Below are positions 1-64,000 of a stretch of DNA of 64,000 nucleotides, one piece after another. Below the pieces are notes generated by a model that saw only the letters and a program-made list of their open reading frames with translations, was not told where the DNA came from and did not search any database. A program made the position numbers and the translations under genes. Source of the stretch: Pseudomonas sp. LS44 (GTDB taxonomy: Bacteria > Pseudomonadota > Gammaproteobacteria > Pseudomonadales > Pseudomonadaceae); NCBI RefSeq assembly GCF_024730785.1, contig NZ_CP102830.1:2294001-2358000 (forward strand), given 5' to 3'. Position 1 is the first letter of the stretch; every line of letters starts with the position of its first letter.

Positions 1-1
1 G

Positions 2-1138
2 ACGCAGATCCACAAGAACTACGCAATCAGCGTCCAACGCGGCAAGCTCAGCGAGGCGCAACTGGAACAGCGCATGGCCCTGCTGCAGGGTACCCTCGAC
101 TACGCCGACCTGGCCGACGCCGACCTGGTGATCGAGGCGGTGTTCGAGAAGCTGGAAATCAAGGAAGACGTGTTCCGCACCCTCGACCGGGTGTGCAAGC
201 CGGGCGCTATCCTCGCCACCAATACCTCTTCGCTCGACGTCGACCAGATCGCCGGAGTGACCTGCCGCCCGCAGGACGTGATCGGCCTGCACTTCTTCAG
301 CCCGGCCAACGTCATGCGCCTGCTGGAAGTAGTGCGCCCCCGCGAAACCGCCCCGGACGTGCTGGCCACCACCCTGAAGATTGCCAAGCGCATCGGCAAA
401 CTGCCGGTGGTCTCCGGCGTGTGCTTCGGCTTCATCGGCAACCGCATGCTCGAACCCTACAACCGCGAAGCGCACCGCCTGGTGCTCGAAGGCGCCACCC
501 CGGCGCAGGTGGATAGCGTGCTCACCGGCCTCGACCTGAACATGGGCGTGCTGAGCATGACCGCCCTGGCCGGCGTCGACGTCAACTTCCTGGTGCGCGA
601 CGCCAACCGCGCGGCCTTCGCCCACGACCCGAGCTACTACATCGTCGGCAACGAGCTGTATGCCCTGGGCCGTTTTGGCCAGAAGACCGGTCACGGCTTC
701 TACCGCTACGAGGGGCGGCAGTGCCAGGACGACTATGAGGTGGCGGCCATCGCCGAACGCCTGGCCGGCGAGCTGCATGTTCCCCGCCGCCATATCAGCG
801 ACCAGGAAATCCACGACCGCTGCCTGTTCATGCTGATCAACGAAGGCATCCAGCTGCTCGACGAGGGTATCGCCCTGCGCGCCAGCGACATCGACCTGGT
901 GTGGATCAACGGCTACGGCTTCCCGGCCCACCTCGGCGGGCCGATGCACTACGCCGAACAGCTCGGTCTCGACAAGGTGCTGGCCGGCATCCAGCGCTAC
1001 CGCAAGGAACTCGGCGTCTATGGCGAGATGTGGTTCCAGCCGGCGCCGCTGCTGGAACGCCTGGTCGCCGCCGGCAAGACCCGCATCGAACCGCTGTGGC
1101 CCTACGAACTGCAAGCCGCAGTATTCATTTCCCACTGA
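2..1138 (+). CDS. 3-hydroxyacyl-CoA dehydrogenase, C-terminal part (5' end outside window)
   Basis: The frame is open to the left edge, so the start lies outside the window; 378 residues are visible. The sequence shows the second half of an NAD-binding 3-hydroxyacyl-CoA dehydrogenase domain (TNTSSLDV, then the signature GLHFFSPANVMRLLEVV), the GFIGNRML linker, and two helical C-terminal domains including GRFGQKTGHGFYRY. This family oxidises L-3-hydroxyacyl-CoA to 3-oxoacyl-CoA in beta-oxidation. It is probably the back half of a FadB/FadJ-like bifunctional protein with an enoyl-CoA hydratase domain in front, but that part cannot be seen. A decayed thiolase follows 17 bases downstream, the usual partner order for such an operon. 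Confidence 0.88.
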   Translation, partial: TQIHKNYAISVQRGKLSEAQLEQRMALLQGTLDYADLADADLVIEAVFEKLEIKEDVFRTLDRVCKPGAILATNTSSLDVDQIAGVTCRPQDVIGLHFFSPANVMRLLEVVRPRETAPDVLATTLKIAKRIGKLPVVSGVCFGFIGNRMLEPYNREAHRLVLEGATPAQVDSVLTGLDLNMGVLSMTALAGVDVNFLVRDANRAAFAHDPSYYIVGNELYALGRFGQKTGHGFYRYEGRQCQDDYEVAAIAERLAGELHVPRRHISDQEIHDRCLFMLINEGIQLLDEGIALRASDIDLVWINGYGFPAHLGGPMHYAEQLGLDKVLAGIQRYRKELGVYGEMWFQPAPLLERLVAAGKTRIEPLWPYELQAAVFISH

Positions 1139-1155
1139 GCGACCTGGATCACTCC

Positions 1156-1389
1156 ATGAAAGAAGCCGTCACCCTCGCCACCGCCCGCACGCCGGTGACG
1201 CGCTCAACAACCTCAAGTCGCCGGGCATGCCCAGCGCCGCGGTCGAGCGTGCCGGGATCGACGCCAGGGAAATCGAAGGCCTGGTGATGGGCACTGCGCC
1301 GAGACGCTCCGCATCGCCCCGGCCAAGTTGAACGTCAACGGCGGCGGTATGGGCGCGACCGGCCTGTTCGAGGTGCTCGTGATGAGCGA
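1156..1389 (+). pseudogene. Thiolase remnant (acetyl-CoA acyltransferase), heavily deleted
   Basis: Pieces of a thiolase can be read across frameshifts: MKEAVTLATARTPV at the start, then LNNLKSPGMP...AAVERAGIDAREIEGLVMG, then ETLRIAPAKLNVNGG fused straight to MGATGLFEVL. A normal thiolase has about 390 codons. Here the N-terminus, the region before the C-terminal glycine-rich loop and the extreme C-terminus are joined by deletions within about 230 bases, and the catalytic cysteine block is gone. It follows the 3-hydroxyacyl-CoA dehydrogenase and was presumably its thiolase partner. It cannot make a working enzyme. Confidence 0.75.
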
Positions 1390-1756
1390 TCTGAGCGTAT
1401 TTTCCCTGATGAGCAAGACCGTGCTGGCACCGGCGCATCGAGCGGCTGGCGCAGGTTTCCAAGGGCAACTGTCTGACCGGCGGGCAGGTAGCTCTGCGAA
1501 TGTCGCCTCACCCACACCCGCTTTCACCAATACGACAGCGCTTTCCAGCACCACCCTGCCCATTCAAAGCAGAAATCGGCTCCTCGTCGGCGGAAGGAAC
1601 GCTCGCTAGACGTTCTGCCGGGCCCATCGCCCCATCATCAGCATGAGCGCCTGAAAAGATCCGAGGTCGTTACCCCCCCACCCTGGAAGAGTGGACCACT
1701 GCGCTGGATGGAAAGGCATAGTCCACCCATTGATTCCCTTTCATCTCGGAGCACCT
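1390..1756. other. Decayed non-coding stretch between two broken thiolases
   Basis: No convincing gene is visible in these 367 bases. Short readable scraps exist (for example ERLAQVSKGN near 1440-1470), but they are too short to assign. The stretch ends with GGAG at about 1748-1751, which serves as ribosome binding site for the next thiolase start. Confidence 0.5.
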
Positions 1757-1900
1757 ATGCAAGACGTCGTCATTGTCGCCGCCACTCGTACTGCCATCGG
1801 CAGTTTCCAGGGCTCGCTGGCCGGTATTCCCGCGGTCGAACTGGGCGCCGCGGTGATCAAGCGTCTGCTCGAGCAGGCCGGCCTGAACGGCAGCGAATAC
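1757..1900 (+). pseudogene. Acetyl-CoA acetyltransferase (thiolase), truncated after 48 codons by a repeat
   Basis: A good start (GGAG upstream, then ATG) opens a textbook thiolase N-terminus: MQDVVIVAATRTAIGSFQGS, followed by an intact helix ending AGLNGSEY. After codon 48 the frame runs directly into a palindromic repeat half-element (1901-1929) and closes at a stop at 1982. The remaining roughly 340 codons, including the catalytic Cys and the GHP loop, are absent. The 48 codons show no internal damage, so the loss looks recent compared with the neighbouring thiolase remnant. Confidence 0.82.
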
Positions 1901-1929
1901 GCCGCTACGCGGCTAACCCGCCCTACGAC
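1901..1929. repeat. REPIN-like half element at the thiolase break point
   Basis: The sequence GCCGCTACGCGGCTAACCCG and the following CCCTACGA match the terminal arm of the longer palindromic repeats at 7524-7642, 10627-10758 and 20158-20262. Only one arm is present. It begins exactly where homology to thiolase ends. Confidence 0.75.
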
Positions 1930-1931
1930 TG

Positions 1932-1964
1932 CTCGCCGTGGATGCGCAGCGCATCCACGGCGAG
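1932..1964. repeat. Perfect 15-bp hairpin with 3-base loop
   Basis: CTCGCCGTGGATGCG and its exact reverse complement CGCATCCACGGCGAG flank the loop CAG. There is no T-run on either side. It follows the half repeat at 1901-1929 directly and resembles a separate short palindromic element more than a terminator. Confidence 0.6.
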
Positions 1965-1989
1965 CTGATCGGCGGTCCTGATCCGTGAC

Positions 1990-2017
1990 GCCATGCGCCG
2001 GCGAACCGGCGCATGGC
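1990..2017 (-). terminator. Hairpin downstream of the DUF1254 gene
   Basis: A 12-bp perfect stem (GCCATGCGCCGG with CCGGCGCATGGC) closes a tetraloop that reads TTCG on the minus strand. It lies four bases past the stop codon at 2022. No U-tract follows, so it may act mainly to protect the transcript 3' end rather than as an intrinsic terminator. Confidence 0.55.
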
Positions 2018-2021
2018 AGGG

Positions 2022-3482
2022 CTATTTCACTTCCTCGAAATCGTATGGCTTCCAGCGTCCGTCGAAGGCCGCTGCCTCGGGGCCATAGATACGGAAATAG
2101 GTAAACCAGCCCTTGCCCGACAAGGTCTTGATCCATTGTTTCTCGTGACCGGCCGGGGCGGTGGGGCCGAAGTACAGCTCGGTCACCCCTTCCTTGGCGA
2201 CACTCTGAAGTTCGATCATCGAGCGCAGGGCCGCATGGTTCTGCGGGTTTTCGATCTGCGAGCGAGTCTCGCTGTCGTACACCGTCACCGACCAAAACAG
2301 CTTGGCCGGCACCGGCTGGGGCACGCTCAGCTTGTAGGTCTTGCTGCCATCGAGGAAAGCGCCGTGATTGTCGCGACTGCCCAGCCAGTAGAGCGAGCCG
2401 GCGCCGGGGGCGCGGCGGAACATCGCCGGTGAGGCGATCATCGCCTGGTAGAACCACTTTTCCCGCGCTTCCAGATCGACGCGGCCATCGACTTCGAACT
2501 TGCCGTTCTCCGGGCGCAGCACTGCCCATTCCCACTGCCGGTCTGGCCAGGCCAGGCGGTCGGCGCGACGGTCGGCCAGCGACTGCACGCGCATTTGCGC
2601 GTTACCGCGCTGCGCGGCCTCCGTGAGGATGCGCTGCATGCGTGCGTCCGGGTTGAAGGGCTTGCCCTTGGCGATGCCCAGCGCGGCCAGCTCGCCGTAA
2701 TAGTTCTGGTACTCGGCGAAGGCCGGCTCGCTGTCGATCAACTCATGTAGCTCGCGCCAGTACTGCAGGGTGCTTTCCATCGGCACAGTGGAAATGTCGC
2801 TGGCCTTACCGGCCTGGTCCAGCCATTGCGGCGCCGGCCAGGCGGCGGCGTTGTCCAGCGGATGGATCTTGACCGATTTCATCAGCGCGATAGCCGCCTG
2901 CTGGCCGTCCTTGGGCAAGGCGCGCAGCATTAGAAGCAAGCGATTGGTGGTCGACTGGGCGGTGAAATAGCCCGCCGGCACCTCGCCCTGATAGCCCGGC
3001 GGCAGGAACAGGTACTTGCCGCCCTGGCCCTTGTCTGGGCCAGGTAGGCCAAGGTCGGCGACCCAGCGCTGGTTGAGGTCGTTGACCACGCTCATGATCG
3101 GTCCGACGGGCAACTCGACCACCACCGGGCCGGCGGACAGGTCGAGCATCGCGCCGGCGTAAGGCGTATCGGAGTTGGCAGTGAACACGCGTTTCTTGGG
3201 CGTGCCCTCGAGAATGGTGAATACCTTGTTGGGCACCTGACCCAAGGCCAGGTTGGATTTCCACAGATGCATCATCGCCACGTTGGGGTAGAAGAACCGA
3301 TAGGTCTGCAGGGCCCGGTTCAGATCAACGTCGTCGTATACGCGCTGCACGGTTTCGGCAGTTGGATAACCGTTCTCGAAGGCATAGGGTCCAGGGGCGT
3401 CCTGGGCCTGTACGGCCGCGGCCAGCGGAGCAAGGCACAACAAGATGGCAAGGCCGCGGGGTAGCGTTAGGGTGCGCGACAT
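2022..3482 (-). CDS. Exported DUF1254/DUF1214 family protein
   Basis: The chosen start gives MSRTLTLPRGLAILLCLAPL followed by AAAVQAQ, a clear Sec signal peptide, with AAGGAAA at a fitting distance upstream; an in-frame ATG 16 codons earlier lacks these features. The 486-residue product shows hallmarks of the family: the NSDTPYAGAMLDL block followed by a short strand, the G-KYLFLPPGYQGEVPAGY block, FWSVTVYDSETRS, and a C-terminal LYFGP...YFRIYGPE block. The biochemical role of DUF1254/DUF1214 proteins is not established; the signal peptide places it in the periplasm. It lies 56 bases after a paralogue (3539-4996), forming a tandem pair like the one at 47593-50378. Confidence 0.8.
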   Translation of the reverse strand: MSRTLTLPRGLAILLCLAPLAAAVQAQDAPGPYAFENGYPTAETVQRVYDDVDLNRALQTYRFFYPNVAMMHLWKSNLALGQVPNKVFTILEGTPKKRVFTANSDTPYAGAMLDLSAGPVVVELPVGPIMSVVNDLNQRWVADLGLPGPDKGQGGKYLFLPPGYQGEVPAGYFTAQSTTNRLLLMLRALPKDGQQAAIALMKSVKIHPLDNAAAWPAPQWLDQAGKASDISTVPMESTLQYWRELHELIDSEPAFAEYQNYYGELAALGIAKGKPFNPDARMQRILTEAAQRGNAQMRVQSLADRRADRLAWPDRQWEWAVLRPENGKFEVDGRVDLEAREKWFYQAMIASPAMFRRAPGAGSLYWLGSRDNHGAFLDGSKTYKLSVPQPVPAKLFWSVTVYDSETRSQIENPQNHAALRSMIELQSVAKEGVTELYFGPTAPAGHEKQWIKTLSGKGWFTYFRIYGPEAAAFDGRWKPYDFEEVK

Positions 3483-3538
3483 AGAGAGTTTCCTTGTGAT
3501 GATTCGATATACCTGGATGCTGCGAAGCAACGGCGAGA

Positions 3539-4996
3539 TCAGTCGAGCTGTTCGATATCGTTCAACACCCAGCTGCGCTCGGCCATGGCCTTGTCCGGAC
3601 CGTAGATGCGGAACAAGATGAAGAACGGCTGGCCCGCTTTGGTGCTGATCCAGTTGCTCTCATTCCCGGCTGGTGGCTTGGGTCCGAAGTACAGATCGAC
3701 GCTGCCGTCAGCGTTCTTCTTCATCTGCTGGTTGTAGGAGTCCAGCCCCACCACCTTGGCTTCACGGATGAAACCGGCCGTGTGCCCGTCGTAGGCGTCT
3801 ACCGCCCAGAAATCACGCGCCGGGGGGTTGGCCGGAATGGTCAGCCGGTAACTGTGGCTACCATCGAGCTGCTGGCCTTTATCGGTTTCGTAGCTCTTCA
3901 TGTATACATGCGGACCCGGCGGCACGATCGGCCCGAACATGGCGAACCAGGCGTAGGCGCGCTGATCGAGATGCATCTCCTGCGCTGGATCGATGAACGA
4001 CAATTTCGTCGCCATTGCCTTCGGTCCTGCCAGCGAGCGCCATTTGCGCTTGTCACCCCAGATCGCGATGCCCGACTTGGCATAGCCATCCATCATGTAG
4101 GCGTGCGCTTCCTCGATGCCACGCTGAAGCAGCGCCTGACGTTGCGCGTCCGGTTTGAAGCTCAGCGTCTTACCGATATCCAACGCACTCAGCTGGCCCA
4201 TGATGGCCAGGTCGCGCGCCTGCACCGGCTCTTCGGCGACCATCCGTGCCAGCGACTCGTAGAAGCTGGCGTCGTATTTGACGATGCCGTCGTAGACCTT
4301 GTCGGCCACGTCGATATAGCGATTGGCGGCCGGCGCCGCCGCTTTGGCCAGCGGATAGACCTTGAGAGTCTTCAGGTAGTCGACGCCACCGGCCAGATCC
4401 GCGTCGCTGGTGGTCTTGGTGATCACCCGTAACAGCGTGTAGTTGTTGACGGTACTGCTCGGGATCGCGATGTAGCCGGCCGGCACTTCGCCCTTGTAGC
4501 CCGGCGGCAGTACCAGATAACGGCCACCCTTGCCCTGATCTTCGCCGCGACTGCCGACGTTGAGCAGCGGAATGGTCCACGAATCGACCACGGCGCCGTA
4601 CAGGCCGGCGTTCTTGGTCGCCGGAATGTCGAGCACCACCGGGCCGTCTTTAACATTGACGAAGACCATCACGTAGATGGTCGAGTGGTTCGGCGTAGTG
4701 GTCTGGTTCTTCCAGTCCGACGGGCGCGACCAGTACATGACGTCGTTGTACTGCGCGCCGGCATCGCGGAAATAGGCCTGGCGCATGGCGTCGAAGTTGA
4801 CCAGTGGGATGCCCCAGACGGCCGCTTCGACGGCGCGGCGTTCGAGCATGCGGCTTTGCAGTTGTTCCGAGGTGAAGGACGTCTCGGCGCGCGCGGCGAG
4901 CGGCAGCGCGGCGCTGGCCAGACCGAGGCTTAACAGGCAGGCGGCGAACAGTCTCTTGCAACCCGCGGACAGAGTGGTAGCACAGCGTGTTTCCAT
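3539..4996 (-). CDS. Exported DUF1254/DUF1214 family protein, tandem paralogue
   Basis: The preferred start METRCATTL has AGAGAAC upstream; an alternative ATG 11 codons earlier (5029) has no visible ribosome binding site. A Sec signal peptide ends near ALPLAARAE. Family blocks seen are PNHSTIYVMVFVNV, G-RYLVLPPGYKGEVPAGY, FWAVDAYDGHTAGF, and LYFGPKPPAGNESNW with FFILFRIYGPDK at the C-terminus, which lie at the same places as in the downstream paralogue. The protein is about 485 residues, close to its partner. Function is unknown; a periplasmic or membrane-associated role is inferred. It lies downstream of the acyl-CoA ligase gene, separated by repeats. Confidence 0.8.
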   Translation of the reverse strand: METRCATTLSAGCKRLFAACLLSLGLASAALPLAARAETSFTSEQLQSRMLERRAVEAAVWGIPLVNFDAMRQAYFRDAGAQYNDVMYWSRPSDWKNQTTTPNHSTIYVMVFVNVKDGPVVLDIPATKNAGLYGAVVDSWTIPLLNVGSRGEDQGKGGRYLVLPPGYKGEVPAGYIAIPSSTVNNYTLLRVITKTTSDADLAGGVDYLKTLKVYPLAKAAAPAANRYIDVADKVYDGIVKYDASFYESLARMVAEEPVQARDLAIMGQLSALDIGKTLSFKPDAQRQALLQRGIEEAHAYMMDGYAKSGIAIWGDKRKWRSLAGPKAMATKLSFIDPAQEMHLDQRAYAWFAMFGPIVPPGPHVYMKSYETDKGQQLDGSHSYRLTIPANPPARDFWAVDAYDGHTAGFIREAKVVGLDSYNQQMKKNADGSVDLYFGPKPPAGNESNWISTKAGQPFFILFRIYGPDKAMAERSWVLNDIEQLD

Positions 4997-5064
4997 GGTT
5001 TCAGTTCTCTGCTGGTTATTGTTTTTCATGGCTCGCCGCGAAGTAGCGACGTGCCCGCAGGCTC

Positions 5065-5153
5065 CGCCCCCTCACCCACTCCCCAATGGGGCGAGGGGAT
5101 AGAAGCGAGCCAGACTCGTCGGGTGGGTTAGCCGTAGGCGTAACCCACCGACC
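5065..5153. repeat. G/C-rich hairpin plus a single REPIN-like arm
   Basis: Two palindromic pieces lie side by side between genes. At 5065-5099 is an imperfect hairpin of CCCCTCACCC type closing on GGGGCGAGGGG. At 5117-5153 is a short arm, GTGGGTTAGCCGTAGGCGTA followed by ACCCACCGACC, which is the outer stem of the longer island repeats without its partner arm. Confidence 0.65.
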
Positions 5154-5161
5154 AAGCTGGC

Positions 5162-6730
5162 TCAGGCCACGCCGCGTTTGCGACCTTCCCAGAACGGCGC
5201 GCGCAGGTCGGTTTTCAGCACCTTGCCGACACTGGACAGTGGCAACGTGTCGCGGAACTCGACGCTGCGCGGCACCTTGTAACCGGCGATGCGCTCGCGA
5301 CAATGGGAGATGATGTCCTCTTCGCTGACGCTGTGCTCCGGCTTGCGGATAAGCACCGCGTGCACCGTCTCGCCCCACTTATCGCAGGGAACGCCGATCA
5401 CCGCGGCTTGGGCGACGGCCGGATGGCTGGCGATGGCGCTCTCGACTTCGGCGGTGAAGATGTTCTCCCCGCCGCTAACGATCATGTCCTTGAGGCGGTC
5501 GCAGATGTAGATGAAGCCGTCCTCGTCCATGTAGCCGCCGTCGCCGGTGTGCATCCAACCACCACGCAGCGCTTCGGCGGTGGCTTCCGGCTTTTTCCAG
5601 TAGCCGAGCATGACGTTCGGCCCACGCACGAGAATCTCGCCGACGGTGCCGCGCGGCACTTCGCGGTCTTCGGCGTCGGCGACGCGCATTTCAATGCAGG
5701 TGATCGGCAAGCCGGCCGAGTACATCTTGCCGCTGCGCTGATGCGCCTCACAGTGATACTCGGCACCCAGGATGGACGCGCCAGGGGCCAGTTCGGTCAT
5801 GCCGTAGCCCTGGATGAACTTGGCCGCGGGGAAAGCCTGGCGAGCGCGGTCGAGCAACGCCGGGGAGATGGCCGAAGCGCCATAGGTGATTTCCCCGAGC
5901 GCGCTCAGATCGAGTTCGGCCGCAGCCGGATTGGCCTCGCGCCAGTCGATGAGCATCTGCAGCATGGTTGGCGCCAGCAAGGTGTTGCTGGGCCTCTCCT
6001 GACTGATCTGCTCGAGCACTTCCTGCGGCTTGAACGCAGGCAATACCACATGCACACCACCACTGATAAACAACCCGACCATCGACGACAGGTCGGCCAC
6101 ATGGAACATCGGCATCGCATGCAGATAGACGGTATGCGGACCGTAGCCGGTCTGGTTGATGGCGGCCAGGCCCGAGAAGCCCATGTTGTTGTGGCTGAGC
6201 ATTACCCCCTTGGGGAACCCGGTAGTGCCGCCGGTATAAAAGATCCCCAGCAGCGAATCGCCACCCCGGCGGGCGTCTTCCACCGGTTCGCTACCAGCGA
6301 GCAACGCTTCGTAACTGAGCATGCCCTCAGGGGTTTCACCGTCGCCTGCATAGATCACCAGGCGCAGGGTTTTCGCCGCCTCGATGACCTTGCCGGCCAG
6401 CCCGAGGAAGGCGTCGTCGACGATCAGCACGCTGGTTTCCGAATCGTCCAGCGAGTAGACGATCTCCGCCACGCTCCAGCGGATATTCACCGGGTTGAGC
6501 ACCGCATCCGCCCAGGGCACCGCCTGGTAGTACTCGATATAACGCTGCGAGTTGAGCGACAGCATCGCCACTCGCTCGCCACTGGTTACGCCCAGATTTT
6601 TCAGCGCGCCGGCCAGACGGGCGACGCGCTCACCGAACTCGGCATAGCTGACACTGCGACCCCGATAACGAATGGCTGTGGCATTCGGGCGGCTCTGAAT
6701 ATGACGGTGCAAACCTTGAGTGATGTACAT
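5162..6730 (-). CDS. Acyl-CoA ligase (AMP-forming, fatty-acid/aromatic acyl-CoA synthetase family)
   Basis: This enzyme family activates a carboxylic acid to its CoA thioester with ATP. The start at MYITQGLHR is chosen because GGAG sits 6 bases upstream; an ATG 11 codons earlier lacks a binding site. About 522 residues carry all core motifs: the AMP-binding loop YTGGTTGFPKGVML, GYGMTEL, GWMHTGDGGYMDEDG, the hinge DRLKDMIVSGGENI, and the C-terminal catalytic lysine region GKVLKTDLR. It is co-directional with the DUF2889 gene 60 bases upstream, so they may be co-transcribed. In an island full of acyl-CoA dehydrogenases and hydratases it is the likely entry step. The substrate cannot be read from the sequence. 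Confidence 0.88.
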   Translation of the reverse strand: MYITQGLHRHIQSRPNATAIRYRGRSVSYAEFGERVARLAGALKNLGVTSGERVAMLSLNSQRYIEYYQAVPWADAVLNPVNIRWSVAEIVYSLDDSETSVLIVDDAFLGLAGKVIEAAKTLRLVIYAGDGETPEGMLSYEALLAGSEPVEDARRGGDSLLGIFYTGGTTGFPKGVMLSHNNMGFSGLAAINQTGYGPHTVYLHAMPMFHVADLSSMVGLFISGGVHVVLPAFKPQEVLEQISQERPSNTLLAPTMLQMLIDWREANPAAAELDLSALGEITYGASAISPALLDRARQAFPAAKFIQGYGMTELAPGASILGAEYHCEAHQRSGKMYSAGLPITCIEMRVADAEDREVPRGTVGEILVRGPNVMLGYWKKPEATAEALRGGWMHTGDGGYMDEDGFIYICDRLKDMIVSGGENIFTAEVESAIASHPAVAQAAVIGVPCDKWGETVHAVLIRKPEHSVSEEDIISHCRERIAGYKVPRSVEFRDTLPLSSVGKVLKTDLRAPFWEGRKRGVA

Positions 6731-6790
6731 CGGAAACTCCAATATCTTGTTGTTTTTGGTCACTGGGTCGAGGTACGTCGCAGACTCAAG

Positions 6791-7444
6791 TCATGCAAAC
6801 GTGCCGGCTACGTCTCTTTGCGTGGTTCGCGCTATTTCCGTGCCGGTCATCAGGCGTACCGGCTCGCTTGCTACCTGGTGAGCATCTGGCCAGCGCATGC
6901 GTGCCGCTTCGCCGTCAGCCCGGTAGACCTGGCAGGTATCGATAACCCAGAGCTTCGGCGCGACATAGTCCGGATCACTGGCAGCACGCTCGCGCTCGGC
7001 GTCCTGGAGCAGATCGAAGGTGCTCTGATACAGCGTGGTAGCCATGGGGCCGAGCAATTCGGTGAGGTGCGTACAGCCCTTGGTGCCACCGACGCGCTGG
7101 GCGACCTGTTTCTTGAAGCCCGGGCCGATCTTCAGGCCGATCAGGCTGGCATAGATCGCCGCGACTCCTGGACAGAACGGTGACGGTGCGTCTTCGGTGA
7201 CGGCTTTGATGTCATGAATCACGAACTGCAAATCGACGGTCATCACCACGCGCATCCGATGCACCGGCTCACCGGCCAGGATCATCTTGTAGTAGGCGTC
7301 GTGATCGTGGTGCTTGGTGTCCAGCAAGCGCCCTTCGATATCGATCAAGCCGTCGCTGCGCAAAAAGCCGGTGCATTCGACCTGGCGGGTATGCAGTCGC
7401 TGCCGGGTCGAGGCAGCCGATACGTTTTCCTTCATTTCACTCAT
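6791..7444 (-). CDS. DUF2889 family protein
   Basis: The protein of about 217 residues matches the DUF2889 family by its ordered blocks: ECTGFLRSDGLIDIEGRLLD near the N-terminus, a PVHRMRVVMTVD segment, then SPFCPG and VGGTKGCTHLTELLGPM in the middle. The conserved Cys/His-rich GCTHL element and the several His and Asp residues (KHHDHDAY) would suit metal binding, but that is inference. There is no signal peptide in the chosen frame. Starts at 7444 (MSEMKEN) and 7435 (MKEN) are both possible. An intrinsic terminator lies only about 15 bases upstream of the start. The function is unknown; the neighbour is the acyl-CoA ligase. Confidence 0.7.
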   Translation of the reverse strand: MSEMKENVSAASTRQRLHTRQVECTGFLRSDGLIDIEGRLLDTKHHDHDAYYKMILAGEPVHRMRVVMTVDLQFVIHDIKAVTEDAPSPFCPGVAAIYASLIGLKIGPGFKKQVAQRVGGTKGCTHLTELLGPMATTLYQSTFDLLQDAERERAASDPDYVAPKLWVIDTCQVYRADGEAARMRWPDAHQVASEPVRLMTGTEIARTTQRDVAGTFA

Positions 7445-7458
7445 CTCGTACCACGTAT

Positions 7459-7504
7459 AAAAAAACGGCATTCGAACGGCAGGCAAGCCTGCCGGAGTGC
7501 CGTT
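7459..7504 (-). terminator. Nested intrinsic terminator just upstream of the DUF2889 start
   Basis: Read on the minus strand, an outer stem AACGGCA/TGCCGTT encloses a perfect inner stem CGGCAGGC/GCCTGCCG and is followed by seven T residues. The T-run ends about 14 bases before the ATG at 7444. It should stop transcripts coming from the acyl-CoA dehydrogenase, or act as an attenuator for the DUF2889-ligase unit. Confidence 0.75.
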
Positions 7505-7523
7505 GGGAAACAGATCCGTAAGG

Positions 7524-7642
7524 CGTAGAGTGGGTTAGCCGTAGGCGTAACCCACCGACCCTGCGGGGCACTGATGTTCAGGTCGGCAGCGCTGGTGGGT
7601 TACGCCGCTACGCGGCTAACCCACCCTACAAAAGCGATGCGC
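7524..7642. repeat. REPIN-like element, subtype B (reverse orientation)
   Basis: The outer arms (GTGGGTTAGCCGTAGGCGTA at the left, TACGCCGCTACGCGGCTAAC plus CCACCCTAC at the right) are inverted copies. The interior, GGGGCACTGATGTTCAGGTC, is the reverse complement of the interior of the element at 20158-20262. Similarity to that copy continues beyond the arm into AAAAGCGATGC. Confidence 0.8.
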
Positions 7643-7666
7643 ACCCGCGAGACCATGACTAGTGGG

Positions 7667-8818
7667 TTACAGCGACCGACCGACCACCTCGCGCTGGATC
7701 TCGTTGGCGCCGCCATAGATACGCGCCACGCGAGAGTCGGAGAACATCCTCGCGATCGGGTACTCGTTCATGTAGCCGAAGCCGCCGAAGAACTGCAGGC
7801 AGCGGTCAACCACTTCCCCTTGGCGATCGGTCAGCCAGAACTTGCCCATCGAGGCCAGTGTGGTGTCCAGAGTGCCGTCCACCCAGCGTTGCACGATCAG
7901 GTCGGCGAAGGTCCGCGACGCGGTGACCGTGGCCTTGATCTCGGCCAACTGGAAGCGGGTGTTCTGGAAGTCGATGATCGCCTTGCCGAAGGCCTTGCGC
8001 TCCTTGGTGTACTCGACGGTCAGCGCCAGTGCGCGCTCCATCTGGGCAGCGGCACCGATGCCGATCTGCGCGCGCTCGTAGGGCAGTTGCTGCATCAGCT
8101 GGATGAAACCCTGACCCTCAACGCCACCGATCAGGCAGTCGGCCGACACTTCGCACTCCTCGAAGAACATTTCCGAGGTGTCCTGGCCCGGCAGGCCGAC
8201 CTTGTCCAGGCACTTGCCGCGCTGGAAGCCCGCGGTCTTGGTGTCGACGATGAACAACGAGATACCGCGCGAACCCTTGGCCTCCAGATCGGTCTTGGCG
8301 ATCACCACCACGATGTCACTGATCTGACCGTTGGTGATGAAGGTCTTCGAGCCGCTGATGACGTATTTGTCGCCCTTCTTCACCGCCCGAGTGCGCACAC
8401 CCTGCAGGTCGGAGCCGGTGCCCGGCTCGGTCATGGCGATCGAGGTGATGCACTCGCCGGAGGCGATCTTCGGCAGCCACTTGAGCTTCTGCTCTTCGGT
8501 ACCGCTGTCCAGGATGTAGTGGCCAACAATATGGCTGATCCCCAGACCCAGGCTCGTCACGCCGGCATAGGTCAGCTCCTCCAAGGTCACGGCATAGTGC
8601 GCCGGGGTGCCATCGGCGCCGCCGTACTCGGAGGGCATATCCGGCAGGATCATGCCCATCTCGCCGGCGGCCAGCCAGGCCGAACGGTCGGAGCGGTGCT
8701 GTTCGCGCCACTTGTCTTCGTGCGGCATCAGTTGCTCACGGACGAAGCGGCGAATGCTGTCGCGGAAGGCATCCAGGTCGGAGTCCATCCACGGGGAGCG
8801 ATAGTTTTCCAGTTGCAT
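7667..8818 (-). CDS. Acyl-CoA dehydrogenase, LCAD-like
   Basis: A FAD-dependent acyl-CoA dehydrogenase of 383 residues that would form the 2,3-double bond of an acyl-CoA. Visible motifs are the FAD/substrate loop IAMTEPGTGSDLQG, the tryptophan-replaced GSKTFITNGQ segment, and the ERKAFGK motif. The usual C-terminal catalytic glutamate position of short/medium-chain enzymes reads IYGGANEIQ (Gly instead of Glu). A glutamate is present instead in LPYER at about residue 248, the place used by long-chain and isovaleryl-type enzymes. This suits long or branched substrates. The SDR gene lies 18 bases upstream on the same strand, so the two are in one operon. Confidence 0.9.
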   Translation of the reverse strand: MQLENYRSPWMDSDLDAFRDSIRRFVREQLMPHEDKWREQHRSDRSAWLAAGEMGMILPDMPSEYGGADGTPAHYAVTLEELTYAGVTSLGLGISHIVGHYILDSGTEEQKLKWLPKIASGECITSIAMTEPGTGSDLQGVRTRAVKKGDKYVISGSKTFITNGQISDIVVVIAKTDLEAKGSRGISLFIVDTKTAGFQRGKCLDKVGLPGQDTSEMFFEECEVSADCLIGGVEGQGFIQLMQQLPYERAQIGIGAAAQMERALALTVEYTKERKAFGKAIIDFQNTRFQLAEIKATVTASRTFADLIVQRWVDGTLDTTLASMGKFWLTDRQGEVVDRCLQFFGGFGYMNEYPIARMFSDSRVARIYGGANEIQREVVGRSL

Positions 8819-8836
8819 ATCGATTTCCTCGTAGGA

Positions 8837-9667
8837 TTAAACGTTGCCGTAACCGCCGCCGCAGACGATGGTCTGGCCGGACACGTAGTTGGCTTCCGGC
8901 AGGCACAGCATGACCACCGCACCGGCTGCTTCTTCCGGAGTACCTGGGCGACCCAGTGGGATTATCTGGCTGGCGCCGTCGACCAAAGACTGCTGCACGC
9001 CGACCTTGATCTCGCGACCCTCGATGTTCACGGTCTTGCTCTCGTCGCCGGCCAGCGCCTGAGTCAGACGGGTTTCGATGAAGCCGAAGGCCACGGCGTT
9101 GACGTTGACCTTGAAGCGGCCCCACTCCTTGGAGAGGGTCTTGGTCAGGCCGAGGATGCCGGCTTTGGCCGAGGAGTAGTTGCTCTGGCCGGGGTTGCCG
9201 CCAGCGGCGCCGGAGGAGATGTTCACCACTTTGCGGAACACTTCGCGGCCTTCGGCGGCTTCTTTCTTGGCAGCGGCGCTGATGATCGGCTGAGCGGCGC
9301 GCAGGATGCGGAACGGCGCGGTCAGGTGGCAATCCATGATGGCGTACCACTGCTCGTCGCTCATCTTCTGGATCACGTTGTCCCAGGTGAAGCCGGCGTT
9401 GTTGATGATGATGTCGATGGCGCCGTAAGCCGTGACCGCGGTTTGCACCAGGCGCTCGGCGAAATCAACAGCGGTAACGCTGCCGACGCAGGCCACGGCT
9501 TCGCCGCCCGCAGCACGGATCTCGGCGACCACTTCTTCAGCCGGGCCGGCGTCCAGGTCGTTGACCACGACTTTGGCGCCGTAGGCAGCCAGTTGCAGGG
9601 CGACTTCACGACCAATGCCACGGCCAGAGCCGGTTACCAGAGCGACTTTACCTTCGAGCTTTTTCAT
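8837..9667 (-). CDS. Short-chain dehydrogenase, probable (3R)-hydroxyacyl-CoA dehydrogenase
   Basis: A classical NAD(P)-dependent SDR of 276 residues, with the cofactor loop VTGSGRGIGR, the NNAG motif, catalytic Ser in NISSG and the YxxxK pair in SNYSSAKAG. An acidic residue after the second strand (VVNDLD) points to NAD. Length and the insertion before NISSG (AAAKKEAAEGREVF) resemble the dehydrogenase unit of MFE-2-type proteins. Two MaoC genes lie directly upstream (33- and 12-base gaps), so SDR plus MaoC would carry out the same pair of steps that MFE-2 performs as a single chain. That role is inferred from context; the fold is certain. Confidence 0.88.
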   Translation of the reverse strand: MKKLEGKVALVTGSGRGIGREVALQLAAYGAKVVVNDLDAGPAEEVVAEIRAAGGEAVACVGSVTAVDFAERLVQTAVTAYGAIDIIINNAGFTWDNVIQKMSDEQWYAIMDCHLTAPFRILRAAQPIISAAAKKEAAEGREVFRKVVNISSGAAGGNPGQSNYSSAKAGILGLTKTLSKEWGRFKVNVNAVAFGFIETRLTQALAGDESKTVNIEGREIKVGVQQSLVDGASQIIPLGRPGTPEEAAGAVVMLCLPEANYVSGQTIVCGGGYGNV

Positions 9668-9699
9668 TTAACTGTTCCTACGAGTGGGGGGATGGAATA

Positions 9700-10119
9700 T
9701 CAGGCCAGGGCGACCACGGCTTCGCCGGCGAGCTTTTCTTCGCCGTACTGATTGCCGCAGCGGATCGCCAGACGCACACGCTTCTCGCCGTTTTCTTCGA
9801 ACTTCTCGGTGACTTTGCCGGTGCAGGTCGGGATGTGGCCGAGCTGGGTGATGCCGGTGAAACGGATCGACAGGCTGCGCAATTGGCTCTGTGGCACCCA
9901 GCGGGTCAGCAGGCGGCCGAGGTAGGCGGCAGACAACATGCCGTGGGCGAACACGTCGGGCATCCGCGCCTTGCGGGCGAAGTCGATGTCGATGTGGATC
10001 GGGTTGTGGTCACCCGAGGCGCCGGCATACAGGGCCAGGGTGGTGCGATTGATCGGTTGCAGCTTGAGCAGCGGGATCTCGTCGCCAACCTGGATATCGG
10101 AGTATTGAACGGTAGTCAT
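9700..10119 (-). CDS. MaoC-like enoyl-CoA hydratase, catalytic subunit
   Basis: The 139-residue hot-dog protein carries the hydratase-2 motif YAGASGDHNPIHID with the catalytic Asp and His, followed by AHGML, as in R-specific enoyl-CoA hydratases. These enzymes add water to a 2-enoyl-CoA to give (3R)-hydroxyacyl-CoA. A second hot-dog gene lies 12 bases upstream (10132-10569). Pairs of small MaoC proteins commonly form heteromers in which only one chain holds the Asp/His dyad. This one is the catalytic chain. The adjoining SDR is the expected next enzyme. Confidence 0.88.
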   Translation of the reverse strand: MTTVQYSDIQVGDEIPLLKLQPINRTTLALYAGASGDHNPIHIDIDFARKARMPDVFAHGMLSAAYLGRLLTRWVPQSQLRSLSIRFTGITQLGHIPTCTGKVTEKFEENGEKRVRLAIRCGNQYGEEKLAGEAVVALA

Positions 10120-10131
10120 TTTGCTGGCTCC

Positions 10132-10569
10132 TTAACGCTGAACGACGGTGCCACGGACATCGGCGATGTGCTCGCCGTCCTGGTTGGTCACACGGGTTTC
10201 ATTGACCACGAACTGCAGCGCGCCGCCTTTCTTGTCGTAGACGTCGGCGATCTTGGTGTCGAAGGTCAGCACATCACCGGCCACCGCGGGCTTGTGGTAC
10301 ACGAACGACTGTTCGGCGTGCAGGATGCGGCCGAGATCGAAACCGTAGATGTTCAGCTGCTCGACCAGGTCGCGACCTTCGCCGCCGAGGCACATGAAGA
10401 AGCTCGGCGGCACCGGTAGCGACTTGTAGCCGGCGGCTTGGGCAGCGGCTTCGTCGGTATATATCGGATCGGTTTCACCAATGGCCTTGGCGAAGAAACG
10501 CAGGCGGCCTTTTTCCACTTCGACGCTGGTGACGCCGAGCGAACGGCCGATCAGACTTTTGTCTGCCAT
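10132..10569 (-). CDS. MaoC N-terminal-domain (FAS1-like dehydratase region) protein, non-catalytic partner
   Basis: A 145-residue hot-dog protein of the kind matching the N-terminal half of double-hot-dog hydratases: FAKAIGETDPIYTDE near the N-terminus, PVPPSFFMCLGGEGRD, then ILHAEQSFVYHKPAVAGDVL. It has GETDP but lacks the full D-x-N-P-x-H motif of its neighbour. By analogy with HadA/HadB and the mycobacterial steroid hydratase pairs it probably shapes the substrate tunnel for the catalytic subunit. The order and 12-base spacing support a heteromer. Confidence 0.82.
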   Translation of the reverse strand: MADKSLIGRSLGVTSVEVEKGRLRFFAKAIGETDPIYTDEAAAQAAGYKSLPVPPSFFMCLGGEGRDLVEQLNIYGFDLGRILHAEQSFVYHKPAVAGDVLTFDTKIADVYDKKGGALQFVVNETRVTNQDGEHIADVRGTVVQR

Positions 10570-10626
10570 TTCACATGTCTCCTATAAGAACTTTTCGAGA
10601 GGCGCGCCCGAAGACGCGCACGCAGT

Positions 10627-10758
10627 CGTAGGGCGGGTTAGCCGCGCAGCGGCGTAACCCGCCATGGATGTCGCCAGGCATCCCTGTGGCCGGTCGGTGG
10701 GTTACGCCTACGGCTAACCCACCCTACGAAATCAAGACATCAATGGGCCGGATCAATA
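10627..10758. repeat. REPIN-like element, subtype A
   Basis: Terminal arms GTAGGGCGGGTTAGCCGCGC and GGCTAACCCACCCTACGA are inverted. The interior holds ATGGATGTCGCCAGGCATCC and GGCCGGTCGGTGGGTTACGC. Downstream similarity to the copy at 21523-21641 continues through ATCAAGACATCAA and GGGCCGGATCAATA. Confidence 0.82.
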
Positions 10759-10779
10759 GTGATCCGCCAGGCGAGCTGT

Positions 10780-12351
10780 TCATTGCGCGGGCTTTGCTGG
10801 AGGCGCCTTCTGCAGACTCATCATCGCCTTCTTCACCGCCAGGCTCTGATAGTTGATGTTGGCCACATTCAGGCTGACGCCTTCCTGGAACGGGTACTGC
10901 GACAGGCTACCCATGAAGGCCTTGACCTTGGCCTGGATCGGCACGAACAACCACGCCTGATCGAAGGCCCAGCGCCGCGCCATGTCCGATTCCTGGCGCG
11001 CGGTCTGGAACGGGTCAGCCAGCAGGTTGGTCAGCACCGGCACGTTGGCAACCCTGCGGGAAGCGTCGCCGAAACCGCCTTCCATGGTGGCAAAGCTCAA
11101 GCGCCACTCCTTCCAACGGATCGCATCCAGATCGCCACCCATGCTGAAGTAGAAGTACTCCTCGCGCGGGCTGTCCTTCGCCTCGCCCTTGAAGAACGGC
11201 AGGAAGTTGTAGCCGTCCAGGTGCACGCGGTATTGCTTGCCGCTCAGTTGGCTGCCCTTGGCCATATCGGCCACCAGGCTCGCGTTGCCGGCGGCGGCTG
11301 CCAGGGTCGGCATCCAGTCGTTATGGGCGATCATGTTGTTGAAGCGGCTGCCTGGCTTGATCACGCCCGGCCATTTCACCAGCAGCGGCACACGGTGGCC
11401 GCCTTCATTGGAGGTGCCCTTTTCGCCATGGAACGGTGAGGTGCCGCCATCCGGCCAGGTGAACTTCTCGGCGCCATTGTCGGTGGTGTAGATGATGATG
11501 GTGTTGTCGGCGATGCCGAGGTCGTCGAGCTTCTTCAGCAGCTTGCCGACGTGGTCATCGTGTTCAACCATGCCGTCCGGATACAGGCCAATCCCGGTCT
11601 TGCCGTCGTACTCTTTCTTCAGGTGGGTCCAGACATGCATGCGCGTGCTGTTGAACCAGACGAAGAAGGGTTTGTCGGCCTTGTTCGCTTTATCGATGAA
11701 GTTCTCGGTGGCCTGCACCAACTCGTCGTCGATGGTTTCCATGCGCTTGCGGGTCAGCGGGCCGGTGTCCTCGATCTTGCCGTCGGCGTAGGAATGGATC
11801 ACCCCGCGCGGACCGTATTTTTTGCGGAATTCCGGGTCTTTCGGGTAGTAGTAGGTCTCCGGCTCTTCCTCGGCGTTCATGTGGTAGAGGTTGCCGAAGA
11901 ATTCGTCGAAACCGTGGTTGGTCGGCAGGTGCTGGTTGCGGTCGCCGAGGTGGTTCTTGCCGAACTGGCCAGTGGTGTAGCCCTGCTGCTTCATCACGTC
12001 GCCGATGGTCGGCGCCCAGTCCGGGATGCCGTGCTCGGAGCCTGGCATGCCGACGGTCAGCAGGCCGGTGCGGAACGGATGCTGGCCGAGGGCGAAGGCC
12101 GAGCGACCGGCAGTGCAGGACTGCTCGCCGTAGCCGTGGGTGAACAGCGCACCCTCTTTGGCGATACGGTCGATGTTCGGCGTCTCGTAGCCCATCATGC
12201 CTTGGTTGTAGGCACTCAGATTGAAGATGCCGACGTCGTCACCAAAGATCACCAAGACATTGGGCTTTTCGGCGGCAAAAGCGCTTAGCGCCGCACTCGA
12301 CAGGCCGATAGCCAGGACCAATCTGGCGAGCTTTTTTCCTATGTAGGTCAT
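10780..12351 (-). CDS. Exported sulfatase with C-T-A-G-R active-site motif
   Basis: A type I sulfatase fold of 523 residues, expected to hydrolyse sulfate esters in the periplasm. The start MTYIGKK has AAGGAGAT upstream, and a Sec signal peptide ends at SAFAAEK. Metal-binding Asp residues are in VIFGDDVG. The residue to be turned into formylglycine is Cys79 in SCTAGRSAF, where Ala replaces the usual Pro of CxPxR. Downstream are FGKNHLGD and YTTDNGAEKFTWPD. It is a close paralogue of the sulfatase at 39857-41440. No sulfatase-modifying enzyme gene is seen in the window. It sits in the minus catabolic arm between repeats. The substrate is unknown. Confidence 0.87.
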   Translation of the reverse strand: MTYIGKKLARLVLAIGLSSAALSAFAAEKPNVLVIFGDDVGIFNLSAYNQGMMGYETPNIDRIAKEGALFTHGYGEQSCTAGRSAFALGQHPFRTGLLTVGMPGSEHGIPDWAPTIGDVMKQQGYTTGQFGKNHLGDRNQHLPTNHGFDEFFGNLYHMNAEEEPETYYYPKDPEFRKKYGPRGVIHSYADGKIEDTGPLTRKRMETIDDELVQATENFIDKANKADKPFFVWFNSTRMHVWTHLKKEYDGKTGIGLYPDGMVEHDDHVGKLLKKLDDLGIADNTIIIYTTDNGAEKFTWPDGGTSPFHGEKGTSNEGGHRVPLLVKWPGVIKPGSRFNNMIAHNDWMPTLAAAAGNASLVADMAKGSQLSGKQYRVHLDGYNFLPFFKGEAKDSPREEYFYFSMGGDLDAIRWKEWRLSFATMEGGFGDASRRVANVPVLTNLLADPFQTARQESDMARRWAFDQAWLFVPIQAKVKAFMGSLSQYPFQEGVSLNVANINYQSLAVKKAMMSLQKAPPAKPAQ

Positions 12352-12402
12352 TTTGCTATCTCCTTTTTGTGAGTCTGCAAAGTGGTCAATGAAGCCGTAA
12401 GT

Positions 12403-12518
12403 CGTAGGGCGGGTTAGCCGCGTAGCGGCGTACCTGCCATGGATGTCGGCAGACATCCCGCTGACCGACCCTGCGGCCGGTCGGTGGGTTACGGCCTGCG
12501 GCCTAACCCACCCTACGA
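12403..12518. repeat. REPIN-like element, subtype A
   Basis: Terminal arms GTAGGGCGGGTTAGCCGCGT and CTAACCCACCCTACGA are inverted. The interior ATGGATGTCGGCAGACATCC forms its own hairpin (GGATGTC/GACATCC). It lies between the SCP-x thiolase stop and the sulfatase start on the same strand. Confidence 0.82.
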
Positions 12519-12539
12519 AACCTGATCAATAACCCGACG

Positions 12540-13727
12540 TTAGCCGCGACCGTACAAGGTCACGACGCAAGCGCCGCCCAGGCCCAGGTTGTGTTGCAGG
12601 GCGTGATTCAAGCCTTCGACCTGACGCGCCTCGGCAGTGCCACGCAGCTGATGGGTCAGCTCATAGCACTGCGCCAAGCCGGTGGCGCCCAGCGGGTGGC
12701 CCTTGGAGAGCAGGCCGCCGGAGGGGTTGGTGACCACTTGGCCGCCATAGGTGTTGTCGCCATCGAGGACGAATTTCTCGGCGCCGCCAATCGGGCAGAG
12801 ACCCAGCGCTTCATAAGTCAGCAGCTCGTTGTGGGCGAAGCAGTCGTGCATCTCGGCTACGCGGATGTCCTGCGGGCCGATGCCGGCTTTTTCGTAGACT
12901 TCACGCGAGGCGCGCTCGGCCATATCGCGGCCAACCATCTGGATCATCGACGGCGGCTCGTAGGCGATCGGCGCGTCGGTGGTCATCGACTGGGCGAGGA
13001 TCACTACGTCGGTGCGCAGGCCGTGCTTCTTGGCGAAGGCTTCCGAGCAGACGATCGCCGCCGCGCCGCCGCAAGTCGGCGGGCAGGCCATCAGACGGGT
13101 CATCACGTCCGGCCAAACGACCATGTCGTTCATCACGTCTTCAGTGGTGACGACTTTGCGGAACAGCGCCAGCGGGTTGTTGACGGCATGACGGCTGGCC
13201 TTGGCGCGGATCGCGGCGAAGGTGCTCATCTGCGTGCCGTACTTCTGCATGTGCTCGCGGCCGGCGCCACCGAACATTTTCAGGGCCATCGGCATTTCCG
13301 GCACATCGCTGGCCAGTTGCGCGGCGATATCCATACATTTGCCCGTCACGCCAGGACGGTCATCCCAATGATTCTTCAGGGCGCCCGGTTGCATCTGTTC
13401 GAAGCCCAGGGCCAGGGCGCAGTCGACCGCGCCGCTCTCCACCGCCTGGCGAGCCAGGTACAGCGCGCTGGAGCCGGTCGAGCAGTTATTGTTGACGTTG
13501 AGCATCGGGATGCCGCTCAGGCCGACTTCGTAGAGGGCCGACTGGCCGCTGGTGGAGTCGCCGTAGACGTAGCCAACATAGGCCTGCTGCACCAGCTTGT
13601 AGTCGATACCGGCATCCTTCAGCGCCAGACGGGTGGCTTCGGCGCCCATCTGGATGTAGGTACCGCTGGCACCGGGCTTCATGAACGGGATCATGCCCAC
13701 GCCCGCTACGTACACTTTCTGCGACAT
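12540..13727 (-). CDS. SCP-x/lipid-transfer-type thiolase
   Basis: A thiolase-superfamily protein of 395 residues, type used for side-chain cleavage of sterols and branched acyl-CoAs. The start MSQKVYVAGVG has GGAGAAG upstream. It shows the nucleophile Cys82 in NNNCSTGSSALY, HDCFAHNEL, and the C-terminal NPSGGLLSKGHPLGATG loop with its active His. The sequence order matches the SCP-2 thiolase subfamily rather than AtoB/FadA. No fused SCP-2 domain or neighbouring DUF35 protein is seen, which argues for thiolase rather than aldolase use. It is the first gene of the minus arm, facing the control region at 13728-14049. Since both AtoB/FadA-type thiolases at the left edge are broken, it is the only intact thiolase in the island. 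Confidence 0.88.
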   Translation of the reverse strand: MSQKVYVAGVGMIPFMKPGASGTYIQMGAEATRLALKDAGIDYKLVQQAYVGYVYGDSTSGQSALYEVGLSGIPMLNVNNNCSTGSSALYLARQAVESGAVDCALALGFEQMQPGALKNHWDDRPGVTGKCMDIAAQLASDVPEMPMALKMFGGAGREHMQKYGTQMSTFAAIRAKASRHAVNNPLALFRKVVTTEDVMNDMVVWPDVMTRLMACPPTCGGAAAIVCSEAFAKKHGLRTDVVILAQSMTTDAPIAYEPPSMIQMVGRDMAERASREVYEKAGIGPQDIRVAEMHDCFAHNELLTYEALGLCPIGGAEKFVLDGDNTYGGQVVTNPSGGLLSKGHPLGATGLAQCYELTHQLRGTAEARQVEGLNHALQHNLGLGGACVVTLYGRG

Positions 13728-14049
13728 TGTCTTCTCCATACAGTTGGTTGTGTCTCGCGACCTGCGCAAGCGAGCGGGCAGAGCCGGCTCATGTGCCCAA
13801 GATACCTATCCATCGGATGGGGTCACCCGCCCCGAGGGAGTGGGTGGGTGGGGGTACGCCTGGAAGACCTTGCCCACTCTCTCTGAATCGCCCCGGCGCG
13901 CCGGGCCAACGCCGCGCGCCCCCGACCTACCCCCGCCCACTCCCCTGGAGTGGATTCGATTCCGCGCCCGTGCATTAGCTTCGCTGGCCATGGTCGCCCT
14001 CCCCCAAACAACATCCGGCATGCCCGGTCCAGGCGCAGAGGAATTTTCT
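13728..14049. promoter_or_regulatory. Divergent control region of the catabolic island
   Basis: These 322 bases separate the two divergent arms and hold no gene. A long imperfect inverted repeat links 13836-13856 (GGGAGTGGGTGGG...) with 13928-13944 (...CGCCCACTCCC), and a perfect 14-base palindrome CCCGGCGCGCCGGG lies at 13892-13905 near its centre. I see no clear -10/-35 pair. It must contain promoters for both arms. Confidence 0.5.
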
Positions 14050-14805
14050 ATGGCAGCTCTACAAGGCAAGGTCGCGGTCGTGACCGGCGGCGCGTCCGGC
14101 ATTGGCCGCGCCAGCGCACTGCTGTTCGCCCGCAACGGCGCCAAGGTGGTGGTCGCGGATATGAGCGAAGTGGCCGGCGCTGAAGTGGTCAGGGAGATTG
14201 AGCAGGCCGGTGGCACAGCCTTCATGCAAACCCTCGACGTGCGCAGCGACGAGAACTGTGCGGCGCTGGTCGCGGCCACCCTGGCTCGCTTCGGTCAGCT
14301 CGACATCGCCTTCAACAACGCCGGCATCTTCGCTGCACCGACGCTGACTGAAGACCAGGGCCTGGCGCTCTGGCAACGCATGCTCGACGTCAACCTGACC
14401 GGCGTTTTCAACTGCATGGTGCATGAGCTTCGCGTGATGAAAGAGCGCGGTGGCTCGATCATCAATACCGCCTCGATAGCCGGCATCCAGGGCGCCTACG
14501 GCGCGGCGGCCTACTCGGCCTCCAAGCACGGAGTGATCGGCCTGACCCGCAGCGCCGCGCTGGAATACGGCAAGTACGGCGTGCGCATCAACGCCCTGTG
14601 CCCCGGCCTGATCGAGACACCGATGACCGTCGGCCCGGACAGCGGCTTCAACGACAAGATGATCAACGCCGGTGTGAAGGGCTCGGCGCTACGCCGCCAG
14701 GGTCGCCCCGAAGAAATGGCCGAGATGGTGCTGTGGCTGGCTTCGGACAAGTCCTCCTATGCCAACGGTGGGCAGTTCGTCGTCGATGGCGGGACCACGG
14801 CCTAA
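14050..14805 (+). CDS. Short-chain dehydrogenase/reductase, first of a tandem pair
   Basis: A 251-residue classical SDR. The start MAALQGKV is chosen because it begins just before the cofactor motif VTGGASGIGR; the frame is open far upstream but without family similarity. Other motifs are NNAGIF, the catalytic Ser in NTASI, YSASKHG (YxxxK) and the PG motif in ALCPGLIETPM. VADMS after the second strand suggests NAD. It would oxidise a hydroxyl in the pathway; the exact substrate is unknown. It shares long identical stretches with the next gene, 46 bases downstream, so this is a tandem duplication. It is the first gene of the plus arm. Confidence 0.88.
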   Translation: MAALQGKVAVVTGGASGIGRASALLFARNGAKVVVADMSEVAGAEVVREIEQAGGTAFMQTLDVRSDENCAALVAATLARFGQLDIAFNNAGIFAAPTLTEDQGLALWQRMLDVNLTGVFNCMVHELRVMKERGGSIINTASIAGIQGAYGAAAYSASKHGVIGLTRSAALEYGKYGVRINALCPGLIETPMTVGPDSGFNDKMINAGVKGSALRRQGRPEEMAEMVLWLASDKSSYANGGQFVVDGGTTA

Positions 14806-14851
14806 GAGCCGGATTGCGTCCATATCCCCACATTCGAGAGTGAGAATTCAT

Positions 14852-15607
14852 ATGAAGCTTTTGCACAACAAAGTCGCGATCGTCACCGGCGGCGCCTCCG
14901 GAATCGGTCGCGCCACCGCTCTGCTGTTTGCCCGTGAAGGTGCGCGGGTCGCCGTGGCAGACATGAGCGAGACCGCAGGCCAGGCCATGGTCGAGGAGAT
15001 CCGCCAGGCTGGCGGCGAGGCGTTTTTCCAGCGTGTCGATGTGCGCCGCGACGCGGATTGCGCCGCATTGGTCGAAGCGACGCTGGGGCACTACGGCCAG
15101 CTCGACATCGCCTTCAACAATGCCGGCATCGGCGGCGCACCATCGCTCACTCAGGACCAGGGCCTGGAGCAGTGGCGCCAGGTTCTGGATGTGAACCTGA
15201 CCGGGGTTTTCAACTGCATGGTGCATGAACTGCGCGCCATGAAAGAGCGCGGCGGCTCGATCATCAATACCGCCTCGATCATGGGCCTGCAGGGCACCGC
15301 AGGATCAGCCGCCTACTCGGCTTCCAAACACGGTGTGATCGGCCTGACCCGCAGCGCCGCGCTGGAATACGGCAAGTACGGCGTGCGCATCAATGCGCTG
15401 TGCCCCGGTTTCGTGGCGACGCCGATGCTCGTCGGCGAGACCAGTCTCTTAGATCCCAAGGGCCTGGACGCCCTGGCCCGCTCCGTGCCGATGCGCCGCC
15501 TGGCTGAGCCGGCCGAGCAAGCGGAAATGGTCCTGTGGCTGGCCTCGGACAAGTCTTCCTACGCCACTGGCGGGCATTTCGTCGTCGATGGCGGCGTGCT
15601 CGCGTAA
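14852..15607 (+). CDS. Short-chain dehydrogenase/reductase, second of a tandem pair
   Basis: Exactly the same length (251 residues) as the preceding SDR and clearly its duplicate: IVTGGASGIGRA, NNAGIGGAPSLTQDQGL, NLTGVFNCMVHEL, NTASIMG, YSASKHGVIGLTRSAALEYG and INALCPGFVATPM all line up. Differences cluster after the PG motif, in the substrate-covering loop (VGETSLLDPKGLDALARS against VGPDSGFNDKMINAGVKG). That is where SDR substrate choice is usually set. The pair has therefore probably diverged for related substrates or stereoisomers. No strong ribosome binding site is visible (GAGAGTGAG upstream). Confidence 0.88.
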   Translation: MKLLHNKVAIVTGGASGIGRATALLFAREGARVAVADMSETAGQAMVEEIRQAGGEAFFQRVDVRRDADCAALVEATLGHYGQLDIAFNNAGIGGAPSLTQDQGLEQWRQVLDVNLTGVFNCMVHELRAMKERGGSIINTASIMGLQGTAGSAAYSASKHGVIGLTRSAALEYGKYGVRINALCPGFVATPMLVGETSLLDPKGLDALARSVPMRRLAEPAEQAEMVLWLASDKSSYATGGHFVVDGGVLA

Positions 15608-15649
15608 CCCCACTCGCCGGCCCTGTGGCCAAAAACTCCTGGAGCTCTC

Positions 15650-16438
15650 ATGAACTACGAAGCCTACAAATTCATCACCTTCGCCCAAGACAACGGCGTG
15701 CTGACCGTACGCCTGAATCGTCCCGAAACGTTCAACGCGATCGATGCCGCGCTGCACACTGAACTCTCGACCGTATTCGCCGACATCGCCGCCGACCGTA
15801 GCGTGCATGCGGTGGTGCTGACCGGCGAAGGCCGCGGTTTTTGCGGCGGCGGCGACCTGGCGTGGATGCGCGACATCGATCAGGAAGGCCTCAACCAGCT
15901 GTTCCGCGAAGCGCGCAAGATCATCATCGACATGCTCGAACTGCCGCAGCCGCTCATCGCCGCGGTCAACGGCCACGCCGCCGGCCTGGGCGCGACCCTG
16001 GCACTGTTCTGCGACATGGTCTTCGCCGCCGAGTCGGCGAAGATTTCCGACCCGCATGTACGGGTCGGGGTCGCCGCCGGTGATGGCGGTGCCGCGATCT
16101 GGCCGCTGTTGGTCGGCCCGGCACGCGCCAAGCAGTACCTGTTCACCGGCGACGCCATGACCGCCACCGAAGCCGAGCGCATCGGCCTGATCAACCAGGT
16201 GGTCGCCAATGGCGAGGCCCTGGCCACCGCCACGGCCATGGCCCGCCGCATGGCCGACGGCCCGCGCCTGGCGATCCTGGCGAGCAAGGCCAGCGTGAAC
16301 AAGATCGTGCGCGACACGGTGAACCTGGTCCTCGACACCTCGCTGGCGCTGGAGAAGGAAAACTTCTCCAGCGCCGACCACAAGGAAGCCCTCAAGGCCT
16401 TCGCCGAGAAGCGCACGCCGGTGTTCCGCGGCGTCTGA
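15650..16438 (+). CDS. Enoyl-CoA hydratase/isomerase
   Basis: A 262-residue crotonase-fold protein with LNRPETFNAIDAA at the N-terminus, the oxyanion-hole segment GRGFCGGGDLAWMRD and the second one in NGHAAGLGATLALFCDMV. The usual catalytic acid near the second loop is not obvious: the segment after FAAESAKISDPHVRVG reads VAAGDGGAAIWP, with Asp where many hydratases have Glu. It could be a hydratase or another crotonase-type enzyme. CTGGAG 9 bases before the ATG is a fair binding site. It lies between the SDR pair and the acyl-CoA dehydrogenase pair in the same direction. Confidence 0.85.
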   Translation: MNYEAYKFITFAQDNGVLTVRLNRPETFNAIDAALHTELSTVFADIAADRSVHAVVLTGEGRGFCGGGDLAWMRDIDQEGLNQLFREARKIIIDMLELPQPLIAAVNGHAAGLGATLALFCDMVFAAESAKISDPHVRVGVAAGDGGAAIWPLLVGPARAKQYLFTGDAMTATEAERIGLINQVVANGEALATATAMARRMADGPRLAILASKASVNKIVRDTVNLVLDTSLALEKENFSSADHKEALKAFAEKRTPVFRGV

Positions 16439-16568
16439 GCACGCGATTGCGGGCCAACACGCCATTGTCGACGTGGGTAAGGCGTCTTTCGTCTACGGCG
16501 CTATCCGGCACCTAGCCTGACTGGCTCATCCTGGCCCACTCATATGAATAGATTGGAGGACTTCCTCG

Positions 16569-17765
16569 ATGGACATCCGTTACACCCCCGCTGAACTCGC
16601 CTTCCAGGACGAGGTGCGCACGTTTCTAAGTGACAAGCTGCCGGCCGATTTCGCTGCGCGCGGTCGCCACGGAAAACGCTTCGACAAACAAGACCAGGTC
16701 ACCTGGATGCGCCTGCTCAATGAGCGTGGCTGGCTGGCCGCCAGTTGGCCGGTGGAGCTCGGTGGCACCGGCTGGAGTGTGGTCGAGAAGCACATCTTCG
16801 AGGAAGAGTGCGCAATTGCCGGCGCCACGGGGATCCTTCCGTTCGGCGTCAACATGGTCGGGCCGGTCATCATCAAGTTCGGCACGCCCGCGCAGAAGGC
16901 ATATTTCCTGCCGCGCATCCTCAATTGCGAAGACTGGTGGTGCCAGGGCTATTCCGAGCCGGGCGCCGGCTCCGACCTGGCTTCGCTGAAAACCCGCGCG
17001 GTACGTGACGGCGACCATTACGTGGTCAACGGCCAGAAGATCTGGACCACCCTGGCGCACTACGCCGACTGGATGTTCTGCCTGGTGCGCACCGATCCCG
17101 AGGCCCAGCAGCAGCGCGGCATCAGCTTCCTGCTGATCGACATGAAGACCCCGGGCATTACTGTGCGGCCGATCATCACCCTGGACGGTGAACACGAAGT
17201 CAACGAGGTGTTTTTCGACAACGTGCGCGTGCCGGTGGAAAACCTGGTCGGCGAGGAGAACAAGGGCTGGACCTGCGCCAAGTACCTGCTCACCCACGAA
17301 CGCACCGGCATCGCCGGCATCGGCCAGGCCAAGGCGCTGTTGGCCAAGCTGAAACGGGTCGCCAGCCAAGAGCTGCGCAATGGCCAGCCGCTGATCGACG
17401 ACCCGCTGTTCCGCGCGCAGATCGCCGACGTGGAAATGCAATTGATGGCCGCCGAGATGAGCAACCTGCGCACCCTCGCCGCGACTCGCGACGGCGGCGT
17501 GCCGGGCGCGGAAAGCTCAATCCTGAAGATCAAGGGCACCGAGCTGCGCCAGCAGATCACCTACCTGATCAACAAGGCGGTGGGCACCTACTCCCTGCCG
17601 GTCATCGAAGAGGAGCTGGGCTACGGCGATTGCGCGGAACTGCTGCATACCGAGTACAGCAGTGCCGCCAGCAACCAGTACCTGGACATGCGCAAAGCCT
17701 CGATCTACGGCGGATCGAACGAAATTCAGAAGAACATCATCGCCAAGATGATTCTCGAGCTGTAA
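16569..17765 (+). CDS. Acyl-CoA dehydrogenase, catalytic subunit of a probable heteromer
   Basis: A 398-residue acyl-CoA dehydrogenase, with TTGGAGGACTTCCTCG directly upstream of its ATG. Visible are YSEPGAGSDLASLKTRA (FAD/substrate loop), NGQKIWTTLAHYADW, a Glu in THERTGIAG (about residue 244, the LCAD/IVD position) and IYGGSNEIQKNI at the C-terminus. The next gene, 12 bases downstream, is a second dehydrogenase that lacks both possible catalytic glutamates. The arrangement matches the alpha2-beta2 acyl-CoA dehydrogenases known from steroid side-chain degradation (mycobacterial ChsE-type). The heteromer is inferred from gene order and residues. Confidence 0.9.
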   Translation: MDIRYTPAELAFQDEVRTFLSDKLPADFAARGRHGKRFDKQDQVTWMRLLNERGWLAASWPVELGGTGWSVVEKHIFEEECAIAGATGILPFGVNMVGPVIIKFGTPAQKAYFLPRILNCEDWWCQGYSEPGAGSDLASLKTRAVRDGDHYVVNGQKIWTTLAHYADWMFCLVRTDPEAQQQRGISFLLIDMKTPGITVRPIITLDGEHEVNEVFFDNVRVPVENLVGEENKGWTCAKYLLTHERTGIAGIGQAKALLAKLKRVASQELRNGQPLIDDPLFRAQIADVEMQLMAAEMSNLRTLAATRDGGVPGAESSILKIKGTELRQQITYLINKAVGTYSLPVIEEELGYGDCAELLHTEYSSAASNQYLDMRKASIYGGSNEIQKNIIAKMILEL

Positions 17766-17777
17766 GGGGTCTACACC

Positions 17778-18911
17778 ATGGATTTCAAACTGACAGAAGA
17801 GCAGCAAATGCTGCAGGACACCGCGGCGCGCCTGGTGCGCGACGCTTATGGTTTCGAGCAGCGCGAGCAGTTCGCCAAGAGCGAGCCGGGCTTCAGCCGC
17901 GAATTTTGGCAACAGCTCGGCGAGCTAGGCCTGACCTCTGTGCCATTCGCCGAAGAGTTCGGCGGCTTCGGCGGCAGCGGCGTGGACACCATGCTGATCG
18001 CCACCGAACTGGGCCGTGGCCTGTGCCTGGAACCCTACCTGTATTCGGTGATCTTCGCCGGCGGGCTGATCAACCAGCTGGGCAGCACGGCGCAGAAGAA
18101 CGAACTGCTGCCGCACGTGGCCAGCGCCCAGCTGCAGCTGGGCGTGGCCCTCGACGAGCCGCAGAGCCATTACCAGCTGCATGACGTACAGACCCGCGCC
18201 GAAGCGGTAGAAAGTGGCTGGCGACTCAGCGGGCGTAAATCCGTGGTAGTCGCCGGGCAGAGCGCCGGGCTGATCCTCGTGTCGGCCCGCACCAGCGGTG
18301 AAGCACACGACGAGTCCGGCATCAGCTTGTTCCTGATCGACCCGACGAGCGCGGGGGTAAAGCGCCGTGCCTTCCCGACCCTGGATGGCCGCAAGGCCTG
18401 TGAGTTGTACTTGGACAATGCCAGCGGCACCTTACTCGGCGAGCCGGGTCAGGCCCTGGCTGCGCTGCGTTACCAGCAGGGCCGCGCCATCGCTGCGCAG
18501 TGCGCCGAAGCGGTCGGCAGCATGGAGGCGGCCTGCCAACTGACCCTCGACTACCTGAAGACGCGCCAGCAGTTCGGCCAGGTGATCGGCAGGTTCCAGG
18601 CGCTGCAGCACCGCATGGTCGACATGCGCATCGAACTGGACCAGGCCACCTCGATGGCCATCCTCGCCGCCTGCGTGGCTGACCAGCCGGACAGTGCTGA
18701 GCGCAGCCGTACCTTGGCTGCCGCCAAGTACATCATCAGCCGCGCCGCGCGCTTCGTCGCCGACCAGGGCATCCAACTGCACGGTGGCATCGGCCTGACC
18801 TGGGAATACGTGCTGTCGCACCACGCCAAGCACCTGCTGATGGTCGCCCGCCAGTTCGGCGATGACGATCATCACCTCAAGGCCTTCAGCCAGCTGATGG
18901 ACGTGGCCTGA
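17778..18911 (+). CDS. Acyl-CoA dehydrogenase-like subunit without catalytic glutamate
   Basis: A 377-residue protein with the acyl-CoA dehydrogenase fold: EEFGGFGGSGVD, LDYLKTRQQFGQVIGRFQ, and QLHGGIGLTWEY at the C-terminus. In its partner a Glu stands in THER; here the matching place reads RYQQGR, and the C-terminal Y-x-G-x-x-E-I motif is absent (LSHHAKHLLM). It is therefore unlikely to be active alone. The DEPQSHYQLHD segment replaces the usual substrate loop. The 12-base gap to the preceding gene suggests matched expression of two subunits of one enzyme. TAAGGGGTCTACACC precedes the ATG. Confidence 0.87.
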   Translation: MDFKLTEEQQMLQDTAARLVRDAYGFEQREQFAKSEPGFSREFWQQLGELGLTSVPFAEEFGGFGGSGVDTMLIATELGRGLCLEPYLYSVIFAGGLINQLGSTAQKNELLPHVASAQLQLGVALDEPQSHYQLHDVQTRAEAVESGWRLSGRKSVVVAGQSAGLILVSARTSGEAHDESGISLFLIDPTSAGVKRRAFPTLDGRKACELYLDNASGTLLGEPGQALAALRYQQGRAIAAQCAEAVGSMEAACQLTLDYLKTRQQFGQVIGRFQALQHRMVDMRIELDQATSMAILAACVADQPDSAERSRTLAAAKYIISRAARFVADQGIQLHGGIGLTWEYVLSHHAKHLLMVARQFGDDDHHLKAFSQLMDVA

Positions 18912-18920
18912 AAACTCAGC

Positions 18921-18988
18921 CGTAGGATGGGTGGGCCGCCTGGGTTGGGCTTCGTAGGATGGGTATCACAAGCTCAACCCATCCTACG
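18921..18988. repeat. Palindromic repeat, short type C
   Basis: CGTAGGATGGGT at 18953-18964 and ACCCATCCTACG at 18977-18988 form a perfect 12-bp inverted pair. A further CGTAGGATGGGT copy begins at 18921. The arms resemble the outer arms of the longer island repeats but have GGATGGG in place of GGGTGGG and no long interior. Confidence 0.75.
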
Positions 18989-19049
18989 ACGCTACGAGGA
19001 TCCAGCCGATGCGTCCCGCTGGACCGATATCAATCAATGAGGTGATTTC

Positions 19050-20147
19050 ATGCTGCAAGGCATCAAGATTGTAGAAATCTGCGGTATTGGCCCTGGGCCA
19101 TTCTCGGCCATGCACCTGGCCGATCTGGGCGCCGAAGTGATCGCCGTCGAGCGCGATACCGGCGCCGCCGCCCACGCCAATTTGCTTAACCGCGGCAAGC
19201 GTTCGGTGGTCGCCGACCTGAAGAGCGCCGAAGGCCGCGAACTGGTACTGCGCCTGATCGAAGACGCCGACGCGCTGATCGAAGGCATGCGTCCGGGCGT
19301 GATGGAACGCCTCGGTCTGGGCCCGGAAGTGTGCCAGGCACGCAATCCGAAGCTGGTGTACGGGCGCATGACCGGCTGGGGCCAGTCCGGGCCAATGGCT
19401 CAGGCCGCCGGCCACGACAACAACTATGTCTCGCTGTCCGGCGCGCTGTTCCACAACGGCGCCCCTGAAACCCCGCCCTCCTCAGCCTTCGCCGCTTTGG
19501 GCGATATCGGAGGCGGCGCGCAGTACCTGACCATCGGCTTGCTCTCCGGCATCCTCAATGCGCGGGCCACCGGCAAGGGCGCGGTGGTCGATGCGGCCAT
19601 CCTCGACGGTTCGGCGCACATGCTCCAGCTCATGCTGGCGAGCCGCAACATCGGCTGGATGACCGACGAGCGCGGCCAGAACATTCACGACAGCTCGCCG
19701 TTCTACGCCACCTATCGCTGCGCCGATGGCGACTTCGTCACCCTCGGTTCGCTTGAGCCGCAGTTCTATGCGCTGCTGCTGGAAAAACTCGGCCTGCAGA
19801 ACGATGCGCGCTTCGCCAAGCAGTGGGATCGCAGCCGCTGGGCAGAGCTGCATCAGTTCTTCACCGAGCTGTTCGCCAGCCAATCGCGCCAGCACTGGTG
19901 CGCGCTGTTCGAAGGGACCGACGTGTGCTTCGCACCAGTGCTCGGCCCGCGTGAGGCCGCGCAGCATCCGCATAACGTCGCTCGCGGTGTCTATTTCGAG
20001 CGCGATGGCCTGCTGCAAACCCGCGTGGCACCCCGCTTCGATGGTGAGGTGGTCACCCCCGGCGCGATTCCGGCCGCGGGCGAACATACCGCGCAGATCT
20101 TGGCCGCACTGAGCGACCCGGCCAGCTCGGTATGGCAGTCGGTCTAA
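19050..20147 (+). CDS. Alpha-methylacyl-CoA racemase-like enzyme (family III CoA transferase fold)
   Basis: A 365-residue CaiB/BaiF-fold protein. It carries the two residues that mark racemases in this family: His122 in AGHDNNYVSLSG and Asp152 in ALGDIGGGAQYL, matching the His/Asp pair of known alpha-methylacyl-CoA racemases. Other family segments are EGMRPGVMERLGLG and LVYGRMTGWGQSGP. The expected reaction is the change of (2R)- to (2S)-methylacyl-CoA so that dehydrogenases can act on branched or sterol-type side chains. A plain CoA transferase is less likely because the transferase Asp context (GD-xxG with acyl-transfer loop) is not seen. Repeats flank it on both sides. Confidence 0.85.
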   Translation: MLQGIKIVEICGIGPGPFSAMHLADLGAEVIAVERDTGAAAHANLLNRGKRSVVADLKSAEGRELVLRLIEDADALIEGMRPGVMERLGLGPEVCQARNPKLVYGRMTGWGQSGPMAQAAGHDNNYVSLSGALFHNGAPETPPSSAFAALGDIGGGAQYLTIGLLSGILNARATGKGAVVDAAILDGSAHMLQLMLASRNIGWMTDERGQNIHDSSPFYATYRCADGDFVTLGSLEPQFYALLLEKLGLQNDARFAKQWDRSRWAELHQFFTELFASQSRQHWCALFEGTDVCFAPVLGPREAAQHPHNVARGVYFERDGLLQTRVAPRFDGEVVTPGAIPAAGEHTAQILAALSDPASSVWQSV

Positions 20148-20157
20148 GGCTTGCCGC

Positions 20158-20262
20158 ATGGCTTTTGTAGGGTGGGTTAGCCGCGTAGCGGCGTAACCCA
20201 CCAGCGGTGCCGACTTGAACATCAGTGCCCCGCAGGGCCGGTGGGTTACGCCTATACGGATA
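20158..20262. repeat. REPIN-like element, subtype B
   Basis: Begins GGCTTTTGTAGGGTGGGTTA and GCCGCGTAGCGGCGTAACCC, with interior GCCGACTTGAACATCAGTGC and CCCGCAGGG, then GGTGGGTTACGCC. It is the reverse complement of the element at 7524-7642, including the flanking GCTTTTG. The far arm is degraded (CTATACGG). Confidence 0.8.
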
Positions 20263-20341
20263 TTGAACGCTACAAAATGTAGCCCGGTACACCCGCTCCC
20301 GGATTGCATCCAGCACGCAACGCAAGTCAGGAGATACCGCA

Positions 20342-21490
20342 ATGAGCCAAACCTACACCTCCCCCTGGATGAATCCCGAGCTGGAAGTCGTCCGCGATAA
20401 CGTGCGGCGCTTCTTCGCCGAGGAAGTCGTGCCGCACCAGGAACGCTGGTACAAGCAGCACCACGTCGACCGCGAGCTCTGGTACAAGGCCGGCGAACTC
20501 GGCCTGCTGGCCCTGGACATGCCGGAGGAGTACGGCGGTAGCGGCGGCAACTTCGCCCACCTCGCGGTGTTCTTCGAGGAGCAGGCGGCGGTGGGTGACT
20601 GGGGCTTCGGCGTGCAGGTGCACCACATCGTTTCCCACTACATCCTCAATCACGGCACCGAGGAGCAGAAGCACAAGTACCTGCCGAAGATGGCCTCGGG
20701 CGAGATGATCGGTTCCATCGCCATGACCGAGCCAGGTACCGGCTCCGACCTGCAGGGCATCCGCACCCGCGCCGTACGCGAAGGCGACCAGTACGTGATC
20801 AACGGCGCGAAGACGTTCATTTCCAACGGTTCGATGGCCGACCTGGTGGTGGTGGTGACCAAAACCGAGCCGAATGCCGGCAGCAAGGGTATGTCGCTGA
20901 TCATCGTGGAAACCAAGGATTGCGCCGGTTTCAGTGTCGGCCGGGTACTGGAAAAGCTCGGCCAGCACAACGCCGACACCTCCGAACTGGCCTTCCAGGA
21001 CGTACGCGTGCCGGCGGCCAACCTGCTCGGTGGCGTGGAAGGCCAGGGCATGCGCCAGTTGATGTCCGACCTGGCCTATGAACGTGTCGGCTGCTCCGTA
21101 GGCTCCGCCGCCTCGATCGAACGCGCGGTGCGCCTGACCTTGGAATACACCCGCGAGCGCAAGGCCTTCGGCAAGCCACTGCTGGATATGCAAAACACCC
21201 GCTTCAAGCTGGCCGAATGCGATACCCAAGCGACTCTCGCCCGCGTGTTCATCGACAACTGCATCCAGCGCATGCTCGACGGCAGCATGGACCCGGTAAC
21301 CGCGTCGAAGGCCAAGCTGTGGATGACCGAGACCCAGGGCAAGGTTATCGACGAGTGCTTACAGCTGTTCGGCGGCTACGGCTACATGATGGAGTACCCG
21401 ATCGCCCGCATGTATGCCGACGCCCGCGTGCAGCGCATCTACGCCGGCACCAGCGAGATCATGAAAGAGATCATCGCCCGCTCGTTCTAA
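20342..21490 (+). CDS. Acyl-CoA dehydrogenase, LCAD-like
   Basis: A 382-residue acyl-CoA dehydrogenase, similar throughout to the one at 7667-8818 (SPWMNPELEVVRDNVRRF against SPWMDSDLDAFRDSIRRF). Motifs are IAMTEPGTGSDLQGIRTRA, GAKTFISNGSMADL and TRERKAFGKPL. The catalytic Glu is predicted in LAYER near residue 247, because the C-terminal motif reads IYAGTSEI with Ala where short-chain enzymes have Glu. This is the long-chain/isovaleryl arrangement. GTCAGGAGATACCGCA gives a clear ribosome binding site. The two LCAD-like copies, one in each arm, may serve different rounds of chain shortening. Confidence 0.9.
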   Translation: MSQTYTSPWMNPELEVVRDNVRRFFAEEVVPHQERWYKQHHVDRELWYKAGELGLLALDMPEEYGGSGGNFAHLAVFFEEQAAVGDWGFGVQVHHIVSHYILNHGTEEQKHKYLPKMASGEMIGSIAMTEPGTGSDLQGIRTRAVREGDQYVINGAKTFISNGSMADLVVVVTKTEPNAGSKGMSLIIVETKDCAGFSVGRVLEKLGQHNADTSELAFQDVRVPAANLLGGVEGQGMRQLMSDLAYERVGCSVGSAASIERAVRLTLEYTRERKAFGKPLLDMQNTRFKLAECDTQATLARVFIDNCIQRMLDGSMDPVTASKAKLWMTETQGKVIDECLQLFGGYGYMMEYPIARMYADARVQRIYAGTSEIMKEIIARSF

Positions 21491-21522
21491 TGATCAGGCC
21501 TGCTGAGGTTTGAACTTTCAGT

Positions 21523-21641
21523 CGTAGGGCGGGTTAGCCGCGTAGCGGCGTAACCCACCATGGATGTCGGCAGACATCCCTGTGGCCGGTCGGTGGGTTA
21601 CGGCCTGCGGCCAATCAAGACATCAAAGGGCCGGATCAATA
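21523..21641. repeat. REPIN-like element, subtype A, with degraded right arm
   Basis: GTAGGGCGGGTTAGCCGCGT, then ATGGATGTCGGCAGACATCC and GGCCGGTCGGTGGGTTACGG, match the copies at 10627 and 12403. The final CTAACCCACCCTACGA arm is missing. The flank ATCAAGACATCAAAGGGCCG and GATCAATAA matches the 10627 copy. Confidence 0.82.
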
Positions 21642-21655
21642 AGCCGAGTTCGACC

Positions 21656-21675
21656 CTCTCCCAGGAATGGGAGAG
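21656..21675 (+). promoter_or_regulatory. Leader hairpin before the enoyl-CoA hydratase
   Basis: CTCTCCCA and TGGGAGAG form an 8-bp stem with a GGAA loop. It ends 8 bases before the AGGAG binding site (21683-21687) of the TTG-started gene. The stem belongs to the CTCTCCC-type hairpins also seen at 33172-33255. It could slow ribosome loading, or be a chance repeat insertion. Confidence 0.45.
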
Positions 21676-21695
21676 ACACACCAGGAGCAGCCATC

Positions 21696-22484
21696 TTGAA
21701 TTCCGAATCCCCGGTTCTGTACAGCGTCGAAGGCGGCATCGGTCGCCTCACTCTCAACCGCCCGGCGCAGGGCAATGCCATCAGCTTGGCCTTCAGCGCG
21801 GCGTTTGCCGAGGCTGTCGAACAACTCGTGCGCGCCAAACCGCGCGTGGTGGTGCTGAGCGCCCGCGGCCCGCGCTTCTGTGCGGGCGGCGACATCGCCG
21901 AGCTCGTCGAGAACCGCGAGCGTCTGTCGGCGCACATCGGTGCCATGCTGGTGCTGCTCAATCCGGCGATGAAAAAACTCGCCGCCCTACCGGCTCCGGT
22001 AATCAGCGTCGTCCACGGCGGGGTCGGCGGCGCCGGTATCGCCCTGGCCTGCTGCGCCGATTTCGTCCTGGCCAGCAACACCGCACGGGTACGTGGCGGC
22101 TACTCGGCCATTGGCTTGACCCCGGACATCGGCGCCTCCTATTACGCCACCCAGCGCATCGGCGCGGCCAAGGCCAAACGTCTGTTCATCCTCAACGAAA
22201 TGTTCGAGGCCGAGCAGTGCCTGGCCATGGGCCTGTTCGACGAACTGCATACGCCGGACAAACTGACCCATGCAGCCGAAACACTCGCGCATACCCTGGC
22301 CGCCGGCGCCACGCAGGCTTTCGCGCGGATCAAGCGACTGTGCGACGAAGCCAACAGTCGCGATGTGGCGACCCATCTGGACGTGGAGAGCGCCGGCCTG
22401 CTGGCCAGCACGCAGAGCGAGGATGCTCGGGAGGGCGTGCAGGCATTCATCGACAAGCGTCCGCCTTGCTTCAGCGGCCGCTAA
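21696..22484 (+). CDS. Enoyl-CoA hydratase/isomerase, TTG start
   Basis: The family-like sequence begins at NSESPVLYSVEGGIGRLTLN and no ATG fits. A TTG at 21696 is preceded by AGGAG at 8 bases, giving 262 residues; the open frame runs further upstream through repeat DNA and is not coding there. Crotonase motifs are LNRPAQGNAIS, the oxyanion segment GPRFCAGGDIAELV and VVHGGVGGAGIALACCADFV. GYSAIGLTPDIGASYY replaces the usual acid-bearing segment, with Asp in place of the second Glu. It ends the plus arm; after it comes about 850 bases of gene debris. Confidence 0.84.
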   Translation: MNSESPVLYSVEGGIGRLTLNRPAQGNAISLAFSAAFAEAVEQLVRAKPRVVVLSARGPRFCAGGDIAELVENRERLSAHIGAMLVLLNPAMKKLAALPAPVISVVHGGVGGAGIALACCADFVLASNTARVRGGYSAIGLTPDIGASYYATQRIGAAKAKRLFILNEMFEAEQCLAMGLFDELHTPDKLTHAAETLAHTLAAGATQAFARIKRLCDEANSRDVATHLDVESAGLLASTQSEDAREGVQAFIDKRPPCFSGR

Positions 22485-22559
22485 GAAAGAAGCACCCACT
22501 TGGCCTGAAACCCACTCCAATTTTGCTCAGCACAATACAGCGAGTGGTGCCGACAACCG

Positions 22560-22750
22560 CTCGAACTCTTCCTTGATCACTGAGCTGATCCGGAAATTGA
22601 TGCGGCCATCGTGGTTGTCAGCGAGATTCGCAAGGACCTACTCACACGTTCCTGATTTACGCGTAGCTGCTCTAGCGCTGGGTTCTCATCCAAATCAGGA
22701 TTCCGACCAAGCATTCGGCGGATGTCGCGTAAAACATCATCTAGCGACAT
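22560..22750 (-). pseudogene. Possible small broken gene of unknown kind
   Basis: On the minus strand an ATG at 22750 opens MSLDDVLRDIRRMLGRNPDL, continuing to about 40 good-looking codons. After a probable frameshift near 22620 a second piece reads DGRINFRISSVIKEEFERL. The two pieces together look like a small helical protein, but I do not recognise the family. It may be only chance reading of decayed DNA. Confidence 0.35.
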
Positions 22751-22863
22751 GCCACGATGATGGGTGAATACGCTCCCTCAGGCATCTAAATACAGCGCAG
22801 CATAGATTCGCAGGCCTGGTTCCGCGGCGTGATGCTGTAGCCGCTGTCGATCAGATACAGGAA

Positions 22864-23103
22864 CGAAACCTGCTGATTCAGATCGGCGGCGCCGAATTCA
22901 TCATGCTGCCCGCCGGCTCGAGAGATGGCGACGCTGATCGAACTGAGCGGTGCACCGATCAACTTTGTAACCCTGAGTATCTGCATCGCCCACTACCCCG
23001 AGGGCGCCGACAGCCCGGAAGCCTTGATCAAGGCGACCGACAGCGCCATGTACTAGGCCAAACAGCAGCGCAACCGGGCCTGCGTCTACCGTCGGAGCGC
23101 TAG
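22864..23103 (+). pseudogene. Diguanylate cyclase (GGDEF) C-terminal remnant
   Basis: The end of a GGDEF domain is readable across frames: RNLLIQIGGAEFIMLPAGS (active-site GGDEF degraded to GGAEF, at 22885-22899), then DGDADRTER, and in another frame IAHYPEGADSPEALIKATDS with AMY, a stop codon, and AKQQRNRACVYR. These match the usual C-terminal order of the domain. At least one frameshift and one in-frame stop make it a dead fragment. Nothing of the N-terminal sensor part remains. About 230 bases of unassigned DNA follow before the lipoprotein gene. Confidence 0.75.
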
Positions 23104-23332
23104 GCACTCTGTGGTGAAGCCGGTAAGGTCGGCGCGAATTTATCTACCGGAGAGCCCTGTGCCTCCCCCTGTGTTGAGCGGCCCGGAGGCCTGATAATCC
23201 TCAGCCCCGGCCTGCTAACTGATACCGCAGCGAGGAGGCCTAGTTGTCTCACCTGTTGTCCAACGCCATACCGTACCATCGCCCCCCTTTTCGTCACGGT
23301 CACGCCGTGCCATCTCTATGGAGCAAGTCACC

Positions 23333-23650
23333 ATGTCCTTTTCCCCACTCACTGCTCGCTCGCTGCGGGTCGTCTGCATCGCTGCTCTGGCTCTGCTGGC
23401 CGGCTGCGAAGCCGCCGAAAACGCCGCCCAGAAACTCGCCGAGAAAGCCCAACTGGAAGTCGAACAGACTGCCCGCAACGCGCTGAACGAAACGGCCAAG
23501 GAACTCAACAAACAAATCGACCAGGCGCAGAAATCCACCGAGCAATGGCTAGACGGCAACCCGACGGAGGGTGACGATGTGCCGGACACCCAGGCCGAAG
23601 ACACACCCGAACGCGACCAGTCGATCAAGCTCCCGCAGCACAGCGCCTGA
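23333..23650 (+). CDS. Small lipoprotein, alpha-helical, unknown function
   Basis: A 105-residue protein. The start MSFSPLTARS is taken because GGAG lies 12 bases upstream. A lipoprotein signal peptide ends at the lipobox LLAGC (Cys about residue 24). The mature part is rich in Ala, Glu, Lys and Gln in long helix-forming stretches (AQKLAEKAQLEVEQTARNAL) with heptad-like spacing, then an acidic, proline-containing tail. The residue after Cys is Glu, so outer-membrane sorting is likely. No family was recognised. Confidence 0.7.
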   Translation: MSFSPLTARSLRVVCIAALALLAGCEAAENAAQKLAEKAQLEVEQTARNALNETAKELNKQIDQAQKSTEQWLDGNPTEGDDVPDTQAEDTPERDQSIKLPQHSA

Positions 23651-23765
23651 GCCCCCAGCTTGTCCACCAATGGGCGGCAAAGATCGCGGGTGACCGCTTT
23701 CAGCCCGAAGGGCAAGCGCAGTGAGTCACCCAGAAAAACCGCCGTCCTGCCTTGCCGGCGAACGT

Positions 23766-24227
23766 TCAGATCGGCGGCGCCGAGCGCAGCATCACCGACT
23801 TCAGGGCGAACGCCGACTTGATTCCGGCGACCCCGGGAATGCAGGTCAGCGTATTGGTGAGGAAGGCTTGGTACGCTGCGAGGTCCTTGACCACCACGCG
23901 CAGCATGTAGTCGGCATCGCCGGTCATCTGGAAGCAGCTCATCACTTGCGGCGCCTCGACGATGCGTTCTTCGAACCGGGCGAGGTAGTCGCCGGTCTGC
24001 TTTTCTAAGGAGACGGAGACGAACACGCTCATCCCTCCAGACAGGCGCTCTTCGTCCAGACGCGCAAAATAGCCTTGGATGTAGTGCTCCTCTTCCAGGC
24101 GGCGTACCCGACGCAGCGTCGGGGTCAGCGACAGCCCCACCTTGAGGGCCAGGTCGCGCCAGCTCAGGCGGCCATCCTCGGCCAGGGCGCGGAGAATCTT
24201 GAGGTCGATGCGGTCGAGTTCGGCCAT
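23766..24227 (-). CDS. bkdR: Lrp/AsnC-family regulator of the bkd operon
   Basis: A 153-residue Lrp-type regulator. The N-terminal winged helix-turn-helix is visible (LDRIDLKILRALAEDGRLSW, then LALKVGLSLTPTLRRVRRLE), followed by the RAM ligand domain (VMSCFQMTGDADYMLRVVVK). It is divergent from the bkd operon with a 302-base gap to bkdA1, the arrangement known in Pseudomonas, where BkdR activates the operon in response to branched-chain amino acids. The symbol rests on position plus family. The AT-rich spacer at 24228-24365 is the likely binding region. Confidence 0.88.
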   Translation of the reverse strand: MAELDRIDLKILRALAEDGRLSWRDLALKVGLSLTPTLRRVRRLEEEHYIQGYFARLDEERLSGGMSVFVSVSLEKQTGDYLARFEERIVEAPQVMSCFQMTGDADYMLRVVVKDLAAYQAFLTNTLTCIPGVAGIKSAFALKSVMLRSAPPI

Positions 24228-24365
24228 GGTTCGCTGTTCTACCGTTTATGGTTTTGTTAGTTCAAACATACTAATCGTGACCGTTTAAGCGAGTCAATTT
24301 GGAGCAAAAAACCAACTACCGAGGCATATACTCAATTCACAAGAACAAATGACGAGGACCTCACC
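24228..24365. promoter_or_regulatory. AT-rich control region between bkdR and the bkd operon
   Basis: This stretch is much richer in A+T than its surroundings, as is usual for Lrp-type binding regions. It contains the inverted pair TTAGT/ACTAA near 24258-24275 and a good -10 hexamer TATACT at 24327-24332 for the plus strand, without a clear -35 at normal distance. The missing -35 suits an activator-dependent promoter. Confidence 0.5.
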
Positions 24366-26811
<2,446 letters not shown>

Positions 26812-28095
26812 ATGGGCATTCACGTCATCAAGATGCCGGATATCGGCGAAGGCATCGCCGAAGTCGAGCTGGTGGAGTGGCATGTACAGGTCGGCGACGA
26901 GGTGCATGAGGACCAGGTGCTGGCCGAAGTCATGACCGACAAGGCCACGGTGGAAATCCCCTCGCCGGTGGCCGGCAAGATCCTCGCCCTGGGCGGGGCG
27001 CCGGGCCAGGTGCTGGCCGTGGGCGGCGAACTGATCCGCCTGGAAGTAGAAGGCCACGGCAACCTTAAAGAAGCCGCTCAGCCGAAGACCCAGGAGGCAG
27101 CGCCGGCCAGACCGGAAGCCAACACCGCAGCGGCCCCGCAACCCGCGAAGCCCGAGCCGCGCGTCGAGCCCAAGCCGGTCGCCCCGGCAGCTCGCCCTGC
27201 TCCGACGCCGGTCCCGCGCCGTGCGCCGGGGGAAAAGCCGCTGGCCTCCCCGGCGATCCGCCAGCGCGCCCGCGACCTGGGCGTCGAGCTGCAGTTCGTG
27301 CAGGGCAGCGGCCCCGCCGGGCGCATCCTCCCCGACGACCTGGAGCTCTACCTGACCCACGGCGGCGCCACCGTGGCCTCCGGCTACGCCGCGCGCCACG
27401 ACGAGCAGAAGATCCCGGTGATCGGTCTGCGCCGCAGGATTGCGCAGAAGATGGCCGAGGCCAAGCGGCGCATTCCGCACTTCAGCTATGTCGAGGAAAT
27501 CGACGTCACCGACCTCGAAGCCCTACGCCAGCACCTCAACGCCAAGTACGGCGCAGCACGCGGCAAGCTGACCCTGCTGCCCTTCATCGCCCGCGCGATG
27601 GTGGTCGCCCTGCGCGAGTTTCCGCAGCTCAACGCCCGCTACGACGACGAGGCCGACGTGGTCACCCGCTACGGCGCGGTGCACCTCGGCGTCGCCACCC
27701 AGAGCGACAGCGGCCTTATGGTGCCGGTGCTGCGCAACGCCGAATCCCGCGACCTGTGGGGCAACTCCGCGGAAGTGGCACGTCTGGCGGAAGCCGCGCG
27801 CAGTGGCAAGGCCAGCCGCGAGGAACTGTCCGGCTCAACCATCACCCTGAGCAGCCTCGGTGCCTTGGGCGGTATCGCCAGTACGCCGGTGATCAACCAT
27901 CCGGAAGTGGCGATTGTCGGGGTCAACCGCATGGTCGAACGGCCGATGGTGGTCAATGGCCAGATCGTGGTGCGCAAGATGATGAACCTGTCCTCGTCCT
28001 TCGATCACCGGGTGGTTGACGGCATGGATGCGGCAGCCTTCATCCAGGCCGTGCGCGGCCTGCTCGAACACCCTGCCACCCTGTTCCTGGAGTAA
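26812..28095 (+). CDS. bkdB: Branched-chain 2-oxoacid dehydrogenase E2 (dihydrolipoamide acyltransferase)
   Basis: The 427-residue E2 core protein. Domains in order are one lipoyl domain with the modified Lys in VMTDKATVEIPSP (about residue 44), an Ala/Pro/Glu-rich linker, a peripheral-subunit-binding domain (SPAIRQRARDLGVEL and GPAGRILPDDL), and the acyltransferase domain ending with FDHRVVDGMDAAAF, which holds the catalytic HxxxD. It passes the branched acyl group to CoA. It starts immediately after the bkdA2 stop and is followed by lpdV after 6 bases. Confidence 0.95.
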   Translation: MGIHVIKMPDIGEGIAEVELVEWHVQVGDEVHEDQVLAEVMTDKATVEIPSPVAGKILALGGAPGQVLAVGGELIRLEVEGHGNLKEAAQPKTQEAAPARPEANTAAAPQPAKPEPRVEPKPVAPAARPAPTPVPRRAPGEKPLASPAIRQRARDLGVELQFVQGSGPAGRILPDDLELYLTHGGATVASGYAARHDEQKIPVIGLRRRIAQKMAEAKRRIPHFSYVEEIDVTDLEALRQHLNAKYGAARGKLTLLPFIARAMVVALREFPQLNARYDDEADVVTRYGAVHLGVATQSDSGLMVPVLRNAESRDLWGNSAEVARLAEAARSGKASREELSGSTITLSSLGALGGIASTPVINHPEVAIVGVNRMVERPMVVNGQIVVRKMMNLSSSFDHRVVDGMDAAAFIQAVRGLLEHPATLFLE

Positions 28096-28101
28096 GCGTC
28101 G

Positions 28102-29502
<1,401 letters not shown>

Positions 29503-29566
29503 GATCAGAGCCAGCGGAGAACGCGCCCTGACTGCGTCGGAGCGCATTGCCGAGTGTTCACTGCTC

Positions 29567-29785
29567 TCAGGCATGAGCGTTCGGGGACAACGATCGGCGG
29601 TCGACAGATTGACGGACTAGCGCGCGGCACCTTTTATAGAAGAGAAATTTGCTGGTCTCGGCGGTCTTGATGCATTCCCTGGCCCAGTCGGGTGACATGC
29701 TCCGATCGTGGAAATACAGAGCGCCAGCGGTCCGATCCTTGAGTTGCTGGTTGAGCGCTTTGCGCGCTATCTCCTTGGCAATCAA
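29567..29785 (-). pseudogene. Cell-wall hydrolase (SleB family) C-terminal remnant
   Basis: The 72 readable codons match the end of SleB-type hydrolases: AKEIARKALNQQLKDRTAGA, then LYFHDRSMSPDWARECIKTA and FLFYKRC. In complete proteins this part follows a catalytic region with a Cys-Gly-V-V block, which is not found in the DNA upstream on this strand (29786-29870). The tail after FLFYK also looks altered. A 5'-deleted remnant is the best reading; the family match rests on remembered features of the fold. Confidence 0.6.
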
Positions 29786-30058
29786 GCAGACATTGCGCCG
29801 CCCTGTGATGTTATTTTGATATATATCAGGTAGTTACGCTTCTTAAGCGCACGTAAAAGCGGGCACACTGCATGGTTGCTCATCGTTTGATCGTGCAACC
29901 CGTATTAATAAGATAGGAATAACGATCCTATTGTTAATCGCGGAATGACTTTAGAATCGTAGGAAGATGACGCCACAATAGGTCGAATACATAGCTGGGA
30001 ATGGACACGAGCTGCCCAGCGATTTCGCTAACATTTCGTCATGTTCGAGGGATTGATT
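29786..30058. promoter_or_regulatory. AT-rich intergenic region with two small palindromes
   Basis: No gene is seen in these 273 bases. The composition is notably AT-richer than elsewhere. A perfect 12-base palindrome TGATATATATCA lies at 29817-29828, and the inverted pair ATAGGA/TCCTAT lies at 29913-29931. Either could be an operator for the gene at 30059. Confidence 0.4.
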
Positions 30059-30838
30059 ATGGGTATCGAGCGTTTGCTGCTCGTCGCAGCAATGGTTTCC
30101 ACCGGCGTGGTACAGGCCGATAACGCTGACATTGCCAACAAGAGCAATAACCCTCTAAACCTGTCGCCGGGTTTGAATTTCCAGGACTACTACACTCCTG
30201 AACTCTACGACTCCAACGCGCACACCAATGATTTCCTCCTGCGGGGCACCTTGCCGATCGCGCCAAGCGATTTTATCGGCGTTCCCCAGCTGCTCCGCGC
30301 CACGCTACCAATCAGTACTCGGCCCGATCCCTCCGGTGGCTACAGCACCGGTATTGGGGATCTCAATCTATTCGACATTTTTTTGCTGAAAACCGAAGGT
30401 GTGCAGCTCGGCATCGGCCCACAAATCACCGCACCAACTGCCGCTGAAGATGAGCTGGGTACAGGCAAGTGGCAGGCTGGCTTGGCGGCTGTCGCAATTG
30501 ACTCTTCGCCACGGGGACTCCTCGGCGCGCTAGTGCAATACCAGAGCTCGTTCGCTGGTGACAACGACCGGGCCCACGTAGAAACCGCAACCTTCCAGCC
30601 CTTCCTCATTCATAACCTGCCCAAGGGCTGGTATCTGCGCTCCACCGGCACCTGGACCTTCGATTTGAAGAACGACACCCATTACATCCCGCTCGGCCTG
30701 GGTGTCGGCAAGGCCACGAAGATCGGCCACAACATCTATAACGCCTTTATCGAGCCACAATGGACAGTGGACCACCAAGGCGCCGGCCTGCCGCAGTTCA
30801 CGGTGTTTGCCGGCGTTAATATCACCCTTGGTAAATAA
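30059..30838 (+). CDS. Exported beta-barrel-like protein (phenol-MetA-type family suspected)
   Basis: A 259-residue protein with a short signal peptide (MGIERLLLVAAMVSTGVVQA). The start at 30059 has GAGGG at a good distance; an ATG six codons upstream would lengthen the leader. The mature part has alternating strands with aromatic residues, GIGDLNLFDIFLLKTEGVQLG, GPQITAPTAAEDELGTGKWQ, and a C-terminus FTVFAGVNITLGK like the closing strand of an outer-membrane barrel. This resembles proteins annotated as transporter or MetA-pathway of phenol degradation (PF13557 type). A weak family call; the outer membrane is the probable location. Confidence 0.55.
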   Translation: MGIERLLLVAAMVSTGVVQADNADIANKSNNPLNLSPGLNFQDYYTPELYDSNAHTNDFLLRGTLPIAPSDFIGVPQLLRATLPISTRPDPSGGYSTGIGDLNLFDIFLLKTEGVQLGIGPQITAPTAAEDELGTGKWQAGLAAVAIDSSPRGLLGALVQYQSSFAGDNDRAHVETATFQPFLIHNLPKGWYLRSTGTWTFDLKNDTHYIPLGLGVGKATKIGHNIYNAFIEPQWTVDHQGAGLPQFTVFAGVNITLGK

Positions 30839-31081
30839 TGTTGATCGAGTTGCCGCCGGCCAGGGCATTGGTTACGAGTGACACGAACTGCTGCAAGACC
30901 TGGCTAAAAGAGAGTTTGCCCATGATCGCCACGGAAGCAATTTATAGGCACTCAAAGAGCTTGAGTATGAGCATTAAGACATTGCTGTAGTTGCCATGGT
31001 ACTGGCCGTCCCGGATCTGAACCTGACAACAAGACCATAATGAGTACGGACAACCGTATCTGGATACCGGAGCACGTCACG

Positions 31082-32089
31082 ATGGAACAGTCGTTAAAGC
31101 ACAAGTTACTCATCTGGCCTCACGCCGGCCGCCATGCCGCAGCGGCCCTGTTCGCGGGCGTGGCGCTAGCAGCGGCAGTGCCTAGCGCTTTGGCAGACGA
31201 AGGCGGTGTTAGCTTTTGGCTGCCGGGCCAGTTCAGCGCAATGGCGGCCGTGCAAGTCCAGCCTGGCTGGAGCCTGCCGCTGATCTATTACCACACCAGC
31301 GCCGACTTGAGCGCAAGCAAGCAAATACCGCGCGGTGGACGTGGCCGCGTCGCAGCAGGTGTGGACGCGGAAGCCGACTTATTGTTTGCGGGCCCAACCT
31401 ATACCTTCGGCGAACCGCTGCTGGGCGGCCAGGCGGCAGTTACGGCCCTAGCCGCCGTGGGGCGCATGGCAGTTGATGTCGATGCCACGCTCACTGGCCC
31501 ACGCGGCAATACAATTTCCACAGGGGTCAGCGACAGCCTGAAAGGCGGCAGCGATATCTACGGAATGGCCACGTTGAAGTGGGAGCACAAGGACGTACAC
31601 AACTTCATGGTTTACACCATGGGCAGCCTGCCGGTTGGTGCCTACGACCCTGACCGGCTGGTCAACCTCGGACTGGGCCACGCGGCAATGGATGTCGGCG
31701 GCGGCTACACCTACTACGACAAGGTGAACGAGTTCTCTGTAGTGACGGGCATGACCTACAACTGGGAAAACTCTGATACCGACTACCAAAATGGTCTCGA
31801 CGCCCACCTCGACTGGAGCGCCTCGCGCTTTATCTCACCGCAAACTCACTTTGGATTGGTTGGCTACTTCTACGAGCAGGTGACCGGTGATGACGGTAGC
31901 GGCGCCGTGCTCGGCGACTTCAAATCGCGGGTCAGGGCCGTGGGGCCGCAGGCCGGGCATTTCTTTGCTATCGGGCAGGAGCTCTGGTACGTCAATCTCA
32001 AAGGCTACTACGAGTTTGATGCGCGCAATCGCGCGGAGGGCTGGAACACCTGGGTGAGCCTCGTCATTCCCCTCGGCAAGTACGAATAG
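31082..32089 (+). CDS. Exported outer-membrane-like protein, phenol-MetA/SphA-type
   Basis: About 335 residues from MEQSLKHKLL, chosen because CCGGAG lies upstream and a long signal peptide follows (AAAALFAGVALAAAVPSALA, mature start DEGG). Segments such as SFWLPGQFSAMAAVQVQPGW, SLPLIYYHTSAD, and YTFGEPLLGGQAA, with a C-terminal WNTWVSLVIPLGKYE, are typical of PF13557-type proteins linked to uptake of hydrophobic compounds. A neighbour of similar style lies 243 bases upstream on the same strand. The function is inferred only from family resemblance. Confidence 0.65.
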   Translation: MEQSLKHKLLIWPHAGRHAAAALFAGVALAAAVPSALADEGGVSFWLPGQFSAMAAVQVQPGWSLPLIYYHTSADLSASKQIPRGGRGRVAAGVDAEADLLFAGPTYTFGEPLLGGQAAVTALAAVGRMAVDVDATLTGPRGNTISTGVSDSLKGGSDIYGMATLKWEHKDVHNFMVYTMGSLPVGAYDPDRLVNLGLGHAAMDVGGGYTYYDKVNEFSVVTGMTYNWENSDTDYQNGLDAHLDWSASRFISPQTHFGLVGYFYEQVTGDDGSGAVLGDFKSRVRAVGPQAGHFFAIGQELWYVNLKGYYEFDARNRAEGWNTWVSLVIPLGKYE

Positions 32090-32167
32090 GGAAGCACCTC
32101 GCCCCTTTTGCAGACGCCGCGGCCAGTGCATTCCGCGGCGCCAATGTTCGTGTCACAAGGAAAAACC

Positions 32168-33145
32168 ATGAGCGTACGTAACGACATCCTCAGCCTGCAC
32201 TCCAGCATTGCCCAGGCCGTGCTTGGTCAGGATGAGGTCATTCGCCAAGTGCTGCTGGGCCTGCTCGCCAACGGCCATCTGCTGCTGGAAAGCCTGCCGG
32301 GCCTGGCCAAGACCCGCACGGTCAAAGCGCTGGCCAAGCATCTGGACGCGAAGATGAGCCGCATCCAGTTCACCCCCGATCTGCTGCCGTCGGACATCAC
32401 CGGCGCGGAAATCCTCCAGCAGAGCGAGGGCCACAACGAGATCAAGTTCCAGCCCGGCCCGTTGTTTGGCAACGTGATCCTCGCCGACGAGATCAATCGG
32501 GCCCCGGCCAAGGTGCAGGCCGCCTTGCTGGAAGCCATGGAAGAGCGGCAGATCACCGTCGCCGGCACCAGCCACCCGATGCCGGGGCTGTTCATGGTCC
32601 TGGCCACCCAGAATCCCATCGAGCAGGAAGGCACCTATCCGTTGCCCGAGGCGCAGATGGACCGGTTCCTGATGAAGGTGCTGCTGGACTATCCCAAGCC
32701 GGACGACGAGACCCAGGTGCTGCGCCTGTTGCGCGAAGAGGAGCAAGCCGCCCAGCAAGGCGCGCCAGCTGTAGAGGCCAGGCTGGCGCAGGAGGCGATC
32801 TTCGCCGCACGCAAGGAAGTCAGCGCCGTGCATGTGTCGGAAGCCATCGACCGCTACCTGATCGATCTGATCAACGCCACCCGCAAGCCGTCCGACTATG
32901 ACGCCGACCTCGCGCGCTGGATCCACATCGGCGCCAGCCCGCGTGGCGGCATCGGCCTGGACCGCAGCGCCCGTGCGCATGCTTGGTTGGCTGGCAATGA
33001 CTTCGTGTCGCCTGACGATGTGCGCGCCGTGGTGCATCCGGTGCTGCGCCATCGCCTGCTGCTGTCCTATGACGCCGTAGCCGACGGCGTCAGCGCCGAC
33101 CAGGTACTCGATCGCCTGCTGGACAAGGTGGCCATTCCGGCCTGA
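32168..33145 (+). CDS. MoxR-family AAA+ ATPase
   Basis: A 325-residue MoxR ATPase starting at MSVRNDIL, with AAGGAAAAACC just upstream; the frame is open further upstream but without family sequence. Walker A is visible as ESLPGLAKTRTVKALA (diverged from the GxxGxGK form, as usual in MoxR), Walker B as ILADEINRAPAKVQAALLEA, and sensor 1 as VLATQNPIEQEGTYPLPEAQ. MoxR proteins act as chaperones with VWA-domain partners. It heads a seven-gene co-directional run: DUF58, DUF4381, two VWA proteins, BatD and an HAD phosphatase. Confidence 0.93.
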   Translation: MSVRNDILSLHSSIAQAVLGQDEVIRQVLLGLLANGHLLLESLPGLAKTRTVKALAKHLDAKMSRIQFTPDLLPSDITGAEILQQSEGHNEIKFQPGPLFGNVILADEINRAPAKVQAALLEAMEERQITVAGTSHPMPGLFMVLATQNPIEQEGTYPLPEAQMDRFLMKVLLDYPKPDDETQVLRLLREEEQAAQQGAPAVEARLAQEAIFAARKEVSAVHVSEAIDRYLIDLINATRKPSDYDADLARWIHIGASPRGGIGLDRSARAHAWLAGNDFVSPDDVRAVVHPVLRHRLLLSYDAVADGVSADQVLDRLLDKVAIPA

Positions 33146-33170
33146 GAAACTGTTAACGATCGCAGAAGGC

Positions 33171-33256
33171 TCCCCTCTCCCACTTGTGGGAGAGGGGCTG
33201 GGGGAGGTTCGTGATGATGCCCTCTCCCTAGCCCTCTCCCGTAAACGGGAGAGGGG
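33171..33256. repeat. Double CTCTCCC hairpin repeat
   Basis: Two perfect hairpins lie in tandem between moxR and the DUF58 gene: CCCCTCTCCCAC/GTGGGAGAGGGG (33172-33197, loop TT) and CCCTCTCCCGT/ACGGGAGAGGG (33232-33255, loop AA). They share the same stem sequence. A related stem is at 21656-21675. No T-run follows, so they would not be strong terminators. Confidence 0.7.
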
Positions 33257-33350
33257 ACAGATGCGCGGAATCACGCACTTTTTTGCCTGTTCGATGCCGC
33301 AGAAAAGAATCGTGACAGGGCTCTGAATACCCGCAAGCAAGGGAAGCGTT

Positions 33351-34301
33351 ATGCAACAACAATCACCGGGCCCGGATGGTTTCGTCTATGTCTCCCTGGC
33401 GCAGTTAATGGCCTTGGAACATCGCGTCCGCGGCCTGAGCTTCCTCGCCCGCCAGCCGCTGTCGAGCATCCTCGCCGGCAACCATGCCTCGCGTCTGCGT
33501 GGGCGCGGGCTGAACTTCGACGAGCTGCGCCGCTATCAGCCCGGCGACGACCTCCGCCACCTCGACTGGCGTACCTCGCTGCGCTATGGCAAACCTTTCG
33601 TGCGGACCTTCACCGAGGAGCGCGACCGGCCGGCGCTGATTCTGGTGGACCAGCGCATGAGCATGTTCTTCGGCTCGCAGCGCAGCTTCAAATCCGCCAC
33701 CGCCGCCGAGCTGGGCGCCCTCGCCGCCTGGATGACCTTCCACGCCGGCGACCGGGTCGGCGGCCTGGTGTTCAACGACAGCCGCATCGAGCGCATCAGC
33801 CCGATCCGCAGCCGCAGCCGGGTGGAAGCGCTGTGCGCAGCCATCGTTCGGCAAAATCAGGCGCTTTCCGCGACACTCCCGGACGCTGAAAACGCAGACC
33901 AGCTCGACAAGGTCCTGCAGCATTGCCTGAGCATGGCCGGCCACGACCACCTGATCTGCATCGTCAGCGACTTCGCCGGCGCTGGCCCACGCACCCTGCA
34001 GCTGCTGCGCGAGTTGTCCGCGCATAACAACGTGATCGCCATGCAGGTCTATGACCCGCTGGCCCTTAAGCTGCCGGCCAGCGGCCGGGTGATGGTCACC
34101 CAGGGCGAGCTGCAGGTCGAGCTGGAGGTCGAGCGGCGTCAGGTGCACCAACCGCTGGGCGAATTCCTCACCGGCCGTTTGAAGGACGTCGCCACCCTGC
34201 TACGCCGCAGCCAGGTGCCGCTGATGATGTTCAGCACCGGCGAAGACGCGCTGGAACAGATGCGCCGGGAAATGGGCCGACTGACGGGAGCGCCACGATG
34301 A
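33351..34301 (+). CDS. DUF58 domain protein of the MoxR/Bat operon
   Basis: A 316-residue DUF58 protein. The signature region reads GRGLNFDELRRYQPGDDLRH, then LDWRTSLRYGKPFVRTFTEE, followed by a VWA-like fold beginning ALILVDQRMSM. No signal peptide or membrane segment is seen, so it is cytoplasmic or peripheral. DUF58 proteins regularly follow MoxR and act with it; their exact job is not known. It overlaps the next gene by four bases (ATGA). Confidence 0.9.
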   Translation: MQQQSPGPDGFVYVSLAQLMALEHRVRGLSFLARQPLSSILAGNHASRLRGRGLNFDELRRYQPGDDLRHLDWRTSLRYGKPFVRTFTEERDRPALILVDQRMSMFFGSQRSFKSATAAELGALAAWMTFHAGDRVGGLVFNDSRIERISPIRSRSRVEALCAAIVRQNQALSATLPDAENADQLDKVLQHCLSMAGHDHLICIVSDFAGAGPRTLQLLRELSAHNNVIAMQVYDPLALKLPASGRVMVTQGELQVELEVERRQVHQPLGEFLTGRLKDVATLLRRSQVPLMMFSTGEDALEQMRREMGRLTGAPR

Positions 34302-34801
34302 CTGCGAACCCGCCGAGTCTCGACCAACTCAAGGAACTGCCGCTGCCGGCGCCGGTGGTCAGCTACTTCCCGCAAACCTGGGGCTGGCTGCTGTTGCTGA
34401 TTCTGCTGCTGACTGGCCTGGCCATTTGGGGCGCGCTGCGTTGGCGACGCTGGAATCGCGACCGCTATCGCCGCGACGCTCTCGCCCGCCTGAACGAGCT
34501 GGAGCAGGCGCTAGCTGATGACGTCCAGCGCTTGCCGGCCCTGCGCGAGCTGCCGGAACTGCTCAAGCGCGTCGCGCTGTCGATGCCGGAAAAGCCAGAC
34601 GTGGCCACCCTGAGCGGCGCCAACTGGCAAGCCTTTCTGGACAAGACCTGCGCACAACCACTGCCGCCGACCTTCGGCCAGCAACTGGCCGCCCTCGCCT
34701 ACGCCCCGGAGGCGCAGTTGCGCGCCCTCCCCGCCGCCGCACAGCAGGCGTTGCTGACCAACAGCCGGCACTGGATAGAGAACCACCATGTGGCAATTTG
34801 A
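34298..34801 (+). CDS. DUF4381 membrane protein
   Basis: A 167-residue protein with one strong transmembrane helix near the N-terminus (WGWLLLLILLLTGLAIWGAL) preceded by LPLPAPVVSYFPQTW and followed by a basic RWRRWNRDRYRRD stretch. The rest is a soluble cytoplasmic helical domain. This matches DUF4381 proteins of Bat operons. It overlaps the DUF58 gene by four bases and the following VWA gene by 14, so all are translated together. Confidence 0.87.
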   Translation: MTANPPSLDQLKELPLPAPVVSYFPQTWGWLLLLILLLTGLAIWGALRWRRWNRDRYRRDALARLNELEQALADDVQRLPALRELPELLKRVALSMPEKPDVATLSGANWQAFLDKTCAQPLPPTFGQQLAALAYAPEAQLRALPAAAQQALLTNSRHWIENHHVAI

Positions 34802-35789
34802 TTACCCCTGGCTGCTGCTGTTGCTGCCGCTGCCGCTGCTCGGTTACCGCTACCTGGCCGAGTACCGCGAGGCTCGCAGTGCCGTGCGTGTGCCGTTCTT
34901 CAGTGCCATGAGCCGCGCCATCGGCCAGACGCCGAATCGTTCCGGCGTGCTCGGCAGCACCTGGCAGTTGCTACTCAACCTGCTGGTCTGGGTTCTGCTG
35001 GTGCTCGCCTGCGCCCGCCCGGTGCTGGTGGAGAAGCCCATCGAGCGCACTCAGCCGGTACGCGACCTGATGCTCGCCATCGACATCTCGCAGTCGATGG
35101 AGGCCACCGACTACACCAACGCCGACGGCCAGCACGTGGATCGTCTAAGCGCCGTCAAACAGGTGGTGCAGAGCTTCATCGAGCAGCGCAAGGATGACCG
35201 CCTCGGCCTGATCGTGTTCGGCACCGGCGCCTATCCGCAGGCGCCGCTGACCCTCGACCACGCCAGCCTGAGCCTGCTGCTCGATGAAGTCGGCATCGGC
35301 ATGGCCGGGCCGAACACCGCCATCGGCGACGCCATCGGCCTGACCATCAAGATGCTCGACAGCGCCAAGGAGAAAGACAAGGTGCTGATCCTGCTCAGCG
35401 ATGGCAACGACACCGGCAGCGCCATCCCGCCCGACCATGCGGCGAAGATGGCGGCCGCCAAGGGCATCGTGGTGCACACCATCGGCATCGGCGACCCCGA
35501 GGCCACCGGTGATGCCAAGGTCGATCTCGGCGCACTGAAGAGAATCGCCGAGACCACCGGCGGACAGTCTTTCCGCGCCGATGACCGCGACGCCCTCAAG
35601 CAGGTGTACGCCACCCTCGACCGCCTCACCCCGCACGAGGTGAAGAAGTTCAGCCACCAGCCCAAGCGCGACCTGTTCTGGCTGCCGCTCGGCGCGGCTC
35701 TCGGCCTATTGGCGCTGTATCAAGTGCTCGCTGCGCTGCGCGGCTACCTGGCCAGCGCTGGCGGTCCACGTCAGACGCAGGAAGGCTGA
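34788..35789 (+). CDS. VWA-domain membrane protein (BatA-like)
   Basis: A 333-residue protein with two N-terminal helices (YPWLLLLLPLPLLGY and LLLNLLVWVLLVLACARPVL) flanking a short loop, a VWA domain with an intact metal site DISQSM (DxSxS), GLIVFGTGAYPQAPLT and LLSDGNDTGS, and a C-terminal helix (LFWLPLGAALGLLALYQVL). The VWA domain faces the periplasm according to this layout. BatA-like proteins partner with MoxR. The gene overlaps its upstream neighbour and is followed after one base by the next VWA gene. Confidence 0.9.
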   Translation: MWQFDYPWLLLLLPLPLLGYRYLAEYREARSAVRVPFFSAMSRAIGQTPNRSGVLGSTWQLLLNLLVWVLLVLACARPVLVEKPIERTQPVRDLMLAIDISQSMEATDYTNADGQHVDRLSAVKQVVQSFIEQRKDDRLGLIVFGTGAYPQAPLTLDHASLSLLLDEVGIGMAGPNTAIGDAIGLTIKMLDSAKEKDKVLILLSDGNDTGSAIPPDHAAKMAAAKGIVVHTIGIGDPEATGDAKVDLGALKRIAETTGGQSFRADDRDALKQVYATLDRLTPHEVKKFSHQPKRDLFWLPLGAALGLLALYQVLAALRGYLASAGGPRQTQEG

Positions 35790-35790
35790 G

Positions 35791-37386
35791 ATGGACATCG
35801 ACCTCAACGCCTTCCACTTCCTGCGCCCGCTCTGGCTGTTGCTGCTCCTGCCCGGCCTTCTCCTGCCGCTGGCCTGGGGGCGCAGCCGCGATCTGAGCCG
35901 GCGGCTGCGTGGGTCCATCGCGCCGCACCTGCTCAAGCATCTGGTGATCACCCCCAGCGACCGGCAGCACCTGCGGCCGGTGCATCTGTTCGGCGCCCTG
36001 TTGATCCTCGGTGGCCTGGCAGCGGCCGGGCCGACCTGGGAGCAGGATCGTCCGGCCTTTCTGGAAAACCGCGCACCGCTGATCCTGGCGGTCGATCTGT
36101 CGCCATCCATGGATGCCAACGACGTGCCGCCGACCCGGCTGGAGGCCGCCAAACACAAACTGCACGACCTGATCCAGCGCCGCGCCGGCGCACGCACCGG
36201 GCTGATCGCCTATGCCGGCAGCGCCCATCTGGTGCTGCCGGCCACCGAAGATCCGGCGCTGCTGGATAGCTTCCTGCAGGCGCTCTCCACCGAGCTGATC
36301 GAGGCACCCGGCAAGAACGCCCTGGCCGTGATCGAGGAAGCCAAGCGCCTGCTGGCCGCCGAGCAGTCCCCCGGCACCTTGGTGCTGGTCACCGATGGCG
36401 CTGACGTCAGCCAGCTCGAAGCAATCGGCAAGAGCCTGGATAACGCCGGGCTGCAGTTGCTGATCCTCGCGGTCGGCAGTCAGGACGGAGGCATGCTCCG
36501 CGATGCCCAGGGGCAACCGCGGGTGGACAGCACCGGCCGGCCGATCCTGGGCAGTTTCGACGGCGCGGCCCTCAAGCAGCTGGCCGATGCCGCCGATGCA
36601 CCGCTGGGCAGCCTGACCCTTAACGACGACGACCTCGACTGGATCGAACTGCACGCTCAGAAGCACTTCCAGGCTGCCAACGGCGACGAGCAGGAAGTGC
36701 ACTGGAAGGATGCCGGCTACTGGCTGTGCTGGCCGCTGCTGCTGATCACCTTCTTCTGCGTGCGCCGTGGCTGGAGCGTCAATTGGCTGGCCGGCCTGCT
36801 GCTGGCGCTGGGCTTGGCCCTGCCCGCACCGCCGGCCCAGGCCGGGGTGCTGGCCGATGCCTTCTTCACCCCGGATCAGCAGGGCCGCTGGGCCTTCGAG
36901 CACGGCCATTACCCGCAAGCTCAGGCGCACTTTCATGATCCCTACTGGCAAGGCCTGGCGGCCTACAACGCCGCCGATTACACCGCCGCGCTGGCCAGCT
37001 TCGCCCACCTCGATAGCGCCCAGGCCTACTTCTACCTGGGTAACAGCTATGCCCGCCTGTACAAGCTGCCGGAGGCCATCGCTGCCTTCGGCCAGGCCCT
37101 CAAGCTGCAACCGCAGTTCCCCGAGGCCAGCGCCAATCTGGCCTTGGTCACCGAGCTGTATAAGGAGCAGCAAGAAGCAGGAGAAAAAGCGCCGGATCTG
37201 AAGCCCGACGAAGAGAAATTCGACAATAAGACCAGTAAGGGCAAGAGCGTGCAGGTGCAGGCACCGAGAACACCATCGGACGAGTTGTGGCTGCGCAACC
37301 TGAGCACCTCACCGGCCAAGTTCCTCAAGCAGAAGTTCAGCCTGCAGGATGCCGCCCGCAAGGCCTCGAATGGAGGCCAGCCATGA
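35791..37386 (+). CDS. VWA-TPR fusion membrane protein (BatB/BatC-like)
   Basis: A 531-residue protein that fuses a BatB-type VWA protein with a TPR part of BatC type. N-terminal helices (LWLLLLLPGLLLPLAWG) and a VWA domain with intact metal site AVDLSPSMDAND come first. A transmembrane segment lies near residues 310-345, then a signal-like Ala/Pro run, then TPR repeats (GLAAYNAADYTAALASFAHL, YFYLGNSYARLYKLPEAIAA). The C-terminus is polar (EEKFDNKTSKGKS). The fused form is common in Pseudomonas Bat operons. It overlaps batD by four bases. Confidence 0.9.
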   Translation: MDIDLNAFHFLRPLWLLLLLPGLLLPLAWGRSRDLSRRLRGSIAPHLLKHLVITPSDRQHLRPVHLFGALLILGGLAAAGPTWEQDRPAFLENRAPLILAVDLSPSMDANDVPPTRLEAAKHKLHDLIQRRAGARTGLIAYAGSAHLVLPATEDPALLDSFLQALSTELIEAPGKNALAVIEEAKRLLAAEQSPGTLVLVTDGADVSQLEAIGKSLDNAGLQLLILAVGSQDGGMLRDAQGQPRVDSTGRPILGSFDGAALKQLADAADAPLGSLTLNDDDLDWIELHAQKHFQAANGDEQEVHWKDAGYWLCWPLLLITFFCVRRGWSVNWLAGLLLALGLALPAPPAQAGVLADAFFTPDQQGRWAFEHGHYPQAQAHFHDPYWQGLAAYNAADYTAALASFAHLDSAQAYFYLGNSYARLYKLPEAIAAFGQALKLQPQFPEASANLALVTELYKEQQEAGEKAPDLKPDEEKFDNKTSKGKSVQVQAPRTPSDELWLRNLSTSPAKFLKQKFSLQDAARKASNGGQP

Positions 37387-38740
37387 AGCGCCTGTTGCTA
37401 CTGCTCTGCTGCCTCTGCCCGTTGCTGGGCCTGGCCGCACCGAAGGTGCTGGTGGAAAGCCGGATAGCGCCGGCCGGCACGGTGACGGTTGGCAGCACTG
37501 TGCGCCTGGAGGTCGATGTACTGGTGGACACCTGGTTCACCGACGCCCCACAACTGCCAAACCTGGACCTGCCCGGTGCCATGGTGATGCCGCCGAGCAG
37601 CGAGGCCACCCATCTCACCGAACAGCGCCAGGGTGAAAAGCTCTTCGGCCTGCGTTTCAGCTATCTGATCACCCCCAACCAGGCGCAGAGCTACAGCATC
37701 CCGGCCCTGTCGATTCAGGTCAGCCCCGGCCAGGGCAGCGGCCCGGTCACCGTGCAGAGCCAGCCGCTCGGCTTTATCGCTCGACTGCCTGCGGGCGTGC
37801 CCGCAGGCCAGCAAGTGCTGGTGGCCCAGGGACTGAGGTTCGACCAGCAAATCGTCCACTCGCATGAGCCGCTGCGGGTCGGTGACAGCCTGACCCGCCA
37901 GCTGACCATCGAAGCCGACGGCGCCCAGGCCATGCTGATTCCGCCGCCGGAGTTCGTCGAAATCGATGGCCTCAAGCGCTATGTGAAAACCCCGCAAGTG
38001 GTACCGCTGGACAATGGCCGTGGTGCCATCAGCGGCGGGCGGCGGGTCGATGTCGCCAGCTATGTGGTCGACCAGCCCGGCCACTACACACTCCCGGCCA
38101 TCGAATTGCGCTGGTGGGATGCTGCAGCCAATCAGGCGCGCACTGCCAGGGTGCCGGCTGTGGAGTTCGAGGCCACGGCCAACAGCGCTTACCAAGCGCC
38201 TTTCTCCATCGCTGAAGATTTGCAGAAGCTCGGGCAGAAAGCTCGAGTGCGAATCGCCCGGCATTGGTTGCTGCTCGTCATTGCCCTGGTGGTTGGCGCG
38301 CTGGCCTTCTACTGGGGCAAGCCCTGGTGGCGGCGTGGGCGGGCCGCCCTACGCGGCTGGCAAGCCCGGCGGCAGCAGACCTACCTGCAGTCGGCGGACT
38401 ACGCCTGGAAACAGCTGCCCGGGCAACTCAACGGCAAACCGGCGCAACTGACCGCTTTGTACCTCTGGGCCAGACGCAGTCAGGGCGCACAAACCTTGAA
38501 GAATTTCGCGACTCAGCTCCCCATCCCCTTGGCGCAACGGCTGCTAGTCTTGCTGAAATCCTGTTATGGCCGGCCGGAACGCGCCACCGAGGCACTGCAA
38601 GAGCTGCAGCAGAGCCTTCCGGCGCTGCGTAAGGAAGCTCGCAAGCAACAACCGCATGCCCTTGCCAGGCATGGCCTGGTGCCGTTGAACCCTCGTCAAG
38701 CCCCGCCTCCGTCGGCGGCATATAGCACCAAGGAAGCCCT

Positions 38741-38744
<4 letters not shown>
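37383..38744 (+). CDS. BatD-like membrane protein
   Basis: A 453-residue protein starting MKRLLLLLCCLCPLLGLAAP, a Sec signal peptide, with GGAGG just before the ATG. The periplasmic part is made of strand-rich repeats (VTVGSTVRLEVDVLVDTWFT; GLRFSYLITPNQAQSYSIPA), as in BatD/oxygen-tolerance proteins, followed by a transmembrane helix (WLLLVIALVVGALAFYWG) and a helical cytoplasmic tail. It closes the Bat set, but its stop overlaps the start of an exported phosphatase gene by four bases. Confidence 0.87.
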
Positions 38745-39757
<1,013 letters not shown>

Positions 39758-39856
39758 ACCCGCGCAAGAATACTGGGGATGCCGTATTGCAGTCGGCGGC
39801 TCTGGTGCAACGTAGTCGTGGAACGCGACTCTGAAACGTGAAATGGAGAGAGTTCA

Positions 39857-41440
39857 ATGAACCGCACAAGAAGATGGCTACCGAGGCTCGCCCTCGCCGC
39901 CGCCGCAGTAATGGGGGCATCCGCCGCCAGCGCCGCGGACAAGCCGAATATCTTGGTGATATTCGGTGACGACATCGGCCAGACCAATATCAGTGCCTAC
40001 TCGATGGGCGTGCTCGGCTACAAGACGCCGAACATCGACCGCATCGCCAAGGAAGGCATGATGTTCACCGATTACTATGCGGAGAACAGCTGCACCGCCG
40101 GTCGTTCCAGTTTCATCACCGGCCAGACGCCGCTGCGTACCGGCCTCTCCAAGGTCGGCGTGCCAGGTGCCACCGTCGGCCTGCAAGACCGCGACATCAC
40201 CATCGCCCAGGCGCTCAAGTCCCAAGGCTATGCCACCGGCCAGTTCGGCAAGAACCACCTGGGTGACCGCGACGAATACCTGCCGACCAAGCACGGTTTC
40301 GACGAGTTCTTCGGCAACCTCTACCACCTCAACGCCGAAGAGGAACCCGAGCGTCCCTACTGGCCGAAGGACCCCAACGATCCCTACGTGAAGAACTTCT
40401 CGCCGCGCGGCGTACTGCACTCCACTGCCGATGGCAAGATCGAGGACACCGGTGCGCTGAACAAGAAGCGCATGGAAACCATCGACGACGAAACCACCGA
40501 AGGCGCCATCAACTTCATCAAGAAGCAGGCCGAGGCCGACAAACCGTTCTTCGTGTGGATGAACACCACGCGCATGCACGCCTACACCCATGTGCGCGAG
40601 TCGATGCAAGGCCAGAGCGGCATGCCGGGCAACGAGTATGCCGACGGCATGCTCGAGCATGACGGTGACGTCGGCAAGCTGCTGAAAACCCTGGACGATC
40701 TGAAGATCGCCGACAACACCATAGTGGTCTACACCACCGATAACGGCCCGAACCAGTGGTCCTGGCCGGATGCGGCGACCACGCCGTTCCGCAACGAGAA
40801 GAACTCCAACTGGGAAGGTGCCTACCGGGTGCCGGCCATGGTCCGTTGGCCGAACCACATCAAGCCTGGCGAAGTGTCCAACCAGATGTTCTCCGGCCTC
40901 GACTGGTTCCCCACCCTGCTGGCCGCCGCGGGCGATACCGAGGTCAAGGACAAGCTGCTCAAGGGCTGGGCACCGACCTCCGCCGGCAAGAGCTTCAAGG
41001 TGCACCTCGACGGCTACAACCAGCTCGATCTCCTTACCGGCAAGAGCGACAAGAGCGCGCGCAACGAGTTCTTCTACTTCAACGACGACGGCGATCTGGT
41101 CGCCATGCGTTTTGACAACTGGAAGGTGGTGTTCTGCGAGCAGCGGGCTCCGGGCGGCTTCGCGGTGTGGAGCGAGCCTTTCGTCTGCCTGCGCGTGCCG
41201 AAGCTGTTCAACCTGCGCATGGACCCGTACGAGCGAGCCGACGTGGTTTCCGACCAGTACTACGACTGGCTGACCAAGAACGCCTACCTGACCGCCATCG
41301 CCACCATGAAGTCCGCCACCTTCCTGGAAACCTTCGTCGCCTATCCGCCGAGCCAGAAACCGGCCAGCTTCAGCATCGACCAGGTGCGCAAGGCCGTGGA
41401 TGCGAAGATCGCGGAAAAAATGAAGGCCAACAAGCAGTAG
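39857..41440 (+). CDS. Exported sulfatase with C-T-A-G-R active-site motif
   Basis: A 527-residue type I sulfatase with signal peptide (MNRTRRWLPRLALAAAAVMG, cleavage near ASAADK) and a good site GGAGAGAG before the ATG. Metal ligands are in VIFGDDIG, the residue for formylglycine conversion is Cys79 in SCTAGRSSF with Ala where Pro is usual, followed by FGKNHLGDRDEYLP and YTTDNGPNQWSWPD. It is close in length and sequence to the sulfatase at 10780-12351. A terminator follows at 41479-41518, so it is the last gene of the run that begins with moxR, or its own unit. The substrate is unknown. Confidence 0.88.
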   Translation: MNRTRRWLPRLALAAAAVMGASAASAADKPNILVIFGDDIGQTNISAYSMGVLGYKTPNIDRIAKEGMMFTDYYAENSCTAGRSSFITGQTPLRTGLSKVGVPGATVGLQDRDITIAQALKSQGYATGQFGKNHLGDRDEYLPTKHGFDEFFGNLYHLNAEEEPERPYWPKDPNDPYVKNFSPRGVLHSTADGKIEDTGALNKKRMETIDDETTEGAINFIKKQAEADKPFFVWMNTTRMHAYTHVRESMQGQSGMPGNEYADGMLEHDGDVGKLLKTLDDLKIADNTIVVYTTDNGPNQWSWPDAATTPFRNEKNSNWEGAYRVPAMVRWPNHIKPGEVSNQMFSGLDWFPTLLAAAGDTEVKDKLLKGWAPTSAGKSFKVHLDGYNQLDLLTGKSDKSARNEFFYFNDDGDLVAMRFDNWKVVFCEQRAPGGFAVWSEPFVCLRVPKLFNLRMDPYERADVVSDQYYDWLTKNAYLTAIATMKSATFLETFVAYPPSQKPASFSIDQVRKAVDAKIAEKMKANKQ

Positions 41441-41478
41441 TGTTAGCAACCCGCGCCCTGTCGTAATGGGCGCTGACG

Positions 41479-41518
41479 AGCCTTGTGATCGGCCAGGCAA
41501 CTGTTCGGTCACAAGGCT
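41479..41518 (+). terminator. Intrinsic terminator after the sulfatase
   Basis: A perfect 10-bp stem AGCCTTGTGA/TCACAAGGCT encloses a 20-base loop and is followed by TCATTGTTTTC. It separates the Bat-phosphatase-sulfatase run from the next gene. Confidence 0.6.
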
Positions 41519-41549
41519 TCATTGTTTTCTCACACAGGCCCACGACTCG

Positions 41550-44093
41550 ATGCCTTCTGCAGTTCGCAACGCTTCGCGCCATCGCAATAAATCTTCGGTT
41601 TCCATCACAGCGCAGGCACAGAGCTTGCCGGCGTTGCTGATTCCAGCCCTGCTGCTGTTCATGTCCGGCGGTGCGGCGCTGGTTTATCAAGTCTTGTGGG
41701 TCAAACAACTTTCGCTGGTGGTGGGCGTAGAGGTCTATGCCATCACTGCCGGTATCAGTGCTTTCTTTGCCGGCCTGGCGCTCGGCGGCCTGTTTTTCGG
41801 TCGCTGGGCCGATCGTCTGCGGCATCCGGTCCGGCTGTACGCCGCGCTGGAATTGGGTGTTGCCCTATTGGCTATCGCCACAACCTGGGGTTTGGCGCAT
41901 TCGGCCGGCACGTTCGCTCGGCTTGAAGCGCAGGTGGGGCTGTTCGCCTGGGTTTTGCCGTTCGCTCTGGTCGGGCTGCCCGCGTTTTTGATGGGCGGCA
42001 CCTTGCCGGTACTGGTCCGCTCACTCACTCCCCGTGACGGCCAAGTCGCTACGGCTGGCGGCGGCCTGTATGCGGCAAATACTGCCGGCGCCATCGCCGG
42101 CACGCTGCTTGCGGCCTTCTTGTTGATTCCGATGTTAGGCGTCAGCGGTAGCGCGGTGGCGGCCGCCCTGTTGAACCTGCTCGCCGCCGTCGGCGCGCTG
42201 CTCGCCCAACGAGGCAAAAGCGCGCTGCCGCCAGCTCCTATCGCAGAAAAAAGCACTCGCACGCCCGCCGCGCGACTGGCCATCTTGCTGTATTGCCTCG
42301 CCGGTGGCGTGGCGCTCGGCTACGAGGTGGTTTGGACCCAATCTATCGTGCAGTTCATGAGCACTCGCGCGTTTGCCTTCTCGGTAGTGCTCGCCACCTA
42401 TCTCGCCGGTTTGGTGCTGGGTAGCGCGATCTATGCGCGGCGCGCCGACCGCATTCGCGATCCGTGGGGCTTGTTCGGCCTGCTGATCGGCGCAGCCGGG
42501 CTGATCGCCTTATTGGAAATCGCTGGCTTGGGGCATTGGCTGGTAATCGCCCAAACCCAGGCAGAGGCTGCCGTGCTGGCGCTGACTGGCAACGAACTTG
42601 CCGGCATGTGCGCGCGTTTCGCCGTGGCGGCACTAAGTGTGGTGTTCCTGCCGACCACCTTGCTCGGCGCCGCCTTTCCGCTCGCCTTGCGGCTATCGGT
42701 GGATAGCGCCCATGTAGGGCGCGACGTCGGCGTCGTGGTGGCGCTCAACACCCTCGGCGGCATCGTCGGAGTGATGCTCGTAGGCTTCGTGCTGGTGCCC
42801 GGCCTTGGCTTAGTGCGCACCTTGGGACTGTTGGCCGTGCTGGCGGCGGGCATCAGCGTACTCGCAGTACTCCGCGGCTCGCAGGTAGGCAAAGGTCTGC
42901 GCCAAGGTGTAATCGCCATTGGCATCGCCAGCCTTGTGGTTGGCGTCCTGACTCCACCGGAACGGTTGGCCGAATTGCTGCCGGGTGCGCGTAGCGGCGA
43001 GCTGGCGTTTTACAAGGAGGGTCGCGGCGGCACGGTAGCGGTGGTTAGCCAAGGTCAGGGGCAACGCAAGTTCAACCGCCTGTATATCCAGGGCGTATCC
43101 AATACCGGCGACGCCATGCCGTCGCTGCGCTACATGCGTTTGCAAGCGTTGTTGCCACTGCTGATTCATCGCCAGGAGCCTCGTTCGGCGCTGGTTATCG
43201 GCTTCGGCACAGGCATTACCGCCGGCGCCATGCTGCGCTATCAAGGGCTGGAGCGGCCAGTGGTCGCCGAACTGCTGCCTGAGGTCATCAGCGCCGCCCC
43301 GCTGTTTCGGGGCAACTACGGAGCAGCAGGCGATCCGCGGCTGGACATCCGCCTGCGCGACGGCCGGCGCGAATTGCTGCGCAGCGAGGACCGCTACGAC
43401 GTGGTCACCCTTGAGCCGCCACCGCCTTCCGCCGCGGGCGTGGTGAATCTCTATTCGCAGGATTTTTATCAGTTGGCGGCCAATCGTCTGCAGCCTGACG
43501 GGCTTGTCGCCCAATGGTTGCCCCTGCCGACTCAGAACGATGAAGACAGCCGCTCATTGGTGCGCAGCTTCCTCGAAGTATTCCCCCACGCTTCGCTATG
43601 GACCACCGAGTTCCACGAGATGCTGTTGATCGGTTCGCTACAGCCGCTGGAGTTGGACATCGCTCGTATTCGCGCGCGCTTCGCGCAGCCGGCAGTCGCC
43701 AGCGCCTTGCGGGAAGTGGGTATCTTCTCCCCCGCCGCTCTGCTCGCGACCTGGGTGACTGACCGAGCCGGCCTCGAGCGCTATGCCGGCGATGCGCCGC
43801 CGGTTACTGACGACCAACCGCGCATCGAATACGCGCCATGGGTGCGCCCGAATGAGTTCGCCCGCGTTCTGCCGGCACTGCTCGCCCTGCGCAGCGAGCC
43901 ACCGCTGATCAATGCAGATCCCGTATTTCAGGCTGCTTTGATCGACCAGCAAGCGCGTCTGGCGCGCTTCTATGCGGTTGGTTTGTACGCCTATACCGGT
44001 AACCGCGAGGCCTGGGCGCGAGATATGCCGAGGGTGGTTGCCGAGGACGGCGGCAACCCGTACTACCGCTGGTTCTTTGGCAGGCAACCGTAA
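41550..44093 (+). CDS. Multi-pass membrane protein fused to a spermidine-synthase-like domain
   Basis: About 848 residues from MPSAVRNASRH; an upstream in-frame ATG (41466) lies inside the terminator and is rejected. The first roughly 500 residues hold many transmembrane helices (LIPALLLFMSGGAALVYQVL, GISAFFAGLALGGLFFGRWA). The C-terminal part has an SAM-type nucleotide fold: ALVIGFGTGITAGAMLRYQG, VVAELLPEVISAAPLF. The catalytic aspartate motif of polyamine synthases (DxxDP) reads LEPPPPSAAG here, so true aminopropyl transfer is unlikely. Such fused proteins are widespread in bacteria with unknown function. It lies 93 bases before the octaheme cytochrome gene and probably shares its transcript. 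Confidence 0.8.
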   Translation: MPSAVRNASRHRNKSSVSITAQAQSLPALLIPALLLFMSGGAALVYQVLWVKQLSLVVGVEVYAITAGISAFFAGLALGGLFFGRWADRLRHPVRLYAALELGVALLAIATTWGLAHSAGTFARLEAQVGLFAWVLPFALVGLPAFLMGGTLPVLVRSLTPRDGQVATAGGGLYAANTAGAIAGTLLAAFLLIPMLGVSGSAVAAALLNLLAAVGALLAQRGKSALPPAPIAEKSTRTPAARLAILLYCLAGGVALGYEVVWTQSIVQFMSTRAFAFSVVLATYLAGLVLGSAIYARRADRIRDPWGLFGLLIGAAGLIALLEIAGLGHWLVIAQTQAEAAVLALTGNELAGMCARFAVAALSVVFLPTTLLGAAFPLALRLSVDSAHVGRDVGVVVALNTLGGIVGVMLVGFVLVPGLGLVRTLGLLAVLAAGISVLAVLRGSQVGKGLRQGVIAIGIASLVVGVLTPPERLAELLPGARSGELAFYKEGRGGTVAVVSQGQGQRKFNRLYIQGVSNTGDAMPSLRYMRLQALLPLLIHRQEPRSALVIGFGTGITAGAMLRYQGLERPVVAELLPEVISAAPLFRGNYGAAGDPRLDIRLRDGRRELLRSEDRYDVVTLEPPPPSAAGVVNLYSQDFYQLAANRLQPDGLVAQWLPLPTQNDEDSRSLVRSFLEVFPHASLWTTEFHEMLLIGSLQPLELDIARIRARFAQPAVASALREVGIFSPAALLATWVTDRAGLERYAGDAPPVTDDQPRIEYAPWVRPNEFARVLPALLALRSEPPLINADPVFQAALIDQQARLARFYAVGLYAYTGNREAWARDMPRVVAEDGGNPYYRWFFGRQP

Positions 44094-44186
44094 CGGGGGC
44101 CGCATACCGATCCATCCTGCAATCGTTTGACAGCCCTGCGGCTGTCCCTGAAGCTGCGCCAAACCGTGAAGACCGCGTCCTAGACC

Positions 44187-46544
44187 ATGCCTAAACATAA
44201 AAAAACCCCAACTGCCACGTCTCCCGCCACACCAGCCAAACGCTCTTTCAGCTTTCTGCTTCCCTGGCTCGCCGGGCTATTGCTGCTGGCGACGGTGATT
44301 GTCTGGTTCATGTTGCAGCGCAGCACGCCAGGGGTTGCGGTGCCCTCAAGCCCTGCGCCGGCGACCAAACCTGCAGTAATTAAACCAATCGCAGAGAGCA
44401 CGGCCAGCCTGGTCGATGAAGGCCAGTGCGTGGGTTGTCACGCCGTGCAGGTCAAAGACTGGCAAGGCTCCCATCACCAGATGGCGATGGAAGAAGCCAC
44501 TACTGAGAGCGTGCTGGGCGACTTCAACAATGTGACGTTCAAGGACGGCAGCGAAACCACGCGCTTCTTTCAGAAGGACGGCAGCTTCTGGGTCAACACA
44601 CCGGGCCCTGATGGCAAAGCAGCAGACTTCCGCGCGGCCTACACCTTCGGCGTCGCGCCCTTGCAGCAATATCTGTTGGAAGCACCTGGCGGCCGTCTGC
44701 AAGCCCTCGGCGTCGCCTGGGATGTCGAGAAGAAAAACTGGTTCCACCTCTATCCCGGTCAGGGCGTCGACTTCAAAGATGAGCTGCACTGGAGCCAGCC
44801 GCAGCAGAACGCCAATTTCATGTGCGTCGAGTGCCACACCACCGGCTTCAAACGCAACTTCAATGCGCAAACCAACAGCTATGCCAGCCAATGGCAGTCG
44901 CTCGGCGTTGGCTGCCAGTCCTGTCACGGACCGGCGTCCAACCATCTGCAATGGGCGAGCAAACCCGATGGCAGCAAAACGCACGGCTTCGATATTGACC
45001 TGAGCAAGGCCGACACCACCCGCCAGGCGGAAACCTGCGGCCGTTGCCACGCTCGACGCGCGCCGCTGGGCGATGGTTTCGCCGCGCACAAGCGGCTGAT
45101 GGACGACTACCTGCCCAGCCCGCTGACCCAGGCTCTGTACGAACTGGACGGCAAGATTAAGGAAGAGGTGTTCGAGTACGGCTCGTTCACCCAAAGCAAA
45201 ATGTTCGCCAAAGGCGTGAGCTGCAGCAACTGCCATAACCCGCATAGCACTGAGTTGAAGGCGCCGGGCAATGCCGTCTGCCTGCAATGTCACAACCCCG
45301 CCGGCAAGACTTCACTGCCGGGTATCGACGGCAAGGGTTTGCAGGCGAAGAATTACGATTCACCTGAACATCACCAGCACCAGCCTGGTCAGCCCGGCTC
45401 GCAGTGCGTCGATTGCCACATGCCCGGCAAGTTCTACATGGGCAACGATTTCCGCCACGATCACAGCTTCAGCATTCCCAACCCTGGCCGCGCCCTAAAG
45501 CTGGGAACACCTGACGCCTGCCTCGGCTGCCATAAAGAAACTGCCGGCGATAAGGTCGCCGAGCAGTTCAACGCCTGGTATGGCGCCGACAAGCCTGCCG
45601 TGCCGCGCTACGACGAAAGCCTGTGGCTGATTCGCAACGGCAAGCCCGGAGCCTCCCGCGCGCTGTTCCAGCAACTCGACTCCAGTGATCTGCCAGCCAT
45701 CCGTCGTGCCACGTTGCTCGCCGAGCTGCCGTACTACCCAAGCCAACGTGCGCTGGATCTAGCCCGGCGCGAGCTGAAACATGCCGATTCCCAGGTCCGC
45801 TTGGCTGCGATTGAGGCCGTGACCAGCATGACCCCGCCTGAGCATCGCTCGGGCCCAATTGGCCCGCTGCTCAATGATCCAGTCCGCGCCGTGCGCCTGG
45901 CGGCCGCAAGTGCCCTGCTCGGCCTGCCCGCCGAAGCATTGCAGTATCAACCCAGCTGGGACAAGGTCATCGGCGAATACGAGCAGGTGCAGAAAAGTCT
46001 GGCTGATCGGGCCGAGGCCAACCTCAACCTGGCCATGCTTTATCAGGCCCAAGGGCGCTCAGCTCTCGTCGAGCCAGCTCTGCGGGATGCGCTGCTGCGC
46101 GATCCGAACTTCCTTCCGGCGCTGGTCACCCTGATCCAATGGCTAGATGGCAATTACCGGATGAACGAAGCCCAGCAGCTCATGGCTGAGGGCCTCAAAA
46201 AACATCCGCAATCCGCCCTGCTCCACCATGCCAACGGCCTCGCGCTGATTCGTCGCGGCGAGAAAACCGCTGCCCTCAAGGAACTGGCCGAAGCCGCACG
46301 CCTGGAGCCAGACAACGGCCAGTTCAATTACGTGATGGCGATTGCTTTGCATGATAGTGGCGATGCCGAAGGCGCTATTCATCAACTGGAGCAATTGCTG
46401 GAACGGCAGCCCAATAACCGTCAGGCGCGCATGACCTTGATCGGTTTCTGGCGAGACGCCGGGCAAATGCAGAAAGTGCAGATCTTGCAGGCGGAGCTGG
46501 AGCAATTGAATCCAGACGACCCTGCCTTGCGGCAGGGCCAATAG
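44187..46544 (+). CDS. Octaheme c-type cytochrome with TPR domain, membrane-anchored
   Basis: A 785-residue protein with one N-terminal membrane anchor (LLPWLAGLLLLATVIVWFML) and a periplasmic part. Eight CxxCH heme-binding motifs can be counted: CVGCH (about residue 81), CVECH, CQSCH, CGRCH, CSNCH, CLQCH, CVDCH and CLGCH (about residue 446). After this come helical repeats of HEAT type (ALDLARRELKHADSQVRLAA) and TPRs (AEANLNLAMLYQAQGRSALV, LLHHANGLALIRRGEKTAAL). This multiheme-TPR layout suggests an electron-transfer or redox-enzyme scaffold; the substrate is not known. It follows the membrane/spermidine-synthase-like gene. Confidence 0.88.
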   Translation: MPKHKKTPTATSPATPAKRSFSFLLPWLAGLLLLATVIVWFMLQRSTPGVAVPSSPAPATKPAVIKPIAESTASLVDEGQCVGCHAVQVKDWQGSHHQMAMEEATTESVLGDFNNVTFKDGSETTRFFQKDGSFWVNTPGPDGKAADFRAAYTFGVAPLQQYLLEAPGGRLQALGVAWDVEKKNWFHLYPGQGVDFKDELHWSQPQQNANFMCVECHTTGFKRNFNAQTNSYASQWQSLGVGCQSCHGPASNHLQWASKPDGSKTHGFDIDLSKADTTRQAETCGRCHARRAPLGDGFAAHKRLMDDYLPSPLTQALYELDGKIKEEVFEYGSFTQSKMFAKGVSCSNCHNPHSTELKAPGNAVCLQCHNPAGKTSLPGIDGKGLQAKNYDSPEHHQHQPGQPGSQCVDCHMPGKFYMGNDFRHDHSFSIPNPGRALKLGTPDACLGCHKETAGDKVAEQFNAWYGADKPAVPRYDESLWLIRNGKPGASRALFQQLDSSDLPAIRRATLLAELPYYPSQRALDLARRELKHADSQVRLAAIEAVTSMTPPEHRSGPIGPLLNDPVRAVRLAAASALLGLPAEALQYQPSWDKVIGEYEQVQKSLADRAEANLNLAMLYQAQGRSALVEPALRDALLRDPNFLPALVTLIQWLDGNYRMNEAQQLMAEGLKKHPQSALLHHANGLALIRRGEKTAALKELAEAARLEPDNGQFNYVMAIALHDSGDAEGAIHQLEQLLERQPNNRQARMTLIGFWRDAGQMQKVQILQAELEQLNPDDPALRQGQ

Positions 46545-46636
46545 GCCATGAAGGAGTAAATTTTTTCGCCCCACTTTTGGCCGTACTGCTGGTTGGCGCG
46601 ACTCACAGCCAGCAATGCGCCGAGCGAATCAGTTCC

Positions 46637-46666
46637 ATGCGTTTAATGCATTTGGCAAATATGCGT
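46637..46666 (+). promoter_or_regulatory. Possible direct-repeat operator before the AraC-type gene
   Basis: Two copies of ATGCGT lie 24 bases apart (46637-46642 and 46661-46666) in an AT-rich patch with ATGCATTTGGCAAATATGCG. Spaced direct repeats are usual for AraC-family binding sites. The gene for such a regulator starts 47 bases downstream. Confidence 0.3.
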
Positions 46667-46713
46667 CCAAGGTGCTCTATTAGGCGCGCTCAGCCGCTAA
46701 CAAGAGGAGCCTT

Positions 46714-47553
46714 ATGCAGCAGGAACCCATGGTAGCCAGCGCCTGGCCCAGCACCATTCTTAGCCACGCTGCGCAATACAACCTTCCGATCCATGAACTC
46801 TGCACTCGGGTCGGCTTGTGCCCCGATGCACTCCGCGATCACAGCCTCGCCATACCTGCACGCCAGGTCCTTCAGCTGTTCGATGAGTGCGCCGCAATCG
46901 GCGCCGATCCTCAATTCGGCTGCGAATTACGTGCTCGCCTGGCGACTGGTAGCTTGCAAGGCCTGAATATTCTTTTCGATACCGCGGCCACCCTCGGCGA
47001 CAGCTTGCAATGCCTAACAGAGTGCCTACCCATCTTGATGGGGCATATACAACCAGAGCTCAGTCACCACGACGGCTTCAGTCGCCTGACCTTCAACGCC
47101 ACACTACCGCCTCACGCCTTTGGCCTCGATTCGAGCCTGTTGGCTTTGGTGCGCAATATGGCGCGCCGGGTAAATCGTCGGCCGGCTGAGTTGGTTGTCG
47201 AAGCGCAGATCACCCCGGAACAGAACTGCGACGCGCTGCTGCAATCCTGGGGAATATCTTATCGGCGTGGGCCCACGCTGAGCTTGCTGCTACCCAGCGC
47301 CGCATTGGCCTGGCCGCTGCAAGGCGCCAACGACTTTCTGCACCAGTCGCTCCGCGCCACGTGGCAACAGCCGCAAGCCAATCAATCTCTGGCTGAACGG
47401 CTAACGATGGCCAAGCAGTTGCTGAAATGCTCCGATCGATCGATCGAGAGCATCGCCCTAACTAGCGGCTATCGTCAGGCAGGCAATTTCATTCGCGCGT
47501 TCCGCACGCATTACGGCATCACCCCCAAGCAATTTCGGCTCACCTGCGATTGA
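46714..47553 (+). CDS. AraC-family transcriptional regulator
   Basis: A 279-residue protein with AAGAGGAGCC before the ATG. The C-terminal AraC DNA-binding domain is visible: SLAERLTMAKQLLKCSDRSI, IALTSGYRQAGNFIRAFRTH and YGITPKQFR. The first 170 residues resemble the N-terminal domain of OruR/ArgR-like AraC proteins (DECAAIGADPQFGCEL, LQGLNILFDTAATLGDSL), which binds a small ligand. The first helix-turn-helix is shorter than usual. It lies between the octaheme cytochrome and the DUF1254 pair in the same direction, 39 bases before the latter, so control of that pair is the likeliest job. Confidence 0.85.
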   Translation: MQQEPMVASAWPSTILSHAAQYNLPIHELCTRVGLCPDALRDHSLAIPARQVLQLFDECAAIGADPQFGCELRARLATGSLQGLNILFDTAATLGDSLQCLTECLPILMGHIQPELSHHDGFSRLTFNATLPPHAFGLDSSLLALVRNMARRVNRRPAELVVEAQITPEQNCDALLQSWGISYRRGPTLSLLLPSAALAWPLQGANDFLHQSLRATWQQPQANQSLAERLTMAKQLLKCSDRSIESIALTSGYRQAGNFIRAFRTHYGITPKQFRLTCD

Positions 47554-47592
47554 CCACAGCGTTATAGCCGCCCCCATCCGCCGGAGCACACA

Positions 47593-48975
47593 ATGAAGAA
47601 CAACAGCTCGCGTATCACTAGACCACGCCTGTGCCTGCTCGCCCTGGGCCTTTGCTTTGGCCTGCCAAGCGCGCATGCCGCTCTCAGTTCGCAGCAAGCC
47701 CGCGCATTATCGGAAGAGGCCTATGTATTCGCCTACGCCAGCGCCGAACACGACAAAGTGCTGAATGCCATTGCCGCCAAGCTGCCCTATAACGTGTTGT
47801 ATGGCGAAGCGCGACTATTGGGACCGGATGATAAGAACGTGGTCTCGCCCAACAACGACACCTTCTATTCACGCGCCCTGCTTGACCTGCGCAGCGAGCC
47901 GCAGGTGCTCAGCGTGCCGGCCGAAACCCAGCGCTATTACAGCTTCCAGCTGATCGACTTGCGCACCAACAACCTCGATTACATCGGCACCCGCGCGACC
48001 GGCACCGCCGCCGGCCGCTACTTGATTGCCGGGCCGGACTGGAAAGGTGAACTGCCTGCCGGCTACAGCGGTGTGATCCGTTCGCCGAGCCGCTTGGTAT
48101 TCCTGCTTGGCCGTACCGAAGTCAAAGGCCCGGAGGATCAAGGCGCGGCTGTCGTGCTCAAGGAGTACCGTTTGCAGAGCCTCTCCGCTGCGCTTAAACA
48201 AGAGCCGCCAGTCGCGTTGCCCAAACTGACACTGCCGCCGTACAGCAACACCAAGGACGGCAAGGCCAGTGCCCTGTTCGACATTTTCAATGGCCTGGCG
48301 GCGCTGCACGCCTGGTCGCCGGAAGAACAGGCACAGCTCCAGCGCTTCGCGGAAATCGGCGTGGGTCCGGGGCTGGCTTTCAATCCTCCCAAGGAACTCG
48401 CCAGCGCCATCGCCGAAGGCGCCGAAGCAGCCCGCGCCAAGGTCAGAGCTGCATCATCGAGCATTTCTCCAAATCGTAACGGCTGGTACAGCTCGCCGGC
48501 CAATGCCGGGCATTTCGGCAGCGATGACTTGACGCGTGCGGCCGCGGCTTGGCGTTACATCTATGTCAACGATCCGGCTGAAGCCCTGTACCCGATTGCC
48601 CTGCAGGACAGCCACGGCCAGCCGCTCAATGGCGGCAAGCGCTACCGTCTGCACTTCGCCGCTGGGCAGTTACCGCCGGTTAATTCCTTCTGGTCGTTGA
48701 CCCTCTATGACAGCCAAACCCAGCTGCTCGTCGCCAACCCCATCAAACGCTATTCGATTGGCGATCGCACGCCTGGGCTGGTCTACGACGCCGATGGCGG
48801 CCTGACTCTGTACATCCAGAACGAACAACCCACCACTGCCGCGCAACAGGCTAACTGGCTGCCCGCGCCGCAAGGTCCGTTCAACATGTTGCTGCGCCTT
48901 TATCTGCCCAAGGAACCGGCGCTCAAGGGCATCTATCAGCTGCCGGGCATCACGCCGGTCGACGCGGAGCAATGA
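47593..48975 (+). CDS. Exported DUF1254/DUF1214 family protein
   Basis: A 460-residue family member with a Sec signal peptide (RLCLLALGLCFGLPSAHA). Signature blocks are SPNNDTFYSRALLDLR, YYSFQLIDLRTNNLDYIGTR, GRYLIAGPDWKGELPAGY, FWSLTLYDSQTQ and a C-terminal LLRLYLPKEPAL. The N-N-D-T-x-Y motif is shared by the next gene. Its stop overlaps that gene's start by four bases (ATGA), so the two are translated together. It resembles the pair at 2022-4996 in arrangement. The function is unknown; it acts outside the inner membrane. Confidence 0.82.
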   Translation: MKNNSSRITRPRLCLLALGLCFGLPSAHAALSSQQARALSEEAYVFAYASAEHDKVLNAIAAKLPYNVLYGEARLLGPDDKNVVSPNNDTFYSRALLDLRSEPQVLSVPAETQRYYSFQLIDLRTNNLDYIGTRATGTAAGRYLIAGPDWKGELPAGYSGVIRSPSRLVFLLGRTEVKGPEDQGAAVVLKEYRLQSLSAALKQEPPVALPKLTLPPYSNTKDGKASALFDIFNGLAALHAWSPEEQAQLQRFAEIGVGPGLAFNPPKELASAIAEGAEAARAKVRAASSSISPNRNGWYSSPANAGHFGSDDLTRAAAAWRYIYVNDPAEALYPIALQDSHGQPLNGGKRYRLHFAAGQLPPVNSFWSLTLYDSQTQLLVANPIKRYSIGDRTPGLVYDADGGLTLYIQNEQPTTAAQQANWLPAPQGPFNMLLRLYLPKEPALKGIYQLPGITPVDAEQ

Positions 48976-50378
48976 GCATGACGAGCCTTCCTTTCAGTCG
49001 CCGGAATTTTCTTGCGGGCGCGACGGTTCTTGGCGCCAGCCTGGCCTGTCCCAGCTGGTTGCTGGCTGCCGCGCAACCACTGACAGCCGATCCGGCCGAG
49101 TTCCAGGCCATCGCTCGTGACGCCTGGATCTATGCCTACCCGATGCTCATGCATTACCAAACCATGCAGAAGCAGGCACTCAATCCAGACACCAGCGAAT
49201 ACGTGGGCGGCTTCGGCAAGTTCCGCCATTACAGCGAACTGTTCACGCCGAAGAACCGCGATATCGTCACGCCGAACAATGACACGCCCTACTCCTGGGC
49301 CTGGCTCGATCTGCGCGCCGAACCCTGGGTACTGAGCGTGCCGGCGGTGGATGACAAGCGCTATTACGTGCACCAGTTGGTCGACCAATACACGCAGAAC
49401 TTCGCTTACGTCGGAGTGCTCAGCACCGGACGTGCAGCAGGCGACTATCTGATCGCTGGCCCGAACTGGCAAGGCGCCACGCCGCCCGGTATCAAGCAAG
49501 TGCTACGCAGCGAGACGGAGATCGTCATGATCCTCGGCCGTACCGGCCTCAACAGCCATGATGACCTCCCCGCCGTGCGTGCCATCCAACAGCAGTACAA
49601 GCTACGCGCCCTGCACGACTTCGCCAGCACTCCCGCGCCGGCAGCCGCACCGACAATCGACTGGCTGCCCTGGGATATCAAAACCGGCTTGGGTGCAGGC
49701 TTCATCGCCCATCTCAATCAGCTGCTGACCCTCTGCCCAGTAGTCGAATCGGAACGTGGGTTGCGCGAGCGTTTCGCTCGGATCGGTATCGCTCCCGGCC
49801 AACCATTCGATGCCGCAGCCCTCAGCGCGGCACAGCGCCAGGCCTTGATCGCCGGCATCCAGCAGGGGCAAGCCGACCTGAAGGCGATCACCGAGAAGCT
49901 GCCGCGGCCGATCAGCATGTTCGGCGACCGCACCGCCCTGGCCAACGATTACCTCAAACGCGCCATGGGCGCCGCCTTGGGCATCTATGGCAACAGCATC
50001 GAGGAAGCCTTCTACACCGGCACCAAGCTGGACGGCAGCGGTCAGCCGCTGATGGCCGGGCAGAAATACCGCTTACGTTTTGCGCCCAATCAGCTGCCAC
50101 CGGCCAGTCAATTCTGGTCGCTGACGCTCTACGATCTGCCTGACCGGCAACTGGTGGAAAACTCGATCGACCGCTACAGCTTGAGCAGCCGCGACAGCCT
50201 CCAGCGTGATGCCGACGGAGGCCTCACCCTGGTGATCCAAACGGTGCCCCCAACCGAACAGAGCAACTGGCTACCGTCAGCAGCCAAAGGCCCCTTCTTC
50301 ATTACCTTGCGCCTCTACGGCCCCAGTGAGGACGTACGCACAGGCAAATGGCGGATGCCGGTGGTTGAACGGGTGTAA
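48972..50378 (+). CDS. Tat-exported DUF1254/DUF1214 family protein
   Basis: A 468-residue paralogue of the preceding protein, with blocks TPNNDTPYSWAWLDLR, YYVHQLVDQYTQNFAYVG, GDYLIAGPNWQGATPPG and FWSLTLYDLPDRQ in the same order. Unlike the other three members in the window, its leader carries a twin-arginine motif (FSRRNFLAGATVLG), so it should be exported folded by Tat, possibly with a bound cofactor or partner. A bidirectional terminator follows. The function is unknown. Confidence 0.83.
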   Translation: MSMTSLPFSRRNFLAGATVLGASLACPSWLLAAAQPLTADPAEFQAIARDAWIYAYPMLMHYQTMQKQALNPDTSEYVGGFGKFRHYSELFTPKNRDIVTPNNDTPYSWAWLDLRAEPWVLSVPAVDDKRYYVHQLVDQYTQNFAYVGVLSTGRAAGDYLIAGPNWQGATPPGIKQVLRSETEIVMILGRTGLNSHDDLPAVRAIQQQYKLRALHDFASTPAPAAAPTIDWLPWDIKTGLGAGFIAHLNQLLTLCPVVESERGLRERFARIGIAPGQPFDAAALSAAQRQALIAGIQQGQADLKAITEKLPRPISMFGDRTALANDYLKRAMGAALGIYGNSIEEAFYTGTKLDGSGQPLMAGQKYRLRFAPNQLPPASQFWSLTLYDLPDRQLVENSIDRYSLSSRDSLQRDADGGLTLVIQTVPPTEQSNWLPSAAKGPFFITLRLYGPSEDVRTGKWRMPVVERV

Positions 50379-50392
50379 ATCGCCCACAAGAA

Positions 50393-50420
50393 AAAACGGC
50401 CACCCTAGGGTGGCCGTTTT
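50393..50420. terminator. Bidirectional intrinsic terminator
   Basis: A perfect stem AAAACGGCCACCC/GGGTGGCCGTTTT with a two-base loop, carrying A-runs and T-runs on both sides, lies between convergent genes (DUF1254 on plus, TRIC-family on minus). Confidence 0.85.
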
Positions 50421-50443
50421 GTTTAGCGAGGCGTACGCGATGC

Positions 50444-51067
50444 TCAGCTTCGATCGAGCAGATGGAAGCGCGGTAGTGACAGATGCCAGTAGATCGCCGC
50501 CAAGCGGATCAGCAATACCGTCAACATTGCCAAACCCGTGGCCATCCAATGGGCGATGCCGATCTGCTGCAAGAGGATGAACATCAACGACCCGGCAATA
50601 CAGGCGGTGGCGTAGATTTCCTTCTGGAAAATCATCGGAATCTCGTTGCACAAGACATCCCGCATGACCCCGCCGGCCACCCCCGTCATCACCCCCATGA
50701 TCACTGCCGTACTGATGGGCGTGCCGTGCTGGAGCGCGACCTCGGTGCCTATCACCGTAAACACCGCCAGGCCAAAGGCATCGGCGATCAACAGGCCCGT
50801 CTCATGAATCGGCCGGGTCAACCGCACCCATAACACCGTGCCAATTGCCGCCAGCGAGGCGATCAGAATGTAGGTGTCGTTGCGAATCCAGCTGACCGGG
50901 TAGTTATTCAGAATCACATCGCGAAGCGTGCCGCCACCCAACGCAGTGACGATGGCAATCACCAGCACGCCAAACAAATCCATGGATTTGCGGCCCGCCA
51001 TAAGCGCGCCGGTAATAGCAAAAACCACGACTCCGAACAGGTCCGACAGGTAGAAAAGCTGTTCCAT
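50444..51067 (-). CDS. TRIC/UPF0126-family membrane channel
   Basis: A 207-residue membrane protein with seven predicted helices and two similar halves, each holding the glycine-rich motif of the family: ALGGGTLRDVILNNYP in the first half and GVAGGVMRDVLCNEIP in the second. This inner-membrane family forms trimeric cation channels related to the TRIC channels of animals. It begins 6 bases after the gor stop codon, so gor and this gene are co-transcribed. What it adds to glutathione metabolism is not evident. Confidence 0.88.
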   Translation of the reverse strand: MEQLFYLSDLFGVVVFAITGALMAGRKSMDLFGVLVIAIVTALGGGTLRDVILNNYPVSWIRNDTYILIASLAAIGTVLWVRLTRPIHETGLLIADAFGLAVFTVIGTEVALQHGTPISTAVIMGVMTGVAGGVMRDVLCNEIPMIFQKEIYATACIAGSLMFILLQQIGIAHWMATGLAMLTVLLIRLAAIYWHLSLPRFHLLDRS

Positions 51068-51073
51068 GATGTC

Positions 51074-52432
51074 TCAGGCGCTAACAGGGGCGCGCATGGT
51101 AACAAACTCCTCAGCCATGGACGGATGCACGCCCAGGGTTTCGTCGAACACCTGCTTAGTCGCCCCAGCCTTCAAGGCCACCGCTAATCCTTGGATGATT
51201 TCTCCTGCATCCGGACCCACCATGTGACAGCCCAATACGCGGTCGCTCTTGGCATCCACGACCAGCTTCATAAAGGTGCGCTCCTGGGATTCGGTCAGCG
51301 TCAGTTTCAAGGCGCGGAAGCGACTCTCAAAAATCTTCAGCTCATGCCCGGCCTCGCGCGCCTGCTCTTCGGTCAGACCGACCGTACCGATATTAGGCAG
51401 ACTGAATACAGCAGTGGGGATGTGCGCATAATCCACCGGACGATATTCCTCCGGCTTGAACAAACGCCGCGCCACAGCCATCCCTTCGGCCAGCGCCACC
51501 GGAGTCAGTTGGACACGTCCGATCACGTCGCCAATGGCCAGGATCGACGGTTCGCTAGTTTGAAACTGCTCATCGACCTGGATGAAGCCGCGCTTATCCA
51601 GCGCCACGTCGACGTTCTCCAGCCCCAGGTTGTCGAGCATTGGCCGGCGGCCAGTGGCGTAGAACACGCAATCAGCCTCCAGTTCGCGACCGTCCTTGAG
51701 CGTGGCGCGCAGGCTGCCATCGGCTTGCTTGTCGATACGCGCGATATCCGCATTGAACTGCAGCTCCAGGCCCTTACGCTCCAACTCTTCACGCAGATGC
51801 GTGCGCACCCCGCCATCGAAGCCACGCAGGAACAACTCGCCGCGATACAGCAGCGTGGTTTGCGCGCCTACACCGTGGAAGATCGAGGCGAACTCCACCG
51901 CGATATAGCCGCCACCGACCACCAGCACGCGTTTGGGCAACTGCTTGAGGAAGAACGCCTCGTTGGAGCTGATCGCATGCTCCTGGCCCGGAATGTCGGG
52001 TATCTGCGGCCAGCCGCCGGTGGCGAGCAGAATGTGCTGAGCGCTATAGCGCTTACCATCGACTTCGACGTGATTCGCGTCGATCAATTTGGCATGGCTT
52101 TCCAGCAGGGTGACGCCGGAATTGACCAGCAAGTTGCGGTAAATGCCGTTGAGACGCTGGATCTCTCGATCCTTGTTGCCGATCAAGGTCGGCCAATCGA
52201 AATCCGCACGTGGCAACGACCAGCCGAAGCCTTTGGCTAGTTCGAAATCTTCGGAAAAGTGCGCGCCGTAGACCAGCAGCTTTTTCGGTACACAACCAAC
52301 GTTCACGCAGGTGCCGCCCAGATAACGGCTTTCTGCTACCGCCACGCGAGCGCCATAACCGGCGGCAAAACGAGCCGCGCGCACACCGCCAGAACCGGCG
52401 CCAATGACAAATAAATCGAAGTCGTAAGCCAT
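51074..52432 (-). CDS. gor: Glutathione reductase
   Basis: A 452-residue FAD enzyme that reduces glutathione disulfide with NADPH. The start [11 protein letters not shown] has AAGGAGACG upstream and is preferred to an ATG nine codons earlier. Seen are the FAD loop [18 protein letters not shown], the redox pair in [15 protein letters not shown], the pyridine-nucleotide loop [19 protein letters not shown], and the C-terminal active His in [10 protein letters not shown]. The CVNVGC form separates it from lipoamide dehydrogenases. It lies upstream of the TRIC-family gene. Confidence 0.92.
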
Positions 52433-52527
52433 CAACACGTCTCCTTGAATAAGCGCCAAGCATACCGCAAACGCAGCCGCCGCCAGCCGGCGGGCCTAGA
52501 CTGCCAAGACGAGAAAGGAGAATGCCC

Positions 52528-52950
52528 ATGCGCCCTACTCTCACTCATATCGCACTGCACGTTCCCGATTTGGATGCCTGCTTGCAGTTCTATAGCCGCT
52601 ACTGCGGTATGCGGGTAATCCATGAGCGAGCCGGGAAAGGTTCACGGATTGTCTGGATGGCCGAACCGGGCAAAGAGCACCAATTCATTTTCGTCATCAT
52701 GCCCGGTGGTAACGACCGGCAACTCGCCGCCGACGACTACAGTCATTTCGGCTTTGCTCTGGACAGTCGCGAGCAGGTCGATGCAATCGCCACGCAGGCA
52801 GCGAAGGATGGCTGCCTGGTCTGGGCTCCGCGCAACGAGCCTTACCCAGTCGGTTACTACTGCGGCTTACGCGACCCGGCGGGCAACTATGTCGAGTTCA
52901 GCTACGGCCAACCGCTCGGGCCAGGGTCGGAAGAAATGCCGATCCCCTAG
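52528..52950 (+). CDS. VOC/glyoxalase-family protein
   Basis: About 140 residues. The second of two in-frame ATGs (MRPTLTHIALHV) is chosen because AAAGGAG is then at a normal distance. The fold shows the two beta-alpha-beta-beta-beta modules of the VOC family, with possible metal ligands His (THIALHV), Glu (KEHQFIF), His (SHFGFAL) and Glu (NYVEFSYG). This resembles glyoxalase I and related lyases, but the substrate is not set by the sequence. The two flanking genes run on the opposite strand. Confidence 0.82.
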   Translation: MRPTLTHIALHVPDLDACLQFYSRYCGMRVIHERAGKGSRIVWMAEPGKEHQFIFVIMPGGNDRQLAADDYSHFGFALDSREQVDAIATQAAKDGCLVWAPRNEPYPVGYYCGLRDPAGNYVEFSYGQPLGPGSEEMPIP

Positions 52951-52972
52951 CAAAACCCAATCAGCAGAAACA

Positions 52973-52998
52973 CGAAAGCCACCCGCGGGTGGCTTTCG
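52973..52998. terminator. Bidirectional terminator, perfect palindrome
   Basis: A 26-base perfect palindrome (CGAAAGCCACCC and its complement meeting at GC) lies between convergent VOC and galU genes. Confidence 0.75.
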
Positions 52999-53015
52999 CT
53001 TGGATCAGGACCGGA

Positions 53016-53855
53016 TCAGTACGCTTTACCGGTTTTGTAGTAATTCTCGAAGCAGTAATTGGTAGCGTCGATGTAGCCTTCCGCGCCACCGCAATCGAAG
53101 CGCTTGCCTTTGAATTTATAGGCCAGCACGCAACCGTCCTGCGCTTGCTTCATCAGCGCGTCAGTGATCTGGATCTCACCGCCTTTGCCCGGCTCGGTCT
53201 TTTCGATCAGATCGAAAATGTCCGGAGTAAGGATGTAACGACCGATGATCGCCAGGTTGGAAGGTGCATCTTCCGGTTTCGGCTTCTCGACCATGGTGTT
53301 CACACGGTAAATGTCGTCACGGATCATTTCGCCGGAGATCACACCGTACTTGGAGGTTTCCTCCGGTGGTACTTCCTGGATGGCGACGATAGAGCAACGG
53401 AACTGGTTGTAGAGTTTGACCATCTGGGTCAGAACGCCGTCACCCTCGATGTTCAGGCACAAGTCGTCGGCCAGCACTACGGCGAATGGCTCATCGCCAA
53501 TCAGCGGGCGACCGCTGAGAATCGCATGCCCCAAACCTTTCATTTCCACCTGACGGGTGTAGGAAAAGCTGCACTCGTCGATCAGGCGACGGATACCGAC
53601 CAGGTATTTTTCCTTGTCGGTGCCTTTGATCTGGTGTTCCAACTCGTAACTGATATCGAAATGGTCCTCCAGCGCACGCTTGCCACGGCCCGTCACGATG
53701 GAGATTTCCTTCAACCCAGCATCCAGTGCTTCTTCAACGCCGTACTGGATTAGTGGCTTGTTCACCACCGGCAGCATTTCCTTGGGCATGGCTTTGGTTG
53801 CAGGCAGAAAACGGGTGCCGTAGCCGGCAGCCGGGAACAAGCATTTCTTGATCAT
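53016..53855 (-). CDS. galU: UTP-glucose-1-phosphate uridylyltransferase
   Basis: A 279-residue enzyme that makes UDP-glucose from UTP and glucose-1-phosphate for envelope polysaccharides. The N-terminal nucleotide-binding segment PAAGYGTRFLPATKAMPKEM is intact, followed by LADDLCLNIEGDGVL and VEKPKPEDAPSNLAI. Length and sequence match Pseudomonas GalU throughout. Its own promoter is predicted at 53896-53924. The gene ends at a shared palindromic terminator. Confidence 0.95.
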   Translation of the reverse strand: MIKKCLFPAAGYGTRFLPATKAMPKEMLPVVNKPLIQYGVEEALDAGLKEISIVTGRGKRALEDHFDISYELEHQIKGTDKEKYLVGIRRLIDECSFSYTRQVEMKGLGHAILSGRPLIGDEPFAVVLADDLCLNIEGDGVLTQMVKLYNQFRCSIVAIQEVPPEETSKYGVISGEMIRDDIYRVNTMVEKPKPEDAPSNLAIIGRYILTPDIFDLIEKTEPGKGGEIQITDALMKQAQDGCVLAYKFKGKRFDCGGAEGYIDATNYCFENYYKTGKAY

Positions 53856-53895
53856 GAGAGTCCTTCGAAACGAGGGGGCACACGGAATGCCGCGC

Positions 53896-53924
53896 AGTCT
53901 AATCAGCCGGCAGCGCCCTTACAA
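53896..53924 (-). promoter_or_regulatory. Predicted sigma-70 promoter of galU
   Basis: On the minus strand TTGTAA (53919-53924) and TAGACT (53896-53901) are separated by 17 bases, about 40 bases before the galU start codon. Confidence 0.45.
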
Positions 53925-54070
53925 TGGCTCAACCAGTGACGACAACTCTTGGATAGAGAAACTCGCGCTAAGAGAGTTCCCGGCGACAAGAAATATTGAC
54001 GTGTTCAGCACTCTAAGGAGCGACAAAGTGACTTGAGAAGGCCTTATGAAAGGCTGAAATAGCGATGAGA

Positions 54071-54157
54071 TGGTGCCCGAAGCCGGACTCGAACCGGCAT
54101 GACCTCGCGGTCGAGAGATTTTAAGTCTCCTGCGTCTACCGATTTCGCCATTCGGGC
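54071..54157 (-). tRNA. tRNA-Leu (anticodon UAA)
   Basis: An 87-base cloverleaf with encoded CCA. The acceptor stem pairs GCCCGAA with TTCGGGC, the anticodon loop reads CTTAAAA, a long variable arm is present as expected for leucine, and the T-loop is GGTTCGAGTCC. Confidence 0.95.
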
Positions 54158-54261
54158 GGCAGCGCGTACATCGTATAGCGGAACAGCAACTTCTTGATGA
54201 GCGCAGGAATATATACAGCCCACCCTGTTGGGCGCAAGTTTTCCACGCACACCAGATAAAC

Positions 54262-54298
54262 AAAAAGCCCCGTAAATCATGGATTTACGGGGCTTTTT
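54262..54298 (-). terminator. Strong intrinsic terminator between tRNA-Cys and tRNA-Leu
   Basis: A perfect 17-bp stem (AAAAAGCCCCGTAAATC with its complement) with a three-base loop ends in TTTTT in both directions. It divides the tRNA-Gly/tRNA-Cys unit from tRNA-Leu. Confidence 0.85.
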
Positions 54299-54302
54299 AT
54301 AC

Positions 54303-54376
54303 TGGAGGCCGATGTCGGAATCGAACCGGCGTACACGGATTTGCAATCCGCTGCATGACCACTCTGCCAACCGGCC
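54303..54376 (-). tRNA. tRNA-Cys (anticodon GCA)
   Basis: A 74-base cloverleaf with encoded CCA. Acceptor GGCCGGT pairs with its 3' partner apart from a weak pair near the base, the anticodon loop is ATTGCAAAT, and the T-loop is GGTTCGATTCC. Confidence 0.95.
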
Positions 54377-54420
54377 TCAAAACGAAGACGCCGCATTCAG
54401 CGGCGCCAACGTCAACAAAT

Positions 54421-54496
<76 letters not shown>

Positions 54497-54516
54497 ATGT
54501 CTTGGTGACGGGCGCC

Positions 54517-54544
54517 ATTCTATAGATTCAGAACGCCTCGTCAA
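54517..54544 (-). promoter_or_regulatory. Predicted promoter of the tRNA-Gly/tRNA-Cys unit
   Basis: On the minus strand TTGACG (54539-54544) and TAGAAT (54517-54522) are 16 bases apart, about 20 bases before the tRNA-Gly gene. Confidence 0.6.
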
Positions 54545-54563
54545 CCCTTTGATTCAAAAAAGC

Positions 54564-55124
54564 TTATTTCTTCTCGGCGGCTGTACTGAGGTGCGGCCAG
54601 GCAGCTACCAAGTATTGCAGCATGGACCACAGGGTCAGCGCCGCAGCGACAATCAACAGCACATATCCACCAAGCACCCAGGCATTCATCAGTGCGGGAT
54701 TGGCCAGCAGGATGACCAGTGCCAGCATCTGCGCCGCTGTCTTCCATTTACCTAGATTGGAAACCGCCACATGAGCCCGAGCACCTAGCTCTGCCATCCA
54801 CTCGCGCAATGCGGAGATGACGATTTCGCGACCGATGATGATGGCCGCCGGCAGCGTCAGCCAGAAATTGGCATGCTCCTCGACTAGTAAAACCAGCGCG
54901 ACGGCCACCATCAACTTATCTGCCACCGGATCGAGAAAGGCCCCGAACGGCGTGCTTTGCTCCAGCCGCCGCGCCAAGTAACCATCAAGCCAATCGGTTA
55001 ACGCAGCCAGCCCGAATACTGCGCTGGCTGCCAAATGGCTCCAGGCAAACGGCATGTAGAACAATAGGATGAAGATCGGAATCAGCAGAACGCGTAGTAC
55101 GGTAATCAGATTTGGAATATTCAT
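54564..55124 (-). CDS. pgsA: CDP-diacylglycerol-glycerol-3-phosphate phosphatidyltransferase
   Basis: A 186-residue inner-membrane enzyme for phosphatidylglycerol synthesis. The CDP-alcohol phosphotransferase motif is intact: [11 protein letters not shown] followed by [11 protein letters not shown], giving D-x2-D-G-x2-A-R-x8-G-x3-D-x3-D. Several hydrophobic helices surround it. It lies 33 bases after uvrC on the same strand in the usual Pseudomonas order gacA-uvrC-pgsA-tRNAs. Confidence 0.95.
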
Positions 55125-55157
55125 CGGTACGACTAGGCTGCGAGATGAGCGGGCATT

Positions 55158-56981
55158 CTACTCGCTGTGCAGGGCGGCATAAATCGACTCGGCCAGCTTT
55201 TTGCTGACACCGGGTGCTTTGGCAATTTCCTCGATGCTGGCACGGGAGAGCTCCTGCAAGCCGCCAAAATGGTTGAGCAACTCCCGCCTGCGCTTTGGCC
55301 CGACGCCCGCGACCTGTTCAAGCGTTGAAGTGGTGCGCGCTTTTCCGCGGCGGGCGCGGTGGCCAGTAATGGCAAAGCGGTGCGACTCATCACGAATCTG
55401 TTGAATTAAATGCAGTGCGGGCGAGTTGCCCGGAAGCGTGAACTCGTGAGCGGCATCGTTCAGATACAGAGTCTCCAGACCTGGCTTGCGGGTAACCCCT
55501 TTGGCAACGCCTAGAAGAATCAACTCTGGCACCGCAAGCTCCTGTAACACCTCTTGCGCCATTGACAGCTGCCCCTTACCGCCATCCACCAGCAGGATAT
55601 CGGGCAACTTGCCTTCCCCTTCTTTTACCTTGCTGAAGCGCCGAGTTAGCGCCTGGCGCATCGCGGCATAATCATCACCGGGCGTGACGCCTTCAATGTT
55701 ATAGCGGCGATAGTCAGACTTCAGAGGGCCTTCCGGCCCAAACACCACGCAAGACGCCACAGTCGCTTCGCCACTTGAATGGCTGATGTCGAAGCATTCG
55801 AGGCGCTGCGGCGTTTCATCAAGGTCCAGCGCTTCTGCCAGTGCATCGAAGCGCGCCGCTACATGCTGGCGGTTGGCCAGACGCGCCGCCAAGGCCTGTT
55901 CAGCGTTGGTTACCGCCAACTGCTGCCAACGCGCGCGCGTACCCCGTACGCGATGGCTGATGCTCAGCTCCGCACCGCGCAGCTCATGTATTGCATCGAT
56001 GAGCGTTGGAAAGTCTTCGTGCATGACGTTAACGATCAACTCGTTCGGTAAATCACGCTCTCGATTACTCAGGTAGTACTGCGCCAGGAAAGCCGCGAGA
56101 ACTTCGCCAACCTCCTCCTCGATCGCCACTTGAGGAAAGAAATTCTTGCTACCCAGCACTCTGCCGCCACGCACGCTGATCAAGTGCACACAAGCGCCGC
56201 CAGGGCTGACAGCGGCAGCTACGACATCGACGTCGCCAGTGCCCCCCTCCATGCTTTGCTGGTCCTGAACGCGGCGTAGCAAGGCTATTTGATCGCGAAG
56301 CTCTGCTGCCCTTTCGAAATCGAGCTTCGCAGCAGCCTGCTCCATGGCGGCGGATAACTCTTCACTCAGGGCATTGCTTCGCCCTTCGAGAAACATCACC
56401 GCGTGACGTACATCCTCGGCATATTCGGCGGGCTCGACCAAGCCAACACAAGGTCCCTTACAGCGCTTGATCTGATACTGCAGGCAAGGACGGGTGCGAT
56501 TCTTGAAATAACTGTCCTCGCACTGGCGCACGAGAAATGCTTTCTGCAGGAGCCCGAGGCTTTCCCGAATCGCGCCAGCACTAGGATACGGGCCAAAATA
56601 GCGCCCCTTCTGCTTCTTCGCGCCACGATGAATGCCCAGCTGGGGGTAAGTGGCATCCGAGAGAAACACGTAGGGATACGACTTATCGTCGCGCAGTAGG
56701 ATGTTGTAGGGCGGTCGCCACTCTTTGATGAGCGTTTGCTCGAGCAGCAGCGCTTCGGTTTCGTTGCCCGTGATAGTGGTTTCCACTTGGGCAATCTTGC
56801 CAACTAGAGCCGCCGTTTTCGGCGCCAACCCGCTTTTGCGGAAGTAGCTGGCCAAGCGTTTTTTTAGACTTTTGGCTTTGCCGACATAGAGCAGCTTGCC
56901 CGCCAGATCGAACATCCGATAAACGCCGGGTCGATTGCTGCATGTAGCAAGGAATGCGCTGGAGTCGAAGGGGATGGTCAT
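55158..56981 (-). CDS. uvrC: Excinuclease ABC subunit C
   Basis: A 607-residue nucleotide excision repair nuclease. Domains in order are the GIY-YIG nuclease ([20 protein letters not shown]), a cysteine-bearing zone ([15 protein letters not shown]), the UVR motif ([20 protein letters not shown]) that binds UvrB, the RNase-H-like second nuclease ([20 protein letters not shown] and [10 protein letters not shown]), and a C-terminal helix-hairpin-helix pair ([26 protein letters not shown]). It makes both cuts beside a lesion. Its ATG directly abuts the gacA stop codon. Confidence 0.96.
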
Positions 56982-57626
56982 TTAACGGGTAGCGTCGACC
57001 ATGCCGTGGCGCACAGCCAGAAGTGCAAGTTCCACGTCGCTGGTGATCGCCAGCTTCTCGAATATACGGTAGCGGTAGGTGTTTACCGTCTTGGGTGACA
57101 AGCAAAGCTTGTCGGAGATGCTCTGGACTTTCTGACAATCGGCGATCATCAACGCGATCTGGATTTCTCGCTCGGAAAGCAAATCGAACGGAGAGCCATT
57201 GCTCTGCGGCTGGAATGGCTTAAGGGCCAACTGTTGAGCGATCTGGGGACTAATGAAGCGCTGGCCCGCGAATACCAGACGGATGGCCTGGACCATCTCT
57301 TCCAATGCCGCGCCCTTGGTTAGGTAGCCTGCGGCACCAGCTTGCAGCAAACGGGTTGGGAAAGGATCCTCCTCACAGGCAGTAACGGCGACTACCTTGA
57401 GGTCTGGGTGACTGCGCAACAGCTTCCGAGTGGCTTCCAGCCCGCCGATGCCGGGCATCTTGATATCCATCAGCACTACATCGGGCTTCAACTCACGGGC
57501 TTTCTTTAGCGACTCCTCACCGGAACTCGCCTGCCCCACCACTTGTAGGCCATCGATGTCGGCAAGCATTCGAGTAATGCCGGTACGAACCAGATCATGG
57601 TCATCGACCACTAGGACCCTAATCAA
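56982..57626 (-). CDS. gacA: Response regulator GacA
   Basis: A 214-residue NarL/LuxR-type response regulator. The receiver domain has the phospho-acceptor Asp54 in DVVLMDIKMPGIGGLEATR and Lys in LTKGAALEEM. The DNA-binding domain reads LLSEREIQIALMIADC, then ISDKLCLSPKTVNTYRYRIF. Partner sensor is GacS elsewhere in the genome, and targets in Pseudomonas are the small RNAs of the Rsm system. Assignment is firm from the uvrC neighbour and sequence. The protein is complete, with no sign of the gacA mutations common in laboratory or phase variants. Confidence 0.95.
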   Translation of the reverse strand: MIRVLVVDDHDLVRTGITRMLADIDGLQVVGQASSGEESLKKARELKPDVVLMDIKMPGIGGLEATRKLLRSHPDLKVVAVTACEEDPFPTRLLQAGAAGYLTKGAALEEMVQAIRLVFAGQRFISPQIAQQLALKPFQPQSNGSPFDLLSEREIQIALMIADCQKVQSISDKLCLSPKTVNTYRYRIFEKLAITSDVELALLAVRHGMVDATR

Positions 57627-57784
57627 ACGACACCTCGTAATACGTCAAAAGCCGCTTCCTGCAGTGGTTTTTTTGGCTGGTAGCCACCTTATCAAAAACT
57701 CCAGGCAGCACCTAGCGCGACGCACGCTCGCCGACTGCATACGCAGAAGTCCGGAAAAATGAAATAGCATGAAGGGGAAATAGA

Positions 57785-57874
57785 TGGCGGAAGCGCAGAG
57801 ATTCGAACTCTGGGGGCTGTTACACCCGGCGGTTTTCAAGACCGCTGCCTTAAACCACTCGGCCACACTTCCGC
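57785..57874 (-). tRNA. tRNA-Ser (anticodon UGA)
   Basis: A 90-base cloverleaf with encoded CCA. Acceptor GCGGAAG pairs with CTTCCGC, the anticodon loop is CTTGAAA, and a long variable arm typical of serine is present (CCGGGTGTAACAGCCCC region). Confidence 0.95.
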
Positions 57875-57892
57875 AGGTAACGCGGGGCCGCC

Positions 57893-57920
57893 ATCTTACC
57901 GAAACGAAACACACTGTCAA
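57893..57920 (-). promoter_or_regulatory. Predicted sigma-70 promoter of tRNA-Ser
   Basis: On the minus strand a consensus TTGACA (57915-57920) and TAAGAT (57893-57898) are 16 bases apart, about 20 bases before the tRNA. Confidence 0.7.
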
Positions 57921-57930
57921 ACTCTCAACA

Positions 57931-57958
57931 TTGGCTAATTCAATGCCTCTGTTATGAT
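57931..57958 (+). promoter_or_regulatory. Predicted sigma-70 promoter of the YccA-family gene
   Basis: TTGGCT (57931-57936) and TATGAT (57953-57958) are 16 bases apart. It faces away from the tRNA-Ser promoter, with only ten bases between the two. Confidence 0.55.
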
Positions 57959-58006
57959 CCAGTCGACCGTGGTCACGGAACCCTTACGCTTAGCAGGAGA
58001 GTCGCT

Positions 58007-58675
58007 ATGCACGAACAAAATTATGCCCTCGAACATGCTCGGGGCGCGCAGCTAGAAGTCAGCCGCGTATTGCGCAATACCTACGGCCTGCTGGCACTGA
58101 CCTTGGCGTTCAGCGGTGTGATGGCGTACGTCGCGCAGCAGATGCAAATTCGCTCCATTAATTTCTTTGTGGTGCTGATCGGTTTCTACGGCCTGTTCTT
58201 TCTCACCACTAAGCTGCGCAACTCGGCGTGGGGATTGGTTAGCACGTTCGCGCTGACCGGCTTCATGGGATTCACGCTCGGCCCGATCCTCAATCGTTAT
58301 CTGGGCATGGCCGGCGGTGCCGAAGTGGTCAGCTCGGCCTTTGCGATGACGGCATTGGTATTCTTCGGCCTGTCGGCATACGTGCTGACCACCCGCAAGG
58401 ATATGAGCTTCCTCGCCGGGTTCATCACCGCCGGTTTCTTCGTGTTGCTCGCCGCGGTGCTAGTAAGCGTGTTCTTCCAGATCAGCGGGCTGCAGCTGGC
58501 CATCAGCGCGGGCTTTGTGCTGTTCTCCTCGGCCTGCATCTTGTTCCAGACCAGCGCGATCATCCATGGTGGTGAACGCAACTACATCATGGCGACGATC
58601 AGCCTGTACGTATCGATCTACAACCTGTTCATCAGCCTCCTGCAGATTTTCGGCATCATGGGCAGCGACGACTGA
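58007..58675 (+). CDS. Bax inhibitor-1/YccA-family membrane protein
   Basis: A 222-residue protein with seven transmembrane helices (YGLLALTLAFSGVMAYVAQQ, NFFVVLIGFYGLFFLTTKL, and further). The ends match the YccA/TMBIM family, with NLFISLLQIFGIMG near the C-terminus. In E. coli YccA modulates the FtsH protease; the same is likely here but not shown by the sequence. AGGAGAG precedes the ATG, and a promoter is predicted upstream. An intrinsic terminator follows. Confidence 0.9.
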   Translation: MHEQNYALEHARGAQLEVSRVLRNTYGLLALTLAFSGVMAYVAQQMQIRSINFFVVLIGFYGLFFLTTKLRNSAWGLVSTFALTGFMGFTLGPILNRYLGMAGGAEVVSSAFAMTALVFFGLSAYVLTTRKDMSFLAGFITAGFFVLLAAVLVSVFFQISGLQLAISAGFVLFSSACILFQTSAIIHGGERNYIMATISLYVSIYNLFISLLQIFGIMGSDD

Positions 58676-58692
58676 TCCTGTCACAAGAAAGC

Positions 58693-58716
58693 AAAAGCCC
58701 GCTTCGGCGGGCTTTT
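58693..58716 (+). terminator. Intrinsic terminator after the YccA-family gene
   Basis: Stem AAAAGCCCGC/GCGGGCTTTT with TTCG loop, followed by a further T, starts 18 bases past the stop codon. Confidence 0.88.
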
Positions 58717-58788
58717 TCGTGTCTGCAACGAGCACTTTGAGCGTCCAGGCCGTATCATTTCGGCAGCTTCGAACCGTCAAGGTATGCC

Positions 58789-59181
58789 ATGAAATTCGCC
58801 ATCGCCCTCTTCTCTCCGCCTCATGCACCCCCTTCGCGGCGCGCCCTGCGTTTCGCCCAGGCTGTACTTGCGGGCGGGCATGAGATCGTGCGGCTGTTTT
58901 TCTATCAGGACGGCGTACATAGCGCATCGGCCAGTATCGTCGCCCCCCAAGACGAGCTGGACTGCGCCGCCGAATGGACTGCCTTTGTTCGCGACGAGCA
59001 GCTGGACGGCGTGGTCTGCATCGCGGCTGCCCTGCGTCGCGGCATCCTCAATGAGGAAGAGGCCCGACGCTATGAGCGCAATGCCGCCAGCCTGGCCCAG
59101 CCGTGGGACTTATCTGGCCTCGGGCAATTACATGAGGCCACCCAGCTCGCCGATCGCCTGATCTGTTTTGGGGGAGCGTGA
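58789..59181 (+). CDS. tusD: Sulfurtransferase TusD
   Basis: A 130-residue DsrE-family protein. It holds the sulfur-carrying Cys in DGVVCIAAALRRGI (about residue 79), the residue that receives sulfur from TusA and passes it to TusE during 2-thiouridine modification of tRNA wobble positions. The N-terminal Rossmann-like part reads MKFAIALFSPPHAPPSRRAL. It is the first gene of tusDCBE; the next gene begins two bases after its stop. Confidence 0.92.
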   Translation: MKFAIALFSPPHAPPSRRALRFAQAVLAGGHEIVRLFFYQDGVHSASASIVAPQDELDCAAEWTAFVRDEQLDGVVCIAAALRRGILNEEEARRYERNAASLAQPWDLSGLGQLHEATQLADRLICFGGA

Positions 59182-59183
59182 CG

Positions 59184-59543
59184 ATGAGCAAATCGCTGCT
59201 GATCATCACTCGCCAAGCACCTTGGTCTGGACCGAATGCCCGTGAAGCGCTGGATATCGCCCTCGCCGGTGGCGCGTTCGATCTACCGATCGGCCTGCTG
59301 TTTCTCGACGATGGCGTGTTCCAGCTGGCTGGCAACCAACACTCCGCCGCCGTGCAACAAAAGGATCTGACCGCCAACCTGCAAGCGCTGCCGCTATTCG
59401 GCATCGAGTCGCTCTATGTGTCGAGTCGCAGTCTGAGCGAACGGGGAATGCAGCTGGATGGATTGAGTCTGCCCGTCCAAAATCTGGATGACGCGGGGCT
59501 TAGCCAGCTTCTCGATCAATACGACCAAGTGATTACCCTCTGA
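59184..59543 (+). CDS. tusC: Sulfur relay protein TusC
   Basis: A 119-residue DsrF-like protein. The ATG at 59184 (MSKSLLIITRQAPW) is preferred to the in-frame GTG at 59178 because the GGGGGAG binding site then lies at normal distance. The segment PWSGPNAREALDIALAGGAF is typical of TusC. It forms the TusBCD complex. The stop overlaps the tusB start (TGATG). Confidence 0.9.
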   Translation: MSKSLLIITRQAPWSGPNAREALDIALAGGAFDLPIGLLFLDDGVFQLAGNQHSAAVQQKDLTANLQALPLFGIESLYVSSRSLSERGMQLDGLSLPVQNLDDAGLSQLLDQYDQVITL

Positions 59544-59842
59544 TGGCTACCTTACATGTCCTGTCCCATTCGCCATTCAGCGACAGCCGGCTAAGCAGTT
59601 GCCTGCGCTTGTTAGGCGCCAACGATGCGCTACTACTGAGCGGTGACGCGGTCTACGCGCTCCAGGCGGCGACCGCCCAGCGCCAAGTGCTGGAATTGAT
59701 GCCTGACAGCATCGCCCTGTTTGCGCTGAGCGAAGACCTGCAGGCGCGCGGCCTCTCTGTTCCCATGCGAGTGCAGCCCGTGGATTATCCGGCCTTCGTT
59801 GAACTCTGCACCCGCTTCGATAAGGTCAATAGCTGGCTATGA
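59543..59842 (+). CDS. tusB: Sulfur relay protein TusB
   Basis: A 99-residue DsrH-like protein, starting within the tusC stop codon. The segments MATLHVLSHSPFSDSRLSSC and GDAVYAL match TusB, which completes the TusBCD hexamer. The C-terminal FDKVNSWL is a common end of the family. It overlaps tusE by four bases (ATGA). Confidence 0.9.
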   Translation: MATLHVLSHSPFSDSRLSSCLRLLGANDALLLSGDAVYALQAATAQRQVLELMPDSIALFALSEDLQARGLSVPMRVQPVDYPAFVELCTRFDKVNSWL

Positions 59843-60174
59843 CTGTCTTACACCTCGGCGATCAAAACATCGCGCTGGACAAGGACGGCTATCTGGTCGA
59901 TCGCGAGGTCTGGTCCCCGCAGATCGCCGAAGCACTGGCGGCCCAGGAAGAATTGGTGCTCAGCGACGAGCATTGGGAAATCCTCCAACTGCTGCGCACG
60001 TTCTACAGCGAGTTCCAGCTCTCGCCGGCCACCCGCCCGCTGATCAAATACACCGCCCTGAAACTTGGCCCGGAGAAAGGCAACAGCCTGCATCTCAACC
60101 GCCTGTTCAAGGGTACTCCCGCCAAACTGGCCGCCAAGTTGGCAGGCCTGCCCAAGCCGACCAATTGCCTATGA
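59839..60174 (+). CDS. tusE: Sulfur relay protein TusE (DsrC family)
   Basis: A 111-residue DsrC-type sulfur carrier. Family segments are DKDGYLVDREVWSPQIAEAL, LSDEHWEILQLLRTFYSEF, and the C-terminal arm PKPTNCL with the conserved penultimate Cys that takes the persulfide. It passes sulfur from TusBCD to MnmA. It overlaps the following YbiB-like gene by four bases (ATGA). Confidence 0.93.
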   Translation: MTVLHLGDQNIALDKDGYLVDREVWSPQIAEALAAQEELVLSDEHWEILQLLRTFYSEFQLSPATRPLIKYTALKLGPEKGNSLHLNRLFKGTPAKLAAKLAGLPKPTNCL

Positions 60175-61169
60175 CCGCCTCCCCGCTGACGCTTACGACT
60201 CCGGCCGAACACCCCTTCGCTCCTTTTGTGCGCATTCTCGGCAAAGGCAAGCGCGGCGCACGCGACATGACTCAAGAAGAAGCTCGCGAAGCCATGGGCA
60301 TGCTGCTCGATGGCAAAGTCGAAGACACGCAGCTCGGCGCTTTCCTGATGTTGTTGCGCCACAAGGAGGAAAACGCGACCGAGCTTGCTGGTTTCACCGA
60401 AGCGGTACGCGCTCGTCTGGATGCTCCGCAGATAGCTGTCGATCTCGACTGGCCGAGTTACGCAGGAAAAAAACGCCACCTGCCCTGGTTTCTCTTGGCG
60501 GCCAAATGCCTGGCTGGTCATGGCGTGCGTATCCTCATTCACGGTGGCGGTGCCCATACCGCTGGGCGCCTGTATAGCGAACAGTTTCTCGAACTGTTGC
60601 AGATTCCGCTGTGCCGCGATTGGCAAGCGGTCAGCCGCGCGCTGGACGAACAGCATCTGGCGTTCAGCCCACTGGGCGATTGGATGCCGCAACTGCAACG
60701 GATGATCGACCTGCGCAATACCCTCGGCCTGCGCTCGCCGATTCATTCGCTCGCGCGCATCCTCAACCCGCTCAAGGCTCGCTGCGGCCTGCAGAGCATT
60801 TTCCATCCGGGCTACCAAGAGGCCCACCGCGAAGCCAGCCGCTTGCTCGGCGATACCGCGATCGTCGTTAAAGGCGAAGGTGGCGAGATCGAGATAAATC
60901 CCGATGCCCGCAACCATCTCTTCGGCACCCGCAACGGGGAAAGCTGGGATGCCGAATGGCCAGCGTTGTCGGCCTTGCGCCACGTCAAACCCGACCGACT
61001 CGAGCCGCAACATCTGCTCGCCTTCTGGCGTGGCCAGGTAGAGGACGAATACGCTCAGCAGGCGGTGCTTTCGACCATGGCCTTGGCCCTGGTGGGCTTG
61101 GGCGCTGATCGGGAACAGGCCTTCGCACAGGCCGAAGAATATTGGCAAACCCGCAATCAATCGATTTGA
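60171..61169 (+). CDS. ybiB: YbiB-like protein of the TrpD2/glycosyltransferase family 3 fold
   Basis: A 332-residue protein. The start MTASPLTLTTPAEHPFAPFV lies in the ATGA overlap with tusE. It resembles anthranilate phosphoribosyltransferase (GKGKRGARDMTQEEAREAMG, IHGGGAHTAGRLYSEQFLEL, LRNTLGLRSPIHSLARILNP) but the phosphate-binding glycines of TrpD are altered, as in YbiB/TrpD2 proteins, which bind nucleic acid rather than make phosphoribosyl anthranilate. Coupling with tus genes is a common Pseudomonas arrangement. The symbol is by similarity. Confidence 0.82.
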   Translation: MTASPLTLTTPAEHPFAPFVRILGKGKRGARDMTQEEAREAMGMLLDGKVEDTQLGAFLMLLRHKEENATELAGFTEAVRARLDAPQIAVDLDWPSYAGKKRHLPWFLLAAKCLAGHGVRILIHGGGAHTAGRLYSEQFLELLQIPLCRDWQAVSRALDEQHLAFSPLGDWMPQLQRMIDLRNTLGLRSPIHSLARILNPLKARCGLQSIFHPGYQEAHREASRLLGDTAIVVKGEGGEIEINPDARNHLFGTRNGESWDAEWPALSALRHVKPDRLEPQHLLAFWRGQVEDEYAQQAVLSTMALALVGLGADREQAFAQAEEYWQTRNQSI

Positions 61170-61257
61170 TCGATTAAAACGACGCGGGATTTCAACCATT
61201 CGTTCGAGCAAGCTGACCTAGACTGGCTCTATCCGACTAAGTCGAGGAGCCAGAGCA

Positions 61258-62259
61258 ATGGGCCTGTTAATCGATGGCCATTGGCGTGACCAGTGGTATG
61301 ACACCAAGCGCGATGGGCGTTTCCGTCGCGAAGACGCGCAACGGCGTAACTGGGTCAGCGCGGATGGCGCCCCCGGCCCCAGTGGCGTTGGCGGCTTTCG
61401 TGCCGAGCCGGGCCGCTACCACCTGTATGTATCGCTAGCCTGCCCTTGGGCCCACCGCACCTTGATTTTCCGCAAGCTCAAAGGGCTGGAAGCGTTGATC
61501 GATGTATCAGTGGTCAGCTGGTTGATGGGCGAACAAGGCTGGACCTTCGATACCGCCCATGGCTCAAACGGCGACGCGCTCGAAGAGCTGACTTATCTGC
61601 ACCAGCGCTACACCCTTGATAATCCGCATTACAGCGGTCGCGTCACAGTGCCGGCGCTGTGGGACAAACAGCAGAACTGCATCGTCAGCAATGAGTCGGC
61701 GGAAATCATCCGCATGTTCAATACGGCATTCGACGGCCTGACCGGCAACCATCTGGATCTATACCCCGCCCACTTGCGCGAGGAAATAGATGCCCTTAAC
61801 GCGCGCATCTATCCGGCTATCAACAACGGCGTGTACAAGGCCGGCTTCGCCACCAGTCAGGACGCCTATGAAGAGGCGTTTGTTGCGCTGTTCGATGAGC
61901 TTAATTGGCTGGAAAATCGCCTCGGCGAACACCGTTACTTGACCGGCGAATACCTGACCGAAGCCGATTGGCGGCTGTTCACCACGCTGATCCGTTTCGA
62001 CGCGGTGTACCACGGCCACTTCAAATGCAACTTGAAGCGCATTGCCGACTATCCGAATCTGTCGAATTGGCTACTCGAGCTCTATCAATGGCCGGATGTG
62101 GCGTCGACAGTGGATTTCGAGCACATCAAACACCATTACTACGCCAGCCATCGCACCATCAATCCGACCGGGGTCGTGCCGCTTGGACCGCAGTTGGATT
62201 TCAGCCAAGCGCATAACCGCCAGCGTCTACCGGGCAAGGGAATCGCTGGCAGTCTATAG
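61258..62259 (+). CDS. Glutathionyl-hydroquinone reductase-type glutathione transferase
   Basis: A 333-residue xi-class glutathione transferase. The active Cys lies in ACPWAHRTLIFRKLKGLEAL (about residue 62), and the glutathione-binding site shows NESAEIIRMFN. The C-terminal helical domain reads EYLTEADWRLFTTLIRFDAV, ending RTINPTGVVPLGP. Enzymes of this type reduce glutathionyl-hydroquinones to hydroquinones. GAGGAGCC precedes the ATG. It stands alone between the tus run and the convergent cysG gene. Confidence 0.9.
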   Translation: MGLLIDGHWRDQWYDTKRDGRFRREDAQRRNWVSADGAPGPSGVGGFRAEPGRYHLYVSLACPWAHRTLIFRKLKGLEALIDVSVVSWLMGEQGWTFDTAHGSNGDALEELTYLHQRYTLDNPHYSGRVTVPALWDKQQNCIVSNESAEIIRMFNTAFDGLTGNHLDLYPAHLREEIDALNARIYPAINNGVYKAGFATSQDAYEEAFVALFDELNWLENRLGEHRYLTGEYLTEADWRLFTTLIRFDAVYHGHFKCNLKRIADYPNLSNWLLELYQWPDVASTVDFEHIKHHYYASHRTINPTGVVPLGPQLDFSQAHNRQRLPGKGIAGSL

Positions 62260-62278
62260 CGGCATTGAAGAGCATGGC

Positions 62279-63661
62279 CTATTGCCCTTCGAACCAGGCC
62301 AGCTTGTCGCGCAGACGCACCACATCGCCAACGATGACCAACGTCGGCGCATGCACTTCGTGCTCAGCCACTAGATCCGACAAGTTGGCTAACGTGCCCG
62401 TGAATACCCGCTGACTGCTGGTCGTACCCTGTTGGATCAGCGCCGCGGGGGTGTCGGCAGCACTGCCGTGGCGCATCAGCTGCTGGCAGATCATCGGCAA
62501 GCCCACCAAGCCCATGTAGAACACCAGGGTCTGGCCCGGCGCGACCAATTCCTTCCAGGGCAGGTCACAACTGCCATCCTTGAGATGGCCAGTGACGAAG
62601 CGCACCGACTGCGCATAATCGCGATGGGTGAGCGGAATTCCCGCGTACGCGGCGCAACCACTCGCCGCAGTGATGCCGGGCACCACCTGGAAGGGAATGC
62701 CATGGGTGGCCAACTCTTCGATTTCCTCGCCGCCACGGCCGAAGATGAACGGATCGCCGCCCTTCAGACGCAGCACCCGCTTACCTTGCCGGGCCAGCTC
62801 GACCAAGTGTTGGTTGATCTGCTGTTGGGGCAACGCGTGTTCGGCGCGCTGCTTGCCGACGTAGATTCGCTCGGCATCACGGCGGCACAGTTCGATAATC
62901 GCCGGTGCCACCAAACGGTCATACAGCACCACATCAGCCTGCTGCATCAGACGCAGAGCACGGAACGTCAGCAGATCTGGATCGCCCGGGCCGGCGCCGA
63001 CCAGATAAACCTCGCCAAGCGCTTGCGGCACTGCGCCGGCCAGGCGCTCTTCGAGTAGCCGCTCGGCCTCGCCAACTTGTCCAGCGAGCACGCGCTCGGC
63101 AATCGGCCCTTGAAAGACCTCCTCCCAAAACACGCGGCGTTGTTGCACGTTGGGCAGCAAGGCTTTGACTCGCGAGCGGAATAGCTTGGCTAATCCGGCC
63201 AGTTGACCGTATGCAGCGGGAATCCAGGTTTCGATCTTGGCCCTGGTCAAGCGCGCCAGTACCGGTGCATCACCACCGCTGGAAACCGCGACGATCAGCG
63301 GCGAGCGATCGACGATCGCGGGAAAGATCACCGTGCAGAGCGCCGGTGAATCCACCACATTGACCGGCAAGCTGCGCGCCTGCGCTTGAGCGGAGATTTG
63401 CGCATTCAGCGGTTCGTCGTCGGTGGCGGCGATAACCAGCACGGCCTCATCGAGATCGTCCAGTTCATAACCACGCAAGCGCAATTGCCCGCCGTTCTCG
63501 GCGACCAGGTCGCGCAACTCATCAAGCACTGCCGGGGTTACCAGACGCAAACGCGCGCCAGCATCAGCGAGCAAGCGTGCCTTGCGAAGCGCCACCTCAC
63601 CGCCCCCGACAACCAGCACGGTGCGATCTTTAAGGTTGTGGAACAGCGGGAGGAAATCCAT
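62279..63661 (-). CDS. cysG: Siroheme synthase CysG (trifunctional)
   Basis: A 460-residue fusion enzyme. The N-terminal part is the NAD-dependent precorrin-2 dehydrogenase/ferrochelatase ([33 protein letters not shown]), and the C-terminal part is the SAM-dependent uroporphyrinogen III methyltransferase ([58 protein letters not shown]). It makes siroheme for sulfite and nitrite reductases. Length is normal. It lies 104 bases after serS on the same strand. Confidence 0.95.
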
Positions 63662-63709
63662 GGCGGCGACTCAGTAGCGGAAAGGAACCTGCGCAAACTC
63701 TAGGTAGGA

Positions 63710-63746
63710 GCCACACTCAATCCAGGCAGGCCGGATTGAGTGTGGC
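63710..63746 (-). terminator. Hairpin after serS
   Basis: A perfect 14-bp stem GCCACACTCAATCC/GGATTGAGTGTGGC with a nine-base loop lies 20 bases past the serS stop. On the minus strand no long T-run follows, so termination may be partial, allowing read-through into cysG. Confidence 0.6.
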
Positions 63747-63765
63747 CTTATAACGGCAATTGGCG

Positions 63766-64000
<235 letters not shown>

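Follow-up and report, generated by a model that had tools for sequence, protein, structure and literature searches.

A predicted branched-chain beta-oxidation gene cluster of Pseudomonas sp. LS44 that may serve steroid side chains

Peroxisomes use acyl-CoA oxidases, and the players of actinobacterial cholesterol side-chain degradation are the ChsE heteromers, FadA5, Ltp2 and CYP125. In humans, deficiencies of AMACR, DBP and SCPx impair side-chain oxidation of C27 bile acids and of pristanic acid, as stated in an excerpt of PMC4920857. According to an excerpt of PMC4810484, proteobacterial steroid degraders cannot use sterols that carry an alkyl side chain, and none of the tested Proteobacteria metabolised cholesterol. 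The known route for the C5 side chain of C24 bile acids frees acetyl-CoA through the aldolase Sal (excerpts of PMC8399759 and PMC12329534); the latter excerpt assigns the motif HDCF to SCP2 thiolases and YDCY to Sal.

Here we analysed a 64,000-nucleotide stretch of the Pseudomonas sp. LS44 chromosome (the window), in which 18 genes identified with Pfam and NCBIfam form two divergent arms at 2022-22484. They encode an acyl-CoA ligase, four acyl-CoA dehydrogenases, a MaoC/FAS1-DH pair, three SDRs, an SCP2-type thiolase, an alpha-methylacyl-CoA racemase, two crotonases, a sulfatase, a DUF2889 protein and two DUF1254/DUF1214 proteins. All enzyme classes of the initial annotation were thus recovered, except that its single SDR proved to be three, one in the minus arm and a tandem pair in the plus arm; the three DUF proteins were missing from its list. 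The features are as follows:

2022..3530, minus strand: DUF1254/DUF1214 protein, paralog a (Pfam; signal-peptide-like N-terminus by eye; 68% relative in G015 locus L115)
3539..5029, minus strand: DUF1254/DUF1214 protein, paralog b (Pfam; 65% relative in L115)
5162..6763, minus strand: AMP-forming acyl-CoA ligase, FadD type (Pfam; NCBIfam NF004837, 526.5 bits, cut-off 476)
6791..7486, minus strand: DUF2889 protein (Pfam; model m9a325c62c109; likely start near 7441)
7667..8818, minus strand: acyl-CoA dehydrogenase with helix-G Glu (Pfam, NCBIfam, residue alignment)
8837..9667, minus strand: SDR, 3-hydroxyacyl-CoA dehydrogenase / FabG-like (Pfam, PDB)
9700..10119, minus strand: MaoC-type hydratase subunit (Pfam)
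10132..10569, minus strand: FAS1-DH-type subunit, likely the MaoC partner (Pfam; also a weak MFE-2 hydratase-2 N match)
10780..12456, minus strand: formylglycine-type sulfatase, CTAGR motif (Pfam)
12540..13727, minus strand: predicted SCP2-type (SCP-x) thiolase (NNNC, HDCF and GHPLGATG motifs; NCBIfam; PDB match)
13728..14049, no strand: intergenic region separating the divergent arms (sequence)
14050..14805, plus strand: SDR, tandem pair member 1 (Pfam)
14852..15607, plus strand: SDR, tandem pair member 2 (Pfam, NCBIfam)
15650..16438, plus strand: enoyl-CoA hydratase/isomerase (crotonase) 1 (Pfam, NCBIfam)
16569..17765, plus strand: acyl-CoA dehydrogenase, probable catalytic subunit of a heteromeric pair, ChsE4-like (helix-G Glu present)
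17778..18911, plus strand: acyl-CoA dehydrogenase, probable partner subunit (helix-G Glu absent)
19050..20147, plus strand: putative alpha-methylacyl-CoA racemase (MCR 1x74, 342 bits)
20342..21490, plus strand: acyl-CoA dehydrogenase with helix-G Glu (Pfam, residue alignment)
21564..22484, plus strand: enoyl-CoA hydratase/isomerase 2 (domain from about 21730; true start probably about 21700)
32108..41440, plus strand: linked module of MoxR, DUF58-type and vWA-type genes and a second sulfatase (MoxR and sulfatase named by Pfam, DUF58 and vWA by eye), kept beside the orthologous cluster of G015

The locus had been called an island, which is apt for a gene cluster but not beyond that, its GC content (0.61-0.65) lying inside the span seen across the remaining window (0.56-0.69). 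The four tRNAs of the window all lie at 54-58 kb. A mobile island was rejected, as composition is unshifted and no tRNA or Rfam match lies near the cluster.

The closest solved relative of the thiolase is a vertebrate SCP2-thiolase type 1, presumably that of zebrafish (424 bits over the full length, 3-395, against 195 bits for the molecule ranked next), and FadA5 matched weakly (32 bits). The nucleophilic Cys, HDCF and GHP are all in place, HDCF contrasting with the YDCY/YDHF of the aldolases, and Pfam reported no SCP2 domain on the protein. On sequence grounds, its assignment as a true SCP2-type thiolase, predicted to act on 2-methyl-3-oxoacyl-CoA, is well supported. The racemase candidate scored 342 bits with mycobacterial MCR (1x74) and at most 140 bits with CoA-transferases. 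The His/Asp pair initially annotated is indeed present, AGHD and GDIGGG aligning with MCR, and we take both residues to be catalytic; the protein appears to be a racemase, nearer to this group than to family III CoA-transferases. At cut-offs of our choosing (1e-90 for SCP-x, 1e-80 for racemase), SCP-x occurs in the genome in at least nine copies, and at least four of its nine racemase/CoA-transferase family genes are racemase-like. These copy numbers are lower bounds because at most 12 or 13 candidates per genome were scored (here 12 of 29 for SCP-x and 13 of 16 for racemase), and so many SCP-x copies in one genome suggest several substrates.

Three of the four dehydrogenases have the helix-G glutamate; it is absent from 17778-18911. 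The adjoining 16569-17765 has the residue and its best PDB matches are ChsE4 (4x28_A, 212 bits) and Tcur3483 (199 bits), which we take to be cholesterol side-chain enzymes; the next match scored 136 bits. The 17778-18911 protein matched Tcur3481 at 109 bits, a near-tie with LCAD (107), and 4x28_D at 84. The best NCBIfam names of the two, pimC and pimD respectively (pimeloyl-CoA dehydrogenase subunits), were both below cut-off. Together they probably form a heteromeric pair. For the SDR at 8837-9667, the best total PDB score was that of 2et6, a (3R)-hydroxyacyl-CoA dehydrogenase (227 bits; its two domains score 105 and 125), and the best single stretch that of FabG 4rzh (154 bits), which leaves the MFE-2 and FabG types near-tied.

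Beta-oxidation of 2-methyl-branched acyl-CoA, as initially proposed, is supported by the presence of the racemase, the predicted SCP2-type thiolase and the MaoC/FAS1-DH pair. As the most likely reading we tentatively favour a bacterial equivalent of the branched-chain beta-oxidation of peroxisomes, one that shortens C27 steroid acids at their methyl-branched C8 side chain. For such a substrate, supplied in sulfated form, we infer the following order of steps. A sulfatase outside the cytoplasm would free the compound and the ligase would form its acyl-CoA; the racemase would then set the 2-methyl configuration, an acyl-CoA dehydrogenase would make the enoyl-CoA, the MaoC/FAS1-DH pair would hydrate it and an SDR would oxidise the product, after which the thiolase would end the first round by releasing propionyl-CoA and C24-oyl-CoA. 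This C24 compound would then be taken over by the Shy/Sal-like and ring-cleaving enzymes, whose genes lie in another part of the chromosome.

The absence of ring-cleaving genes noted initially holds for the window but not for the organism: KshA, HsaC-like and Shy/Sal-like genes lie 1.65 Mb away. KshA scored 223 bits in a profile search (cut-off 23.3), and the best family of an extradiol dioxygenase was HsaC, at 279 bits, under the curated cut-off of 450. At L097:15596-17760, outside the window, a MaoC+ChsH2-type protein adjoins a YDCY thiolase-like protein in the Shy/Sal layout; the cluster itself holds no such system, its thiolase being HDCF and not YDCY and none of its 18 genes matching DUF35. 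Given ring-breaking genes on the same chromosome, the cluster probably helps the cell to use steroid-like compounds. No P450 (such as CYP125 or CYP142) was found in the genome as a PF00067 match at E <= 0.001, so that a substrate with a previously oxidised side chain would be required; P450-initiated cholesterol use is unsupported. Together, the ring genes, at least nine SCP-x and four racemase-like genes and the lack of a P450 match predict that steroids whose C27 side chain is oxidised on arrival are used by a route not recognised so far.

In another Pseudomonas (G015), an orthologous cluster (locus L115; 11 cluster genes kept at 53-90%) lies 84 kb from KshA, and at least three SCP-x matches fall within a 132 kb stretch that also contains KshA. 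ORFs of relative loci were called with a simple greedy picker, which places starts wrongly and can fuse genes or overlook them: at L092 a single ORF spans the dehydrogenase, probably hiding the SDR, and at L115 the FAS1-DH ORF is not listed. Co-occurrence was scored in 149 genomes, one draw from the genus, 21 of which have a strong KshA (>200 bits) and 35 any KshA_C match. With this genome excluded and P values ignoring kinship, strong KshA was present in 7/10 racemase carriers (P=2.7e-5), 6/13 SCP-x carriers (P=0.0027) and 10/14 named sulfatase carriers, against 19/147 (P=5e-6); for any KshA_C match the figures were 9/13 for SCP-x (P=2.5e-4) and 7/10 for racemase (P=0.0014). Among the 15 named genomes having close sulfatases (loci L009-L035 represent 17 distinct genomes of Pseudomonas or Pseudomonadaceae in all), 11 have KshA, P. 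laurylsulfatiphila included. Carriers of each of the three genes are thus enriched for KshA, with clear exceptions: half of the 14 SCP-x genomes lack strong KshA, four of them (G089, G113, G123, G131) have no KshA_C match at all, G089 despite at least four SCP-x matches, and KshA is missing from P. schmalbachii and strain PDM18, both of which carry sulfatase-linked clusters.

The true start of the cluster sulfatase may lie downstream, since a signal-peptide-like stretch is found inside the ORF. Its homologues carry CTAGR in 94 of 96 cases and STAGR in two, and two or more cluster genes accompany it at 14 of the 20 top-ranking loci. The second sulfatase (39857-41440) also has CTAGR, and in G015 its module, with counterparts at 50-82%, sits beside the orthologous cluster. 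A sulfated substrate, suggested from the start, is still something that we infer, with more weight from these loci and from the linked second sulfatase. Literature searches combining sulfatase with cyprinol and bile returned nothing, and those joining SCP-x, thiolase, sulfatase, racemase and MaoC, racemase with degradation clusters, or sulfatase with bile alcohol and Pseudomonas, gave neither a title nor an abstract that deals with the cluster.

Strong DUF2889 matches co-occur with the racemase in 7/7 genomes, or 7/15 counting weak matches (6/14 without this genome; P=3.9e-5, ignoring kinship), which gives this uncharacterised domain a pathway in which its role could be tested; the excerpts naming DUF2889 (PMC4520260, PMC7253759) concern other subjects. 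DUF1254/DUF1214 paralog b has a PDB relative in VPA0735 (178 bits), and a search for DUF1254 together with DUF1214 found no literature. DUF1302/DUF1329 genes adjoin several sister clusters; for P. putida, an excerpt of PMC10866462 proposes that they take part in transporting the substrate.

The main rival keeps the same enzymology and replaces the steroid by an acyclic isoprenoid or another 2-methyl-branched acid of the pristanic acid type. We hold it possible, though on the unlikely side. Pristanic acid is also served by AMACR, DBP and SCPx (excerpt of PMC4920857), the many SCP-x copies point to several substrates, and the four SCP-x genomes without KshA_C and the KshA-free P. schmalbachii would suit it; the steroid-like dehydrogenase subunit, the KshA enrichment among carriers and the G015 linkage argue against it. 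The same KshA-free genomes, together with PDM18, count against a C27 steroid substrate, as do the cholesterol result for tested Proteobacteria (excerpt of PMC4810484), the SCP-x copy number, the pimeloyl names of the dehydrogenase pair, the tie with LCAD, the FabG stretch and the HsaC score below its cut-off. The near-ties seen for the partner dehydrogenase and for the SDR lower our confidence in the C27 steroid and raise that in the isoprenoid. The steroid-type side chain initially envisaged is strengthened by the ChsE4-like subunit, the ring genes and the G015 linkage, while the KshA-free carriers speak against a strict steroid role.

That the cluster serves an ordinary C24 side chain of the cholate type seems improbable: Shy/Sal-like genes exist in the genome, but the aldolase route described above would presumably need neither racemase nor thiolase, and the cluster SCP-x carries the thiolase motif. 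Two sulfatases in or near the cluster and a 73% sulfatase homolog in P. laurylsulfatiphila might point to branched alkyl sulfates, or detergents like them, that are degraded once desulfated, but this is about equally improbable; most named close-sulfatase genomes have KshA, this species among them, and its locus (L029) lacks cluster genes except for a 31% ligase. A biosynthetic cluster making a methyl-branched lipid is very improbable, since the resemblance of the MaoC pair to the HadA/HadB NCBIfam models is far under their cut-offs and four acyl-CoA dehydrogenases with a thiolase point to catabolism. Within the favoured C27 steroid reading, a more speculative and rather doubtful proposal is that the lineage mineralises sulfated C27 bile alcohols or acids, such as the cyprinol sulfate of fish, free of P450, with DUF2889 as an unnamed component devoted to the pathway of the racemase. 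Desulfation would be followed by alcohol oxidation, the racemase, a peroxisome-type round yielding propionyl-CoA, Shy/Sal and ring cleavage.

Compared with proteobacterial bile acid side-chain degradation (Sal, Shy), the chromosome has a Shy/Sal-like pair, but outside the window, and the cluster instead has an HDCF thiolase and a racemase. With actinobacterial cholesterol side-chain degradation it shares a dehydrogenase subunit nearest ChsE4 and Tcur3483, whereas the genome lacks a P450 match and the thiolase is of the SCP2 type, FadA5 being a weak match. The likeness to vertebrate peroxisomal branched-chain beta-oxidation (AMACR, D-bifunctional protein/MFE-2, SCPx) rests on direct matches for the racemase and the SCP2-type thiolase, and on a hydratase pair and SDR of compatible type. 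Unlike that system, the cluster has separate genes, acyl-CoA dehydrogenases and a thiolase with no reported SCP2 domain, and it adds a sulfatase, DUF2889 and DUF1254/DUF1214 proteins.

The island at window 2022-22484 holds 18 genes in two divergent arms, within a source genome of 4,461,138 bases on one contig. From the centre outward, the minus arm carries the SCP-x thiolase, a sulfatase, a FAS1-DH hydratase, a MaoC hydratase, an SDR, an acyl-CoA dehydrogenase, a DUF2889 protein, an acyl-CoA ligase and two DUF1254/DUF1214 proteins. The plus arm carries, in order, a tandem SDR pair, a crotonase, two adjacent acyl-CoA dehydrogenases, a racemase, another acyl-CoA dehydrogenase and a second crotonase. 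Every enzyme class named in the initial annotation is present, and the cluster is a coherent, real catabolic unit. Its key genes are:

6791-7486, minus strand, DUF2889 protein
8837-9667, minus strand, SDR
10780-12456, minus strand, sulfatase
12540-13727, minus strand, SCP-x thiolase
16569-17765, plus strand, acyl-CoA dehydrogenase subunit
17778-18911, plus strand, neighbouring acyl-CoA dehydrogenase
19050-20147, plus strand, racemase

The branched-chain chemistry proposed initially was borne out. The thiolase is closest to SCP2-thiolase type 1, at 424 bits against 195 for the next distinct molecule, and has both the HDCF motif and the nucleophilic Cys; in an excerpt of the Sal paper (PMC12329534), HDCF marks thiolases and YDCY or YDHF marks aldolases. 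The racemase scored 342 bits to the mycobacterial racemase MCR versus at most 140 to CoA-transferases, and keeps both His and Asp. The first dehydrogenase subunit matched 4x28_A best (212 bits), then Tcur3483 (199), with the next match at 136; its neighbour lacks the helix-G Glu and scored level with Tcur3481 (109 bits) and LCAD (107). The top NCBIfam names for the pair, both below cut-off, are pimeloyl-CoA dehydrogenase subunits. For the SDR at 8837-9667, total score favours a (3R)-hydroxyacyl-CoA dehydrogenase and a single stretch favours FabG.

The reported absence of ring-cleaving genes holds for the window but not for the genome. The steroid ring-degradation gene KshA lies at genome position 3954224-3954826 (223 bits; cut-off 23.3). 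Around it and to its right are DUF1302, DUF1329, MMPL, SDR and Oxidored_FMN proteins, an extradiol dioxygenase (top family HsaC, 279 bits, under the curated 450), two crotonases above their cut-offs, two CoA-transferase proteins, a nitronate-monooxygenase-type protein, an alpha/beta hydrolase, and a MaoC protein with ChsH2-type domains beside a thiolase-like protein with YDCY. No P450 match was found in this genome. Because Shy/Sal-like and ring genes share the chromosome, the simplest scheme would be one round of beta-oxidation from C27 to C24 with release of propionyl-CoA, the C24 product then entering the known route.

The main rival is that the substrates are acyclic isoprenoid acids. Across 149 genomes of the genus, KshA is strong (>200 bits) in 21 and matches KshA_C at any level in 35; SCP-x has 14 carriers and the racemase 11. 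One of these genomes, G027, is Pseudomonas insulae UL073: the genome of that name at locus L023 has KshA at identical places. With the source genome left out and kinship ignored, strong KshA occurs in 6 of 13 SCP-x carriers (expected 1.8, P=0.0027) and in 7/10 racemase carriers (P=2.7e-5). Against the C27 steroid scheme, however, four SCP-x genomes (G089, G113, G123 and G131) have no KshA_C match and three others (G051, G063 and G086) only weak ones; P. schmalbachii and PDM18 also speak against it.

The source genome also carries sister clusters of the island. At least nine SCP-x copies are present (61-100% identity; 12 of 29 candidates scored), which likely serve several substrates, together with nine family III CoA-transferase/racemase genes, at least four of them racemase-like at E 1e-80. 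A paralogous cluster directly left of the window (L092:7914-14364, in contig positions 2274001-2294000) matches the island in SCP-x (79%), FAS1-DH (76%), MaoC (71%), dehydrogenase (87%), DUF2889 (51%) and ligase (67%), and also has DUF1302 and a MalT/LuxR-type regulator. Elsewhere, a very similar three-gene stretch (by eye an ABC transporter ATPase-like, a large permease-like and a lipoprotein-like gene) occurs twice, at L112:767-4981 and L095:4257-8470, hinting at duplication.

All five DUF2889 genes of the genome lie within 5.6 kb of some SCP-x copy. Across the genus the family occurs in 15/149 genomes, seven with strong matches (>100 bits) and eight with weak ones (31.8-39.7 bits, above the Pfam cut-off); the racemase is found in 7/7 of the former and 0/8 of the latter. 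Leaving out the source genome and ignoring kinship, this gives 6/6 strong carriers (P=1.6e-8), or 6/14 once weak matches are counted (P=3.9e-5). C24, C91, C124, H126 and C171 are invariant in an alignment of 80 sequences, a pattern that might point to a metal or redox site. Three loci (L123, L124 and L125, from G046, G128 and G129) hold a distinct conserved module of racemase (56-57%), divergent DUF2889 (39-42%) and DUF1302/DUF1329, with no close SCP-x alongside.

An orthologous cluster was found in another genome of the genus, G015, where three SCP-x matches span 2921064-3052931 of a 5.82-Mb contig, with one KshA between them (2966826) and another at 2693737. Locus L115 there matches the island in SDR (73%), SCP-x (82%), MaoC (90%), SDR (88%), dehydrogenase (72%), ligase (72%), DUF1254/1214 (68% and 65%), racemase (74%), DUF2889 (53%), a further dehydrogenase (56%) and crotonase (36%). 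Locus L119 holds KshA (71%) and five more ring-locus genes (84-92%), the two remaining matches being 30 and 60%. Near the orthologous cluster, DUF1254/1214-like L116:10649-12019 matches, at 32-33%, two window proteins by an AraC-type regulator (47593-50378).

The island sulfatase carries CTAGR; among solved structures it matches an arylsulfatase best (176 bits). Its best relatives were compared at 80 loci with up to 10 kb of flank: two or more island genes (≥60% identity) accompany the sulfatase in 14 of the 20 best (L009-L028, all Pseudomonas) and in 0 of the other 60. KshA exceeds 200 bits in 11/15 named genomes with such relatives versus 21/149 genus-wide. No relative of it is among the matches listed for L115. 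A second window sulfatase (39857-41440), also with CTAGR, lies behind a MoxR-type module, and in G015 an 82% relative with the MoxR module adjoins the orthologous cluster. A sulfated substrate may fairly be inferred. At 23766-29502 the window has what looks like an ordinary bkd operon: an AsnC/Lrp-type regulator, the E1 alpha gene of a branched-chain 2-oxo acid dehydrogenase and, after them, genes resembling its remaining members.

All together, the cluster is a new variant of known steroid side-chain and branched-chain pathways. The MaoC/ChsH2-type and YDCY thiolase-like pair of the KshA region matches the layout of Shy/Sal, the bile acid side-chain system. The island itself follows the logic of the human route for shortening C27 bile acids and pristanic acid; according to an excerpt of PMC4920857, that route uses AMACR, D-bifunctional protein and SCPx, and 25R forms require the racemase first.
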